This document shows positions 1 to 64,000 of a DNA stretch of 64,000 bases, in pieces. This stretch comes from Liolophura sinensis (Eukaryota; Mollusca; Polyplacophora; Chitonida; Chitonidae): contig NC_088296.1 of assembly GCF_032854445.1 (NCBI RefSeq), positions 15,012,623 through 15,076,622 on the forward strand. Direction: 5' to 3'. Every line of letters starts with the position of its first letter. Within the stretch, counting starts at the first letter, position 1. The notes under the pieces are model-generated. The model made no database searches and was not told where the DNA came from. It worked only from the letters and a program-made list of their open reading frames with translations. A program made the position numbers and the translations under genes.

Positions 1-383
1 TGTCCCACAAAGTTGGTGAAACCAGGCCTCGTGTCAAAGTTATTGTACGAAAGAAGCAAGGACAGCGTGTCATCTGGAAAAATAACACATAACCGATGAA
101 TACAGGAATCCTCAATATACCTAAGTTAAGATTTTCTTCAATCGGTTCATGTACAAATGTAAATGCTGATAAGATGTCTATGTTTGCTCTACAAACGACT
201 TGTCCAACTAATGGGTCATCACAGGACTATCTTTACGTGCTCCCTAAATTACTAAACAAATAAAAAGTAAATTAATATTTAAAGAAAAAATAAACGTATG
301 CAGAATTAAAAAAATAAACCCACACTACTGGGATTATTACAGACAATCCGTCTTCTTCTATCAACGTACATAATCGCTACTAT
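1..383. other. Left-edge intergenic sequence
   Basis: AT-rich sequence with no supported gene or recognised repeat. It lies outside the duplicated block that begins at 384. Confidence 0.4.
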
Positions 384-639
384 AACGTAGAACGGAAGTA
401 CATTTCTAAAATATTTCGATGACCCCAGATACAATTTTTGAAAATGGCGTTTTACAAAAAATATCAAAAAGTATTGGAACGATTTGCACGTAAACTGCAG
501 TGGTGAGTGCTCCATTCATGGCTCTATTGCCAATGCATTTAAACCAAAGAACAATATCAGAGCAATTTTCACGTCACTACGTACATTCCAAGGTGCTCTG
601 GACACCAGCATGAGCTGGACTTGAACTCACAGCGACCGT

Positions 640-985
640 GGTCATAATGATATAACGTGTCATAAGGGCTGTGATGGTAATGATACCATGTGTCAGTATG
701 ATTGTTACCATAATGTGATATGAGGATTGTGGTGGTAAAGATATCATGTGTCACTATGATTGTTACGCTGATGTGACATGACAATTTTGGCCAGAATGAT
801 ATAGTGAGACAAAACTGTTGTAGTGGTAATGATATAAAAGAGATTATGACTGTTGTAGCATTTTGACATAGTTATTGCTGTCATAATGATATGATGTCAC
901 ATAATGGTTGTGGTTATTGTAATATAATTTGATATTATGATTGTTTTCATGTCGGTATGTCGTGACATAACAGTTGTGATGGGAT
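640..985. repeat. Degenerate minisatellite in block A
   Basis: Loosely repeated motifs built on gtaatgatat, gattgttac and gtgacat recur with irregular spacing. The same array is present in the second copy at about 49495-49825 with small indels. Short open frames here come from the repetition and are not credible genes. Confidence 0.45.
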
Positions 986-2857
986 ATAATGACTGTGGCG
1001 AAGCCAAGATGACGTGAGAGTATTTGCGGGTGCCTGCCACTTATGCCAAGAGACAGACTCAACGTTCAGGTGACTATATCACAGCTAAACAAGATTGTCT
1101 GTGTGTATATATATACAATACATTATAAATGCACATAGAGTATGACCCAAATCCGTGTGGGTGACATTGTTATTGAATGCAGCTCTCTGACCTAGATGTA
1201 CAAACATCCTAGACATTTTATCAACTTTCCCTCCGCAATACACACTCTCTTATATTTAACTTAATGCTACGTTTTCTGAATGGTATTCTAAGTAAGATTT
1301 GCTCCTCTTTTACATGCGTGGTATTAAGTTTGTGTGTTTATTTGATTGGTGTTTTACGCTGTATTAGGTCCCCCTAGTATTAGGTCTAAAGGCTATGTAT
1401 ACACTGTCCCGGTGCAGGTGGGTTAACGCCATTTATGGTTGATAGTGTACAAATGCAGTGATGATAACTGTAGGTCACACCGGGATTTGAACTCCAATTC
1501 CAGACGCTTCCACCACAAACTATAACTATATTTCTCATGCAGGCACTAAAAACCTTCTCTCTTTGTTATAAAAATGGGCACATATTCTGATATGGAAGAT
1601 ATGTTTATTGCTTTATTTATGTCTTAATTTATGTATACATGTATTCTTAACTGCTCTTTTAGGTAGTTCTCAAGAATATTTTCTCATGTGGTAATGGTGC
1701 CTTCCTTCCCCAGCTCACCACCTACGTGCAATGTAAATGTTACATGACTTTTCCTCAGTCAGAAAACAACGTTACCAATATAGAACACATATCCGTTGAC
1801 ACATCTTGGCATACTGTTCGTTTCTTTCATATTGCCTATCCAACTCACCAATAAGCCCAACCCTGGGCCTATCTGAGTAACAATACCTCTGATTTCAATT
1901 CATGCACAAGTGTGAAAAGCAAAGAAAATGCCAATATAAAATATTAATTAGATGAAAGACCATTAAACATTGTCCATTCAAACGGATTGATTTAGTTTTT
2001 TCAGATTTAAAGCCTAGGATTCTATGTTTGTCTGTATGGACCCAGAGGGTACCCGTGATTATACAGCAATATTTTGGCTTGAAATAGTTCGTTTTAAGGT
2101 CCATTTGTTGGATGCACTCATTGCTCTAAACGAAGATGCATTTTAAATGCACACCACTCTTATGTGTGTCAACTGACAATAAGCTGAAGTGGCATCACCG
2201 ATCCCAATATGGTCAGAAAAGGCAAACGTAGAATATGGAGTTTTAAATGCATTTTATTAGGTACACAAACGTTCCAAAAATAAATCGAATTATTTTCATG
2301 GAAAATATTTGGTTTATAATTTTACATGCATTTCATACTAGCGTGTTCTTGGCCTTTAATGAACACTCATAGTTGACGCTGTTGTTCAAGAAGTTAGCCA
2401 ATTAGCTTCCTTGCGAATATAAACGTCTGTTGCACTCAAAGACCATTGTTTCGTTCATAATTTAAAAAAAAAGACAAAAAGAACAAAGGCCAAAGAAGAT
2501 TACGATTCTCGTATGAAAGTCATGCGACAAGATGTAATGGGAAGTGATGCGTGTGAACGTGTGTTAGCTTTTAGTAGCTTTTTGTGCTTACAAGCATGAT
2601 TATCAAACAACTGGTAATCGATGAATCTTCAGATTCATCAAGATTTATCAACGACTTACTCAATGTGACTACTCTAGTATTTCCAACGATTAAATTGTCA
2701 CGTGTCACTGACTAAGGACAATTTTGATAGCCAGTATGATTGATTTTACTGACAGCTGGATTCAGGCGACTCTTTAAAAGATATAGACTAAAGCAGCGTG
2801 AGTATGGTGGTGAGTTTATTCCGGTTTTCTCCCATTATATTGCTGGCGGCGTGGTAA

Positions 2858-3571
2858 CTTTATTATTTATTTATTTGATTGGTGTTTTACGGCATACTGA
2901 AGAATATTTCACTTATACGACGGCGGCCAGCATTATGGTGGAGGAAACTGGGCATAGCCCCGAGGGAAACCCACTACCATCCCCAAGTTGCTGGAAGACC
3001 TTCTCACGTGGACACAGACCCCCATTACAACTTCCGTTTTTCAGTAGTTGTAGTTCTGTGTATTTTAGGGTGTAAAGTTTTTTTTTGCTACCAGCCTGCC
3101 GTTTTTGGTGTACAGGTGCATGCTTGGTATCAAAATGATGGAAATTGTCTAAGCTTTGGGCAGGTATGAGTTTTAATGGTGAAAGTTTGCAATTCTAGGC
3201 GAGAGGACACAAGGAGACAGGTGGTGATGAGGCTGCGAGTGACGTCCCCTTGGCGTTGCTAGGCACTCCTCCCAGCTGCCGGCATGGAAAGGTCCAGATT
3301 TTGACGGGCAACCTATGTCAAGATTTTTACAGCTTCTTTCTCACAGGCTGGGCCAGGTATGCACCAAGCTTATTGGCCAAGGAATGTTTGGGACTGAGCT
3401 ACAGCGCTAAACGTTAACATTGTCGCTTATGGAAAACTAATTGGGGTCTGTGGCCACGTACGGCCGGAGAGGAAGCCAGAATGAGCTCACAGCGACCGCA
3501 TTGGTGAGAGGCTCCCGGGTCATTACGCTGCGCTAGGCGGCTAGGCTAACCAACTGAGTCACGGAGGCTCC
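2858..3571 (-). mobile_element. tRNA-derived SINE (family A), interrupted by a transposon
   Basis: On the - strand the tRNA-like head lies near 3571 and the (AAAT)n tail near 2858. The body matches the many family A copies in this window: A-box-like gtgactcagttgg, B-box-like gagttcaagtcc in better copies, and the terminal gtaaaacaccaatcaaataaa. A 445-bp element at 3010-3454 splits the body. The matching copy at 51690-51905 is uninterrupted. Confidence 0.85.
3010..3454. mobile_element. Small non-autonomous transposon with an empty site in copy 2
   Basis: The 445-bp insertion is flanked by the 5-bp direct repeat cacgt (3005-3009 and 3455-3459). Block A copy 2 has a single cacgt at the corresponding point, so this is a filled/empty site pair. 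The ends are short inverted repeats: cacagacccc just inside the left end and ggggtctgtg near the right end. The interior is related to the longer elements at about 35540-36440 and 55920-56830, which looks like a deletion derivative. The superfamily is not certain; a MITE-like DNA transposon is the best reading. Confidence 0.75.
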
Positions 3572-4309
3572 GCCCTGGTATAAGGGAAAGATGAACGTAT
3601 CTTTTGAATAATCGAATACGGGGTATAAACCAAGAATCAAAAAAATAGTTGAATATAAACAACGGTATTTAAAAAAGATAAACATGCAGTTTGAAAATAT
3701 TACATGAATATTAAATCAAGTTTTTGGCGGTAGTATTTATATCAAAATGTTCTGACTACTACAAATACAATAGGGCTTCTTTTGTGTACTCTTTCCATCT
3801 AGATTCTCTCTTATATATTTGAAGCGACGCCCAAATGTGTAAGCTGATGCCAGTCTTTATTTAAACTAGTTCCAGAACTTTTCAAAACCCCCATACATAC
3901 CATGGTACCGGTACATAGGACTTCCTGGAGAGACAAAAAAAATATGTGAAAATTTATAATATGGACATAAGACGATGATATCTATAGTGTCACTGCGTGG
4001 GTTAAAGGGTTAAGTTTGAACATCCCTGATCCATCAGGGATTGAGAGCATGGTTAATACATGTACAAGTCTGCATAAAGGAAGGTTACTGTAACAGTGGG
4101 GATGACTGGAAAGTGGTCATATGTACGAGGCATCACTACGTAAATGTAAACGGTTTCACAACCATTCGCCCCACATGCTGAGATCTCTAACAAGAGTGGA
4201 ACGATTTACATTTAGTTAATGATGTCTCGACTTCATTATTATTACTGACCCTTGTATGACTATGACCCTTAAGCAGTACACTTGTTATATTTTTTCTAAT
4301 TTCAGCAGC

Positions 4310-4462
4310 TGAAAGTGGGAAGGTAAGGCACCAACCTGCGGATGGTCGTGGGTTTCCCACGGCCTCTACCCGGTTTCCTCCCACCATAATGCTGGCAGCC
4401 GTCGTATAAGTGAAATATTGTTGAGTACAGCGTAAAACACTAATCAAATGAATAAATAAAAT
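4310..4462 (+). mobile_element. SINE family A, 3' fragment
   Basis: Body and tail of family A from ccaacctgcggatggtcgtg to aaaacactaatcaaatgaa. The tRNA-like head is missing. Just downstream (about 4470-4540) is a tRNA-like segment, agcacagttggtagag, typical of the head of family B. Confidence 0.7.
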
Positions 4463-4618
4463 AATTTCACCCTCTCCGATAGCACAGTTGGTAGAGTGTG
4501 CACGTCGGGAGGTGGTCACATATAAGATGTTAAAAGATGAAGTTGTAAATTCCATCTTGTGCGTTCAGCTATACACGTGTCAGTAGACTGAACGAACCCT
4601 TTAGTCGTCATATGCCTG

Positions 4619-4788
4619 AGGGGCCTCCGTGACTCAGTTGATTAGCGCGCTAACGCAACGTAATGATGGTTGTGGGTTTCCCACGGGCTGTGCCCGGTTT
4701 CCACACACCATAATGCTGGCAGCCGTCGTATAAGTGAAATATTCTTGATTACGGCGTCAAACACCAATCAAATAAATCAATAAATCAA
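4619..4788 (+). mobile_element. SINE family A with internal deletion
   Basis: The head (cctccgtgactcagttgatt) and the tail half are present. About 90 bases of the middle, including the B box, are missing, so the element looks transcriptionally dead. Confidence 0.75.
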
Positions 4789-4789
4789 A

Positions 4790-5635
4790 TGATTGAAAAT
4801 GTTTAATCTACGACGCTCAACTCTGAGCAGTAACTCACTCTTCTTATTTTTCACGTGATGTCGGTATACATGTATCCTATATTTGTACAAAAGCAACTCC
4901 TCCGTCTAAAGAACTGCGATATTAGATGTAAATTTATACGGGCCAACAAAAGCTGTTTTTGTCGAAAAATCTGGAAAGGTCTGAGGTCGTAAACCAATTA
5001 CAATATCTATAGCTTTCTCTAGAGCTTAGCCAGTTTTCCTCGTTGTCGGTAAAATATTCTTAAGTACGACGAAAAAAAGAACAGTCATTTGAAGATCGTG
5101 AATGAATATATGTGTTGACGTGCATTGATTCTGGGGCACAGTGTTTTGCACATAGGTGACAATGAACGTTGAGCCCCTAGGGATCTACAAACTTAGGGTA
5201 CAAACGTGTTTTCTTAGCACTCGATTTAAATATCTCACATTTTCAAAACGATGTAAAATGTATGAAACCGCTTTGTTTTCGTATGTATATCTACACTTTT
5301 TTTGCGAATTTCACATGTGTTTTGTGAAACAGGCGCACAAAAGGACAATAACACACGTTTTAGTCAACCCGTAAAGAGACTATCATCCGTGGAAGTCCGG
5401 TGTTTTCTTTTGTAAGGATATTTCACATTCAGAAGGAAACGTTACCGTAGAAAACAAGATATCACTGTTAAAATTGTATATAAAGTTTTACACATTTAAA
5501 AGCAACATTTATAGATTGTGTGAACTTGTTCACCTAATACAGTAAAAGTTTCACTAATTTCGCAGATGGGATCAAATGATACACAGAATTTTTTACCAAT
5601 AGGTAAACATAGTCGTATTAACTTACACTCGGTCA
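4790..5635. other. Intergenic, nothing recognised
   Basis: AT-rich sequence with no supported coding region. A 72-codon open frame at 5156-5374 has no recognisable domain and no splice context. Confidence 0.35.
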
Positions 5636-5892
5636 GGCGCCTCCGTGGCTCTGCTCGTTTAGCTCGCTAGCGCAGCCCAATGACCCAGAAGCCTCTCACC
5701 AATGTGGTCGCTGTGAGTTCCAGTCCAGTTCACACTGCTTTCCTCTCCGGCATTACGTGGAACGGTCTGCCAACAACCTGCGGATGGTCGTGGATTTCCT
5801 GTGTCCGGTTTCCACCATAGTGTTGGCTACGGTCGTATAATTCAAATATTCTTGAGAACGGTGTAAAACACTAATCAAGTCAATAAATAAAA
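5636..5892 (+). mobile_element. SINE family A, nearly full length
   Basis: A complete but diverged copy: head at 5640, gcggtcgctgtgagttc-like B-box region near 5705, body, and the tail aaaacactaatcaagtcaata followed by aaataaa. Confidence 0.8.
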
Positions 5893-6316
5893 TACACTCA
5901 ATCACACTTTTAATATCGAAACTTTTCAATAACTGTAACGTTAATGCCACCAGTCCCCAACGGAGATCATCCGTTCTAAACGCTTTTTTAAACCATCCAA
6001 GAAATAAAAGACTATATTCTGTAGAGTGTCATATAGGCCAACATGTGCATCTACTTCAATTTCCGATGCACCTGTTTAAAATTTGCTTAACATTTACAGG
6101 TCTGTTTCAAAAGTTCTCAGTGACAAATGTTTCTCTATTTTATCTGCCTGTTGTTACAATTAACGTCAGTCTCAATAGACAAAGTCTTAATATTGAACAT
6201 AAATTTAATTGAATCAATTTGATCAATAATCACCATTACCAGCACATCTATCCTTAACCATAAATTAAAACTTTGTTTTTTTTTTTCGTTTTTTTTCAGA
6301 AAAGGTTTAACACAAA

Positions 6317-6424
6317 ATTTCCCTAGGGTTGTGCCCGATATTCCCCCGCCATAATTCTGGCTTCCATCCATTTAGTGAAATATCCTTGACTACTTCATAA
6401 ACACCCAATCAAATAAATGCATAA
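6317..6424 (+). mobile_element. SINE family A, 3' fragment
   Basis: Diverged 3' body (ccgccataattctggcttcc) running into an (aaat)-like tail. No head is visible. Confidence 0.55.
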
Positions 6425-6797
6425 ATCTTTTTTTCACTATTGTTCAACGCTTGACTGCAAAGAATTTTTTACACAGCAGTCTGCCTTTCCCAAGCAATTA
6501 ATGACTGTCACACATGAGAAGTATGGGCATGCGCGCCATATGTCTTTGTTTATTTATTATATTAACCCCAAAAATGTCTGAAAATTGGCGAAGAACCTCA
6601 AACTGAAGATATAAACTTTCAAAATCCAATGTACATAAAAAACTGTCCCCTATTGATACATTTTTTTCACATATGAAAATGACAAAGAAACTCCCGTGCT
6701 TGTTGTTTTGTTTCTACTTCAGATTCGCCATGTTTAAAATCCAGTTTCCAGTATAACATGAGTGGAGTGGCATTTAAATAACCAAACCTATTAAAAT

Positions 6798-7050
6798 GAT
6801 TTATTTATTTATTTATTTGATTGGTATTCTACGCCGTGCTCAAGAATATCTGCCGGCGGCCGGCATTGTGGTGGGAGTACACAGGGCAGAGCCCGAGGGT
6901 ACCCCACGACAATCCGCAGGCTGCTGCATACCTTCCCACTTACGACCGGAGAGGAAGCCAGCATGAGCTAGACTTGAACTCACAGCGACCGCATTGGTGA
7001 GAGACTCCTGGGTCATTACGCAGTGCTAACCAACTGAGCCAGGGAGTCCC
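6798..7050 (-). mobile_element. SINE family A with target-site duplication
   Basis: A near full-length copy on the - strand. It is bounded by cctattaaaat (6787-6797) and cctattgaaat (7051-7061), an 11-bp target-site duplication with one mismatch. This is direct evidence of retrotransposition. Confidence 0.85.
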
Positions 7051-7061
7051 CCTATTGAAAT

Positions 7062-7800
7062 AAAAAAATCTAAATCGCTCATGATATAATGAGGTACATC
7101 TATTGCGGAAATAACTTCAAACCTTCACTAGTAGTTTATGAGAACATAATCTTAAGGTCAATATGCAAATTAATTTGGGTGTTCACTTCGACACAGGGTG
7201 AATAAAACATCGCACTACGCGCCTGACACTTACGAATACAATCTATTGATACATTGGATTTATCATTCTCGGAGTCCCCGGTTAGTACAATTCCAGTTAT
7301 TACCATAATAATACATTTTTCGTGATAAGGCTGAAAAGCATTTTTTGTATATAAATCTACTGTGTAAATAAAATAGTATTGACTATACTTTGACACGGTT
7401 TCTTGTTGTGCACTGTGACGTCCTGTTTGTATGTCAGTTTCACGTGACTGAGGCTCATTGACCAATGGAATGGCTGGAAAAAAGAGATAATTATTTCTAT
7501 ACATCCGCATCTTTACGGATCGCGGTGACAACGCATACTATGGTTATGAAAGAGAACAAGACTCAGTTTACTTTTGAGATATTTGGTAGGCTATCATCCT
7601 GAGACATGATCGGTCAGTTTTTGTTAAGGGGGATCTGACACGTCAGATGGCCCAGTACACATTCTCCAGACGTTAATCTTTTATTCCAATTTTGTTGAAA
7701 GGAATGCTGACTAGACAACGTAACAAAGAGAGTCCATTTTTCACGCAATCTGCCGTGGTTCCGCCCCTCAAGAACTAAAGTGGGTAATGAACATAGGCCA
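7062..7800. other. Upstream region of the LRR gene
   Basis: No exon is supported. A 131-codon open frame on the - strand at 7136-7531 shows no domain, signal peptide or repeat. This stretch would hold distal promoter elements of the LRR gene, but no specific site could be recognised. Confidence 0.35.
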
Positions 7801-7810
7801 CGCTGTACTT

Positions 7811-7818
7811 TTTATAAG
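7811..7818 (+). promoter_or_regulatory. TATA-box-like element of the LRR gene
   Basis: tttataag lies about 40 bp upstream of the start codon at 7855. A transcription start about 25-30 bp downstream would give a very short 5' leader of roughly 10-15 nt. The position suits a TATA box, but the motif is common by chance in AT-rich DNA. Confidence 0.4.
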
Positions 7819-7854
7819 GCATGTCCACAGGTAGTCAATGTAAAGTGAAGCACG

Positions 7855-10833
7855 ATGGGGACAGTGAACGCTGTTCTCACGGTTCTAGCCATATTCGCCA
7901 CTTACTGCAATTCTTTGTGTCCAGTTCATCCCAAATGCTCCTGTAGACCGGCAAATGGCACAGACGTTGTCTGTACACAGTTCAGTAGAACGATTCCTCG
8001 ATTTTTGGACTCGCCCGTCAACTTTCGACGTCTAAGATTGTCAAACAAGCGGACTTGTTCAATCGAAGAGGGCTCCTTCTTGAATGTGAGTGCCACTGTG
8101 TTAATCATTAACTATGTCCAAATCACAACGTATGGTTGCGAGGATTTTGTTGGACTGGAAGCGAAGCTCGTCCAGTTGTTCGTCTCCAGAACTACGCTCA
8201 GCTTAATCCCAAAATGTGCCATTGCTAACCTGACAAGGTTGACTAGACTCGAATTAACGTACAACCAGATCACTGATATCCACACTGAAGATTTTGAAAG
8301 CCTCAAGGATTTAACATATTTAAGTCTTGCCGGGAACAAAATTACAAATGTCGAGCCCGGATGTTTCAGAGGTCTTGACAAATTAAGCACATTAGACCTA
8401 AGATTCAACAACATTGCTCAACTCTCAGAATTTTCGTTTCAAGGTCTGGTGTTTCTGAAGACGATAAATTTGCAAAATAACAGCATAGTCAGCCTGCCTC
8501 TGAGAATCTTTGATACATCCACGAAGCTAGAAAGTGTACGTCTTGACAACAACGACTTGGAGGCACTTCCGGGTAATATTTTTGACCACACTGTTAATCT
8601 GAAATCTTTTTATGTTACAAACAATCGGTTATCATCTCTTCCACCTTTGATATTCTCCAAAACTACCAGTTTATATCAGCTAGACCTCATTGCAAACAAG
8701 TTGAGAGATATACCTCTGAATCTGTTTAACTCAACTCCTGGTATTCGGATCATATATTTGTCAGATAACCAGTTAACAACCTTTAACTTTGATGTCGTAT
8801 CAGGATTAAAGAGTCTTCAATATCTGCACGTTAACAGAAAAAGAAACAGCCCACAGGCTATAGATAGCTCCAAGTACGAATCCTTCATCAGCCGTCTCTT
8901 AAGGAACTCTCCTTCAGTCGTCTCCCTGAAACTTAGAAACAACGGCATCAAATCTCTACCGCTGGGAGCTTTCAGTGAATTGAAGGTGCTTAATACATTG
9001 GATCTCAGTCAGAACAACATCGACGAAATACCGGAGGGATTTCTGGCCAACTCCCCCAAGGTAAAGTACCTTATGCTACAACACAATCACATCAAGGAGA
9101 TTCCACCAGATATCTTCACAGATTTGGATTCAGCGCTTTACCATCTGGACTTGTCTGGTAATCAACTGTCATCCACTGCCGGGAAGAGGTTAGTGGGGCA
9201 GCTACCGAAACTCACAAGTCTTCGTGAGCTTTTCCTGTCAGATATGCCACTACCCTCCCTGTCAGATAACATCACAGAACAGCTCGGCCTGATGAATATA
9301 CTACATTTACGCAACTGCTCCCTAGACAAGACAACTGAAATTCGCAAAATGTTGTCTGCAAAGGAGACCGATTTTTCGAAGAACAGTCTAAAGACATTCG
9401 GAACAGCCAGTGGACCAGTGAGTATTACAATCTCTTACATGACTTTGAACATATCCTATAACTATCTTCCAGAGATTAACATATTGTTTTCTCCAGTGCG
9501 GTATATCAGTATAGAGCTTTACGCAGACAACAACCAGATAGAGAAAGTTACGTTATCTGGCAATGGCACCACCTTCGTCTACTTCCGACATTTAAGCCTG
9601 GCCCATAATTCAATCAGACGTTCCCTGAAAACATCACGTTTAAAGGAATGCACCATTTTGGATCTTTCACACAACAGGTTTTCAAACGTTACAGAATTCC
9701 CCTTGATGGATCCTTCAATATCAACCCCTTGTACAACTTTCCAGGTGATCACTTTGAACTTTTCTCACAACGTTATTACCAACATTTCCCCAAATGCTTG
9801 CCTTGGTCGCGTCACTACTCTTGACCTCAGTTACAATCAGCTAACAGCACTGCCGTTTTTAATCCCCGTCTACAAAAGTCTGACCATAACTCTGAAGAGT
9901 CTTTTCTTGATGGGAAATAAGCTCTATTCCTTGTCACCCGATATACTCGGAGGACCACGTACTTCACTTCGCACTATAGATATCCGTTTAAACCAGTTTC
10001 GTGAAATTGACAATTTGAAAGAAATCATCACATCGAGCCCTCTCGCTGAGGTTTACCTGGCCGGGAATCCACTCAGCTGCAACTGCAGTTTAGCGTGGAT
10101 GAGGGCTGAACAGGTCTCTATGAAGTTTGACAAGGTCCGATGTCAAACGCCCCCAAAAGCCAGTATGTTCCTTCTACAGTGTTATTCTATGGAGTCTTGT
10201 TTTCTGGGCAAAACATCCTTCCCACCTTCGTCCGCTGAAACACATACATTTTGTGACGAAGACATCGCCTTGGAGATCTATAATCTGACTTGGAGTACGA
10301 ATAACGAAAAGATTGAAATTCGCTGGAATACACAGGGACCAGGAGGGGTTCGGGGCATGAAGCTGACCTACCATGACACACAGGACTCTAAAATTGACAC
10401 ACAGATACTGATTCACCCTGACCGGAGGTCCGTCGTTATGGACGAGTTGTTAGAGGGTCGTACCTACAATGTCTGCATAGTCGTGGAAAACACACCGGAA
10501 TCTTTATCAGACCCCTCCTGTGTCGTTGTCACAGGCAACAGACGCAATACAGACGCCTCCTGTGCCGTTGTCACAGGCAACAGACGCAATACACAACTAA
10601 TGATCATTGCCCTTGCTGTCTCTCTTGCAGTGTGTGCAGTCGCATTGTTTGCACTGTTGTTTTGCATGTTGATAACGCGATGCGGTGCAAAAGTGTGTTT
10701 TCAAGCAAATCCTGAACAGCCAACGCATTGCCCTGTTGAAAAAACTCCATATCGTGCAAATTATGCCAACGCCAATTCTGAACAGTTTACGGAAAACGAT
10801 TATGCTTATGTGAACGATAGTAACATGATATGA
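7855..10833 (+). CDS. LRR-FN3 single-pass transmembrane protein, intronless
   Basis: A 992-aa open frame without introns. Residues 1-20 form a hydrophobic signal peptide. Residues about 21-45 are a cysteine-rich LRR N-cap (CPVHPKCSC). About 24 leucine-rich repeats of the LxxLxLxxNxIxxL type follow to about residue 735. An LRR C-cap begins with NPLSCNCSLAW near residue 738. An FN3-like segment spans about 803-895, a transmembrane helix about 915-940, and the cytoplasmic tail is about 50 aa. The tail has Tyr970 (YANA) and Tyr985 (YVND), both YxN motifs of the kind SH2 adaptors bind in other receptors. There is no TIR domain, so it is not a Toll receptor. The architecture recalls FLRT- or vasorin-like proteins, but I cannot assign an orthologue. 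By family it is probably a cell-surface recognition or adhesion receptor. The start is the first ATG after the TATA-like element and precedes the signal peptide. Confidence 0.93.
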   Translation: MGTVNAVLTVLAIFATYCNSLCPVHPKCSCRPANGTDVVCTQFSRTIPRFLDSPVNFRRLRLSNKRTCSIEEGSFLNVSATVLIINYVQITTYGCEDFVGLEAKLVQLFVSRTTLSLIPKCAIANLTRLTRLELTYNQITDIHTEDFESLKDLTYLSLAGNKITNVEPGCFRGLDKLSTLDLRFNNIAQLSEFSFQGLVFLKTINLQNNSIVSLPLRIFDTSTKLESVRLDNNDLEALPGNIFDHTVNLKSFYVTNNRLSSLPPLIFSKTTSLYQLDLIANKLRDIPLNLFNSTPGIRIIYLSDNQLTTFNFDVVSGLKSLQYLHVNRKRNSPQAIDSSKYESFISRLLRNSPSVVSLKLRNNGIKSLPLGAFSELKVLNTLDLSQNNIDEIPEGFLANSPKVKYLMLQHNHIKEIPPDIFTDLDSALYHLDLSGNQLSSTAGKRLVGQLPKLTSLRELFLSDMPLPSLSDNITEQLGLMNILHLRNCSLDKTTEIRKMLSAKETDFSKNSLKTFGTASGPVSITISYMTLNISYNYLPEINILFSPVRYISIELYADNNQIEKVTLSGNGTTFVYFRHLSLAHNSIRRSLKTSRLKECTILDLSHNRFSNVTEFPLMDPSISTPCTTFQVITLNFSHNVITNISPNACLGRVTTLDLSYNQLTALPFLIPVYKSLTITLKSLFLMGNKLYSLSPDILGGPRTSLRTIDIRLNQFREIDNLKEIITSSPLAEVYLAGNPLSCNCSLAWMRAEQVSMKFDKVRCQTPPKASMFLLQCYSMESCFLGKTSFPPSSAETHTFCDEDIALEIYNLTWSTNNEKIEIRWNTQGPGGVRGMKLTYHDTQDSKIDTQILIHPDRRSVVMDELLEGRTYNVCIVVENTPESLSDPSCVVVTGNRRNTDASCAVVTGNRRNTQLMIIALAVSLAVCAVALFALLFCMLITRCGAKVCFQANPEQPTHCPVEKTPYRANYANANSEQFTENDYAYVNDSNMI
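10516..10599 (+). repeat. 42-bp in-frame tandem duplication in the LRR gene
   Basis: Two 42-bp units, 10516-10557 and 10558-10599, encode SCVVVTGNRRNTDA and SCAVVTGNRRNTQL just outside the membrane helix. The first 36 bases differ by one substitution, suggesting a recent duplication that kept the frame and lengthened the juxtamembrane stalk by 14 residues. Confidence 0.9.
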
Positions 10834-11669
10834 AACATTCAGGAACCAGTCGAGAAACTACGCCAGGACAATTTATGAAGGTAGTAAAGACACGGGAATG
10901 TATGGTCAAAATACAAAAAGACTTCTTTTAATAACACGTTCCTTTATCTTCTAGAAAGGAAAATTACTTTATTTTATTATTATTTCTAATTTTATTATGT
11001 TATTTTTTTTCTCTTGCAGAATGTCACTTATTTATTTGCATCCAAACACTGTACTTACATGTGTGTGAAATTATGACAAGTAAATGCAATTTAGAGTATG
11101 ACATATGTAAAAAAACTGTTAGTGGAGTGTACACTGTACAGCGACTGAGGAAGAGATTTTTCTTCGAGTACTTGAAATATTTCGTTACATGCATTTTGTT
11201 TTTATAATGTGTAATGAATATCCCACTGTATCTTTCCTTGCCATGTTTGCAGTGTAATTTTACTGATACTTATATCCGACGTATGCCTAGCGTGTAGTGT
11301 ATAACCTATAGTATTATTATGCATTTTAGAGTTGCTACGTTTAAAATTTTGTATAATATGAACAAATTTAACTTGTGTAGGTCAAACAAACTAAATTTAT
11401 GTTAGTGTATCCATGTGGCTCACCTGTGCTAAACAAAAAAAAATTGGCCACGTCCATTGTTCATTTGGTTTTTAATAATTATGACGTTACCCGAGGCGAT
11501 AAGCTCTTGTTGTCGAAAGCAAGCTGGTAGAATAAGAAATATAGTACTATAACTGCCATGACTTTACAATAATAGGCAAATGTAACAAATTGATGTGCAG
11601 AGCATGTCTTGTTGGGTATCATTTACGGTTTATTTTCAATAGTGCTAAATGAATATAGGCGACAGGTTT

Positions 11670-11675
11670 AATAAA
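11670..11675 (+). terminator. Candidate polyadenylation signal of the LRR gene
   Basis: This is the first canonical aataaa after the stop codon, giving a 3' UTR of about 0.85 kb. It is supported only by position and motif. Confidence 0.4.
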
Positions 11676-11679
11676 TGAA

Positions 11680-13750
11680 ACAAACTATATTGCGAACCTT
11701 AATGAAGTTCCGATTGTATCATTTTTATTTACTTATGTCATTGTTGTTTAGCATCATAGTAAAGAATATTTCGCTTAATAACGGCGCCGGGTAGACTTCC
11801 TCGGGAAAACAGCGCCCCAGCTAGCCAGATGTGGACTCGAACTCATGACCCATGGGTCAAAGCCCAGTTGCCTCCTGTTAAAACGAATGTTTTAAATGTA
11901 ATCGAGAGTACTTGACCCCAGCCAGTTATCTGTATACGGACACGTACACCGGTAAGTCTGGTTGGTTCACCTACAATGTACGAGCATTTCGATAACACCT
12001 GCATAGACTGATATGGAAATGTTCTTTCTGTTACCGATACAAAACTAAATTTAGATGGATATACGTAATAACATGCCTGTCACACGGGTACAGAGTTCGT
12101 CAGAGAAAACATATGTGTTTATGATTGATGTGGATTATGAGGACTTTGACATGCGTCTTTATATGTCTTTATTTATGCATGCACGTGCGTGTATGTATGT
12201 ATGTATATTTAGGTATGTCTTTGCATATGTTAACCCATCCAGTGGTTGCTTATTTTTGTGTAAATAATCATTCTGTAATACAGATAAAAGATCAGTCAGA
12301 GAAACAGAGCTCAAGTCAGCATAAATGCGATGAGCGACAAGCGACATTCAGTATGTGTACAATGTCTTCAATAAATACATCCCAAGGTTCTGCCACTTAT
12401 CGTGTGCATGGCTGACCTACAGAATGTACCCAGGCGTTTGTATGTGCGTTATTTTATTTGGCTATGTATTTTTCTATTCAGATAAAGACTCAAGATGTCC
12501 ATTACAAAGACGACGTTTTGACCTGTGTAACCTGTCAATCAATCCAACCACAGACGTTTTTGCTGTACTGTTCGATCTTCTTTGACAGTTCATGAGATTC
12601 AAATTTATTCATCACTTTTATGTAAGAGAGTGATTTATTTTAATTTATAGGGGCAATACATGTACATTAAGCAGGAGAGCATAATATACGCCGCTTTTAC
12701 ATTTGAGAAAGCGGACAGTGGCATGGTGGATAAAGGCGTTTGCATTTGGATGGCTATGACATCCCATACAGGTGCGAGTTCAAACCCAGCCTTGGGTTAT
12801 GTTGCTAACTGGATTAAAAGTGCCCATATTCATATGATATTATATTGTTTTGAAGGACCGGTTGAACCATTGTATGTATATACGAATTAATCATTATGTT
12901 TCATGGAGATAAATTGCTAGGAGCTTTTGACTTCGGATTTGTAGGACACACGAGCCGAGGTTTCAAGCCCGGCAAGGTTTACTGCGGCTTTGGTGATAAT
13001 AATAAGTTAACTAAGCACGTGTGACCGTTAGTGCACTGCAACATTTGTTGAAGAGCGCTTGTGTTAACCACCAATAGCCGAAACCAATACAACACAAGCA
13101 GGATTTGATCATGCGTCGATAATTTACATGTTAAGGCCACACTTAAAATGCAACATCGCGATTGAGAAAAGGACGTCGAGCTTTAAATGGGTCTCTAACA
13201 TGCAAAAACTCTCATGTGTCCACATCGTGTTCAGGTAAGTCGAATTCTGTGGGTCGATATGAGCTTTTTTTTTTTCGTGGCACAAGAAGAACATTACATT
13301 ATGTTCAGCTGCTCAGCTGCCAACAATGTATAAACTTATAATGTAAATCTTCGTTCTTATTTAAAAAAAAAAAAACATTTGAAAACATAACCGCTTGGGT
13401 AAAACCTTTAAACTACGTGTTGTAACTGTCAGGAGTTCGAATCCATCCATTGCTATTCTCATCAAGACAATAGGTCAGCTTTGGCGAAAGGAGGTGTTTT
13501 TCTGTGATCACTCCAGTTTCCTTGACTCATAAAACTCTCCACCATGATTTATGCGACAAATTGGCGGGTACGGCTTTTATCACAAAGCGAATAAACCTAA
13601 ATAGTCTGATTGGTATTTCGCACCGTACTCATGTATATTTCACTTTTACGCCGGGGGTCAGTGTTGTTATGGCAGGAAATCAGGCCCAAATAAACAAATA
13701 AAGATTAATGCTCATAGAGAACACATATGACTTGAAATTGCGAATGGCAA
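11680..13750. other. Intergenic with old SINE relics
   Basis: No gene is supported. At about 11725-11875 there is a diverged family A-like body (aagaatatttcgctt) and a tRNA-like stretch with ggactcgaactcatgac on the - strand. At about 12710-12800 a tRNA-like head contains agtggcatggtgg and gagttcaaaccc. At 13600-13700 there is a family A tail fragment (ctgattggtatttcgcaccg). The short open frames at 12055-12890 show no domains. Confidence 0.45.
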
Positions 13751-13756
13751 TTCGTG

Positions 13757-13871
<115 letters not shown>

Positions 13872-14125
13872 GTGATAATAGAAGAGCAGTCATTAGACCA
13901 ATAGACACAGATGAAAGGACGTAAATCCCCAGCCAAACTTTAATTCTGCATCTGTAATGAAAAATAACTTCTTAGTTATGATGCACACTATTGACACAAT
14001 GTATGAACAGATACATGGCCTGCGTATGGGCTCCCCACTATCTCCTGATTTGAGCAGTCAGCATTAGCCAGTTCGCCTGTACGCTGGTAATCAAAAAGTG
14101 GACACCTGTGTAGCATTTCACCCAG

Positions 14126-14485
14126 ATGACAACCCGAACAAATACCTACAATCAGAGCATCAAATTTACCGTGAAGACCCAGAAATACCAACAAATCCCT
14201 CTCCTTGATTTCCTTATCAAGAAGACAGATGACCAACTCACAACTATAGTATATGGCAAGCCTACCCATTCCAACCTATATATCCACTACAAATCTAACC
14301 ATTCTCCCAAAACTAAAGCCGCCATTATAACTGCTCTAGCCAAAAGAGCCACCTCTATATGCTCAACCGACTTAGCATTAGAAACCAACCACCTGCGAAA
14401 TGTATTTACTAACCTAATTGGATACCTGGCAGACATGGTAAACCTACTCATAGGTGCCACCACTAACCCAGGGCCTACACAGTAA
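14126..14485 (+). pseudogene. Penelope-like RT C-terminal fragment
   Basis: A 119-codon open frame. It resembles the region after the RT catalytic core in Penelope-like elements: IKFTVKTQ, LLDFLIKK, VYGKPTHSNLYIHY, then a helical stretch with KRATSICST. The start codon is incidental, since the frame should continue from the disrupted upstream RT. Near its end is NLLIGATTNPGPTQ, which keeps NPGP of the 2A-like peptides found in some retroelements but lacks the usual acidic residues before it. Confidence 0.75.
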
Positions 14486-14659
14486 CCCAGAACCCTCGAT
14501 GAAAGCCCTGGCGTCCAAATAACTGTTCCGTACAAAGGTCACACGAGTTATTAGATCGACCGGTTACTAAAACAAAACACTGGTATAGAGACCATATTTA
14601 GGACTCAGAACACCCTGACAAACCATCTTCAAGCAAATGGAAGAAACATGTCCACGCCC

Positions 14660-14930
14660 AAGACTACCCTACGTGGTGTCGTATACCAGATGCTATGCAG
14701 CTGTAACTAGTACTACATTGGTGAGTCCTGCCGACCTGTAGACAAACGTATTAAAGAACACCAGACCTCAGTTCAGAAATCAGCCTCAAATTCCGCCATT
14801 TCAGATCACATCAAAGAAAACCCTACTCACCTAATCAACTGGGGCAATATCAAGACCCTTAGCACCAACTTACGTCACTGGAACAAAGAAAACTACAAAA
14901 AATCCCTGCAGATCAGATGCCTTGATCCTT
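14660..14930 (+). pseudogene. GIY-YIG endonuclease fragment of the Penelope-like element
   Basis: Translation shows GVVYQMLCSCN, an in-frame TAG, then YYIGESCRPVDKRIKEHQ and a region ending in NLRHWNKENYKK. The YYIG core, the arginine helix and the EH pair match the GIY-YIG nuclease that Penelope-like elements carry after the RT. The stop codon and missing upstream sequence show it is inactive. Confidence 0.75.
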
Positions 14931-14961
14931 ACACCGGTATCTGCCTGCCCTCTCCTTATGA

Positions 14962-15206
14962 CCATCAGTTGGTTAGTGGGCTAGCGCAGCGTAATGACCC
15001 AGGAGTCTCTCACCAATGCGGTCGCTATGAGTACAAGTTCAGCTCATGCTGGCTTCTTCTCCAGCCGTAGGGGGAAGGTTTGGCAGTATGCTGTGGATGG
15101 TCGTGGGTTTCCCCCAGGTTTCCACCCACCATAATGCTGGCCGCCGTCGTAGAAGTGAAATATTCTTGAGTACGGCGTAAAACGCCAATCAAATAAATAA
15201 ATAAAT
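14962..15206 (+). mobile_element. SINE family A inserted in the Penelope-like element
   Basis: Flanked by a perfect 10-bp target-site duplication, ctccttatga, at 14952-14961 and 15207-15216. The head lacks its first dozen bases, so the copy is slightly 5'-truncated. The tail is (aaat)n. Confidence 0.9.
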
Positions 15207-15360
15207 CTCCTTATGATCTATTAAACCTCCAGCAACCCCACGGAGCTTAATCCGATTATATGTATACCATTATATTATGTTAGCTGACTTTAGATAAGCT
15301 TTCGATTGTTTATCCTTTATTTAATACTTTGTTAATCTTTTAAACTGTGTTATCTCTCTT

Positions 15361-15640
15361 TGACACTTGTACCTCACGCTGTACAAATATAAACTCTGTA
15401 ATTTTACTGATGTCAACCACTTGAAAATGATGCTAGTATCAGCATCGAAACGTCCTGTACGTAATAAACAAGAAGTCGTTATCCATAAGAAATCCATCTT
15501 TGACACTTGTACCTCACGCTGTACAAATATAAACTCTGTAATTTTACTGATGTCAACCACTTGAAAATGATGCTAGTATCAGCATCGAAACGTCCTGTAC
15601 GTAATAAACAAGAAGTCGTTATCCATAAGAAATCCATCTT
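15361..15640 (+). repeat. Two identical 140-bp tandem units at the Penelope-like 3' end
   Basis: Units 15361-15500 and 15501-15640 appear identical base for base. Each contains a short hairpin, gatgct-agtatc-agcatc, directly followed by gaaacgtc. That layout is typical of Penelope-like terminal repeats and recalls the CUGANGA...GAAA core of hammerhead ribozymes, although the first core box is imperfect here. Confidence 0.85.
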
Positions 15641-16800
15641 GTCTTAGCTATACATCAAGTAGAATACCAGAATACGTGCGGACTAGCCGTACATAACTTC
15701 ATACATAAAAAAAATTAATGAGAAAGCCTGCCTACTCGTGGTTGCAGAAGCAATCTACAATACTCACACTGAAAAAAAAATGTCTCTATACTTCGCGAAA
15801 TAATAGAAAAAAGTGTTGAGAATATATTTTCTTACGTATATTCATGTTTGGTTTTTTGGTGTTGTACATCAATTGTCTTTTCACCTTCTAATGTAACACA
15901 GAAATACATAAAAACCGTTTTGTTTTTGATATTTCTGCTCAGAAGCTTTATATGCTGAAACAAAAGATGTATTCGCATTATGCGATGCAAATGTCAATCG
16001 GATTTCCCATGTTCATATATAACAGAATAATGGTACAGTCACGGTTCAGTGCACACAACAGGGATGGTCGGGGACAAGCAGTAAGCCATCCGTGCTCATA
16101 GATCCTCTCTCACTAATCTGCAATGAAGATTTGAGAACGCATAATAAGAAATAATATTGAAATATGGTCCAGGGGTCCAGAAAGACAAAGCGCCATGTAA
16201 GAGAAGACAGCGATACGACATAATAAGCCTCCAAGCCAAATATGGACATCTCACTGAATTATCTCCCCTTCAGATCACAATCCGATCGGGCTACACCCGT
16301 CTGCTATACCCTTGAGTTATATCTTCTTTAACACAATATCCAGATTCTTTGAAATTTACTTCAGTCTGGGTTTTATTCTGCAAGACCTCGAGGATACTGA
16401 ATCCTGATTTATGCAGAAATACAGAAATGTAACGTAAGACTTTTATACAATATAATAAGACTTACAACATAAATTAAAAGGCACTTGAAAATAATTTTTG
16501 TATTGAGGGTATTTAGGACTTGCCCATGTTATATATAATGTCTGTGTATTAATGACAGAATTGAGGATGTAACACATGTGAAATAAATATATCTGCACTA
16601 TAACAAATTTTTCACCAAACAAATATGTTCAAATTTGATTTTTCATCACATTTATATTTTCAGTCTATTCATAAATATTACAATACTTCAGATTAAATGC
16701 ATGTGTTTGGATATAAAAAACAAAACAACACGTTTACATTCAACTAAAACTTGAAAAAAAATATTAAAGACTATTTTTACAAATACGTGTGCACCCTCCT
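15641..16800. other. Intergenic / 3' flank of the SRCR gene
   Basis: AT-rich with no supported gene. An AATAAA on the - strand (16372-16377) could serve as a distal polyadenylation signal of the SRCR gene. Confidence 0.35.
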
Positions 16801-16821
16801 TCATCTGAGTTCCGCCCCGTC

Positions 16822-16827
16822 TTTAAT
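16822..16827 (-). terminator. Candidate polyadenylation signal of the SRCR-LDLa gene
   Basis: ATTAAA on the - strand, about 100 bp past the stop codon at 16931-16933. It is a common variant signal; the assignment rests on position only. Confidence 0.35.
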
Positions 16828-16930
16828 GTTTTCTTCCTCTTCCAATATAATTAGTTTGACAAAATAATTACTAAGTACACTGTAATTTTTAACCGGGCAA
16901 GATGAAGAGAGAAGGCGTCGTCGTTCTTGT

Positions 16931-17079
16931 CTACTCCAGGCTCGTTGTTGTCGAACACGACGATTCGTCAAACCCGTTTCGGCAGTTCCAACGCATGTCA
17001 CACCGTTCCGATCTCTTAAAGCAGCCCATTGCTGGGTCCCCACAGGGTTCATATTCCGCAAGAAAACACGGGTTTGAGG
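16931..17079 (-). CDS. LDLa terminal exon of the SRCR gene
   Basis: 149 nt. The acceptor (atttttgctag) is phase 1, compatible with the SRCR8 exon. It encodes [19 protein letters not shown], then [16 protein letters not shown], giving the six cysteines and the C-terminal acidic cluster of an LDL-receptor class A domain. It ends STTTSLE and TAG. No downstream donor is convincing, so this is taken as the last exon. Confidence 0.82.
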
Positions 17080-20000
17080 CTAGCAAAAATGGAATATATA
17101 CGTTTTGTATTGTAGTAAACATGTGAAATACAGACTTAAACATAATCAAAAATACTTTGTCAGATAAACAAAATATTATGATATGGGATGAGGGGGGTAC
17201 AACTTTATGGACTTGGAGTGTTTGATCATGCAGTGGCATTGTGGCTAGTGGTATGTATGTGTGCGTGCGTGCGTGCGTGGGTGCGCGTGCGCGTGCGCGT
17301 GTGCGTGTGCGTGTGCGTGTGTGTGTGTGTATGTATGTATGTATGTATGTATGTATGTATGTATGTATGTTGCCGAAGACACCAGGCGTGACAACCCACC
17401 CAATCACATTATACTGACACTGGCCCCACCAGTCATGCTGAGCCCCAAAAGAGGCAGCAACAAGTAACATTTTGAAATTACTCGAACCGGGCTCGATTCC
17501 GAGTCTCCCGGATCTGTGGGTAACGGTAAAACTATGGAGTCGGGCCACAGAGGCGCTCAAGGTTTAGCTACAACGTGAAAAACTTCATTCAATGAAACTA
17601 TTAAATTTTATGGATTTATCTAATGCATTTTGACACACAGCTACATGTATACCGTGGGACTAACCTGGCTGATTGTTGGAGCAGATGACTCTGACATCTT
17701 CATAATTACTGCAGATATGGTCTCCCCAGTCACCATGATCACACTGAGCAATATTTGTCTCATTTCCTCGGCAGATGGCGCCACCCAGCCAAATCATTTT
17801 AATTATCATAGTTGGATATGAGGGAGGTATATAGTTTCCGAATCTGTCCAAAAGAAATGGAGATTTAAATCGCGTCGTTAAATGACGAAAAATAAAAACA
17901 CAGAGAAAAAAGGAAACACCAGTTTCATACCACCTACTACAGACTACAGAAGTGCGTGTGTACATGTGGAAGTTTTTTGACGCGATAGTGGGAAAATCTG
18001 CCAGCAACCTGAGGATGGGGGTGTGTTTCCGGTATAATGCTGACCGCCGTCGTATAAATAAAATATTCTTCAATAGGGCGTACTCAGCCAAAGAAATAAG
18101 TAAATAAATAAATAAATAAACATTTATCATATTCGATCAGAGAGGTCATCAATATATCCAACTTAATTTCTGATATTAACTTGCAATTTGCGAGAAAAAT
18201 TATAAATCTCTACAAGTTTAAAAAAAACATTTCATGGCTAGCGATTAGTTTTCTGATTCTACGCCCGCTCTCCGAACCTCTTGTAAAATTGATTGGTAAA
18301 GTAAGTTATGCGGTTTGCACACATGGACTGTCATGTGATTGCAGTTCTTCGTTACGTGGGGTACTTGCATTCACGATCGTCTGAGTAATTTGACCTGCAC
18401 ATAATGGTGTCCCGTGCAAATGGACAATGTACCAGTTTAACCTTCAACTCTCAAGCTATAATAAGAGAATAAGAGAATAAATAGCTTTGAAGTGTAATGT
18501 CATCAGCGTCATACCTGTACCCCAGAGACCGGCAGACAACAAAGGCGGTTTCGTTGTTGAACCTTTCAGCGCAGACTCTCCCCCATTCTCCGGCGAAGTA
18601 AACCTCAATTAGGCCGGTCTGCCAGTCGGAACCCCTCCGTCCAAACATAAGTCTTGTCTCTACTGACCCTGAGGGTATCAAGATGTAAACCAAAGAAACT
18701 AAGACTTGGGGCCAATTCCTTTGACTAGAGCATAAAGGACGCCATGCGACCATGTGGGAAATCGTCTCTCGACACCACAGTGGTATGGCAGATTTTCTGT
18801 TGTACGAAAACATGGAAAACTTACTTAAACTTGTGTAAAATTATAAATGCAAGAAGCCAGTAAAAAGTGAGAGTGTTGTGACAAATATCTTTTGTTTTAT
18901 TGCAAGACAAAAGTCAAAGATCAAAAGCAGTTTTTTTTCTCATTAGGGTCAATAATAAAAATAATGAAAACATGATTACCAAAGCTAATATTATTTGTGT
19001 GCATATGATATCAACTTAGAGCAATTCAAGCTGTTCAGACGTATCATGCTGGTTTACTCTCATATTTGTGTAAATCGAAAAGAAAGAATCGATGATGCAT
19101 TTTTATGTTTTATTTTCTAGTGCCTAATATCAGTTATGTAGAAATTTATTAAACCACACACAAACAAATAGCAGTTGTGATTTCTTAGTTTGTTCAAGGT
19201 ATATATCAGGTATATTTTCAAATATCGTAATTAGGCACTGATGATGACCTATATATCTGTCTAGGGAAAGCTGTATGTAGCCAAAGGTTCGTATGATTAC
19301 CGTAACAAAATTATTATTATAAATGTGACAAGGAGAGACACCAGCCCTTGTATTCATAGAAACGACAAAGTAGGTCCAATATTCGTCATAAATACTGTTA
19401 ATAATAAGTGAAATACGTTAAATATTCGGATTAAAGATATGTTATATGTTTGAAACCAAACATTTGGGTAGGGGATACGTGAATGTTTGTGTGGTGAAAC
19501 CAAATGTTTGGGTAGGGGATGTGTGAGATGGTTGTGTCGTAACATCAAATGTTTGGTTAGGGGAAACGTGACATGCTTGTGTGGTTAAACCAAATGTTTT
19601 GATGGGGAAACTTGAGATGTTTGCGTGGTAATTCCAAATGTTTGGGTGGGGGATACTTGAGAAGCTTGTGTGGTGAAACCAAATGTTGTTGTGGGGATAC
19701 GGGAGACGCTTGTGTGGTAAAATCAAATGTTTGGATGGTGAATATGTAAGATGCTTGTCTGGTAAAACCAAATTATTGGATGGGGGATACTTGAGATGCT
19801 TGTGTGATGAAACCAAATGTGAAAGTGAGGGATATGTGAGATGCTTGTGTAGTAAAACCAAATGTTTGGATGGGAGATGCGTGACAAGCTTGTGTGGTGA
19901 AACCAAATGTTTTGGATTGGGAATACATCAGATGTTTGTGTGGTGATCCCAAATGCTTAGGTGAGGGATAAATGAGATGCTTGTGTGGTAAAACCAAAGT

Positions 20001-23000
20001 TTTGGATAGGGGATACGTCAGATGTTTGTGTTGTGAAACCAAACGTTTGGGTGGGTGCGGGATGGGGGGGAGGGGTACAAGAGGTGCTTGTGTGGTGAAG
20101 CCAAATGTTTGGATTGGGAATACATCAGATGCTTGTGTGGTGAAGCCAAATGTTTAGGTGGGGGGTACGAGAGGTGCTTGTGTGGTGAAACCAAATGTTT
20201 GGATTGGGAATACATCAGATGCTTGTGTGGTGAAGCCAAATGTTTAGGTGGGGGGGTACGAGAGGTGCTTGTGTGGTGAAACCAAATGTTTGGATAGGGG
20301 AGACGTGAGATGTTTGTTTGGTAAAACCAAATGTATGGATGGGAGATACGTGAGATGCTTGTGCATTATACGTGAAATGTTTGTGAGGTGAAACCAAATG
20401 TTTGAGTGGGTGATACGTAAAATATTTAGATGAAAGACACGTGAGTTGTTTAAACAGATGATGTGTGAGATATTTGCCCAGAAGATAAATTACATGATGA
20501 TACGTCAAACATTTTGGAGAAATTGTTTGGGTGGAAGATATTCCGATGTTTGGGTGGTAAATAGACCAAATGTTTGGAGCGTGGAAGGGGGATGTTTGAG
20601 AGTCAGATGGTTGTGTGGGTACCACATCTGTCGGGTGAAGGAAAAGTCAGATGGCTGTGTGGGTAATACATTTGTTGGGGTGAAGGAAAAGTCAGATTGC
20701 TGTGTGGGTAATACATTTGTTGGGGTGAAGGAAAAGTCAGATTGCTGTGTGGGTAATACATTTGTTGGGGTGAAGGAAAAGTCAGGTGGTGTGTGTAATA
20801 CATCTGTCGCTTGCAGACTGTGAGACAGTTGTGGGGCATAAGAATATAACTTGGTCGGTGATATATCCCTGGAATTTGCATCCAGAAACACTGATTTCCT
20901 AAACCATAGCAGAAACCGCAATCAATCAATCAATCCATCAATCAATCAATCAATCAATCAACCAATCAGCCAATCAATCGATCAAACAATCAATCGATCA
21001 ATCAATCAATCAATCAATCAACCAATCAATTAGTCAGTCAAACAATCAGTGGATTCCCTAATCAGTGTAATCTGCCAATCGGCATGGATAATCTTTTTGT
21101 TTAAAATTTTGAGAAATTTGACACTTTGAGAATTCCAACAGTTATTTTGACATTTCCAAGAAGAGAGCAAATTGAAGTGTACCGAACTTTCTATCGAAGA
21201 TTCTAACATCAGAACTGCTGTAAAAGATAAGCTGTGCGTGATATTTTCGTCTGCCTAGCCCAAAAAAGTCATATGACTTCATAACTTTGAACAAGTCTTA
21301 CCTGAACTTATTTATTCAGTGAAAATGATGAATATGTGGCAGTCGAGCAGTTGCAACCAAAATGCAAGGACATACCTGTAAATGGTGTGTTGTAACAGTA
21401 TAATCCTATATCGTGGTAATGGGTGCAGGAAGTATTTCTCCAGTTTCCACGAAGGCATTGTGAGATGTTAGTTTCGTTTCCTAAGCATTGTACGTTGTCC
21501 ATCCATACTGGCCCATTTCCTGTTCCAAATCTGGATCGGGGAACCTTATTCCCATTTCTAATTTAAAAATAAAAAACAAACAAATGCACCCGCTACTCCA
21601 TAATCTTGAAACAGGCGACACAGAAGATAATGAAAAAAAAATCAATTATACCTGCAAATCCCAAATTTTTTGCGACTATATTAGAAAAGAAGAAATAGTT
21701 GACTTTCACAAAATATCAGCCGTGATACGTTTAATATCGGTAATAAAATAGCTAACATGTATAAAGCGTGTGCAGTTTGATCATTTTCAACTTTGAGAAT
21801 CATTTGAGCACTATAAATAAGGTAGGTGGGAATCTGATATTTACCTCAAACCAGTCACTTCAACCATTCTAATGCTAGTAAATTGAAATTTTCTGTATGT
21901 AACAATACAAAACAGTTTTATTAACAGAATTTTTTTTTATAATTTTAAAGTTTACCCTTGTATGAAGACTGAACTTTATAAGTTAAATGTACTAGAGAAG
22001 AGAGGTAACAATTAATGTATCAATATAAATTTAAATAAAAATCAAAGTTTGAGTAAAGTTTACCCGCGAGGCTCAAAGTAAATGAGCGCGCCTTCAAAAT
22101 TTGGTCCGCGGTACCTTATATATTATTGATGCTCTCGCTTTCATTTAGACGATATAACGTATAGATTACAAATCACTTCCCTCAAGCATGTTATTACGTA
22201 CCTGTAATTCCAATTTAAATATTAAAAAAGAAGAAATATCACTCGTCTGCAGTAGACAACATGATACGTTTTTTCCACCTAGGTGTACTTCAATGTGGCT
22301 GGAAAATTCCCGACATGGCGTTAGACAGTAATCAAATCGAATGTTTAAAATAAGTGGGGGAAAGAAAATAAAACGCGTTCATGAAAAGTAAAATGCATAC
22401 CTATAGCCCAGACTACGACAGATTACAGGAGCAGAGAACGGACCAAAGCCCTCATCGCACACCGTGCCCCAGAGTCCACCATTGAATATTTCCAGGCGCC
22501 CGGTGAGATAGTTTGGGCTCCGATGGCCGTCAACCAGTCTGGTCAATAGCTCCTCTGAAAAAGGAACGGCTTGACAGAAGGCACAACTTCAGACCACAGT
22601 TAAAATAAAACCCCGACTAAAAGAAATTTATTTATTTATTTACTTATTTATTTATTTCTTTATTTATCTATCTATCTGATTGGTATTTTACGCCGTACTC
22701 AAGAATATTTCACTTATACGACGGCGGCCAGTATTATGGTGGGTGGAAACCGGGCAGAGCACGGTCGATACCCACGACCATCTGCAGGATGCTGGGAGAC
22801 CCTCTCACGTACGGCCGAAGAGGAAGACCTAGGCAAATTAACAAAAGCCTAATCATTTGCCAGCTATCGCACTGTCGTGGCTATTCTACTTTTTTATGCT
22901 GTACGTCTTAATCATATACTACCCATGGTATGATAGACATGTAGTTAGAATTCAATGACCCCTACGTTTCTTCACCAACAGTTGACAGCGACTCACCATC

Positions 23001-26000
23001 GGCTACCTCCGTGGTTCAGTCGGTTAGCGCGCTAGCGCAGCGTACTGACCCAAGAGCCTCTCACCACTGCCGTCACTGTGAGTTCAAGTCCAGCTCACAC
23101 TGGCTTCCTCTCCGGCCGTAGGTGGCAAGGTCTTCTAGCAACCTGCGAATAACCCACGACCATAATGCTGGCCGCCGTCGTATAAGTGAAATATTCTTCA
23201 GTTTGGCGTAAAACACCAATCAAGTAAATACATAAATCAAAACACCACCATAGGACTGTGTTTCTCTCCTGCCAGCCTGCCACGATGACAGCATATTGAT
23301 AGTCCTGTCGTACTGGAAAATCACGACAGAGATCGACCATGGCGTCACATCCAGTCACAATCACCTTATGTTAGCATGCCAGTCACGCACAATGGCCCAG
23401 GAGCCTCTCACTAATGCGGTCCTTGTGAGTTCAAAATCAGCTCATGTTATCTTCCTCTCAGGTCGTTTGATAGAAGGTCTGTCAGCAACTACTCTCTGTC
23501 CGGCTTCTTCAGGCCATCACGGCTCTATAGTAAGACAGCATAAACTACACTTGGAAAGACAGGCATCGCATTGGTGATTGGCTACTGCTTCAATGTGCAG
23601 TGCCAGCACGCTAACTGCTATACCATAGAGGCCCCTCTTCGATAACTCAAATAAAAGTACAAGTGGAAAACCTCAATCTGAAAACACTTTTGTCTTCCAG
23701 CTTCCTCAATATATTTCATTCAGTCCACTCTCTCTGTGTGACGATCTATACACGTCAGTAAATGTGGGCTCCAATACACTTTCTGCTGTCTTCCGTTGGG
23801 GTAACTCCATGTAGTATGTTTTCACACAATCTAATTAACTGTGAGTGATTGAACTTCGTGCGGCAGCAATGGAAGACGGATGCGGCCATGTTCTGTCCTA
23901 CATCTTTCTCCAAAACAGGAACGGCGATATCTAAACGACAGTGCGAGATTTAGTCGAGATTAGGGTCGAGATGAGGTCGAGATTAGGGCAACAACGCGAG
24001 ATTCAGTCGACATTCCCACAAGACTCAAACGACATTCGTTCCATATTCCAGTCCAACAGCATTTCATTGAATGGTGCAACGTATAAACATGTATGTCATG
24101 GGGAATTCCCCAGGTAGACATATAACGGAGAATCACGCCCATATTGTTAGCGGCGTATCGAACAAAATATGACAAGATACATGTGGGCCACTGATATCAT
24201 GGCCGTAAAAATACAGATATCCCGTCGCAAATGACATCGAGTTATAGACCCACGTGGCAGCTGGTTTTGAACGTAAATGCCATCATTCCTTAGGCCTAAG
24301 TGTCTGCAGATTATTAAAGACTCACCCTGGGGATTTGGGTTAAAACAGACCAAACTCACGTCCTCGTTGTGACGGCAGTTGTGAATTCCCCACCCCCAAG
24401 TTGAGCACTCTGATATAACAGTCTCGTTCCCAGAACAACGAACTTCGTTCAACCAAATCTGTCCAGTCCCTTGTCCAAAATACGCATTCGGCAATTCGAC
24501 TCCTTCGCTGCAAACAATGTAATGGAAAAAAAACATTATTTTCCCTTTGAACCATATGTACATTGTATGTTTTGATTGACGCAACTTCGTGCTTTCAGTA
24601 TCTGTAACATGCCACATCACTTGGCTTCGCTACCAAGAACATCATGAAAAATATTTGTGGTCCAGCAGATCTGTCTCCACACCACTTTCTAAATAATTGA
24701 GGTTATATTATTTCTGTCTTCATGGATGATGTAGGTTCGGATCACAATAAAGAACTTGAAACATATTCGTAACATTGGAAACTATGGTGGTCCTTTATAC
24801 CACAATGTCACCAGCGCGTCTCACACATATGGCAGGCATGCACATGGAACTCGCTCCTGCGAGTGAAGACCTGGCTACCATACATATACAGGTACGTGTA
24901 CGGGGAAAGATCATATTTTACTTGTGAAATGTCCGTGGTTTTCTTTTCTTAACACCCGAAATTCTTCCCAGTCGCAAGTACTGCAGTGTCAAAAACTTTT
25001 TAAAAACAAATACTTAACATAAATAAGAAGTCATAATTGAGTAACAGGGCGGTTTATCGGCTCCATTATCGTCCTGCATAGTCAACTACATCTGCTTGAA
25101 GATCAGTGGTGAATTTTCGGTTTTGGCATAGTATGGATTCCCAGTTTTATCGTTAGAATTTTTTTCGAAATTCCGACTTATTTCTCCAAGAAACTGTATT
25201 TATTAATTTATTTATTTATTTATTTATTTATTTATTTGATTGGTGTTTTACGTCGCACTCAAGAATATTCCACGTATACGACGGAGGCCAGAATTATGGT
25301 GTGAGGAAACCGGGCATGGTACGGAAAAACCTTCGACCATCCGCAGGTTGCTCGCAGACCTCCTCATGTACGGCCGGAGAGGAAGCCAAAATGAGCTGGA
25401 CTTTAACTCACTGCGACCGAATCAAGAAACTGTAGAATAAATGTACATATATGTGTGTCTGTTTGCTTTGGGTGGTACGTGGTATCACGACTCGGAGCCA
25501 TTAGGTATGTGTACATATTCTGTTGCTTCCTGCAGCAGAGCCACACGGTCAAAGTGCTGCTGCTACTGAAGCATCATGTTGAAGACACCAGACGTATGGA
25601 AACCCACGAGGATCCTCCGGCTGCCTGCAGATATTGCCACTTTTTGCGACAGGGAAGGAAGACAGCATCCGCTGGACTTAAACTCACAGCGATCACATTT
25701 TTCAGAGGCTCCTAGCTCATTGTGCCGGGCTGGCACTCCAAACACTCGGCCACTGTCAAGGACACTTAAACTAGTATTAAAAGGCAACTTATATATACAT
25801 ATATGCTTCAGTTCATACCTTACTTTTGTTCAGTCATATTGCCTCATTTTTTATCGTCCAAACGACAGCTTGAGTTGGCTGATTTCTGTATGAGTATTTG
25901 GGCCACACCCATTTGATTTACATTAGACACTAACTCACTGACACAGCGGCATAACCGACATCATTTTCAAAAAAACATAAAATCTGATAAAGGTTATTCC

Positions 26001-29000
26001 TTCGTTCGAGATTGTGAACATCGTCATTACTCTGAATATAAACATTTCTGATTTAGACATAGTTGTTACTGTTGGTTTCTTAACGCCTTTACGTGGGCCT
26101 TACCTGAATCCCAAAAGCCCACAGATAGTTCTGGCTGCGCTGTGGTCGAAAATGTTGTCACAAACCGTGCCCCATGTGTTCTTGTGGTAGACCTCCAGTC
26201 GGCCACTGAGACTGTTTGTTCCTCGACTCCCGTTAACAAGCCGAATGGGAGTTACTAGGTAACAAAACACCAGAACCACATGTTTCAGTTGTTAAAAGGC
26301 ATAACTGTGATTGCTTTGTACTGGGAACCAAGATGTGCACTGGTAGTTGAGTTGGTGTCTCTGACAGCTTTCAAAAAGAGTACTTTTGAAACACTGGTCC
26401 GTTGACAGGGGAGCCTTATCCCCTAGATGTATGTTTAAAAGGCATCCTACATGAAATTCGGCTTGTAAGATTGGGTCTGTATACCTGAGCTCCACACTCA
26501 CGTCACATAATGAGTGGTAAAAACATCACAGAATCAGTAGAAAAAACGCGACTGACTCAATGCTAAATGCGCCATTGTATTGAACGGTAAAAGACTTTAT
26601 TGCCACATTCAATTATATCTGGGTTAAGTTCACTGTGGTAAACAATTCATTCACGATGTCACATTTGTCCTTAGTTGTAAACAGTTATTAGGTAGACAAT
26701 GTTTTAACTCCTAAAGCTGAAAAATATTCTCTAAGGTAGTATTTCGTGTTTTGACTTAGTTCAGAAATGATTCCTGGTGCTTAGTGAGGTACAGTCTCTT
26801 CTCGCAATATATTCCTGCTTTTGAGTAAGTCATGTGTGTTCCACTCAACTTTTATAAGATTACTACATCGTAGTTAACTTTTGAGGATGGGGCAACATTG
26901 CTACAGGAGGGGGTGGTGTACATGTGAATCTATGGTCCGCTATGATCTCTGAATCGCTACGAGAACGATTGTGTTCGATGTTTTGGATCTACAGTCTTAC
27001 CTGTTAAAACATTTGAGCATTCCAAACCGAGGTCTTCATTGTGAAGACAACTGTTATTCCCCCAAGGACGGTGTGAAACACTGAGATATGCTAGTCTCGT
27101 TCCCAGAACACTTCACCTCGTCCAACCAGATGATCCCAGTACCTGCTCCAAGCCCTGCTCGCCTAACTGCAGTGCCATATCTGTTACACGTAAAAGAGTA
27201 TCACTCAAATTACGATGATTTAGAAATATACAAATCCAAGAGTTCATAATTTTTGATGTTGGTCAAAATGTACGGCTATACCTATAGCGACTAAAAGCAG
27301 ATTGCACTATTAAAGCGCTAAGCGTTTACTATAGGTATATGTAGCTATGGAAGCCTGTTGCTGCCACCCACTTTTTAGTACACTCAATTTTCTATTGTAA
27401 GGTCGAAAACGGGAAAACATAAAAGAGCGAAGATTGAAAGCGCTAATCAACGAAAGGACGAAAATCAAAAAGGCAAAACTGCGAAGGTCGAAAACGCGAA
27501 AGTGGAATGAGACAATAAGAAAATGCGCAAAGAAAATGCGCGGAGAAAATGCGAAATACAACATTGCGTTTCCAGGTTTTTGCTTCGAAAGTCGAAAATT
27601 CAAAGTTAATTTCCCCCTTTTTACCCTTTTAATGAGGTCGAAAGCGCAAATTAACTGATCATAGCGTATAGTTTCAAGCGACCACTAACCCTCAGCGCTC
27701 CGCTATACAAGCAAAATATAGGACTAAAGACAAAAACGAAAAAGGACCAACACATAACATATTAAACCTATACCCATAACACTCCATGGCTCTCGCAAAT
27801 AAAACTCTTTTTAGCTGTTTCACCTTTTGACTATGGTTCGTTACTTCAGAAATAAAAATGCCATCTTAGGACCTTAAACATATTGCAGAAAAATGCCAAT
27901 AAATACCGGAAGGTAAATGAAACAAAACTCAGTTTTGTATCATCACATGATACATGCATTTAGATGTTCTTCATTCACACACAAAATATACATAAGTATT
28001 TTCTAACAGAGCATTGAGGGTTCTTTCCTTTTTGATCTATGATTTATTATTTGATATATTTTTGTTAATGTTATTTTTATAAGTTTATGTAAGTATGCAC
28101 GTGTTTAAAAATACCTGTATCCAATAATGCGACAAAGAGTCTTTGCCGTCACTGCGTTCACACGATGATCACACACTGTTCCCCAGGTACCGCTGTAGAA
28201 GACCTCCAAACGTCCAGTAACACCAGACGAAGATTCCTCGCCATTAACAAGTCTAAGAGGATAAGATTCTGAAAATTACAGTTTAGGACAATAGAACAGT
28301 ATCTGTGCGTCGAAACAAACATTCGTATACCAGTCGTCAACTAAAAAACTATATAAAATAGGCAACTACAATGAAGTTCGAATGACGCTAGGTATGTTCT
28401 AGGCGATGAGTGAAATTAGTATTCAGAGTATATAAGTTGTCGAGAATAAAGTATATGCACAGGTATTTCAAATGAGATTTGATTAAAACTTCAGGTCTTA
28501 CAAGTTACAACATTTCCAGTTTTCGCCAGTTCACAGTATATCCAAGCGTTCCTTAGGTGCATTTCTTTAATTATTTGATTGTTGTTTAACGCGATGTCGC
28601 TTTATTTATTTTATTTATGTTTTACGATGAACTCAAGAAAATTTCACTTTTAAGACGACATCCAGCATTACGGTGATAAGAAAACTTGCAGAGCCTGGGG
28701 GAAACACACGGTTATCTGCAGATTGCTGCCAGACCTGCCCACGTACGGCCGTAGAGGAAGCCAGCATGAGTTGGACTTGAACTCACAGCGACCGCATTGG
28801 TACGCCAAATCGAATTACCTGGTGTAAAGCACCGAGCGTAGGTAATTCACCGATGAATTTTCAGCATGTGATGTGGAAAGTTTCCATAGACATGTACATC
28901 TTCCCATTAATATACACACCTTCCCATAGATATACAAACTTTCGCACAGATATATACACTTTCTCAGAGATATACACAATTTCCATTAGCTATTCACACC

Positions 29001-32000
29001 TTTCCATAGATATACAAACTTTCGCACAGATATACACACCTTCACACACACATACACAACTTTCCATACATATACACACTTGCGCACAGATATGCACCTT
29101 CCCATAGATATACACACATTCCCATAACTACACACATCTTCCAATAGATATACACACCTTCCCATGGATATGCACATCTTCCCATAGCTATGCACACTTT
29201 CCCATAGATATGTACACCTTCCCATTAATATACACACTTTCCCATAGATATACAAACTTTCGCACAGGTATACACACTTTCTCAGAGAAATACACTTTTC
29301 AATAGCTATTCACACCTTTAAATAGATATACACATCTTTGCACAGATATACACACCTTTTCAGAGATATACACAATTTCCAATAACTATCAACACCTTCC
29401 CGTAAATATACAAACTTTCGCACAGATATAAACACCTTCACACACATACACAACTTCCCATAGATATACACACTTGCGCACAGATATACACCTTCCCATA
29501 GATATACACACATTCCCATAACTACACACATATTCCAATAGATATACACGCCTTCCCATAAATATGCACATCTTCCCATAGCTATGCACACTTTCGTATA
29601 AGTTAAATGCTATTGCCTACGGTATAAAACACCAATCAAATCAATAAATAAATGTGTCATAGAAACAAATAAATAAAATGGTTTCACATTGATTCCATGT
29701 ACTATGGATCATGGGAAAACAAATACTAACTTAAATCGTATCAAGTTTAACTGGGTTTCAGTCGAAAAACTGCTCCTCTTCCAAGCTGTCAATAACATGT
29801 TGACTTTACCTGTTCTAATCCACCAGTTAAGCGTATATGACAATTTCTGATGAAATACAGTCTGAGCTGGAATTTCAGTATAAACGCGGTAATCGTATGT
29901 TACCACGCAACAATGGTCAGTTTGGCTTTGAACTAAGTCAACATTGGACTGGAAATGGTATCTCATTCAAAATCACAAATCGTTTGAGGCAAAAATGTCC
30001 GGAAAATTCCGAAATGCATGGAACGGTCCGATAATTAATTTTGACCTGCAATTTGTCATTGTGACTAATTACACCAAGTTCGGATTTACTATGGTAAACC
30101 GGCGTTCAAAAAGGCGCAAAAGAGTGATTCGTGACGGATAGATGGATTGATGGACTGATGGACTGATGAACTAATGGACTGATGGACAGACGGATTGATA
30201 GACTGACGGACTGACGGATTAATGGTCTGACGGACTGACAGACTGACGGATTGACGGACTGACGGATTGACGGACTGATGGTCTTATGGACTGAATGGCG
30301 GTCTGGCGGACTGGTAGACCAATAGACTGACGGACTCCTGAACTGGCAGATTGACGGATTGACGGCTGATGGACTGATGGAGGGACGGACGGACTGATGG
30401 ACAGATGGACTGATGGACTAACGGATTGACGGACTGATGCACTGATGGACAGACGGGCTGATGGATTGATTGACTAACGGATTGACGGATTAATGGACTG
30501 ACGGATTGACCGACTGACGGATTGACGGACTGATAGTCTCATGGACTGAATGGCGGTTTGGCGGACTGGTAGACTGATAGACTGTTGGACTGAACTGACA
30601 GACTGATGGATTGACGGACTGATGGACTGATGAACTGACAATTGACCGACTGATAGTCTGATAGTCTGATGGACTGACAGACCAACCTGCCGGGAGTAAA
30701 CCTATAGTCTCCACCGGGAGCGTTGAGGGAAGCGTTGAGTCAGATGTTTCAACTCTGTAGCCTTACCTGTAGTATCGTTTGAACAGACCAAACCGAGGTC
30801 ATCATCGTGCCTACATATGTATCCCCCCCAAGGACGGTGTGAACACTGGGATATGCGAGTCTCGTTCCCTGAACACGCCACATCGTCCAACCAGATTACC
30901 CCAGTACCCGCTCCAAACCCAGCATTGTTAACCGGATATCCACGGCTGTAACAAACCCTCGGAATTTGGAACAAATATGAATAGGCCTAACTGAAGACTA
31001 GGACATGTTACAGAAGAAACAGTTTCGTAAACAGTGTACTAAGACAACAAGAGTGAGGGTGTCCACAAACCAAAATACATGTATAAAGGTAGAAAATATG
31101 CCGGAATGAAAAATGACTTTTGTTTTGCTTCTGCAATGTTAGCATAGAACACTTAAATCCATCGTTTTACAGCTCTTTTCCCTAAATCCTTTAATAAATA
31201 TGAATACAGCATACCTGTAGCCAAGAATGCGGCATAGAGTATTGGCAGTGAGTTTATCGGATCTCCCGTCACAAACGGTCCCCCATACACCTGAGTAGAG
31301 AACCTCCAAACGTCCGCTTAGACTAGTTGCTGTTTTTGATCCATTGACCAGTGTGATTCTTTCTGAAATAAAGGTTTATTCGGCACGGTCTTAGCCAATT
31401 GGTGCACTATGAACGCAGCATAACGCTGTTCACAGCCCAAGACCTATGTACGATCACAAGACCCTAAAGTCTGTAAATGTTTATATTGAGCAAACATTTA
31501 TACATCATTCCGACCAAGATGGGTCGTGACTGAGAAGCTAACATACTTATACGTTTAACTATATTATTTATTTAAAACAATTAAAACAATTCCTTAATTG
31601 AACTGGTCCACAGGCCAACAAGAAGTCATTTTAAATTGAAGTCAAACTTTCAATCCACTTTAAATTGTTTTTTTTCTCTCATGCAAAAAGGTCAAAGTTT
31701 ACCGGTGGAGATATATTGTATATATAAGCAACATGTATACAATGTATATATTAGCAGCATGTATAAACGGTTGCATACATTAGCAGGCTTACCTATTTAC
31801 TAGTGCCTGTCTACAAGTCCCTATTTACAAATCCCTATTTACAAGTCCCTATTTACAAATCCCTATTTACAAGTCCCTATCTACAACTCTCTATCCACAG
31901 GTCCCTACTTACTAGTCATTGTCTACTAGTCTCTATCTTTAAGTCCCTATTATAGGACTGAGCAGTGATAACTGGAAATACTTCAACAAACGCTTGCCCA

Positions 32001-35000
32001 TCCACAAATGAACTCTGTCATGCGTATTATCTGGAGGTTGCTGACGACCTTCTCACGTACGGTCGGAGAGGAAGCGAGCATGAGTTGGACTTGAAATCAC
32101 AGCGACCGCATTGGTGAGAGGCTCCTGGGTCATTACGCTGCGCTAATGAGCTAACCAACTGAGCCACGGAGCCCCCCTGGAATTGTAGGTTTGCCATACT
32201 TTTCGGTGAAGGACTCCGTCACCTTTGGCTGTGAGTCCATTTTGCCCCGGTATCTAGTTTTTGATGCGTTCCAGAGTTCTACACTATAGATTAGTGTGTT
32301 TCTAGCTGTGGGATAAACCAACCAGAGAATGCTATCACTTAAACACATAGGAAAGTTAATTACATTCTTTTGTTTACAGAAAAAGTACAGCACTACGGGA
32401 AAAGATAACACACCTTGTTTGCAAGGCCATCTCTGGTTAATATGGATATGTTTATTTGCACACGATCCGGAAAAGAGGTCAGTCCTACCTGTTCTTTCGT
32501 TTGAGCAGACCAAGCCGATGTCTTCGCTATGCCCACAGTTATTCTCTCCCCAAGGACGATGAGAACACTGGGATATGCGAGCCTCGTTCCCTGAACACGC
32601 CAAATCGTCCAACCAGATTACTCCGGTACCTGCTCCAAACGCTCCGTTGATTGGATAGCCATCCCTGTAACCCACCAGTAGAATTTAGAAAAAAGAAAAT
32701 CAAACAAAAACAAGCAAACAAGAAATGAAATGAAATCAAAGAAAACACTGCATGTCGTCAAACAATTTGGTGTTCTTATTTATTTATTTAATTACTTTAC
32801 TTTATTTAATAATTGACCTTCATGGCCGAGTGTTAGCGTGCCAAAGTCTCTCACCGATGTGACCGCTGTCAGTTTAAATCCAGTTCAAGTTAAGCTCAGC
32901 AGCAGCCTGGTCGTGATTTTCAACAGTTTAGAATGTAAGCTTTTAAACTATGTTAATATGGCTTGTATTTCTATTCCTCACACATTGATCAGTAACTTAC
33001 GAAACGTGTGTGGATGACGTCTGCAGTAATTATAGAGGATATTCCCAAGTAAGTGGAAAATACTAGTACCTGTTGTATTGACTTCTGTTTTGTTAACTTG
33101 AATGACAATGAACACTTAAACTCGTCGTTTACTAAACACGATTCCTGAAATACATATGTATACAACACACCTGTAACCGAAAATGCGGCAAAGTGTACTG
33201 GCACTGAGTTTGTTGAATTTATCGTCGCAAACGGTTCCCCATATGCCGAAGGCGGAAACTTCCAGTCGTCCGGTTAGAGTGGTTGCTGTCGTTGATCCAT
33301 TTGCAAGCCTGATTTTTTCTGCAACTAGAGTTTTAGTTACATGTGAACTGCAGGCCATGCATGACTGAGGAGTTCAGATTATCTGTTGCAACTTTCCCTG
33401 TGCATTGCTCAAGGAAGGGTCAGTAGTTGTGCGGCTAAGTTACTCTGAGTACAGGACTGTTATCGTAACTGTCTCTAGATATTTGTCTGTCAATCACTAC
33501 GGCATGAGCAACCTCATCATACCCTACTTGATGACCCAGCAGCCTCTCACCAATGCGGTCGCTCTGAGTTCCTTTGAGTTCTGCCGGAAAGGAAGTCCAT
33601 CTTACGCTGGGTTCCTTTCCGGCAGTACACTGTCACCGTAATGCTGGCCGCTGTCGTATAAGCGAAATTTCTTGAGTGCGGCGTAAAACACCAATCAAAT
33701 AAATATATAAATTCCGGACATGATGATAAGTGCCCAGACAGTCCGATTGTGCGATTGTGCGGCTATGTACGATCACAATAGTGCCACCACTCGATAAGGT
33801 TAACATTTAGAGGAGCTTGATTAATTTTAGTATTATTACAAATGCCATGGCGGCTTCCCCTGACCAGTGTAATAAGAATTCCTGTGGAGTATTTAACATA
33901 TATCCCCTCCTGTACCAGCGGAGGACATTTGAACTATAATACACAAGTGGAGCAGCTCCAAAACTCCACGACTCAATATTTTGACACCTTATTTTGTCAT
34001 TATCATGAAAACTAAATTTCACGGTGAGTGAGTGAGTGAGTGAGTGCTTGGGGTTTAACGTCGCACTTACAACTATGGACACAGGGCAAATTTCCACTTT
34101 TCCTTTATCTAGTGCTGCTTCACTGAGAGGGCTTACAGAAGGCAAGTAAACCACACCACCCGAGCCATTTTGCTGATACGGGTAACCAGTCTTGACACTA
34201 TTCCCTAAATGTTGAACGCTACGCGAGGAAATTACAACTTCCTCTTTATAAGTCTTAGGTGTGACCCAGGATTGACCTTGGATCTACCGCTTACGACACG
34301 GACGCTCTACCAACAGTGCTACCGTAATTTCATGGAGAACATTACAGATATATATGTACAGGTTTAGAGACAAAGCCACAAAATGCGGTCTAAGTGTTAA
34401 ATCACCGTAAGATATATATGTAGATAAAGGAGAATAAAACAGGGAGATCACATAACAGATAGCCATTATGTACACAATAGCCTATTGTGACTTTAAAGCC
34501 ATGGGTAATAGGTGAATGTTACAGAGATACACAGGTATGGTGTTATAAAAACAGGTGGAATAATACTAAACCAACTTAGACTGTAAAAACGGGAAACTAC
34601 AACAGCATTGGTGTTGTAAAAGTCAACATTTTCTGATTCTTCAATGCTTTTAAGGCCATCATGAAGAGCCGGCTTACATCTGTAAATAGCAAATGCTTCC
34701 TTGTGAATCATTTGTTCACTTTATAGGCTTACCTGTTGTATCGTTAGTGCACACCAAACCAAGGTCTTGGCCATGCCTACATTTATTATTTCCCCAAGGA
34801 GCATGTGAACACTGAGATATGCGAGTTTCGTTCCCTGAACAAACCACATCGTCCAACAAAATAAACCCAGAACCTTCACCAAACCCTGCTCGACGGACCG
34901 AATAGCCATGGCTGTAACAAACCAGCAGAATTCAGAAGGAAAAAATCGGTGGAGTTAATCTGACACACATTCTATAAAACTGCATGAAGGAGCGTAGTAA

Positions 35001-38000
35001 TTACAGGATAGCGAATATTCTCCTCGCAAAAACATCTATTTTATTCATTTTCAAAATGAACCCTTAAAACCATCGTTTAACAGTTAAGATTCCCCGCTCC
35101 TTGCATGTACACAGCATACCTGTAGCCAAGAATGCGGCAAAGAGTATTGGCTGTGCGTTTGTTGGAGTTGTTGTCACAAACGGTCCCCCATACACCGAAG
35201 TAGAAAACCTCCAAACGTCCGCTTAGACTGGTTGCTGTTTTTTGTCCACCTACGAGCCTGATTCTTTCTGAAAGTAAAGGTTTAGCTAATTGCAGTTGTA
35301 TAAGTACAATATAACGCCGTTCAGAGCTTAAGGCTTTAGTGTTCGTTAATGTATAGATTGGGGTCACATTTAAGCATTTCAGGACGGTACATCTATACTT
35401 TTGAAAACCTCGTTCCTGAAACTGAAGTTTTAGCAGCATGAGAACCGCGGTTTGTGACTGAAAAGCTAAACGCTCCATGTTCTGCACTTTCCTCTGTAAT
35501 GTTCAACGAAAGATCTGTGGTTAAGCAACTAAGGTATGCCATCAGACAGCTGTTGTCAATTATTGATAGGCGACAATGTTATCGTTTAATGTTGTAACAC
35601 ATTCCGAAACACTCAGCGGCCAAAACGCTTTGGTGCATACTTGATCAGCCTGTGAAAAAGCAGCAAATAAAATCTTGACCGCTTGGCCGTCAAAATCTAA
35701 ACCTTTCTATACCAGCAGATGGGAAGGGTGCGTAACAACACAACCTCATCGACACCTGTCTCCTTCTGTCCTCTCACCCAGATTTGTCCGCTTTCGACAA
35801 TAAAGTTACATGAGCGCATTGATTTCCCTTATTATTCATGTTGTACATTTGTAGAGTTCAACCTCAAATATGTGTATGCCCTAAAGTTCGCCTGGTGCAA
35901 TGCCACACCACCACATGCAGCTTGCAGTTTGCTCTACAACATCTCAAAAAATCCACCTAGCATGAACACCTTTTATGAGCTGTGATTACTGGTAGTTAAG
36001 TCATCGCATTCTGTTACATGTACCTTAGTATTCTACAGGGTGACAGGAAGTAACACTGGCAAAACGTTTTCAGTTCTATCCAAAACACACAAAATTCTAT
36101 ACAAATACGATTTATTTTAACTAGTTACAAACTAGCAGTGCAGAAATTTATAGTTCATCAAGAACCTAAAATGTCTGCATGGCAACATTACCCAATCAGT
36201 GCTCCTTCACACTTCCGTTTGGAGGCAAATCTTGAATCAAGTCGCCTGAATTGCGCATGTGTAACCTTAAAACTCGCACATGCCCAAAGGTTAGACATTT
36301 TCCTTTATTTCAATACCATGCATGAACCCTTTCATCCAAAAAGACAGACTGGCAGAGAAAAAAGACCTTTCAACAATAATTACACAGAGTTCAATTCCGA
36401 AACACGGAAGCGCCACTATGGTACTGGTTCTCTGTGATCGTCAGCCAATCAAGGCCCTTTAATAGCGAACATCTGACGACCATGTCTGCAAATTGTTTTT
36501 TTTTCTTGGCATTAAGCATCAACTGCAGCAAATAACTCACTCAAGCTAGAAAACCAATCCCTCCATGCCCAGTAACACCCGATCTGTGACTTTCTATGAC
36601 CACAAACTGCGATTCGTTGTGATCTATTGATCGTGGTCAATCGCTGCCTGTTCGCGAGAGTCCTTTATAAACTAATCGTCAACTTCTACCGGTCAGTACG
36701 GCGTAAAACACCGATCAAAAAAAAAATCAACTTCTACCGGACTCACGATATTCACGGTGGTTATGTGATCACATGAAATCAAATGTGAAAAACAAAATGG
36801 AGTTCTTGAAGATTGATTGCCGAACTCGTGTGTACATGTAGATCGTGCGACAAAGCACGGCCGATTAAGATTAGGTAGACTTCGTGTAGCCAATTGCATA
36901 GCTTTTGAAATGTATCTCTGTCCTAGTTTTGAAGCTTTAAAGTCAACGCGTCCTTCATACTGATTGCGTTTCTGTGCCATTTCCCATGACGAATGGTATC
37001 TCAGCGCTCTATTCTGGGGCATATATCTGTTATAATTAGCATATGATGGGAATAGATGAAATGCGGTTACACGTAACTACATATTGCAGGAGCAGGAAAA
37101 CGTAGTAGTATATGCCAAAGCATGGTTACGATTTTTTTTTGGATTCCTAATAATTAAAATATATAATAAAAAATGGATTTTTTGTATGATAGAGATGAAC
37201 AATACAAATCTACCAGTTAAACATCTGCTTGTCTTACCTGTTGTATCGTTTGAACATAATAAACCGAGGTCTTCGTGATGCCCACAGTTATTTTCTCCCC
37301 AAGGAAGATGAGAGCACTGGGATATGCGAGTCTCGTTCCCTGCACACACCACATCATCCAACCAGATCAACCCAGTGCCTGCCCGGTTGACTGCATAGCC
37401 ACTGCTGCTACATTCCAACAGAACCTTGGATGTATCTTCCTTACCACACATTACAGATATACAGGCCCCTGGATCACGAAGCGATCTCAAGGCAAAATTT
37501 TAATCACTTTTAAATTGTTATTTCTGATGTGATTGCCAAAATATTTTCTGACAGAATATCACTTAAGTATAAGATCGCTTGGTGACCCCGGGGCTTGGTC
37601 TACAGTGTGAGCCTGATTTATTTTTCTTGAAGCTGATCAAAATATATACCTAAAACAACTAATTACTCGCCTATCAATAGTTTTTGATACTTGATAATTG
37701 ATAGCCCAGTTATGTGCAATAGTAGGCATTACACAAGTAAATTTTACAACCCATTCCATCGCCCCCTAAAAAAAAATGACAGTTAACGTTAAAGATACAA
37801 GTAATGCCAGAAATCCCAATTCCTTACATATATCAGTGACTCTGCTCAAGTAACCTAAGCGTTCCTACGCTACCCAGTTCTTTCATATCCGAATGGTTCC
37901 GAAGGGATTTAACTACAGTCACAGCGAAAATTGATCACTGTCGGCTGCAGCATTTATGTAGACGGTTTACATGTAGAGGTTTAGTCTGTAGCCCATCATA

Positions 38001-41000
38001 CAGGCAGCAGATATACGGCTCTCTGTCTCAACGGCGCTGTACTATTAGTACTACTCTTATGGAGACTATTTATCTGTGGGCAATCGTGACGTCAGATACA
38101 GTGTGTAAATATGTGAAAATTAAGAAAGATACACCCTCACGAGAAATATCTACTTGTTGCCGAAGGTATTTGGATGGAAGAGAGAGGTCATTGTCTTACA
38201 CGGATTTGTTTACCGCTTATTCGTTTCAGAGCATAGAAAGGATTGATTCGAATGCTCTGTCGTGGAGAGTGTGTGAAACAGAAGCACATGGTACATGTAG
38301 TTATTTATCTGATTGGTGTTTTACGCCGTACTCAAGCTACATATAAAACCATGTGTACAAACTGCTGGGAAGCCGTATAACCGCATACAGCTCTAGTCAA
38401 ATGCTGTTTTCTTTCACTTTAAATTAGTATGACAATGTTTAAAAAATACCTGTGTCCAAGAATGCGACAAAGAGTGGAAGCAGTGATATCAGTCACACCA
38501 TCATCACACACGGTTCCCCATGTACCGTTATAGAACACCTCCAAACGTCCAGTAACAGCAGATGATGTCTCCTCGCCATCAACGAGTCTAAGAGGGTAAG
38601 TCGCTGGAAATAAAAGTTTAAGTCAATAGCCACCGTGGCTTTCGAATTCATCTCCAGATTTGATTAAACTCTGACCTGTTACATATCAGCAGATTTCCGC
38701 TTGAGTTGATATCCTAGTGTAAGATCATACCGATTTATTTATTTATCACCCGGGTCGGGTCATACCAAAGACTTTAAAAATGGTATTTGCTAATGCCTTG
38801 CTTGGCACTCAGCACTGAGTCGTCTGTGCAAGGAAACATGGCTTATCGGTCTGATGTCAGTTTAATATCAGTGGGTGGGGCTATCATGTCTGGTTTCTTC
38901 GACATGATACTTCAGTGACGGCAGCACTTTGTTTATCAAGCGCCAAAGTCTTCCTTGCAGGGTATTATTGTTAGATTTATTTTTGTTCGCTTTTACAAGC
39001 TTCAATATCATCAAAACTGCTAAATACGGAGATACAAAACTCACAAGTAACGATACTAACACCATGATATAGCTTTTGCTGCTCTGGAAGTATTGACCGT
39101 TAACGTGATTTGGTGGCCATTTTCCTTTAATACAGAAAAAAATGAACCGGTGAACATGAATTTACAGCAATCGCGCTGCTGAAAGACCGCTGTGACCCGC
39201 TGAAACGGAGACCCACCATTAGCTCATGCTTGTAAGCGGGGATGGCAACAGTATAGACAGATATGGGAGTTAAATACACATATATACTGGTTACACAAAG
39301 AAACAAAAGGTTACATACACATAAGTGAGTGAGTGAGTGAGTGTTTGGAGTTTAACGTCGTGCTTAACAATTTTTCAGTCATATGACGACGAAGGAATCT
39401 TTAAAGTGTATATAATGCGCCTCCTTGTTGCAGGACGGATTTCCACCGCTCTTTTCTTTAGTGCTGCTTCACTGAGTCCCCTTACCGAAGGCAAGTAAGA
39501 CGCCCGGGCCATTATACTGATACAAGTCAACCAGTCGTTGCTCTATCCCCTTTATGCTGAACGCCAAGCGAGGGAGTTACAACTTTCTCTGTTAAGGTCT
39601 TAAGTGTGACTCGACCCAGGGTTGATCCTGGATTTACCGCTGCCGCATGCACATAGAGGGGAGTCTTAATTCATCAAAACTAACAAAGATCATACGATGT
39701 CAGCGATGTATATGCACTGACATGATGGAAAGCAGGTATACAGGCATAACGACCGCAGGTGGAGTTAGGGACAGCTTTACATGGAGACGCAGAATTGAAT
39801 GTTTGTACTGGATAAGGCTAGTGGTGATGAAAGTAAATGGAGGGAGGGGGCTGGCCAGGATTCCAAGCCTCGCTTGTACGACCATTGTTCTTGCTCAGAT
39901 TATGTTTTGTCTTCTCTGACACCTGTTTTTTTTTGTTTTGCAAGGAAAGTGCGTGTCACAGCTGTCAACTTTTTGCACATGTTCATTACCAAATCTCTTG
40001 GTCTACCGGCTGGAATATCATTTTTAACCCACCTGTGACCTACTTTTCGGTCATATTGGCGCAGTAGGGACATTTTTTAAAAATATTCTTTTCTAGAACC
40101 GCTGCTCCGATTACATTGAATTTGTCGGATGGCATATTTACAATATTTCTATATTCATCCTAGACACAAATAGAGTGTATAGGCATTATATAACATGCAC
40201 TTGTACATGTTCCAAAATATAGTAAATCGGCCTTTTGTCAAATTCCGATGCCATGTATATCCTGTATTTATTAAGATCGCTCAGAGATTACGTACAGTAC
40301 ATATATAGTCCCTTCCACTCAACAGTTTTGAACTTTACAACGGTTTTAGTCTTCTGTTACGTGACCTACAAACATGGGAGAAAATTGCAAATTTTCGACT
40401 TTCGATGGCAATTTGCAACATAAGTACATCTTCCAGGGAAGAAATAAGATCAGATTCATGTTACATGCAATTCACTCGTTCGGAAAGTTTATTGTCTAAT
40501 GTGGATTACGTCTATTTTTTCCTTATATTAAACAAACAAGTGGTCTTTTCAGAAGAGCATAGAACTAATAGATCGGAACTGTCTGTGGTGGAGAAAGTGG
40601 AAAGTTTTAGAGAGTGGACGCGAAAAGCTGTAAGTACCGACCGCGTGGAAGCCGTGCAACTGCATGCAGTTCTAGTTCCTTTCACTCCTCTGCTTCAGGC
40701 ACCTCTCAATTTGTACTGGAAAATGTCGAAGGACGGTAGGCTACGTGAATAATGTAGATTATAAGATTAAAGTAAATATTTATGTGTGACCCTTTTTACC
40801 TCAACACCCTATTGATGTTTAAAGAATCGTTAATTTTTTTTTTTTTTTTGATTGGTGTTTTACGCCGTACTCTAGAATATTTCATTTATACGACGGCGGC
40901 GAGCATTATGGTGCGTGGAAACCGGGCACAGCCCAGGGGAAACCCACGACCATCCGCAGGTTGTTGGCAGACCTTCCCACGTGCCGGAGAGGAAGCCAGC

Positions 41001-41272
41001 ATGAGATGGACTTGAACTCACAGCGATCGCATTGGTGAGAGGCTCCTGGGTCATTACGCTGCGCTAGCGCGCTAACCGACTGAGCCACGGAGGCCCCCAA
41101 AGAATCGTTTAGCATCTTTTGTCGAATGTATACTTGGTCAGTGTACTTACCTACAACAGCACCGATAACAGATGTTAGGGTGAACAGACACAGACACGCG
41201 ATCACAGACGTCAGCGGCAGACCGGCGACAACGTCCAGACGTATCCTCAGTCTCGCCATCTTATGGCGTAAA
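16931..41272 (-). CDS. Multi-SRCR (group A) and LDLa protein, 18 coding exons
   Basis: The gene model is built from exon boundaries and conserved residues. The start ATG is at 41257-41259 and the stop TAG at 16931-16933. Domain order is N-terminal signal peptide or anchor (1-36), eight SRCR domains (about 37-143, 144-252, 253-360, 361-469, 470-580, 581-691, 692-803, 804-914), then an LDLa domain (about 915-963). Each SRCR domain has six cysteines and is encoded by two exons, the hallmark of group A. Every first-half exon has length 3n+1 and every second-half exon 3n+2, so phases join correctly, except for the SRCR5 second half (180 nt, one base too many). Each domain is a phase 1-1 module that can be skipped or duplicated without losing frame. 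By family it is probably a secreted or type II membrane scavenger/recognition protein. SRCR1-5 are closer to each other than to 6-8. Confidence 0.88.
17261..17370. repeat. Compound (TG/CG)n and (GTAT)n microsatellite
   Basis: GTGC/GTGT stretches followed by about ten GTAT units inside the last intron. The Cys/Val open frames here are repeat-driven. Confidence 0.9.
17375..17560 (-). mobile_element. tRNA-like SINE (family C) fragment
   Basis: On the - strand a tRNA-like head includes gcgcctctgtggcccgactc and, further on, ggttcgagt. It is followed by a body seen in the other family C copies (ccagtcatgctgagcc region). Confidence 0.55.
17665..17843 (-). CDS. SRCR8, second-half exon
   Basis: 179 nt; [52 protein letters not shown]. 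Aspartates of the usual WLDD motif are replaced by GG. Acceptor tttggacag, donor gttagt, phase 1. Confidence 0.88.
17985..18120 (+). mobile_element. SINE family A, 3' fragment in intron
   Basis: Diverged body (gccagcaacctgaggatgg) and a (aaat)n tail, located in the intron within SRCR8. Confidence 0.6.
18515..18668 (-). CDS. SRCR8, first-half exon
   Basis: 154 nt; [38 protein letters not shown]. Acceptor ataccctcag, donor gtatga. Confidence 0.88.
19440..20425. repeat. 45-bp minisatellite, about 21 units
   Basis: Units of about 45 bp built around aaccaaatgtttgg, ggggatacgtgagatg and cttgtgtggtg, with a few-percent to 20% divergence. Because 45 is a multiple of three, both strands hold long open frames with 15-residue periodicity. 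These are products of the repeat and not genes. It lies in the intron between SRCR7 and SRCR8. Confidence 0.92.
20598..20795. repeat. Second 45-bp minisatellite, about 4 units
   Basis: Four units of agtcagattgctgtgtgggt followed by aatacatttgttggggtgaa, the last shortened. The period is the same as the neighbouring array but the sequence differs. Confidence 0.9.
20922..21052. repeat. (CAAT)n simple repeat
   Basis: Tandem caat/caac/cgat tetranucleotides in an intron. Confidence 0.9.
21376..21557 (-). CDS. SRCR7, second-half exon
   Basis: 182 nt; [46 protein letters not shown]. Acceptor tttaaattag, donor gtatgt. Confidence 0.9.
22401..22554 (-). CDS. SRCR7, first-half exon
   Basis: 154 nt; [37 protein letters not shown]. 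Acceptor cctttttcag, donor gtatgc. It has no long open frame of its own because introns are close; phases on both sides agree with the model. Confidence 0.88.
22626..22830 (-). mobile_element. SINE family A, 5'-truncated
   Basis: Long (AAAT)n tail and full body on the - strand, ending at about the cggccgaagaggaag region. The tRNA-like head is missing. Confidence 0.8.
22998..23239 (+). mobile_element. SINE family A, nearly full length
   Basis: It carries cctccgtggttcagtcggtt (A-box region) and gtgagttcaagtcc (B box), with a shortened body. A further very diverged copy follows at about 23390-23635. Confidence 0.85.
24326..24507 (-). CDS. SRCR6, second-half exon
   Basis: 182 nt; [47 protein letters not shown]. 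Donor gtgagt. Confidence 0.9.
25203..25425 (-). mobile_element. SINE family A, 5'-truncated (arm 1)
   Basis: (AAAT)n tail and body on the - strand, shared with arm 2 (63640-63850), so inserted before the duplication. Confidence 0.8.
25553..25780 (-). mobile_element. Chimeric SINE-like repeat (arm 1)
   Basis: It contains a family C-like body (gaagacaccagacgtatgga in + orientation) fused to a family A-like head (gagtttaagtccagc on the - strand). Shared with arm 2 at 63330-63520. Confidence 0.6.
26104..26254 (-). CDS. SRCR6, first-half exon
   Basis: 151 nt; [33 protein letters not shown]. Acceptor gttacctag, donor gtaagg. More diverged than SRCR1-5. Confidence 0.88.
27001..27180 (-). pseudogene. 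SRCR5, second-half exon with +1 frameshift
   Basis: 180 nt instead of the 179 expected. It begins [20 protein letters not shown] and has [11 protein letters not shown], but an extra base in the aaa run at 27076-27078 shifts the frame and gives TAA at 27054-27056. Removing one base would restore the SRCR cysteine pattern, so the lesion is recent or an assembly error. Skipping both SRCR5 exons would also keep the frame of the rest. Confidence 0.85.
27190..28100. other. SRCR5 intron, no recognised feature
   Basis: Purine-rich segment with repeated gaaaa/cgaaa motifs at 27400-27650 and AT-rich DNA. No exon is supported. The part up to 27850 is absent from arm 2. Confidence 0.35.
28115..28268 (-). 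CDS. SRCR5, first-half exon
   Basis: 154 nt; [35 protein letters not shown]. Closest to SRCR1 first half, including parts of the flanking intron. Mirror 62913-63066. Confidence 0.9.
28600..28805 (-). mobile_element. SINE family A, 5'-truncated (arm 1)
   Basis: Diverged body on the - strand between the SRCR5 first half and the minisatellite. Mirror copy 62380-62580. Confidence 0.75.
28886..29596. repeat. About 20-bp minisatellite (arm 1)
   Basis: Irregular units of the ttcccatagatatacacac type, about 700 bp. The mirror array (61349-62300) is roughly 250 bp longer. Open frames rich in Tyr, Gly and Cys are repeat artefacts. Confidence 0.9.
29600..30135. other. Intron sequence, nothing recognised
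   Basis: Shared with arm 2 (60660-61150). Short open frames on both strands show no domain. Confidence 0.35.
30140..30683. repeat. 8-bp minisatellite (arm 1)
   Basis: Tandem gactgacg/gactgatg/gattgacg units, about 545 bp. The mirror array (59779-60655) is about 330 bp longer. Confidence 0.92.
30767..30945 (-). CDS. SRCR4, second-half exon
   Basis: 179 nt; [48 protein letters not shown]. Mirror 59521-59699 is open. Confidence 0.9.
31215..31362 (-). CDS. SRCR4, first-half exon
   Basis: 148 nt; [35 protein letters not shown]. Deleted from the inverted arm together with the SRCR3 second half. Confidence 0.9.
31815..31910. repeat. 14-bp tandem repeat
   Basis: About seven units of tccctatttacaag or tccctatttacaaa in the intron between SRCR3 and SRCR4. 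Absent from arm 2 through the deletion. Confidence 0.9.
32028..32177 (-). mobile_element. SINE family A, head half
   Basis: - strand head with gagccacggag complement and B-box region, without the 3' body and tail. Confidence 0.75.
32489..32664 (-). CDS. SRCR3, second-half exon
   Basis: 176 nt; [36 protein letters not shown], ends NERTG. No counterpart exists in the inverted arm because of a deletion there. Confidence 0.9.
33171..33318 (-). CDS. SRCR3, first-half exon
   Basis: 148 nt; [35 protein letters not shown]. Open in this arm; the mirror 59046-59193 is disrupted. Confidence 0.9.
33500..33710 (+). mobile_element. SINE family A with internal palindrome (arm 1)
   Basis: The body is replaced in the middle by a perfect 14-bp inverted repeat, ctgccggaaaggaa at 33581-33594 and its complement at 33612-33625. 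The tail is aaataaatata. Mirror copy 58665-58870. Confidence 0.75.
34022..34330 (-). mobile_element. SINE family B (arm 1)
   Basis: tRNA-derived element with the head gtagcactgttggtagagcg on the - strand near 34325, a conserved body (ctctcagtgaagcagcacta) and an (ACTC)n tail at 34022. Mirror copy 58046-58343. Confidence 0.8.
34733..34911 (-). CDS. SRCR2, second-half exon
   Basis: 179 nt; [20 protein letters not shown], four cysteines, ends in CTNDTTG. Gln codon CAA here corresponds to TAA in the mirror exon 57460-57638. Confidence 0.9.
35120..35267 (-). CDS. SRCR2, first-half exon
   Basis: 148 nt; [35 protein letters not shown]. Acceptor actttcag, donor gtatgc. Mirror 57104-57251. Confidence 0.9.
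35540..36440. mobile_element. Longer relative of the 445-bp transposon (arm 1)
   Basis: Contains the internal sequences of the 3010-3454 insertion (for example ggacacaaggagacaggt on the complementary strand) plus about 400 bp more. It is shared by both arms and so predates the duplication. Ends were not located exactly. The open frame at 36138-36437 shows no transposase motif. Confidence 0.55.
37238..37404 (-). CDS. SRCR1, second-half exon
   Basis: 167 nt with [34 protein letters not shown] and NDTTG. The acceptor is a tandem gtagcagcag: using either AG keeps the frame and changes one residue. The mirror exon 55032-55196 has lost two bases. Confidence 0.88.
38450..38603 (-). CDS. SRCR1, first-half exon
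   Basis: 154 nt. It encodes [20 protein letters not shown], then the WGTVCDD and LCRILGHR motifs. Acceptor atttccag, donor gtattt. The mirror exon is 53810-53963, with about two differences. Confidence 0.9.
38741..38935 (-). mobile_element. SINE family C (arm 1)
   Basis: A repeat with a gccccacccactgatattaaa region and a (aaat)n-like end near 38741. Related to 48208-48509 and to 53500-53690 in arm 2. Confidence 0.6.
39324..39650 (-). mobile_element. SINE family B at the end of arm 1
   Basis: (ACTC)n tail at 39324, body and part of the head to 39650. The inverted duplication ends inside it at 39593. Confidence 0.8.
39651..40820. other. First intron, nothing recognised
   Basis: No exon supported. 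A 115-codon open frame at 40405-40752 on the + strand lacks any domain. Part of it shows faint similarity to 38220-38420. Confidence 0.35.
40832..41098 (-). mobile_element. Full-length SINE family A beside the signal exon
   Basis: Complete from head (ggggcctccgtggctcagtc at 41098) to the poly-A-like tail at 40832. Flanked by the 11-bp duplication aaagaatcgtt at 40821-40831 and 41099-41109. It lies about 50 bp inside the intron from the signal-peptide exon donor. Few differences from the consensus suggest recent insertion. Confidence 0.92.
41151..41272 (-). CDS. SRCR gene exon: start codon and signal peptide/anchor
   Basis: The acceptor (aactatttcag) leaves 13 nt of 5' UTR before the ATG at 41259. 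The encoded start is [20 protein letters not shown], continuing through a long hydrophobic run to GAVVG. The donor is gtaagt, phase 1. The positive N-terminus and the length of the hydrophobic stretch fit either a cleaved signal peptide or a type II signal anchor. The downstream exon supplies CG, completing an Ala codon. Confidence 0.8.
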
Positions 41273-41581
41273 CTGAAATAGTTGTCACATGATTATGAAA
41301 TCATAAGTAATTAAACAGAAAGTAAAAAGTACAAATGAGTTCCAGAGAAAAGACAAGTGGAAAACGATGCACATGTAAAAAAAAAAACTACACGCATCTT
41401 TATTTATTAACCTTACTTCACCTATAATGCTATGTAGTTACGGACGTGTATTTATCTGTCCATCTCTCAGTGTAAGTCAGCAATTTTCAGAGTCAAAAGT
41501 TGTGCAGAGATTTGGATGAAATTTTGTGCGCATTTTGAGACTAGGGTAATGAGCAATCCGTTGGCTGGTGTGTGAGAATGG

Positions 41582-41616
<35 letters not shown>
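41582..41616. repeat. (TA)n microsatellite
   Basis: About 30 bp of TA repeats in the presumed first intron. Confidence 0.9.
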
Positions 41617-41918
41617 TAGGAATTGTGTCAATCTAGTGAATCTCAAGTCTAACCTTGTCATATTAACTAGTTTCTCGAAATTGTCAATTCAGTACATTAG
41701 CTACAATACCCCAGCAATATTCCATCCTGATACCTTAAAAGATTTCAGAGGCAACTTAAAATTTAGGAACTGTGGCGTAAATCGTTCCCTTAAACGGGTA
41801 AACGCCACGTTAAAATTCTAATATGTAACTTTTACATATGTACAATATTTCACTTTGCACATAAATGTATCTAATATTAGAAAACACCTTCTAAATCAGC
41901 TGCCTATGGTGTACTGAC

Positions 41919-41992
41919 CTGTAAGCTTGTCTGTGTACCGCTTATCCCCGATATCTGATGTGTCCTGTCCTCCCTCTTTGTGTAATATATCG
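41919..41992 (-). promoter_or_regulatory. Candidate core promoter and 5' UTR exon of the SRCR gene
   Basis: On the - strand a TATA-like gatatatta (41982-41992) is followed about 70 nt later by a donor, CAG|gtcagt, at 41919. This could be a non-coding first exon splicing to the acceptor at 41272. No transcript evidence is available. Confidence 0.35.
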
Positions 41993-42555
41993 ACAAACCA
42001 CTATGACTCTAACTTGTGTCTACAATTCATTTAAGGGCGGAGAAGGGAAGTTGTCAGGGATTGGATGAGGCTTAAACAAAGAACAAAAAATCTAACCATA
42101 CAATATCAGTAGAAACTGGAAGGTGGGTAAATGTGTGTCATCTCTATCTTCCAGGTTATGGTACATGACTGTCACTATTTGCTTCATTTCCAATCCATTA
42201 TTTAAAACTTACTTATTGCATATCATTACTTACTTAAAGGATACATGAGAAAGGTTCTTTAAAACGAAAAGAATAATTATAAGGATGGTGGAGGAAGATA
42301 TGCCCCCCTCCTCTCCCCCCCCAAAAAAAAAATCATTTTCGAGGCTTATTTCAGGTTTTTTAAGAATCTCTATGTTATGCAAGTTTATGTCAGTGGTAGC
42401 AAATATTTGGAAATAACATCATCGGTAAATATACTAATGCCGGTTCTGCTTAGCGCTACCAATTCGGGCTCTCGGTGTATGAAGAACTAATCGCTGTTAT
42501 CCTACATAAATTTGAGAAAATTCTTCTGTAAACTCAGATCTCACCTGCATGAGAT

Positions 42556-43540
42556 GAATGGAACAAGAAGTGCATGTGCTACACGAGGTACATGTGCTAC
42601 ACGAGGTACATGTGTTACATAAGGTGCATGTCCTACATAAGGAACATGTGCTACATAAGGTATATGTACTACACGAGGTACATGTGCTAAATAAGGTACA
42701 TGTGCTACACGAGGTACATGTGTTACACGAGGTATATCTGTTACAGGAGGTACATGTGCTACATAAGGTGCATGTGCTACATAAGGTACATGTGCTACAC
42801 GAGGTACATGTGCTACACGCGGTACATGTGTTACATAAAGTACATGTGCTACATAAGGAACATGTGCTACAAGAGGTAATGTGCTACAAAAGGTGCATGT
42901 GCTACATGAGACACATGTACTACACGAGGTACATCTGTTACAGGAGGTACGTCTGCTTACGTAAGGCACATGTGCTACATAAGGTACATGTAATACATAA
43001 GGTACATGTTCTACACGAGGTACATGTGCTACATGAGGTAAATAGGCCACATAATATACATGTGTTAAATGAGGTACATGTGCTACATAACTTACAAGTA
43101 CTACGTAAGGTACAAATGCTACATAAGGTACATGTGCTACATGAGGTACAATGTGCTATATGAAGTACAATGTACTACATAAGGTACATGAGCTACAATT
43201 TGCATGAGGTACAATGTACACAATGTACAATGTAAATGTGGCACAATGTACATAAGGTACAATGTCCATGAGGTACAATTTACACGAGGCACAATGTGCA
43301 TAAGGTACAATGAACAGAAGGTGCAGTAAACAGGAGATGTAATGTACATGAGGTACAATGTACATGAGGTGCAAATTCCATGAGGTAGATTGTACATCAG
43401 GTAAAATGTACATGAGGTACAATGTACATAAGGTACAACGAAGAGGAGGTACAATGCACATGATCTACATATGCTACATAAGTTATATGTGCTACATGAG
43501 ATGCATGTGTTACGTGAGGTGTATGTGCTACGTGTAACAT
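42556..43540. repeat. 18-bp minisatellite, about 50 units
   Basis: Units of the gtgctacatgaggtacat type, partly palindromic (gtacat/atgtac). The second part (43150-43450) has variant units based on aggtacaatgtacatg. The 18-bp period keeps frames open on both strands; these are not genes. Confidence 0.92.
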
Positions 43541-44820
43541 GTGCCAAACTAGGCAATGACATAATAAGGCCATTAGGTCACTGTTGTAACTGATTTTCCA
43601 GTTCATTTCAAAATTATCATTCAAGAATTCACAATCAACGTCTGATCATAGCGAACACTAAATAGAGTTGAGCCAGCTGTGTCTCCGTTATAGTATCACA
43701 CCCGAAGGTACACTATTAATCCAAAAGCAATGTAGCAGATTATATGAGACGTAGGACTAAACTGAATTTACAGTGAAACTTTTTCTGATGTGTTCGATTA
43801 AGAGTCGCTTTTTTACATGTAACGCCGTTTCCCATGACCTCAATATCCACCATTACCTTCATATCGCTCATCTCCCGCCTTCTCCTCCTCCCTCCCCTAA
43901 CACTGCGATGTTACAAGTGTCACGGAACCAGACAGTGGTGTTGTAATGATGGCTATATCCGGTTTCTGTAACACCTGACAAAGTGAATTACCCAAGCCAA
44001 ACATTTAATTGTGACATTGCATTGCAACGCTTCTTGACGAGAAGTGACAAAGGTTACGTTGTGTTTACCAAATTTAAATTGATGCTAGCACTGCACCTGT
44101 ACGGGTGTCTTAAATCTATTTTATATTTGAACGACATCTGGCCAGTCGGTCTCACTGCACGATGCATTCATTACAATTTTGATGACCTAAAGGCTTTCAT
44201 GCACATACACGCTCAGAGGTGTTTAAACGATGCAGAATGTCCCCAATTGCACTCATCTGCATGTATATAGCTTTACGAAGCAGTGAAAACAAAAACTATC
44301 AGGTAACATATCACGTAGATCATGTCACTATGTTGACAAAGCTTTACGGTGCTCCGTTCGACACTACAAACGGTAAACAAATCAACCGATAATAGTCACA
44401 TGCAATCAAGAAAATTCAGCTTCTTCACTATTTAACTCAGCTGAGGTTTCATTCTAATTGCTGATGCAAATATTTGGATAGCGTCAACATAGACGTATCT
44501 AACACAATGGCCTAAGCAGAATTAGATTTTTAAAAAAAGCGTAATTGGTCAGGAAATTATAGTAGGCCTATAGCAATATATAACAACTCTTAAAGTTGAG
44601 CCAAACCAGTTTTACATCTGCTCCAATGACTTCCTAGAGAAAAGTTAACACACAGGCCATGTGTAATTACGACTATCCCCATAGCGTACCCGAAAACTAT
44701 TATCTAACCCACATATACCTGTATTTCTTGGATACCTACGTCGATCCGCATTAAGGACAACCAATGATTATAAAAAAAAACTTGCAATGAATAATCACCA
44801 GTGCCTGCATTGCGTAGTGC
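43541..44820. other. Intergenic, nothing recognised
   Basis: An open frame of 95 codons at 43983-44270 on the + strand has no domain or signal sequence. Confidence 0.35.
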
Positions 44821-44822
44821 TA

Positions 44823-44990
44823 GTAGATGGTATCTGCATGTACGTTCTCAATAAGGACTGTCTGGACTGCGCACACAAAAGTAATGTCAAACTCACCTCA
44901 ATGCCAGTAGATGGTATCTGCATGTACGTTCTCAATAAGGGCTGTCTGCAATGCGTACACAAAGGCAGTATAAAACCCAGATAGCGTTAT
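44823..44990. repeat. 84-bp tandem duplication
   Basis: Two units, starting at 44823 and 44907, share gtagatggtatctgcatgta and the following 25 or so bases, then diverge slightly. The enclosing 65-codon open frame repeats DGICMYVLNK but shows no start context or domain. Confidence 0.8.
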
Positions 44991-46460
44991 TACCTGGTCT
45001 TTTCGTGCAGGTATTATCTGATAGGAATATTCAGTTTTTTATGCTAGATATATTGATAGATATATTCGATTTATATGATCTTAACGTATGGTGTAATGGA
45101 TTAATATATGTGGAAGATTTCCGAGTATAATATATTCTTCATAAGAAGAAAAAAGAGGAAAAACGAGAATAATGATTTCTAGACAAGGCCGTTGTCTGGT
45201 TTGAAAGATACAAAGGATATTTCCAGGGGCATCATAAACTTTGTTATCACACAAAACAAAACAAGATACTGTAATTACGAGGCATAGTGATATCTTGCGA
45301 TGACTGACCCGGGACGTCCTTATTGGTTGACGGCTGCTATGCGAATATCTTTATTGATGCATGGACTCTATATGTTTCTTATGTTTGCCCAGTACGAATG
45401 TCCCGTTATAAATGCAGATGTTACCTCACCTTGTTCACCGTCCACTTTTAACACTGGTTACTAAGAAGACTTCAGGTCAGAGCTGAGTGCTCAGGCACAC
45501 TATATGTAAGAAGCATGTGAGGTATGGCCGACTACATGTATCAACGCAAAATGTTTATTTTTAGTTATTTATTAATTTATTTGATTGGTGTTTACGCCGT
45601 ACTAGAGAATATTTTACTTTTCCAGGGTGAAACCTACGATCATCCACAGGTTGCTGAAAGACCTTCCTGCGTACCATTTGTTTTTAAGAATGCTATATCA
45701 TAGGATTTGCTTAGGCGAGAGCATTGCTTGGCTAATAAATATAAGGGCGTGCCAGAGTCGCCATTACGCAGGAGTAGGTATCTTATTTATATAGCTGGGA
45801 CAAAATGGAGTCCCTTTGGGGAAATAAAAAACAAACTGGAGCACAGAGACAAAACCAAAGCACAGCAGTGTGGTAGTTGACAAACTATAACCAGTAATCA
45901 CTGAAAATCATTGATTTATTCATAAAGGACATATTGTTTTAAGGCATTTGGGAGACAGAACTGGATGTAAGTTTTATGATAGAGTGTATGACTGCGGCAC
46001 ACGCAAGCGAAGCAGCGCTAGCAACTTAAGCATTTAACATCCAAGACCAAGTAGACGAACCATTCGGTAACTTAACCTATACCCGCAGCATGTATGATTA
46101 GATTTGAAAAATTAGAGAGAGATCAGTTTCAGTTACCTGGCCTGATTACATAGATTAGAGCGTGTTTAAACATTATATTATCGGAAGGGTTCGTGAGAAA
46201 CACAACATAACGAATTGAATCCAGTAAAACAATAGAGCAGGCGTGGCTATGTTCAATCAACCGCCAGGTACGCAATACTGCGTTCAATTCACCTGAATTC
46301 TTCAATCGTGTTTTCATCTTATTTTGACTTGTTCCCTGTATTCAGTAATCTGTAAAATCTATCGTACTGTATACCAAAATTGCCTTTTTTATAACAGGAT
46401 TTCCCATCATTTACCGCTGAAGACAAACTGCCGTGAAACAATAAAAAGAAACAAAATAAA
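44991..46460. other. Intergenic with a SINE fragment
   Basis: At about 45560-45680 there is a 3' fragment of family A on the - strand (ttatttgattggtgtttacg). Otherwise nothing recognised. Confidence 0.4.
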
Positions 46461-46463
46461 TTT

Positions 46464-46815
46464 CATTGATTAGGGTTACACTATAATAAAACTTACAATC
46501 AACCTTGATTAGGGTTACATTATAATAAAACTTATACACAATCTTGATTAAGGTTAATTTACAATAAAACTTATAAACAATCCTGATTAAGGTTATTTAT
46601 AATAAAACTTATAAACATTCTTGATAGAGGTTACATTATAATCAAACTAACAAACAATCTTGAATAGGTTAAATGATAATAAAACTTACAAACAGTCTTA
46701 ATTAACGTTACATTATAATAAAACTAACAAACAATCTTATTTGAGGTTACATTTTAATAAAACTTACAAACAATCTCGATTAATATTAAATTTTAGTAAA
46801 ACTTACAAACAATCT
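46464..46815. repeat. 39-bp AT-rich minisatellite, about 9 units
   Basis: Units of the form cttgattagggttacattat followed by aataaaacttacaaacaat, with substitutions and small indels. Confidence 0.9.
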
Positions 46816-46819
46816 CGCA

Positions 46820-48060
46820 TGTGAGTCAGGAACAGGGTTCAAATTATAGTCGATCACATGCCAGTTAACTGATGTCGCTTTCCGTTACGATATACTGTAC
46901 TCCACCCATTATCCGGCATGCCCTCGTTTTTTCATTATCATGACATAACCCAGGGCAATGAATTCATGGTGTGGAAAAGAAGCTTATGAGAGTTTAACTT
47001 TATAAATTTAAAATGTATATCAACTGCATTTTCCTTGCACTGATATGGGCGTTCAGCTTGTCGTGTTACATGTCACTAACTAACAGCAATTTTGATAACC
47101 AGGACATATATTACTGATTTTTCAGAGATTTGAATATAGGCGACAGGTTCAGAAAGAAACAGGGGAGGGTAGCACTGGTGTTGGCAAAACGTGGTCATCT
47201 CCCTTGAGCCAAGAGGTTTGTCGGTAATTTCTGTTTGCCGACAGCTGAAAATTATTTACTTATTTATTTATTTGTTTATTAATTTACTTGATATGTTTTA
47301 CGCCGCACTCAAGGCCAGCATTGTGGTGGTGAAACCGAGCAGAAACCCACTACCATTCGTAGGTTAGTTGGCAAGTATGGAATAACAAGAAAAAAAGCTA
47401 TGTATATTTTACATCAAACTATACGTCTTTCTCCCATGCTATACATACCCTAAATTTTCCAACAAATTTATCCGTTTTTCAGATACATTTTCAATAAATA
47501 ATTCATGACAGTAAAAAATCCATCAGTCTCTTTTCACAAATTAATCGATAAATCAACGTTTGCTGTAACAAAACAGAAATATAAGTAAAAATAAGAAAAA
47601 AGAATATATCTCATCTAATAGATCAATGGCATCGCTTGTTACCCACAGCCTGCGTGCAGGTCATACACAGCAGGGGAAAGAACCCAGGCAAATGGTTCAG
47701 GAGCTGACATATCAATCGCTAGATAACGTAGCTTATCCACCCTCATGTTTATCTAACACATGTCTCTGTAAAAGTCGTCTCGGAAGTCCGTCTCGCGGCG
47801 TGTGACCGACAGCTAACAACCAGTTCACTATACATACTTTTTTATGTTAGCGTTGAATATAACGTAGCGGGGAATGACCATCGTGATTTTCACACACAAT
47901 AATTGGAAAAAAAGACATAATTTACTCTGGACAACTTTTACTTTTGATGTCAATTAAAATTTTTGTCAATACGTTGTATGCCACACCATACAAGTCTATT
48001 TATCTTGTCTGTAGCTAAAATTGGTATTCGAACCTTTATATACCTCGTATTTATGGCAAG
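46820..48060. other. Intergenic with repeat relics
   Basis: At 47040-47160 a segment resembles both 2690-2790 (gtcactaactaacagcaatt versus gtcactgactaaggacaatt) and 11650-11690 (gaatataggcgacaggtt). About 47250-47375 is a family A fragment on the - strand. No gene supported. Confidence 0.4.
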
Positions 48061-48061
48061 G

Positions 48062-48605
48062 CAGATTAGTTTATTTACATTTTTCGACTGGTGTTTTACG
48101 AAGTAAGAAAATTTCTCTTGTACGACAACGATCAGCATTATGGCTGAAGGAAACCAGGCAGAGGAAACTCACGGCCATCCGCAGGTTGCTGAAAGACCTT
48201 CCCGCCTGTTGCCGGGCCACAGATTTTAAAATGGTCCCTGCTGATGCCTCGCTTGGAGTTCAGCACTGAGAAGTTAAGAGTCAGGAAACATAACTGACTC
48301 GGTGTCAGTATAATGTGACTGGGTCGGTTCTCATGTCTGGTGTATTCGGCATTATATCTCAGTGGCGGCACCACTTTGGCGCCCTGCCACAAGATGGCAG
48401 ACAATACCTCGTCGTCATATGACTGAAAAATTGTGAAGCACGAGATTGAACCCCAAGTATAAATACATACATATATCCACTCGCGCAAACGCTCTCTTTC
48501 AAACATACACGTACAGCCGGAGAGGAAGCCAGTATGATCTGGACTTGAACTCACAGCGACCGCACAGGTGAGATGCTCCTGGGTCATTGCGCCAACCTGC
48601 AGGTC
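48062..48605 (-). mobile_element. SINE family A with another SINE nested inside
   Basis: Family A on the - strand is split at 48207/48510. The interposed 48208-48509 segment is a family B/C-type element containing actcggtgtcagtataatgt and cgtcatatgactgaaaaatt. Confidence 0.75.
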
Positions 48606-48835
48606 TAATAAGATGCATTGTCCATTTTGAATGTTTTTAACCTTTCCACACATTGACGACGTCGCGTGATGAGAACATAGAGGACAAAGAGGTGGTCTTC
48701 ACTTCCACGTAGACCCTTGTTTTGTTGATTTCTCTGATGAACCTGGTGTGGAAGATTGCACGAAATCATAAGCACCCGTGGTTAATAAAAAATACATCAC
48801 ATAAACCAAGCATTCAACGATTCAAGCAATACGCC

Positions 48836-48930
48836 GAGGGATGAATAAATAAATAAATAAATCAATAGATAAATAAATAAATAAATAAGTAAGTAAATAA
48901 ATAAATCAGTACATAAAAAATAAGAAAAAA
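48836..48930. repeat. (AAAT)n simple repeat
   Basis: Tandem aataaata motifs with interruptions. Confidence 0.85.
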
Positions 48931-49235
48931 AAATCAATTATATATTAAATGCAGGTAAACAATGGGTGAAATGACACATAATAATTCTATCCAAAGTAAA
49001 AAACGTTAATGAGGAAATCTATTGAAATAATAGTAAATGAAGTAAATATATCCACAGCGTAAACCAACATGTAAGACAAGTGCAGTAATCAGTGCGCATT
49101 GACCTTGAAAGATAGTACACAGCCGTAATCCCGAAAATGGCGTGGGTGCTGCATTGTCACCGCAAAGCCCTGGTGGTGACACTATATTATTCTACTTGCA
49201 TTCTGTATGCTTTGGGTTTTATGTCGTATGAAAGC

Positions 49236-52200
49236 AACGTAGAACGGAAGTACATTTCTAAAATATTTCGATGACCGCAGATACAATTTTTGATAATGGC
49301 GTTTTACAAGAAATATCAAAAGTATTGGAACGATTTGCGCGTAAACTGCAGATGTGAGTGCTCCTTTCATGGCTCTATTGCCAATGCACTTAAACCAAAG
49401 AACAATATCAGAGCAATTTTCACGTTACTACGTACATTCCAAGGTGCTCTGGACACCAGCATGAGCTGGACCTGAACTCACAGCGACCGTGGTCATAATG
49501 ATATAACGCGTCATAAGGGCTGTGATGGTAATGATACCATGTGTCATTATGATTGTTACCATAATGTGATATGAGGATTGTGGTGGTAAAGATATCACTA
49601 TGATTGTTACGCCGACGTGACATGATAATTTTGGTCAGAATGATATAGTGGGACAAAACTGTTGTAGTGGTAATGATATAAATGACATTATGACTGTTGT
49701 AGCATTTTGACATAGTTATTGCTGTCATAATGATATGATGTCACATAATGGTTGGGGTGATTATGAATAATTTGATATTATGATTGTTTTCATGTCGGTA
49801 TAACCTGACATAACAGTTGTGATGGGATATAATGACTGTGGCGAAGCCAAGATGACGTGAGAGTATTTGCGGGTGCCTGCCACTTATGCCAAGAGACAAA
49901 CTCAACGTTCAGGTGACTATATCACAGCTAAACAAGATTGTCTGTGTATATATATACAATACATTATAAATGCACATAGAGTATGACCCAAATCCGCGTG
50001 GGTGACATTGTTATTGAATGCAGCTGTCTGACCTAGATGTACAAACATCCTAGACATTTTATCAACTTTCCCTCCGCAATACACACTATTTAACTTAATG
50101 CTACGTTTTCTGAATGCTGTTCTAAGTAAGATTTGCTCCTCTTTTACATGCGTGGTATTAAGCTTGTGTGTTTGTTTAATTGGTGTTTTACGCTGTATTA
50201 GGTCCTCCTAGTATTAGGTCTAAAGGCTATGTATACACTGTCCCGGGGCAGGTGGGTTAACGCCATTTATGGTTGATAGTGTACAAATGCAGTGATGATA
50301 GCTGTAGGTCTCACCGGGATTTGAACTCCAATTCCAGACGCTTCCACCACAAACTATAACTATATTTGTCATGCAGGCACTAAAAACCTTCTCTCTTTGT
50401 TATAAAAATGGGCACATATTCTGATATGGAAGATATGTTTATTGCTTTATTTATGTCTTAATTTATGTATACATGTATTCTTAATTGCTCTTTTACATAG
50501 TTCTCAAGAATATTTTCTCATGTAGTAATGGTGCCTTCCTTCCCCAGCTCACCACCTACGTGCAATGTAAATGTTACATGACTTTTCCTCAGTCAGAAAA
50601 CAACGTTACCAATATAGAACACATATCCGTTGACACATCTTGGCATATTGTTCGTTTCTTTCATATAGCCTATCAAATTCACCATTAAGCCCAACCCTGG
50701 GCCTATCTGAGTAACAATACCTCTGATTTCAATTCATGCACAAGTGTGAAAAGCAAAGAAAATACCAATATAAAATATTGATTAGATGAAAGATCATTGA
50801 AACAGTTTGATTTAGTTTTTTTTCAGATTTAAAACCTAGGATTCTATGTTTGTCTGTATGGATCCAGAGGGTACCCGTGATTTTACAGCAATATTTTTGG
50901 CTTGAAATAGTTCGTTTTAAGGTCCATTTGTTGGATGCACTCATTGCTCTAAACGAAGATGCATTTGAAATGCACACCACTGTATGTGTGTCAACTGACA
51001 ATAAGCTGAAGTGGCATCACCGATCCCAATACGGTCAGAAAAGGCAAACGTAGAATATGGAGTTTTAAATGCATTTTACTAGGTACACAAACGTTCTAAA
51101 CATAAATCGAATTATTTTTTAATGGAAAATATTTGGTTTATAATTTTACATGCATTTCATACTAGCGTGTTCTTGGCCTTTAATGAACAATCATAGTTGA
51201 CGCTGTTGTTCAAGAATTTAGCCAATTAGCTTCCCTGCAAATATATACGTATGTTGCACTCAAAGAGTATTGTTTTGTTCATAATTTTAAAAAAGACAAA
51301 AAGAACAAGCACTCTGTGACCAAAGAAGATTACGATTCTCGTATGAAAGTCATGCGACAAGATGTAATGGGAAGTGATGCGTGTGAACCTGTTAGCTTTT
51401 AGTAGCTTTTTGTGCTTACAAACATGATTATCAAACAACTGGGTAATCGATGAATCTTCAGATTCATCAAGATTTATCAACGACTTACTCAATGTGACTA
51501 CTCTAGTATTTCCAGCGATTAAATTGTCACGTGTCAATGACTCAGGACAATTTTGATAGCGAGTATGATTGATTTTACTGACAGCTGGAATCAGGCGACT
51601 CTTTAAAAGATATAGACCATAGCATGGTGGTGAGTTTATTCCGGTTTTCTCCCATTATATTGCTGGCGGCGTGGTAACTTTATTATTTATTTATTTGATT
51701 TGTGTTTTACGCCATACTGAAGAATATTTCACTTATACGACGGCGGCCAGCATTATGGTGGGAGGAAACTGGGCATAGCCCCGAGGGAAACCCACTACCA
51801 TCCCCAAGTTGCTGGAAGACCTTCTCACGTACGGCCGGAGAGGAAGCCAGAATGAGCTCAGAGCGACCGCATTGGTGAGAGGCTCCTGGGTCATTACGTT
51901 GCCCTAGGCGACTAGGCTAACCAACTGGTATAAGGGAAAGATGAACGTATCTTTTGAATAATCGAATACGGGGTATAAACCAAGAATCAAAAAAATAGTT
52001 GAATATAAACAACGGTACTTAAAAAAGATAAACATGCAGTTTGAAAATATTACATGAATATTAAATCAAGTTTTTGGCGGTAGGATTTGTATCAAAATGT
52101 TCTGACTACTACAAATAGAATAGGGCTTCTTTTGTGTACTCTTTCCATCTAGATTCTCTCTTATATATTTGAAGCGACGCCCAAATGTGTAAGCTGATGC

Positions 52201-52356
52201 CAGTCTTTATTTAAACTAGTTCCAGAACTTTTCAAAACCCCCATACATACCATGGTACCGGTACATAGGACTTCCTGGAGAGACAAAAAAAAATATGTGA
52301 AAATTTATAATATGGACATAAGACGATGATATCTATAGTGTCACTGCGTGGGTTAA
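49236..52356. repeat. Segmental duplication block A, copy 2
   Basis: Direct copy of 384-4008 without the 445-bp transposon and with a small deletion at the SINE head. Its right end abuts the inverted SRCR arm at 52357. The two share TTAA at the junction. Confidence 0.9.
51690..51905 (-). mobile_element. SINE family A, empty site of the transposon
   Basis: Same SINE as 2858-3571 but uninterrupted: a single cacgt (about 51825-51830) where copy 1 has the insertion. The distal head is deleted. Confidence 0.85.
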
Positions 52357-52633
52357 AAGAGAAAGTTGTAACTCCCTCGCTTGGCGTTCAGCATAAAGGG
52401 GATAGTGCAACGACTGGTTGACTTGTATCAGTATAATGGCCCGTGCGTCTTACTTGCCTTCGGTAAGGGGAATCAGTGGAGCAGCACTAGAGAAAAGAGC
52501 GGTGGAAATTTGTCCTGCAACAAGGAGGCGCATTATATACACCCTAAGGATTCCTTCGCCGTCATATGACTGAAAAATTGCTAAGCACGACGTTAAACTC
52601 CAAACATTCACTCACTCACTCACTCACTCACTC
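52357..52633 (+). mobile_element. SINE family B, head cut off by the duplication junction
   Basis: Body and (ACTC)n tail of the same SINE as 39324-39593. The head is missing because the junction lies at 52357. Confidence 0.8.
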
Positions 52634-53027
52634 ATGTGTAAGTAACCTTTTGTTTCTTTGTGTAACCAGTACATATGTGTATTTGACTCCCATATCCCAT
52701 ATATACTGTTGCCATCCCCGCTTACAAGCATGAGCTAATGGTGGGTCTCCGTGTCAGCGGGTCACAGCGGTCTTTCAGCAGCGCGATTGCTGTAAATTCA
52801 TGTTCACCTGTTCATTTTTTCTGTATTAAAGGAAAAAGGCCACCAAATCACGTTAATGGTTAATACTTCCAGAGCAGCAAAAGCTATATCATGGTGTTAG
52901 TATCGTTACTTGTGAGTTTTGTATCCCAGTATTTAGCAGTTTTGATGATATTGAAGCTTGAAAAAGCGAACAAAAATAAATCTAACAATAATACCCTGCA
53001 AGGAAGGCTTTGGCGCTTGATAAATAA

Positions 53028-53030
<3 letters not shown>

Positions 53031-53060
<30 letters not shown>

Positions 53061-53103
53061 TGTATGTATGTATGTATGTATGTATGTATGTATGGATGGA
53101 TGG

Positions 53104-53140
<37 letters not shown>

Positions 53141-53418
53141 CGTGTGTGTGCGTGTGCGTGTGCGTGCGTGCGTATGTATGTATGTGTGTGCGTGTGTGCG
53201 TGTGTGTGTGTGTGTATGTATGTATGTTTGTATGTATGTATGTATGTATGTATGTATGTATGTATGTATGTATGTATGTATGTATGTATGTATGTATGTA
53301 TGTATGTATGTATGTATGTATGTATGTATGTATGTATGTATGTATGTATGTATGTATGTATGTATGTATGTATGTATGTATGTATGTATTTATGTATGTA
53401 TTTATGTATGTGTGCATG
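53031..53418. repeat. (GTAT)n microsatellite with (TG)n core
   Basis: Almost 400 bp of GTAT/TGCG/TG repeats. Not present at the matching place in arm 1 (about 38930), so it expanded or was inserted after the duplication. Confidence 0.95.
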
Positions 53419-53809
53419 TTGAGGTTTAACATCGAACTTAACAATTTTTCAGTCATATAACTGTCATATGAGTCATTATGTGTGTATATATGCATTGTAT
53501 CTTCTGGTGAGAGGGAGAGTTTGTGCGGCCAAAGTGCCAGCCCCACCCACTGATGTTAAACTGACATCAGGCCGATAAGCCATGTTTCCTTGCACAGACG
53601 ACTCAGTGCTGAGCGCCAAGCAAGGCATTAGCAAAAACCATTTTTAAAGCCTTTGGTATGACCCGACCCGGGTGATAAATAAATAAATCGGTATGATTTA
53701 ATACCAACTCAAGTGGAAATCTGGTGATATGTAACAGGTCAGAGTTTAATCAAATCTGCAGATGAATTCGAAAGCCACGGTGGCTATTGACTTAAACTTT
53801 TATTTCCAG

Positions 53810-53963
53810 CGACATACCCTCTTAGACTCGTTGATGGCGAGGAGACATCATCTGCTGTTACTGGACGTTTGGAGGTGTTCTATAACGGTACATGGGGAAC
53901 CGTGTGTGATGATGGTGTGACTGATATCACTGCTTCCAGTCTTTGTCGCATTCTTGGACACAG
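53810..53963 (+). pseudogene. SRCR1 first-half exon copy (open)
   Basis: 154 nt, intact [20 protein letters not shown] and LCRILGHR; two substitutions from 38450-38603. Splice sites are kept. Confidence 0.85.
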
Positions 53964-53999
53964 GTATTTTTTAAACATTGGCACACTAATTTAAAGTGA

Positions 54000-55025
54000 A
54001 AGAAAACAGCATTTGACTAGAGCTGTATGCGGTTATACGGCTTCCCAGCAGTTTGTACACATGGTTTTATATGCAGATTGAGTACGGCGTAAAACACAAA
54101 TCAGATAAATAACTACATTTACCTTGTGCTTCAGATCAAATCTGTTTCACACACTCTCCACGACAGAGCATTCGAATCAATCCTTTCTATGCTCTGAAAC
54201 GAATAAACGGTAAACAAATCCGTGTAAGACAATGACCTCTCTCTTCCTTCCAAATACCTTCGGCAACAAGTAGATATTTCTCATGAGGGTGTATCTTTGT
54301 TAATTTTCACATATTTACACACTGTATCTGACGTCACGATTGCCCACAGATAAATAGTCTCCATAAGAGTAGTACTAATAGTACAGCGCCCTTGAGACGG
54401 TGAGAGCCGTATATCTGCTGCCTGTATGATGGGCTACAGACTAAACCTCTACATGTAAACCGTCTACATAAATGCTGCAGCCGACAGTGATCTATTTTCG
54501 CTGTGACTGTAGTCAAATCCATTCAGAACCATTCGGATATGAAAGAACTGGGTGGCGTAGGAACGCTTAGGTTACTTGAGCAGAGTCACTGATATATGTA
54601 AGGAATTGGGATTTCTGGCATTACTTGTATCTTTAACGTTAACTGTCATATTTGTTTAACACAGAGGGGGGGGGGAGGGGGATGGGTTGTAAAATTTACT
54701 TGTGTAATGCCTACTATTGCACTTAACTGGGCTATCAATTATCAAGTATCAAAAACTGTTGATAGACGAGTAATTAGTTGTTTTAGGTATATATTTTGAT
54801 CAGCTTCAAGAAAAATAAATCAGGCTCACACTGTAGACCAAGCCCCGGGGCCACGAAGTGATCTTATACTTAAGTGATACTCTGTCAAAAAATATTTTGG
54901 CAATCACATCAGAAATAACAATTTAAAAGTGATTAAAATTTTGCCTTGAGATCGCTTCGTGATCCAGGGGCCTGTATATCTGTAATTTGTGGTAAGGAAG
55001 ACACATCCAAGGTTCTGTTGGAATG
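54000..55025. other. Intron of the duplicate, nothing recognised
   Basis: Matches arm 1 (37410-38440). Includes a short SINE tail near 54080 and a G-run at 54664-54680. Confidence 0.35.
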
Positions 55026-55031
55026 TAGCAG

Positions 55032-55196
55032 CGGTGGCTATGCAGTTAGCAGGGCAGGCACTGGGTTGATCTGGTTGGATGATGTGGTGTGCAGGGAACG
55101 AGACTCGCATATCCCAGTGTTCTCATCCTCCTTGGGGAGAAAATAACTGTGGGCATCACGAAGACCTCGGTTTATTATGTTCAAACGATACAACAG
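55032..55196 (+). pseudogene. SRCR1 second-half exon copy, 2-nt deletion
   Basis: 165 nt versus 167 in arm 1: a tg pair is missing in the gtgtgtgc run near 55086-55092. The frame shifts after DDVVC and meets TAA at 55144-55146. Confidence 0.88.
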
Positions 55197-55919
55197 GTAA
55201 GACAAGCAGATGTTTAACTGGTAGATTTGTATTGTTCATCTCTATCATACAAAAAATCCATTTTTTATTATATATTTTAATTATTAGGAATCCAAAAAGA
55301 ACATGCTTTGGCATATACTAATACGTTGTCCTGCTCCTCCTAGGTTTAATTACGTGTAACCTCATTTCATTTATTCACATCATATGCTAATAATAACTGA
55401 TGTATGCCCCAGAATAGAGCGCTGAGATACCATTCGTCATGGGAAATGGCACAGAAACGCAATCAGTATGAAGGACGCATTGACTTTAAAGCTTCAAAAC
55501 TAGGACAGAGATACATTTCAAAAGCTATGCAATTGGCTACACGAAGTCTACCTAATCTAAATCGGCGTGCTTTGTCGCACGAGCTACATGTACATACGAG
55601 TTCGGCAATCAATCTTCAAGAATGCCATTTGATTCTTCACATTTGATTTCATGTTATCACATAACCACCGTGAATATCATGAGTCCGGTAGAAGTTGACG
55701 ATTAGTTTATAAAGGACTCTCGCGAACAGGCAGCGATTGACCACGATCAATAGATCACAACGAATCGCAGTTTGTGGTCATAGAAAGTCACAGATCGGGT
55801 GTTACTGGGCATGGAGGGAATGTTTTTCTAGCTTGAGTGAGTTATTTGCTGCAGTTGATGCTTAATGCCAAGAAAACTATTTGCAGACATGGTCGTCAGT
55901 TGTTCGCTATCAAAGGGCC

Positions 55920-56830
55920 TTGATTCGCTGATGATCCCAGAGAACCAGTACCCCAGTGGCGCTTCCGTGTTTCGGAATTGAACTCTGTGTAATTATTGTT
56001 GAAAGGTCTTTTTTTCTGCCAGTCTGTCTTTTTGGATGAAAGGGTTCATGCATGGTATTGAAATAAAGGAAAATGTCTAACCTTTGGGCATGTGCGAGTT
56101 TTAAGGTTACACATGCGCAATTCAGGCGGCTTGGTTCAAGATTTGCCTCCAAACGGAAGTGTGAAGGAGCACTGGTTGGGTAATCTTGCCATACAGACAT
56201 TTTGCTTTCTTGATGAACTCTAAATTTCTGCACTGCTAGTTTGTAACTAGTTAAAATAAATCGTATTTGTATAGAATTGTGTGTGTTTTGGATAGAACTG
56301 AAAACGTTTTGCCAGTGTTACTTCCTGTCACCCTGTAGAATACTAAGGTACATGTAACAGAATGCGATGACTTAACTACCAGTAATCACAGCTCATTAAA
56401 GGTGCTAATGCTGGGTCGATTTTTTGAGATGTTGTAGAGCAAACTGCAAGCTGCATGTGGTGGTGTGGCATTGCACCAGGCGAACTTTAGGGCATACACA
56501 TTTTTGAGGTTGAACTCTACAAATTTACTACGTGAATAGTAAGGGAAATCAATCCGCTCGTGTAACTTTAATGTCGAAAGCGGACAAATCTGGGTGAGAG
56601 GACACAAGGAGACAGGTGTCGATGAGGTTGTGTTGTTAGGCACCCTTCCCATCTGCTGGTATAGAAAGGTTTAGATTTTGACGGCCAAGCGGTCAAGATT
56701 TTATTTGCTGCTTTTTCACAGGCTGATCAAGTATGCACCAAAGCGTTTTGGCCGCTGAGTGTTTCGGAATGTGTTACAACATTAAACGATAACATTGTCG
56801 CCTATCAAAAATTGGCAACAGCTGTCTGAT
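55920..56830. mobile_element. Longer relative of the 445-bp transposon (arm 2)
   Basis: Mirror of 35540-36440. Holds aggacacaaggagacaggtg and gtatgcaccaaagcg, both found in diverged form in the 3010-3454 insertion. Confidence 0.55.
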
Positions 56831-57103
56831 GGCATACCTTAGTTGCTTAACCACAGATCTTTCGTTGAACATTACAGAGGAATGTGCAGAACATGGAACG
56901 TTTAGCTTTTCAGTCACAAACCGCGGTTCTCATGCTGCTAAAACTTCAGTTTCAGGAACGAGGTTTTCAAAAGTACAGATGTACCGTCCTGAAATGCTTA
57001 AATGTGACCCCAATCTATACATTAACGAACACTAAGGCCTTAAGCTCTGAAGGGCGTTATATTGTACTCATACAACTGCAATTAGCTAAACCTTTACTTT
57101 CAG

Positions 57104-57251
57104 AAGGAATCAGCCTCGTAGGTGGACAAAAAACAGCAACCAGTCTAAGCGGACGTTTGGAGGTTTTCTACTTCGGTGTATGGGGGACCGTTTGTGACAA
57201 CAACTCCAACAAACGCACAGCCAATACTCTTTGCCGCATTCTTGGCTACAG
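57104..57251 (+). pseudogene. SRCR2 first-half exon copy (open)
   Basis: 148 nt; [34 protein letters not shown]; splice sites kept. Confidence 0.85.
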
Positions 57252-57459
57252 GTATGCTGTGTACATGCAAGGAGCGGGGAATCTTAACTGTTAAACGATG
57301 GTTTTAAGGGTTCATTTTGAAAATGAATAAAATAGATGTTTTTGCGAGGAGAATATTCGCTATCCTGTAATTACTACGCTCCTTTACGCAGTTTTATAGA
57401 ATGTGTGTCAGATTAACTCAACCAATTTTTTCCTTCTGAATTCTGCTGGTTTGCTACAG

Positions 57460-57638
57460 CCATGGCTATCCGGTCACTCGAGCAGGATTTGGAGAAGGTA
57501 CTGGGTTTATTTTGTTGGACGATGTGGTTTGTTCGGGGAACGAAACTCGCATATCTCAGTGTTCACATGCTCCTTGGGGAAATAATAATTGTAGGCATGG
57601 CTAAGACCTTGGTTTGGTGTGCACTAACGATACAACAG
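57460..57638 (+). pseudogene. SRCR2 second-half exon copy, nonsense codon
   Basis: 179 nt. CAA of arm 1 is TAA here (57602-57604), directly after CRHG and before the last cysteine. Confidence 0.88.
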
Positions 57639-58045
57639 GTAAGCCTATAAAGTATAAACAAATGATTCAAAAGGAAGCATTGGCTATTTACAGATGTAAG
57701 CCGGCTCTTCATGATGGCCTTAAAAGCATTGAAGATTCAGAAAATGTTGACTTTTACAACACCAATGCTGTTGTAGTTTCCCGTTTTTACACTCTAAGCT
57801 GATTTAGTATGATTCCACAGTTTTTTTATACCATACCTGTGTATGTCTGTAACATTCACCTATTACCCACGGCTTTAAGGTCATAATAGGCTATTGTGTA
57901 CATAATGGCTATCTGTTATGTAATCTCCCTGTTTTATTCTCCTTTATCTACATATATATCTTACGGTGATTTAACACTTAGACCGCATTTTGTGGCTTTG
58001 TCTCTAAACCTGTACATATATATCTGTAATGTTCTCCATGAAATT

Positions 58046-58343
58046 ACGGTAGCACTGTTGGTAGAGCGTCCGTGTCGTGAGCGGTAGATCCAAGGTCAAT
58101 CCTGGGTCACACCTAAGACTTATAAAGAGGAAGTTGTAATTTCCTCGCGTAGCGTTCAACATTTAGGGAATAGTGTCAAGACTGGTTACCCGTATCAGTA
58201 AAATGGCTAGGGTGGTGTGGTTTACTTGCCTTCGGTAAGCCCTCTCAGTGAAGCAGCACTAGATAAAAGAAAAGTGGAAATCTGCCCTGTGTCAATAGTT
58301 GTAAGTGCGACGTTAAACCCCAAGCACTCACTCACTCACTCAC
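58046..58343 (+). mobile_element. SINE family B (arm 2)
   Basis: Head gtagcactgttggtagagcg, a B-box-like aaggtcaatcc, body and (ACTC)n tail. Confidence 0.8.
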
Positions 58344-58664
58344 TTACCGTGAAATGTAGTTTTCATGATAATGACAAAATAAGGTGTCAAAATATTGAGT
58401 CGTGGAGTTTTGGAGCTGCTCCACTTGTGTATTATAGTTCAAATGTCCTCCGCTAGTACACGAGGGGATATATGTTAAATACTCCACAGGAATTCTTATT
58501 ACACTGGTCAGGGGAAGCCGCCATGGCATTTGTAATAATGCTAAAATTAATCAAGCTCCTCTAAATGTTAACCTTATCGAGTGGTGGCACTATTGTGATC
58601 GTACATAGCCGCACAATCGCTTTAAGGACTGTCTGGGCACTTATCATCAGGTCCGGAATTTATA

Positions 58665-58870
58665 TATTTATTTGATTGGTGTTTTTACTCAAGAAATTTC
58701 ACTTATACGACAGTGGCCAGCATTACGGTGACAGTGTACTGCCGGAAAGGAACCCAGCGTAAGATGGACTTCCTTTCCGGCAGAACTCAAAGGAACTCAG
58801 AGCGACCGCATTGGTGAGAGGCTGCTGGGTCATCAAGTAGAGTATGATGAGGTTGCCCATGACGTAGTGA
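58665..58870 (-). mobile_element. SINE family A with internal palindrome (arm 2)
   Basis: Mirror of 33500-33710. The 14-bp palindrome arms lie at about 58739-58783. Confidence 0.75.
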
Positions 58871-59045
58871 TTGACAGACAAATATCTAGAGACAGTTACG
58901 ATAACAGTCCTGTACTCAGAGTAACTTTGCCGCACAACCACTGACCCTTCCTTGAGCAATGCACAGAGAAAGTTGCAACAGATAATCTGAACTCCTCAGT
59001 CATGCATGGCTTGCAGTTCACATGTAACTAAAACTCTAGTTGCAG

Positions 59046-59193
59046 AAAAAATCAGGCTTGCAAATGGATCAACGACAGCAACCACTCTAAGCGGACGACT
59101 GGAAGTTTCCGCCTTCGGCATATGGGGAAACCGCTTGCGACGATAAATTCTACACACTCAGTGCCAATACACTTTGCCCCATTTTCGTTACAG
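59046..59193 (+). pseudogene. SRCR3 first-half exon copy, +1/-1
   Basis: An extra a in the ggggaaa run (59125-59130) gives an early TAA. A compensating base is lost just before the donor (ttcgttacag versus ttcggttacag), so total length remains 148. Confidence 0.85.
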
Positions 59194-59520
59194 GTGTGTT
59201 GTATACATATGTATTTCAGGAATCCTGTTTAGTAAACGACGAGTTTAAGTGTTCATTGCCATTCAGGTTAACAAAAGGATTTAGGGATAAGAGCTGTAAA
59301 ACGATGGGTTTAAGTATTCTATGCTAACAATACAGAAGCAAAACAAAAGTCATTTTTGATTCCGGCATATTTTCAACCTTTATACATGTATTTTGGTTTG
59401 TGGACACCCTCACTCTTGTTGCCTAAGTACACTGTCTACGAAACTGTTTCCTCTGTAACATGCCCTAGTCTTCAGTTAGGCCTATTCATATTTGTTCCAA
59501 ATTCCGCGGGTTTGTTACAG

Positions 59521-59699
59521 CCGTGGATATCCGGTTAACAATGCTGGGTTTGGGGCGGGTACTGGGGTAATCTGGTTGGACGATGTGGCGTGCTCAGGGA
59601 ACGAGACTCGCATATCCCAGTGTTTACACCGTCCTTGGGTGGAAAACGTATGTCAGCACGATGATGATCTCGGTTTGGTCTGTTCAAACGATACTACAG
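59521..59699 (+). pseudogene. SRCR4 second-half exon copy (open)
   Basis: 179 nt; [20 protein letters not shown], four cysteines kept, NDTTG. It now follows the SRCR3 first half through the deletion. Confidence 0.85.
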
Positions 59700-59778
59700 G
59701 TAGGGCTACAGAGTTGAAACATCTGACTCAACGCTCCCTCAACGTTCCCGGTGGAGACTATAGGTTTACTCCCGGCAG

Positions 59779-60655
59779 GTTAGTCTGTCAGTCCATCAGA
59801 CTATCAGACTATCGGTCGGTCAATTGTCAGTTCATCAGTACATCAGTCTGACAGTCCGCCAATCAATCAGTCCATCAGTCCTTCAATCCATCAGTCTGTC
59901 AGTTCAGTCCAACAGTCTATCAGTCTACCAGTCCGCCAAACCGCCATTCAGTCCATGAGACTATCAGTCCGTCAATCCGTCAGTCGGTCAATCCGTCAAT
60001 CCGTCAGTCCATCAGCCCGTCTGTCCATCAGTGCATCAGTCGTCAATCCGTTAGTCCATCAGTCCATCTGTCCGACAGTCCGTCCATCAGTCCATCAGTC
60101 CATCAGTCCGTCAATCCGTCAGTCTGCCAGTTCAGGAGTCCGTCAGTCTATTGGTCTACCAGTCCGCCAGACCGCCATTCAGTCCATAAGACCATCAGTC
60201 CGTCAATCCGTCAGTCCGTCATTCCGTCAGTCTGTCAGTCCGTCAGTCTATTAATCCGTCAATCCGTCAGTCCATCAGTCCGTCAGTCCATCAGTCCATC
60301 AGTCCGTCAATCCGTCAATCCGTTAGTCCATTAATCCGTCTGTCATCAGCCATTAGTTCATCAGTCCATCAGTCCGTCAATCCGTCAGTCTGCCAGTTCA
60401 GGAGTCCGTCAGTCTATGGGTCTACCAGTCCGCCAGACTGCCATTCAGTCCAGAAGACCATCAGTCCGTCAATCCGTCAGTCCGTCAATCCGTCAGTCTG
60501 TCAGACCGTCAGTCTATTAATCCGTCAATCCGTCAGTCCATCAGTCCGTCAGTCCATCAGTCCATCAGTCCGTCAATCCGTCAGTCCATTAATCCGTCTG
60601 TCCATCAGTCCATTAGTTCATCAGTCCATCAGTCCGTCAATCCATCTATCCGTCA
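59779..60655. repeat. 8-bp minisatellite, expanded (arm 2)
   Basis: cagtccgt/cagtccat/caatccgt units over about 875 bp, against 545 bp in arm 1. Internal blocks of about 250 bp repeat as higher-order units, for example cagttcaggagtccgtcagt at about 60130 and 60390. Confidence 0.92.
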
Positions 60656-61348
60656 CGAATCACTCTTTTGCGCTTTTTTTAAACGCCAGTTTACCATATT
60701 AAATCCCATCTTGGTGTATTAATTCACTATGACAAATTACAGGTCAAAATTAATTATCGGACCGTTCCATACATTTCGGAATTTTCCGGACATTTTTGCC
60801 TCAAACGATTTGTGATTTTGAATGAGATACCATTTCCAGTCCAATGTTGACTTAGTTCAAAGCCAAACTGACCATTGTTGCGTGGTAACATACGATTACC
60901 GCGTTTATACTGAAATTCCAGCTCAGATTGTATTTCATCAGAAATTGCCATATACGCTTAACTGGTGGATTAGAACAGGTAAAGTCAACATGGTATTGAT
61001 AGCTTGGAAGAGGAGCAGTTTTTCGACTGAAACCCAGTTAAACTTGATACGATTTAAGTTAATATTTGTTTTCCCATGATCTATAGTACATGTGATAGTC
61101 AATGTGAAACCATTTTATTAATTTGACACATTTATTTTTTGATTTGATTGCTGTTTTATACCGTAGGCAATAACATTTCACTTATACGACCCTGGCCAAT
61201 AATGTGGTGGGAGGAAAAGGCCAGCACACTTTGCCACTCAGCCACTCTAGGTAAAATAGTTCATTCCCACAAGCCGAATACATGTTCCAAGCAATATTGT
61301 GTTGCGTGTTGGACTGTGACGGCAATTAGCGGATTACGATCTTATCTA

Positions 61349-62300
61349 TGGGACGGTGTGCATATCTATGGGAAGGTGTACATATCTATGGGAAGGTGTG
61401 CGTTTTATGGGAAGATGTGCATTTTATGGGAAGGTGTGCATATGTATGAGATGGAGGGCATATCTACGGGAAGGTGGACATATCTAAGGGAAGTTGTACA
61501 TATCTATGGGACGGTGTGCATTTTATGGGAAGATGTGCATTTTATGGGAAGGTGTGCATATGTATGGAAGGTGTGCATATGTATGGGAAGGTGTACATAT
61601 CTACGGGAAAGTGTGCATAGCTATGGGAAGATGTGCATATCTATGGGAAGGCGTGTATATCTACTGGAAGATGTGTGTAGTTATGGGAATGTGTGTATAT
61701 CTATGGGAAGGTGTATATCTGTGCGCAAGTGTGTATATCTATGGGAAGTTGTGTATGTGTGTGAAGGCGTTTATATCTGTGCAAAAGTTTGTATATTTAT
61801 GGAAAGGTGTAAATAGTTATTGGAAGGTGTGTATATCTCTGAAAAGGTGTGTATATCTGTGCAAAGATGAGTATATCTATTTAAAGGTGTGAATAGCTAT
61901 TGAAAAGTGTATATCTCTGAGAAAGTGTGTATACCTGTGCGAAAGTTTGTATATCTATGGGAAAGTGTGTATATTAATGGGAAAATGTACATGTCTATGG
62001 GAAAGTGTGCATGGCTATGGGAAGATGTGCATATCTATGGGAAGGCGTGTATATCTATGGGAAGCTGTGTGTAGTTATAGGAATGTGTGTATATCTATGG
62101 GAAGGTGTATATCTGTGCGCAAGTGTGTGAATGTATTGAAAGTTGTGTATGTGTGTGTGAAGGATGTGTATATCTATGGAAAGGTGTGAATAGCTATTGG
62201 AAAGTGTGTATATCTCTGAGAAATTGTATATATCTGTGCGAAAGTTTGTATATCTATGGGAAGGTGTGTATAATAAAGGGAAGATGTACATGTCCATGGA
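61349..62300. repeat. About 20-bp minisatellite, expanded (arm 2)
   Basis: gtgtatatctatgggaaggt-type units over about 950 bp, longer than arm 1. Long open frames (up to 222 codons) come from the repeat. Confidence 0.9.
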
Positions 62301-62379
62301 AACTTTCCACAGCACATGCTGAAAATTCATCGGTGAATTGCTTACGCTCGGTGCTTTACACCAGGTACTTCGATTTGGC

Positions 62380-62580
62380 GTACCAATGCGGTCGCTGTGA
62401 GTTCAAGTCCAACTCATGCTGGCTTCCTCTACGGCCGTACGTGGGGAGGTCTGGCAGCAACCTGCAGATGGCCGTGTGTTTCCCCCGGGCTAAGCAAGTT
62501 TTCTTATCACCGTAATGCTGGATGGCGTCTTAAAAGTGAAATTTTCTTGAGTTCAGCGTAAAACATCAATAAAATAAATA
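62380..62580 (+). mobile_element. SINE family A (arm 2)
   Basis: Mirror of 28600-28805; B-box region gtgagttcaagtcc near 62397 and body. Confidence 0.75.
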
Positions 62581-62912
62581 AAGCGATATCGCGTTAAACA
62601 GCAATCAAATAATAAAGAAATGCACCTAAGGAACGCTTGGATATACTATGAACTGGCGAAAACTGGAAATGTTGTAACTTGTAAGACCTGAAGTTTTAAT
62701 CAAATCTATTTTGAAATACCTTTTATATACTTTATTATCGACAACTTATATACTCTGAATACTAATTTCACTCATCGCCTAGAACATACCCAGCGTCATT
62801 CGAAATTCATTGTAGTTGCCTATTTTATATAGTTTTTTAGTTGACGACTGGTATACGAATGTTTGTTTCGACGCACAGATACTGTTCTATTGACCTAAAC
62901 TGTAATTTTCAG

Positions 62913-63066
62913 AATCTTATCCTCTTATACTTGTTAATGGCGAGGAAACTTCGTCTGGTGTTACTGGACGTTTGGAGGTCTTCTACATCGGTACCTGGGG
63001 ATCAGTGTGTGATGATCGTGTGAACGCAGTGACGGCAAAGACTCTTTGTCGCATTACTGGATACAG
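62913..63066 (+). pseudogene. SRCR5 first-half exon copy (open)
   Basis: 154 nt; [35 protein letters not shown]. The usual RLV is ILV and WGTVC is WGSVC. The next half-exon should lie beyond the window. Confidence 0.85.
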
Positions 63067-63329
63067 GTATTTTTAAACACGTGCATATTTACATAAACTA
63101 TAAAAATAACATTAACAAAAAATATATCAAATAATAAATCATAGATCAAAAAGGAAAGAACCCTCAATGCTCTGTTAGAAAATACTTATGTGTATTTTGT
63201 GTGTGAATGAAGTACATATAAATGCATGTATCATGTGATGATACAAAACTGAGTTTTGTTTCATTTACCTTCCGGTATTTATTGGCATTTTTCTGCAATA
63301 TGTTTAAGGTCCTAAGATGGCATTTTTAT

Positions 63330-63520
63330 TGCGCAATGACCCAGGAGCCTCTGAAAAATGTGGTCGCTGTGAGTTTAAGTCCAGCGCATGCTGTCCTTTC
63401 TTCCCTGTCGCAAAAAGTGGCAATATCTACAAGCAGCCGGAGGATCCTCGTGGGTTTCCATATGTCTGGTGTCTTCAACATGATGCTTCAGTAGCAGCAG
63501 CACTTTGACCGTGTGGCTCT
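63330..63520 (+). mobile_element. Chimeric SINE-like repeat (arm 2)
   Basis: Mirror of 25553-25780. The left edge coincides with the deletion junction near 63328. Confidence 0.6.
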
Positions 63521-63639
63521 GCTGCAGGAAGCAACAGAATATGTACACATACCTAATGGCTCCCCGTCGTGATACCACGTACCACCCAAAGCATACAGAC
63601 ACACATATATGTACATTTATTCTACAGTTTCTTGATGCG

Positions 63640-63850
63640 GTCGCAGTGAGTTAAAGTCCAGCTCATTCTGGCTTCCTCTCCGGCCGTACATGAGGAGGTC
63701 TGCGAGCAACCTGCGGATGGTCGAAGGTTTTTCCGTACCATGCCCGGTTTCCTCACACCATAATTCTGGCCTCCGTCGTATACGTGGAATATTCTTGAGT
63801 GCGACGTAAAACACCAATCAAATAAATAAATAAATAAATAAATAAATTAA
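63640..63850 (+). mobile_element. SINE family A (arm 2)
   Basis: Mirror of 25203-25425, body plus (AAAT)n tail. Confidence 0.8.
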
Positions 63851-64000
63851 TAAATACAGTTTCTTGGAAAATTAAGTCGGAATTTCGAAAAAAATTCTAA
63901 CGATAAAACTGGAATCCATACTATGCCAAAACCGAAAATTCACCACTGATCTTCAAGCAGATGTAGTTGACTATGCAAGACGATAATGGAGCCGATAAAC

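Follow-up and report, generated by a model that had tools for sequence, protein, structure and literature searches.

Tandem units with an internally inverted centre in an SRCR gene array of the chiton Liolophura sinensis

The locus analysed here is a tandem array of about 4.8 similar units of 43–49 kb each (U0–U4; about 230 kb), in which U0, U1 and U3 are forward and U2 and U4 have forward flanks around an inverted centre. The order is therefore U0+, U1+, U2 inverted, U3+, U4 inverted, with adjacent unit centres head to head and tail to tail. This was established by self-alignment of 294 kb of the contig (NC_088296.1) that contains the window, the 64,000 nucleotide stretch from 15,012,623 to 15,076,622, to which all positions refer (Table 1); two 5-kb N runs conceal part of U4. 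It is very probable that the array arose by tandem duplication, a balanced inversion inside one unit, decapitation of the SRCR gene in that unit, and spread of the inverted form by unequal exchange. The locus is ordinary gene-array evolution, in an unusually legible form.

The key to its structure is a direct, plus-strand copy, found by self-BLAST, of 384–4027 at 49236–52377. The right flank of U2, from 83100, is also a direct copy, of 39794 onward, and the U1/U2 junction (GAAAGC/AACGTAG, at 49236) is seen again at 92261 and 140458. The fixed head-to-tail junction, direct flanks, inverted centre and balanced breakpoints identify tandem duplication with internal inversion; because the inverted centre is flanked directly on either side, an inverted segmental duplication made in a single event does not fit.

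The mirror-image arms reported in the preliminary description are genuine, in that 4002–39595 is matched in reverse complement from 52353 as far as the window end, far beyond chance. In the self-BLAST of the window, reverse-strand matches include 52353–53028 against 39595–38928, 53539–59276 against 38882–33088 (94.9 % over 5,821 columns), and 63331–64000 against 25725–25052. The coordinates proposed for the arms (25050–39593 and 52357–64000) are accurate to a few bases, except that 25050 and 64000 mark merely the window edge and not the arm end; the right arm extends past the window to 82566, which corresponds to position 4002 in U1. Although the arms are reverse complements over long stretches, U1 25726–27850 and approximately 31206–33087 are absent from the second arm, and the divergence between arms in the 12 shared body exons (0–7.1 %, gaps counted) is somewhat wider than the 1–4 % first described. 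The 12.8-kb spacer between the arms (39596–52352) was correctly placed and, as proposed, contains the 5′ side of the forward gene, with its signal-peptide-like exon on the minus strand. A real inverted segmental duplication had been suggested; a real rearrangement in an expanded SRCR family is supported, but inverted duplication is not supported as the event, since the flanks are direct and the pair of units recurs.

The forward gene is immune-type, has eight SRCR domains and is predicted to be secreted. Each domain is split across two exons, with outer phase 1 and inner phase 2. Membership of the SRCR family is supported by matches to PF00530 in five of the ten submitted window ORFs (36.7–50.2 bits, curated cut-off 26.1), and an HMM built in this analysis found 16 half-domain SRCR exons in each of U0, U1 and U3. 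The LDL receptor class A match in the last exon (PF00057; E 0.0031) is below its curated cut-off (18.1 bits against 24.1). Exon 1 has a counterpart on the minus strand in all five units, with the body on the plus strand in U2 and U4 only. As assembled, none of U1–U4 is fully open through all exons, and the exons of U0 are partly assigned. The frameshifts in the forward copies, a 1-bp insertion (+1) in exon e2 of U1 (27001–27180) and a 1-bp insertion in exon f2 of U3, may reflect errors in the consensus, genuine recent lesions or exons that are skipped. The neighbouring leucine-rich-repeat (LRR) gene encodes a probable membrane protein, its membrane segment having been read by eye; its fn3 match is below the Pfam cut-off. 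By projection, the reading frame of this gene is open in U1 and U3 but has a frameshift in U2 and a stop at codon 958 or 959 in U4; the gene was not found in U0. The tRNA search found none, and there was no Rfam match at gathering score.

Table 1. Features of the array, in window positions; values below 1 or above 64000 lie outside the window.
Feature	Position	Strand or orientation	Basis or remark
U0	about -47000 to 383	forward	left of U1; self-alignment
U1, 48.9 kb	384..49235	forward throughout	self-alignment of 294 kb; recurring unit junction
U2, start: direct left flank 49236–52352, then inverted centre	49236..64000; U2 ends at 92260, outside the window		self-BLAST, self-alignment
U1 centre, ancestral orientation; full left arm	4002..39595	+	matches 52353–82566 reversed
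U2 inverted centre; right arm, cut by window end	52353..64000, on to 82566	-	self-alignment
Left breakpoint site, TTAA, uninverted state	4002..4005		read in U1, U2, U3
Right breakpoint site, TTAA, within SINE-like repeat and intron 1 of SRCR gene	39592..39595		read in U1–U4
U2 left junction, TTAA common to both parents	52353..52356		no net loss
U2 right junction, TTAA	82563..82566		
Repeat element, putatively SINE-like	39323..39645		unbroken in U1/U3 and in copies to the left of the array; interrupted by the inversion in U2/U4
SRCR exon 1: start codon, signal-peptide-like (by eye), GT donor, phase 1	41151..41259	-	outside inversion
U1 SRCR body, 16 exons, 8 domains	17665..38603	-	HMM scan, Pfam PF00530, exon models
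SRCR last exon: one LDL-receptor-class-A-like motif, then stop	16931..17079	-	
LRR gene, intronless, fn3-like, 993 codons	7852..10833	+	Pfam; inside inverted segment
U2 decapitated SRCR body	53810..64000, on to 70716	+	HMM scan, exon projection
U1 stretch deleted in U2/U4, exons c2 and d1	31206..33087		16-bp overlap at junction (read in U2 only)
U1 stretch deleted in U2/U4, exons e2 and f1	25726..27850		blunt junction in U2

Both inversion breakpoints are TTAA, a 4-bp palindromic overlap, and are balanced without net loss; the left junction of U4 is hidden under N, and its right junction is the same as that of U2. The forward orientation is ancestral, because U0 is forward, because the repeat spanning the right breakpoint is whole in U1 and U3 and split in U2 and U4, and because only in the forward arrangement do exon 1 and the body connect in phase. 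Non-allelic homologous recombination (NAHR) between inverted repeats was rejected as the cause of the inversion, since the best match shared by the neighbourhoods of the breakpoints spans only 56 columns at 77 % and, although it includes the right breakpoint, is approximately 510 bases away from the left. TTAA is the target of piggyBac, and a possible link to this element was therefore considered; the window contains 418 TTAA sites.

The flipped SRCR copies are apparently dead. Projection of exon 1 to the strand of the U2 body found none, and U2 is without exons c2, d1, e2, f1 and the last exon. In addition, it has lost 2 bp in a2 and 5 bp in g1, and has a stop in b2 and another in c1 after a 1-bp insertion. 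U4 has the same frame-breaking 5-bp deletion in g1 and the same four missing body exons, and of its readable body exons only g1 is broken. The two large deletions join c1 to d2 and e1 to f2, both in phase. Recombination (NAHR) between neighbouring SRCR domains was rejected for both deletions, as the 16-bp overlap is at non-equivalent intron positions and the other junction is blunt. Loss of the start exon combined with frame lesions places the SRCR bodies of U2 and U4 among pseudogenes.

Comparison of U1 with U3 gave 14 N : 17 S, where neutrality predicts 74 % N (p 0.0006; dN/dS 0.24), and on this count the forward copies look constrained against each other. There is no departure from neutral between U1 and U2 (42.5 N : 14.5 S) or between U2 and U4 (9 N : 3 S, 12 changes only; dN/dS 0.90). 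Exon 1 was omitted everywhere from the dN/dS count, as were c1, c2 and d1 in U0; c2, d1, e2, f1 and the last exon in U2; and a1, a2, c2, d1, e2, f1, h1, h2 and the last exon in U4, because each was deleted, masked or misprojected onto a paralogous domain. Counted by lineage, changes number 7 N : 9 S on the tips leading to U1 and U3 and 21 N : 11 S on the inverted branches, a difference that is not significant (p 0.22). This count used 12 body exons with U1, U2 and U3 all required, omitting e2 and the last exon and setting aside one site that fits no class. Constraint is visible only between U1 and U3, because it is not apparent on the older forward branch, before their split (13 N : 3 S), and 9 N : 0 S changes were unplaceable.

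Gene conversion between the arms, one effect suggested in the preliminary description, looks rare. In the unmasked centre (U1 13.8–21.0 kb was masked for the U4 N run), 256 of the 268 informative sites with a two-two split group the forward units together and the inverted units together, the unit groupings 13/24 : 12/34 : 14/23 being 256:5:7. In the right flank the same groupings are 37:1:0 below 44 kb and 4:4:5 beyond it (Fisher, near against far, 2e-6), after removal of windows with >15 % divergence, one in each of the three right-flank comparisons with U4. Centre divergence is 0.85 % for U2–U4 and 1.97 % for U1–U3, a difference at odds with the U1U2 pair having doubled once, cleanly. Hairpin transcripts, also suggested, are not favoured, because the forward gene, with its 5′ side at 41.3 kb, is read to the left, in the direction opposite to the inverted arm.

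A misplaced second haplotype, in which the inverted units, or the whole of U3U4, are alleles of U1/U2 stitched into one contig, is unlikely, a real genomic rearrangement being more likely. Chitons are heterozygous, and text on this assembly gives 1.24 % heterozygosity for it and a HiFi depth of only 14x, and the U2–U4 divergence is within the allelic range; however, the same text reports that Purge_dups had been applied, and the mean HiFi read it gives, 8,347 bp, compares with a longest identical stretch of 1,371 bp over all 294 kb on both strands. There is no N between -99999 and 141862 and therefore no visible scaffold join over U0–U3. Compared in pairs over 2.4 kb each, the three unit junctions show 2.4–2.8 % divergence (56–66 differences), therefore a diploid would need at least one chromosome with two junctions, that is, three units. 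The array flanks are single-copy beyond repeats, for one 4-kb probe each among the matches scored. Were U3U4 alleles of U1U2, the U1–U3 and U2–U4 distances should be similar, which is not what is seen.

The head-to-head and tail-to-tail centres would suit an inverted segmental duplication in which break-induced or palindromic copying made the mirror arm directly inverted. This is extremely unlikely, as the sequence on either side of the inverted arm is copied directly and in correct order, as expected from a tandem copy with an inversion, and both junctions are balanced TTAA joins. It is also very unlikely that the inverted body functions as a shorter SRCR gene of six domains, with hybrids c1d2 and e1f2, under a promoter and leader newly gained from the left flank. 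Both large deletions preserve splice phase, therefore the hybrid domains are in frame, and g1 alone is broken among the readable U4 body exons; however, that lesion is common to U2 and U4, U2 has three further broken exons, and the N:S of the inverted copies is not different from neutral.

In the favoured history of duplication and internal inversion, a unit of approximately 49 kb with a secreted 8xSRCR gene, and an LRR gene in U1–U4, would have been duplicated head to tail. One copy would then have broken at two TTAA sites 35.6 kb apart, the piece being turned and rejoined as a balanced inversion. Because one break fell in intron 1, the SRCR gene would have been decapitated, its signal-peptide exon and putative promoter side left behind and its body moved to the other strand; decapitation would be the cause of the loss, the copy decaying afterwards as a pseudogene. 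Later unequal exchange, easiest between same-facing units, may have spread the inverted form to give the present order; it would also have mixed the far collinear flank, while the oppositely facing centres stayed apart. A highly improbable addition to this history is that the inversion swapped promoters. The SRCR promoter side and signal exon orphaned in U2 and U4 would now aim at the LRR gene, the U2 signal exon (84183–84291, minus strand) being 5.4 kb upstream of it on the same strand, and antisense read-through across the decapitated body would produce RNA complementary to forward-unit transcripts. If true, an antisense dampener of the immune gene, dependent on copy number, would be built into the array itself.

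Balanced inversions that break inside a gene and leave a promoterless pseudogene are a known kind of event. The chiton case is like these in its simple end-joined breakpoints and in a gene parted from exon 1, but here the inversion sits within a tandem array, and two units (U2 and U4) carry it. Tandem-array expansions of the invertebrate SRCR superfamily are known in sponge and sea urchin (PMC10855680) and, in the passages of that paper drawn on here, share tandem SRCR clusters with variable domain number and exon structure. In the chiton, however, whole units of approximately 49 kb are repeated with the neighbouring LRR gene, and alternate units hold a gene-cutting internal inversion; such inversions are not described in those passages, and the word pseudogene is absent from the main text. 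From the extracts of PMC5103432, the Sp185/333 clusters of sea urchin likewise combine clustered immune genes, segmental duplications, questions of assembly and alleles, and proposed gene conversion. Their GAT-bounded duplications are 4.2–4.6 kb, with one orientation per cluster and almost no pseudogenes, whereas the chiton unit is approximately ten times longer and partly inverted, and its inverted copies look dead.

A puzzling mirror image becomes a series of ordered events with exact breakpoints. The array is also a natural experiment, setting same-facing against opposite-facing units in one place, with sequence divergence as the read-out of exchange. Gene prediction at this locus could count dead, decapitated copies as SRCR genes, which would inflate the sizes of expanded invertebrate immune families.

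The two mirror-image arms of the preliminary description (25050-39593 and 52357-64000) are confirmed by self-alignment of the window, which also reveals a feature it overlooked: 49236-52377 repeats 384-4027 in direct orientation and stops at the point from which 39595 downward is copied in inverted orientation. Self-alignment of 294 kb revealed a tandem array of five units, U0 to U4; orientation was called forward in U0, U1, and U3 from their aligned blocks, and U2 and U4 have an inverted centre. In a genome DNA search, a 3.4-kb arm probe has four copies of at least 96 % identity, every one on contig C2; the two in forward orientation are 100 and 98 % identical, the two in reverse orientation 96 and 97 %. 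The searched genome, in which the window occupies C2:15012623-15076622, comprises 609,464,459 bases in 632 contigs, with all matches listed being on contigs C1-C13. Parts of U4 are obscured by two runs of N, outside the window and each of exactly 5000 bases, which start precisely 20,000 bases apart. Within the units there are long minisatellites, several of which vary in length between unit copies.

Features of the array (window positions; negative values lie to the left of the window).
Feature	Position	Strand or orientation	Remarks
U0	about -47000 to 383	forward	blocks 77-95 % identical to other units
U1	384-49235	forward	294-kb self-alignment
U2	49236-92260	direct flanks, inverted centre 52353-82566	294-kb self-alignment
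U3	92261-140457	forward	294-kb self-alignment
U4	140458 to about 182951	direct flanks, inverted centre visible at 146863-161862 and 166863-175734	294-kb self-alignment
U1 left breakpoint	4002		GTGGG-TTAA-AGGG
U1 right breakpoint	39592		CTCTG-TTAA-GGTC
U2 left junction	52353		GTGGG-TTAA-AAGAG
U2 right junction	82563		AACCCT-TTAA-GTTC
Repeat element at right breakpoint	39323-39645
SRCR exon 1	41151-41259	minus	start exon, signal-peptide-like sequence
SRCR body, 16 exons	38603 to 17665	minus	U1; eight SRCR domains
SRCR last exon	17079-16931	minus	LDL-receptor-A-like motif
SRCR exon e2, U1	27001-27180
SRCR exon f2, U3	115900-116082
LRR gene	7852-10833		intronless
Minisatellites	19453-20363, 28884-29595, 30132-30682, 42573-43531
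Runs of N	141863-146862, 161863-166862

The U2 junctions match a balanced inversion between two TTAA sites with zero bases lost, point differences being allowed for. The right junction of U4 is that of U2 over 271 bases, with no difference, and its left junction lies under N. The repeat element that houses the right breakpoint is split in U2 and U4. As it is continuous in U1, U3, and the copies left of the array, and U0 is forward, the forward state is taken as ancestral.

In U1 the SRCR gene has 18 exons; each domain has phase-1 outer introns and is split by a phase-2 inner intron. The right breakpoint falls between exon 1 and the body. By projection, exon 1 is on the minus strand in all five units but the body, minus in U0, U1, and U3, is plus in U2 and U4; the gene was therefore decapitated by the inversion. 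Exons c2, d1, e2, and f1 are missing from both U2 and U4 through two phase-keeping deletions, and in both g1 is shortened by the same 5 bp and contains a stop. U2 is damaged further: a2 has lost 2 bp, b2 contains a stop, and c1 combines a +1/-1 pair with a stop. Since U1 and U3 also carry a single frame-breaking 1-bp insertion each (T2 to T3 in e2 and G5 to G6 in f2, respectively), no copy from U1 to U4 has a fully open frame in the assembly. These insertions, in short single-base runs, are possibly consensus errors.

The neutral expectation is 74.3 % N; body exons depart from it between U1 and U3 (14 N : 17 S, dN/dS 0.24, P=0.0006), and do not between U1 and U2 (42.5 : 14.5, dN/dS 0.87, P=0.88) or U2 and U4 (9 : 3, dN/dS 0.90, P=1.0). 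With U0 as outgroup, the U1 and U3 tips have 7 N : 9 S versus 21 N : 11 S on the inverted branches (P=0.22), the forward branch preceding the U1-U3 split has 13 N : 3 S, and 9 N : 0 S are unplaced. Because of these branch counts, constraint is visible solely between U1 and U3, and the pseudogene claim is based on the lesions rather than on substitution counts.

The LRR (leucine-rich-repeat) gene, within the inverted segment, is open in U1 and U3 (dN/dS 0.65), is out of frame in U2 because of two 1-bp insertions, and has a stop near codon 958 of 993 in U4. As it is present in U1-U4 and was not found in U0 by projection, either U0 lost it or the unit acquired it once U0 had branched away.

Gene conversion between the arms, a possible effect named in the preliminary description, looks rare. 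With 13.8-21.0 kb and tandem repeats masked, centre divergence is 1.97 % for U1-U3, 0.85 % for U2-U4, and 2.85-3.08 % between forward and inverted units. Where U1-U4 split two against two, 256 of 268 centre sites pair U1 with U3, five pair U1 with U2, and seven U1 with U4. This pairing persists in the right flank up to 44 kb (37:1:0) and is lost past that point (4:4:5; Fisher P=2e-6). U1-U2 divergence is 2.97 % in the centre and lower, 2.04 %, in the right flank (P=2e-5). Based on these site patterns (256:5:7 versus 4:4:5), conversion is rare between opposite-facing centres, whereas the distal part of the right flank seems mixed. The left flank has nine such sites (6:2:1), too few for mixing to show. 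Since U2-U4 are closer than U1-U3 (P=5e-23), U3 and U4 are not one clean copy of U1 and U2. The suggested hairpin transcripts are not favoured: a single transcript across both arms would be required, and the 5′ side of the forward gene reads away from U2. From the geometry alone, an antisense or promoter-swap role of the inverted units is possible.

The assembly (609.5 Mb, 632 scaffolds, 13 pseudomolecules) was described as Liolophura japonica, later corrected to L. sinensis (PMC12441733); the available part of its description gives 14x HiFi input (mean read 8,347 bp), hifiasm, purge_dups, and YaHS, and heterozygosity of 1.24 % (PMC11068029). An origin of the array from a misplaced second haplotype is unlikely. 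There is no N from -99999 to 141862, and the unit junction GAAAGC|AACGTAG is present three times, with 2.4-kb neighbourhoods 2.4-2.8 % apart pairwise; as the three are mutually distinct, two stitched haplotypes would still need one with three tandem units. The longest identical stretch in the 294 kb, on both strands, is 1,371 bp, well below HiFi read length, and one 4-kb probe from each flank found no second copy beyond repeat elements among scored matches.

Tandem duplication is a well-known route of SRCR expansion, as the available text of PMC10855680 describes. The locus is not described in the titles or abstract starts of literature on SRCR expansion with tandem arrays, or on inverted repeats with tandem arrays and gene conversion; nor, among the matches listed, in those on SRCR with tandem duplication, inversion, or pseudogenes, or on inversion with a first exon and pseudogenization. 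Literature pairing chitons with SRCR, at the same depth, yielded a snail genome only, and neither 'inversion' nor 'SRCR' occurs in the available main text of a chiton rearrangement paper (PMC12005716). The SRCR family model has at least 158 matches in the genome (150 of 500 candidates scored). A cluster at C3:1113001-1117500 has reverse-strand relatives about 770 kb off on its own chromosome (C3:1885121-1902967; main blocks 84-93 % identical), and opposite-facing SRCR blocks therefore recur in this genome. At C13:28.99-29.12 Mb, the matches listed are on the plus strand only up to 29.04 Mb and the minus strand only from 29.08 Mb; these strands suggest a second mirror-image cluster.

Based on the family, the product of the forward units is most likely a secreted protein with eight SRCR domains, of the innate-recognition type, U1 and U3 each being frameshifted once. 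The inverted units most likely contribute dead SRCR bodies and perhaps add one nearly intact gene, the LRR gene of U4.
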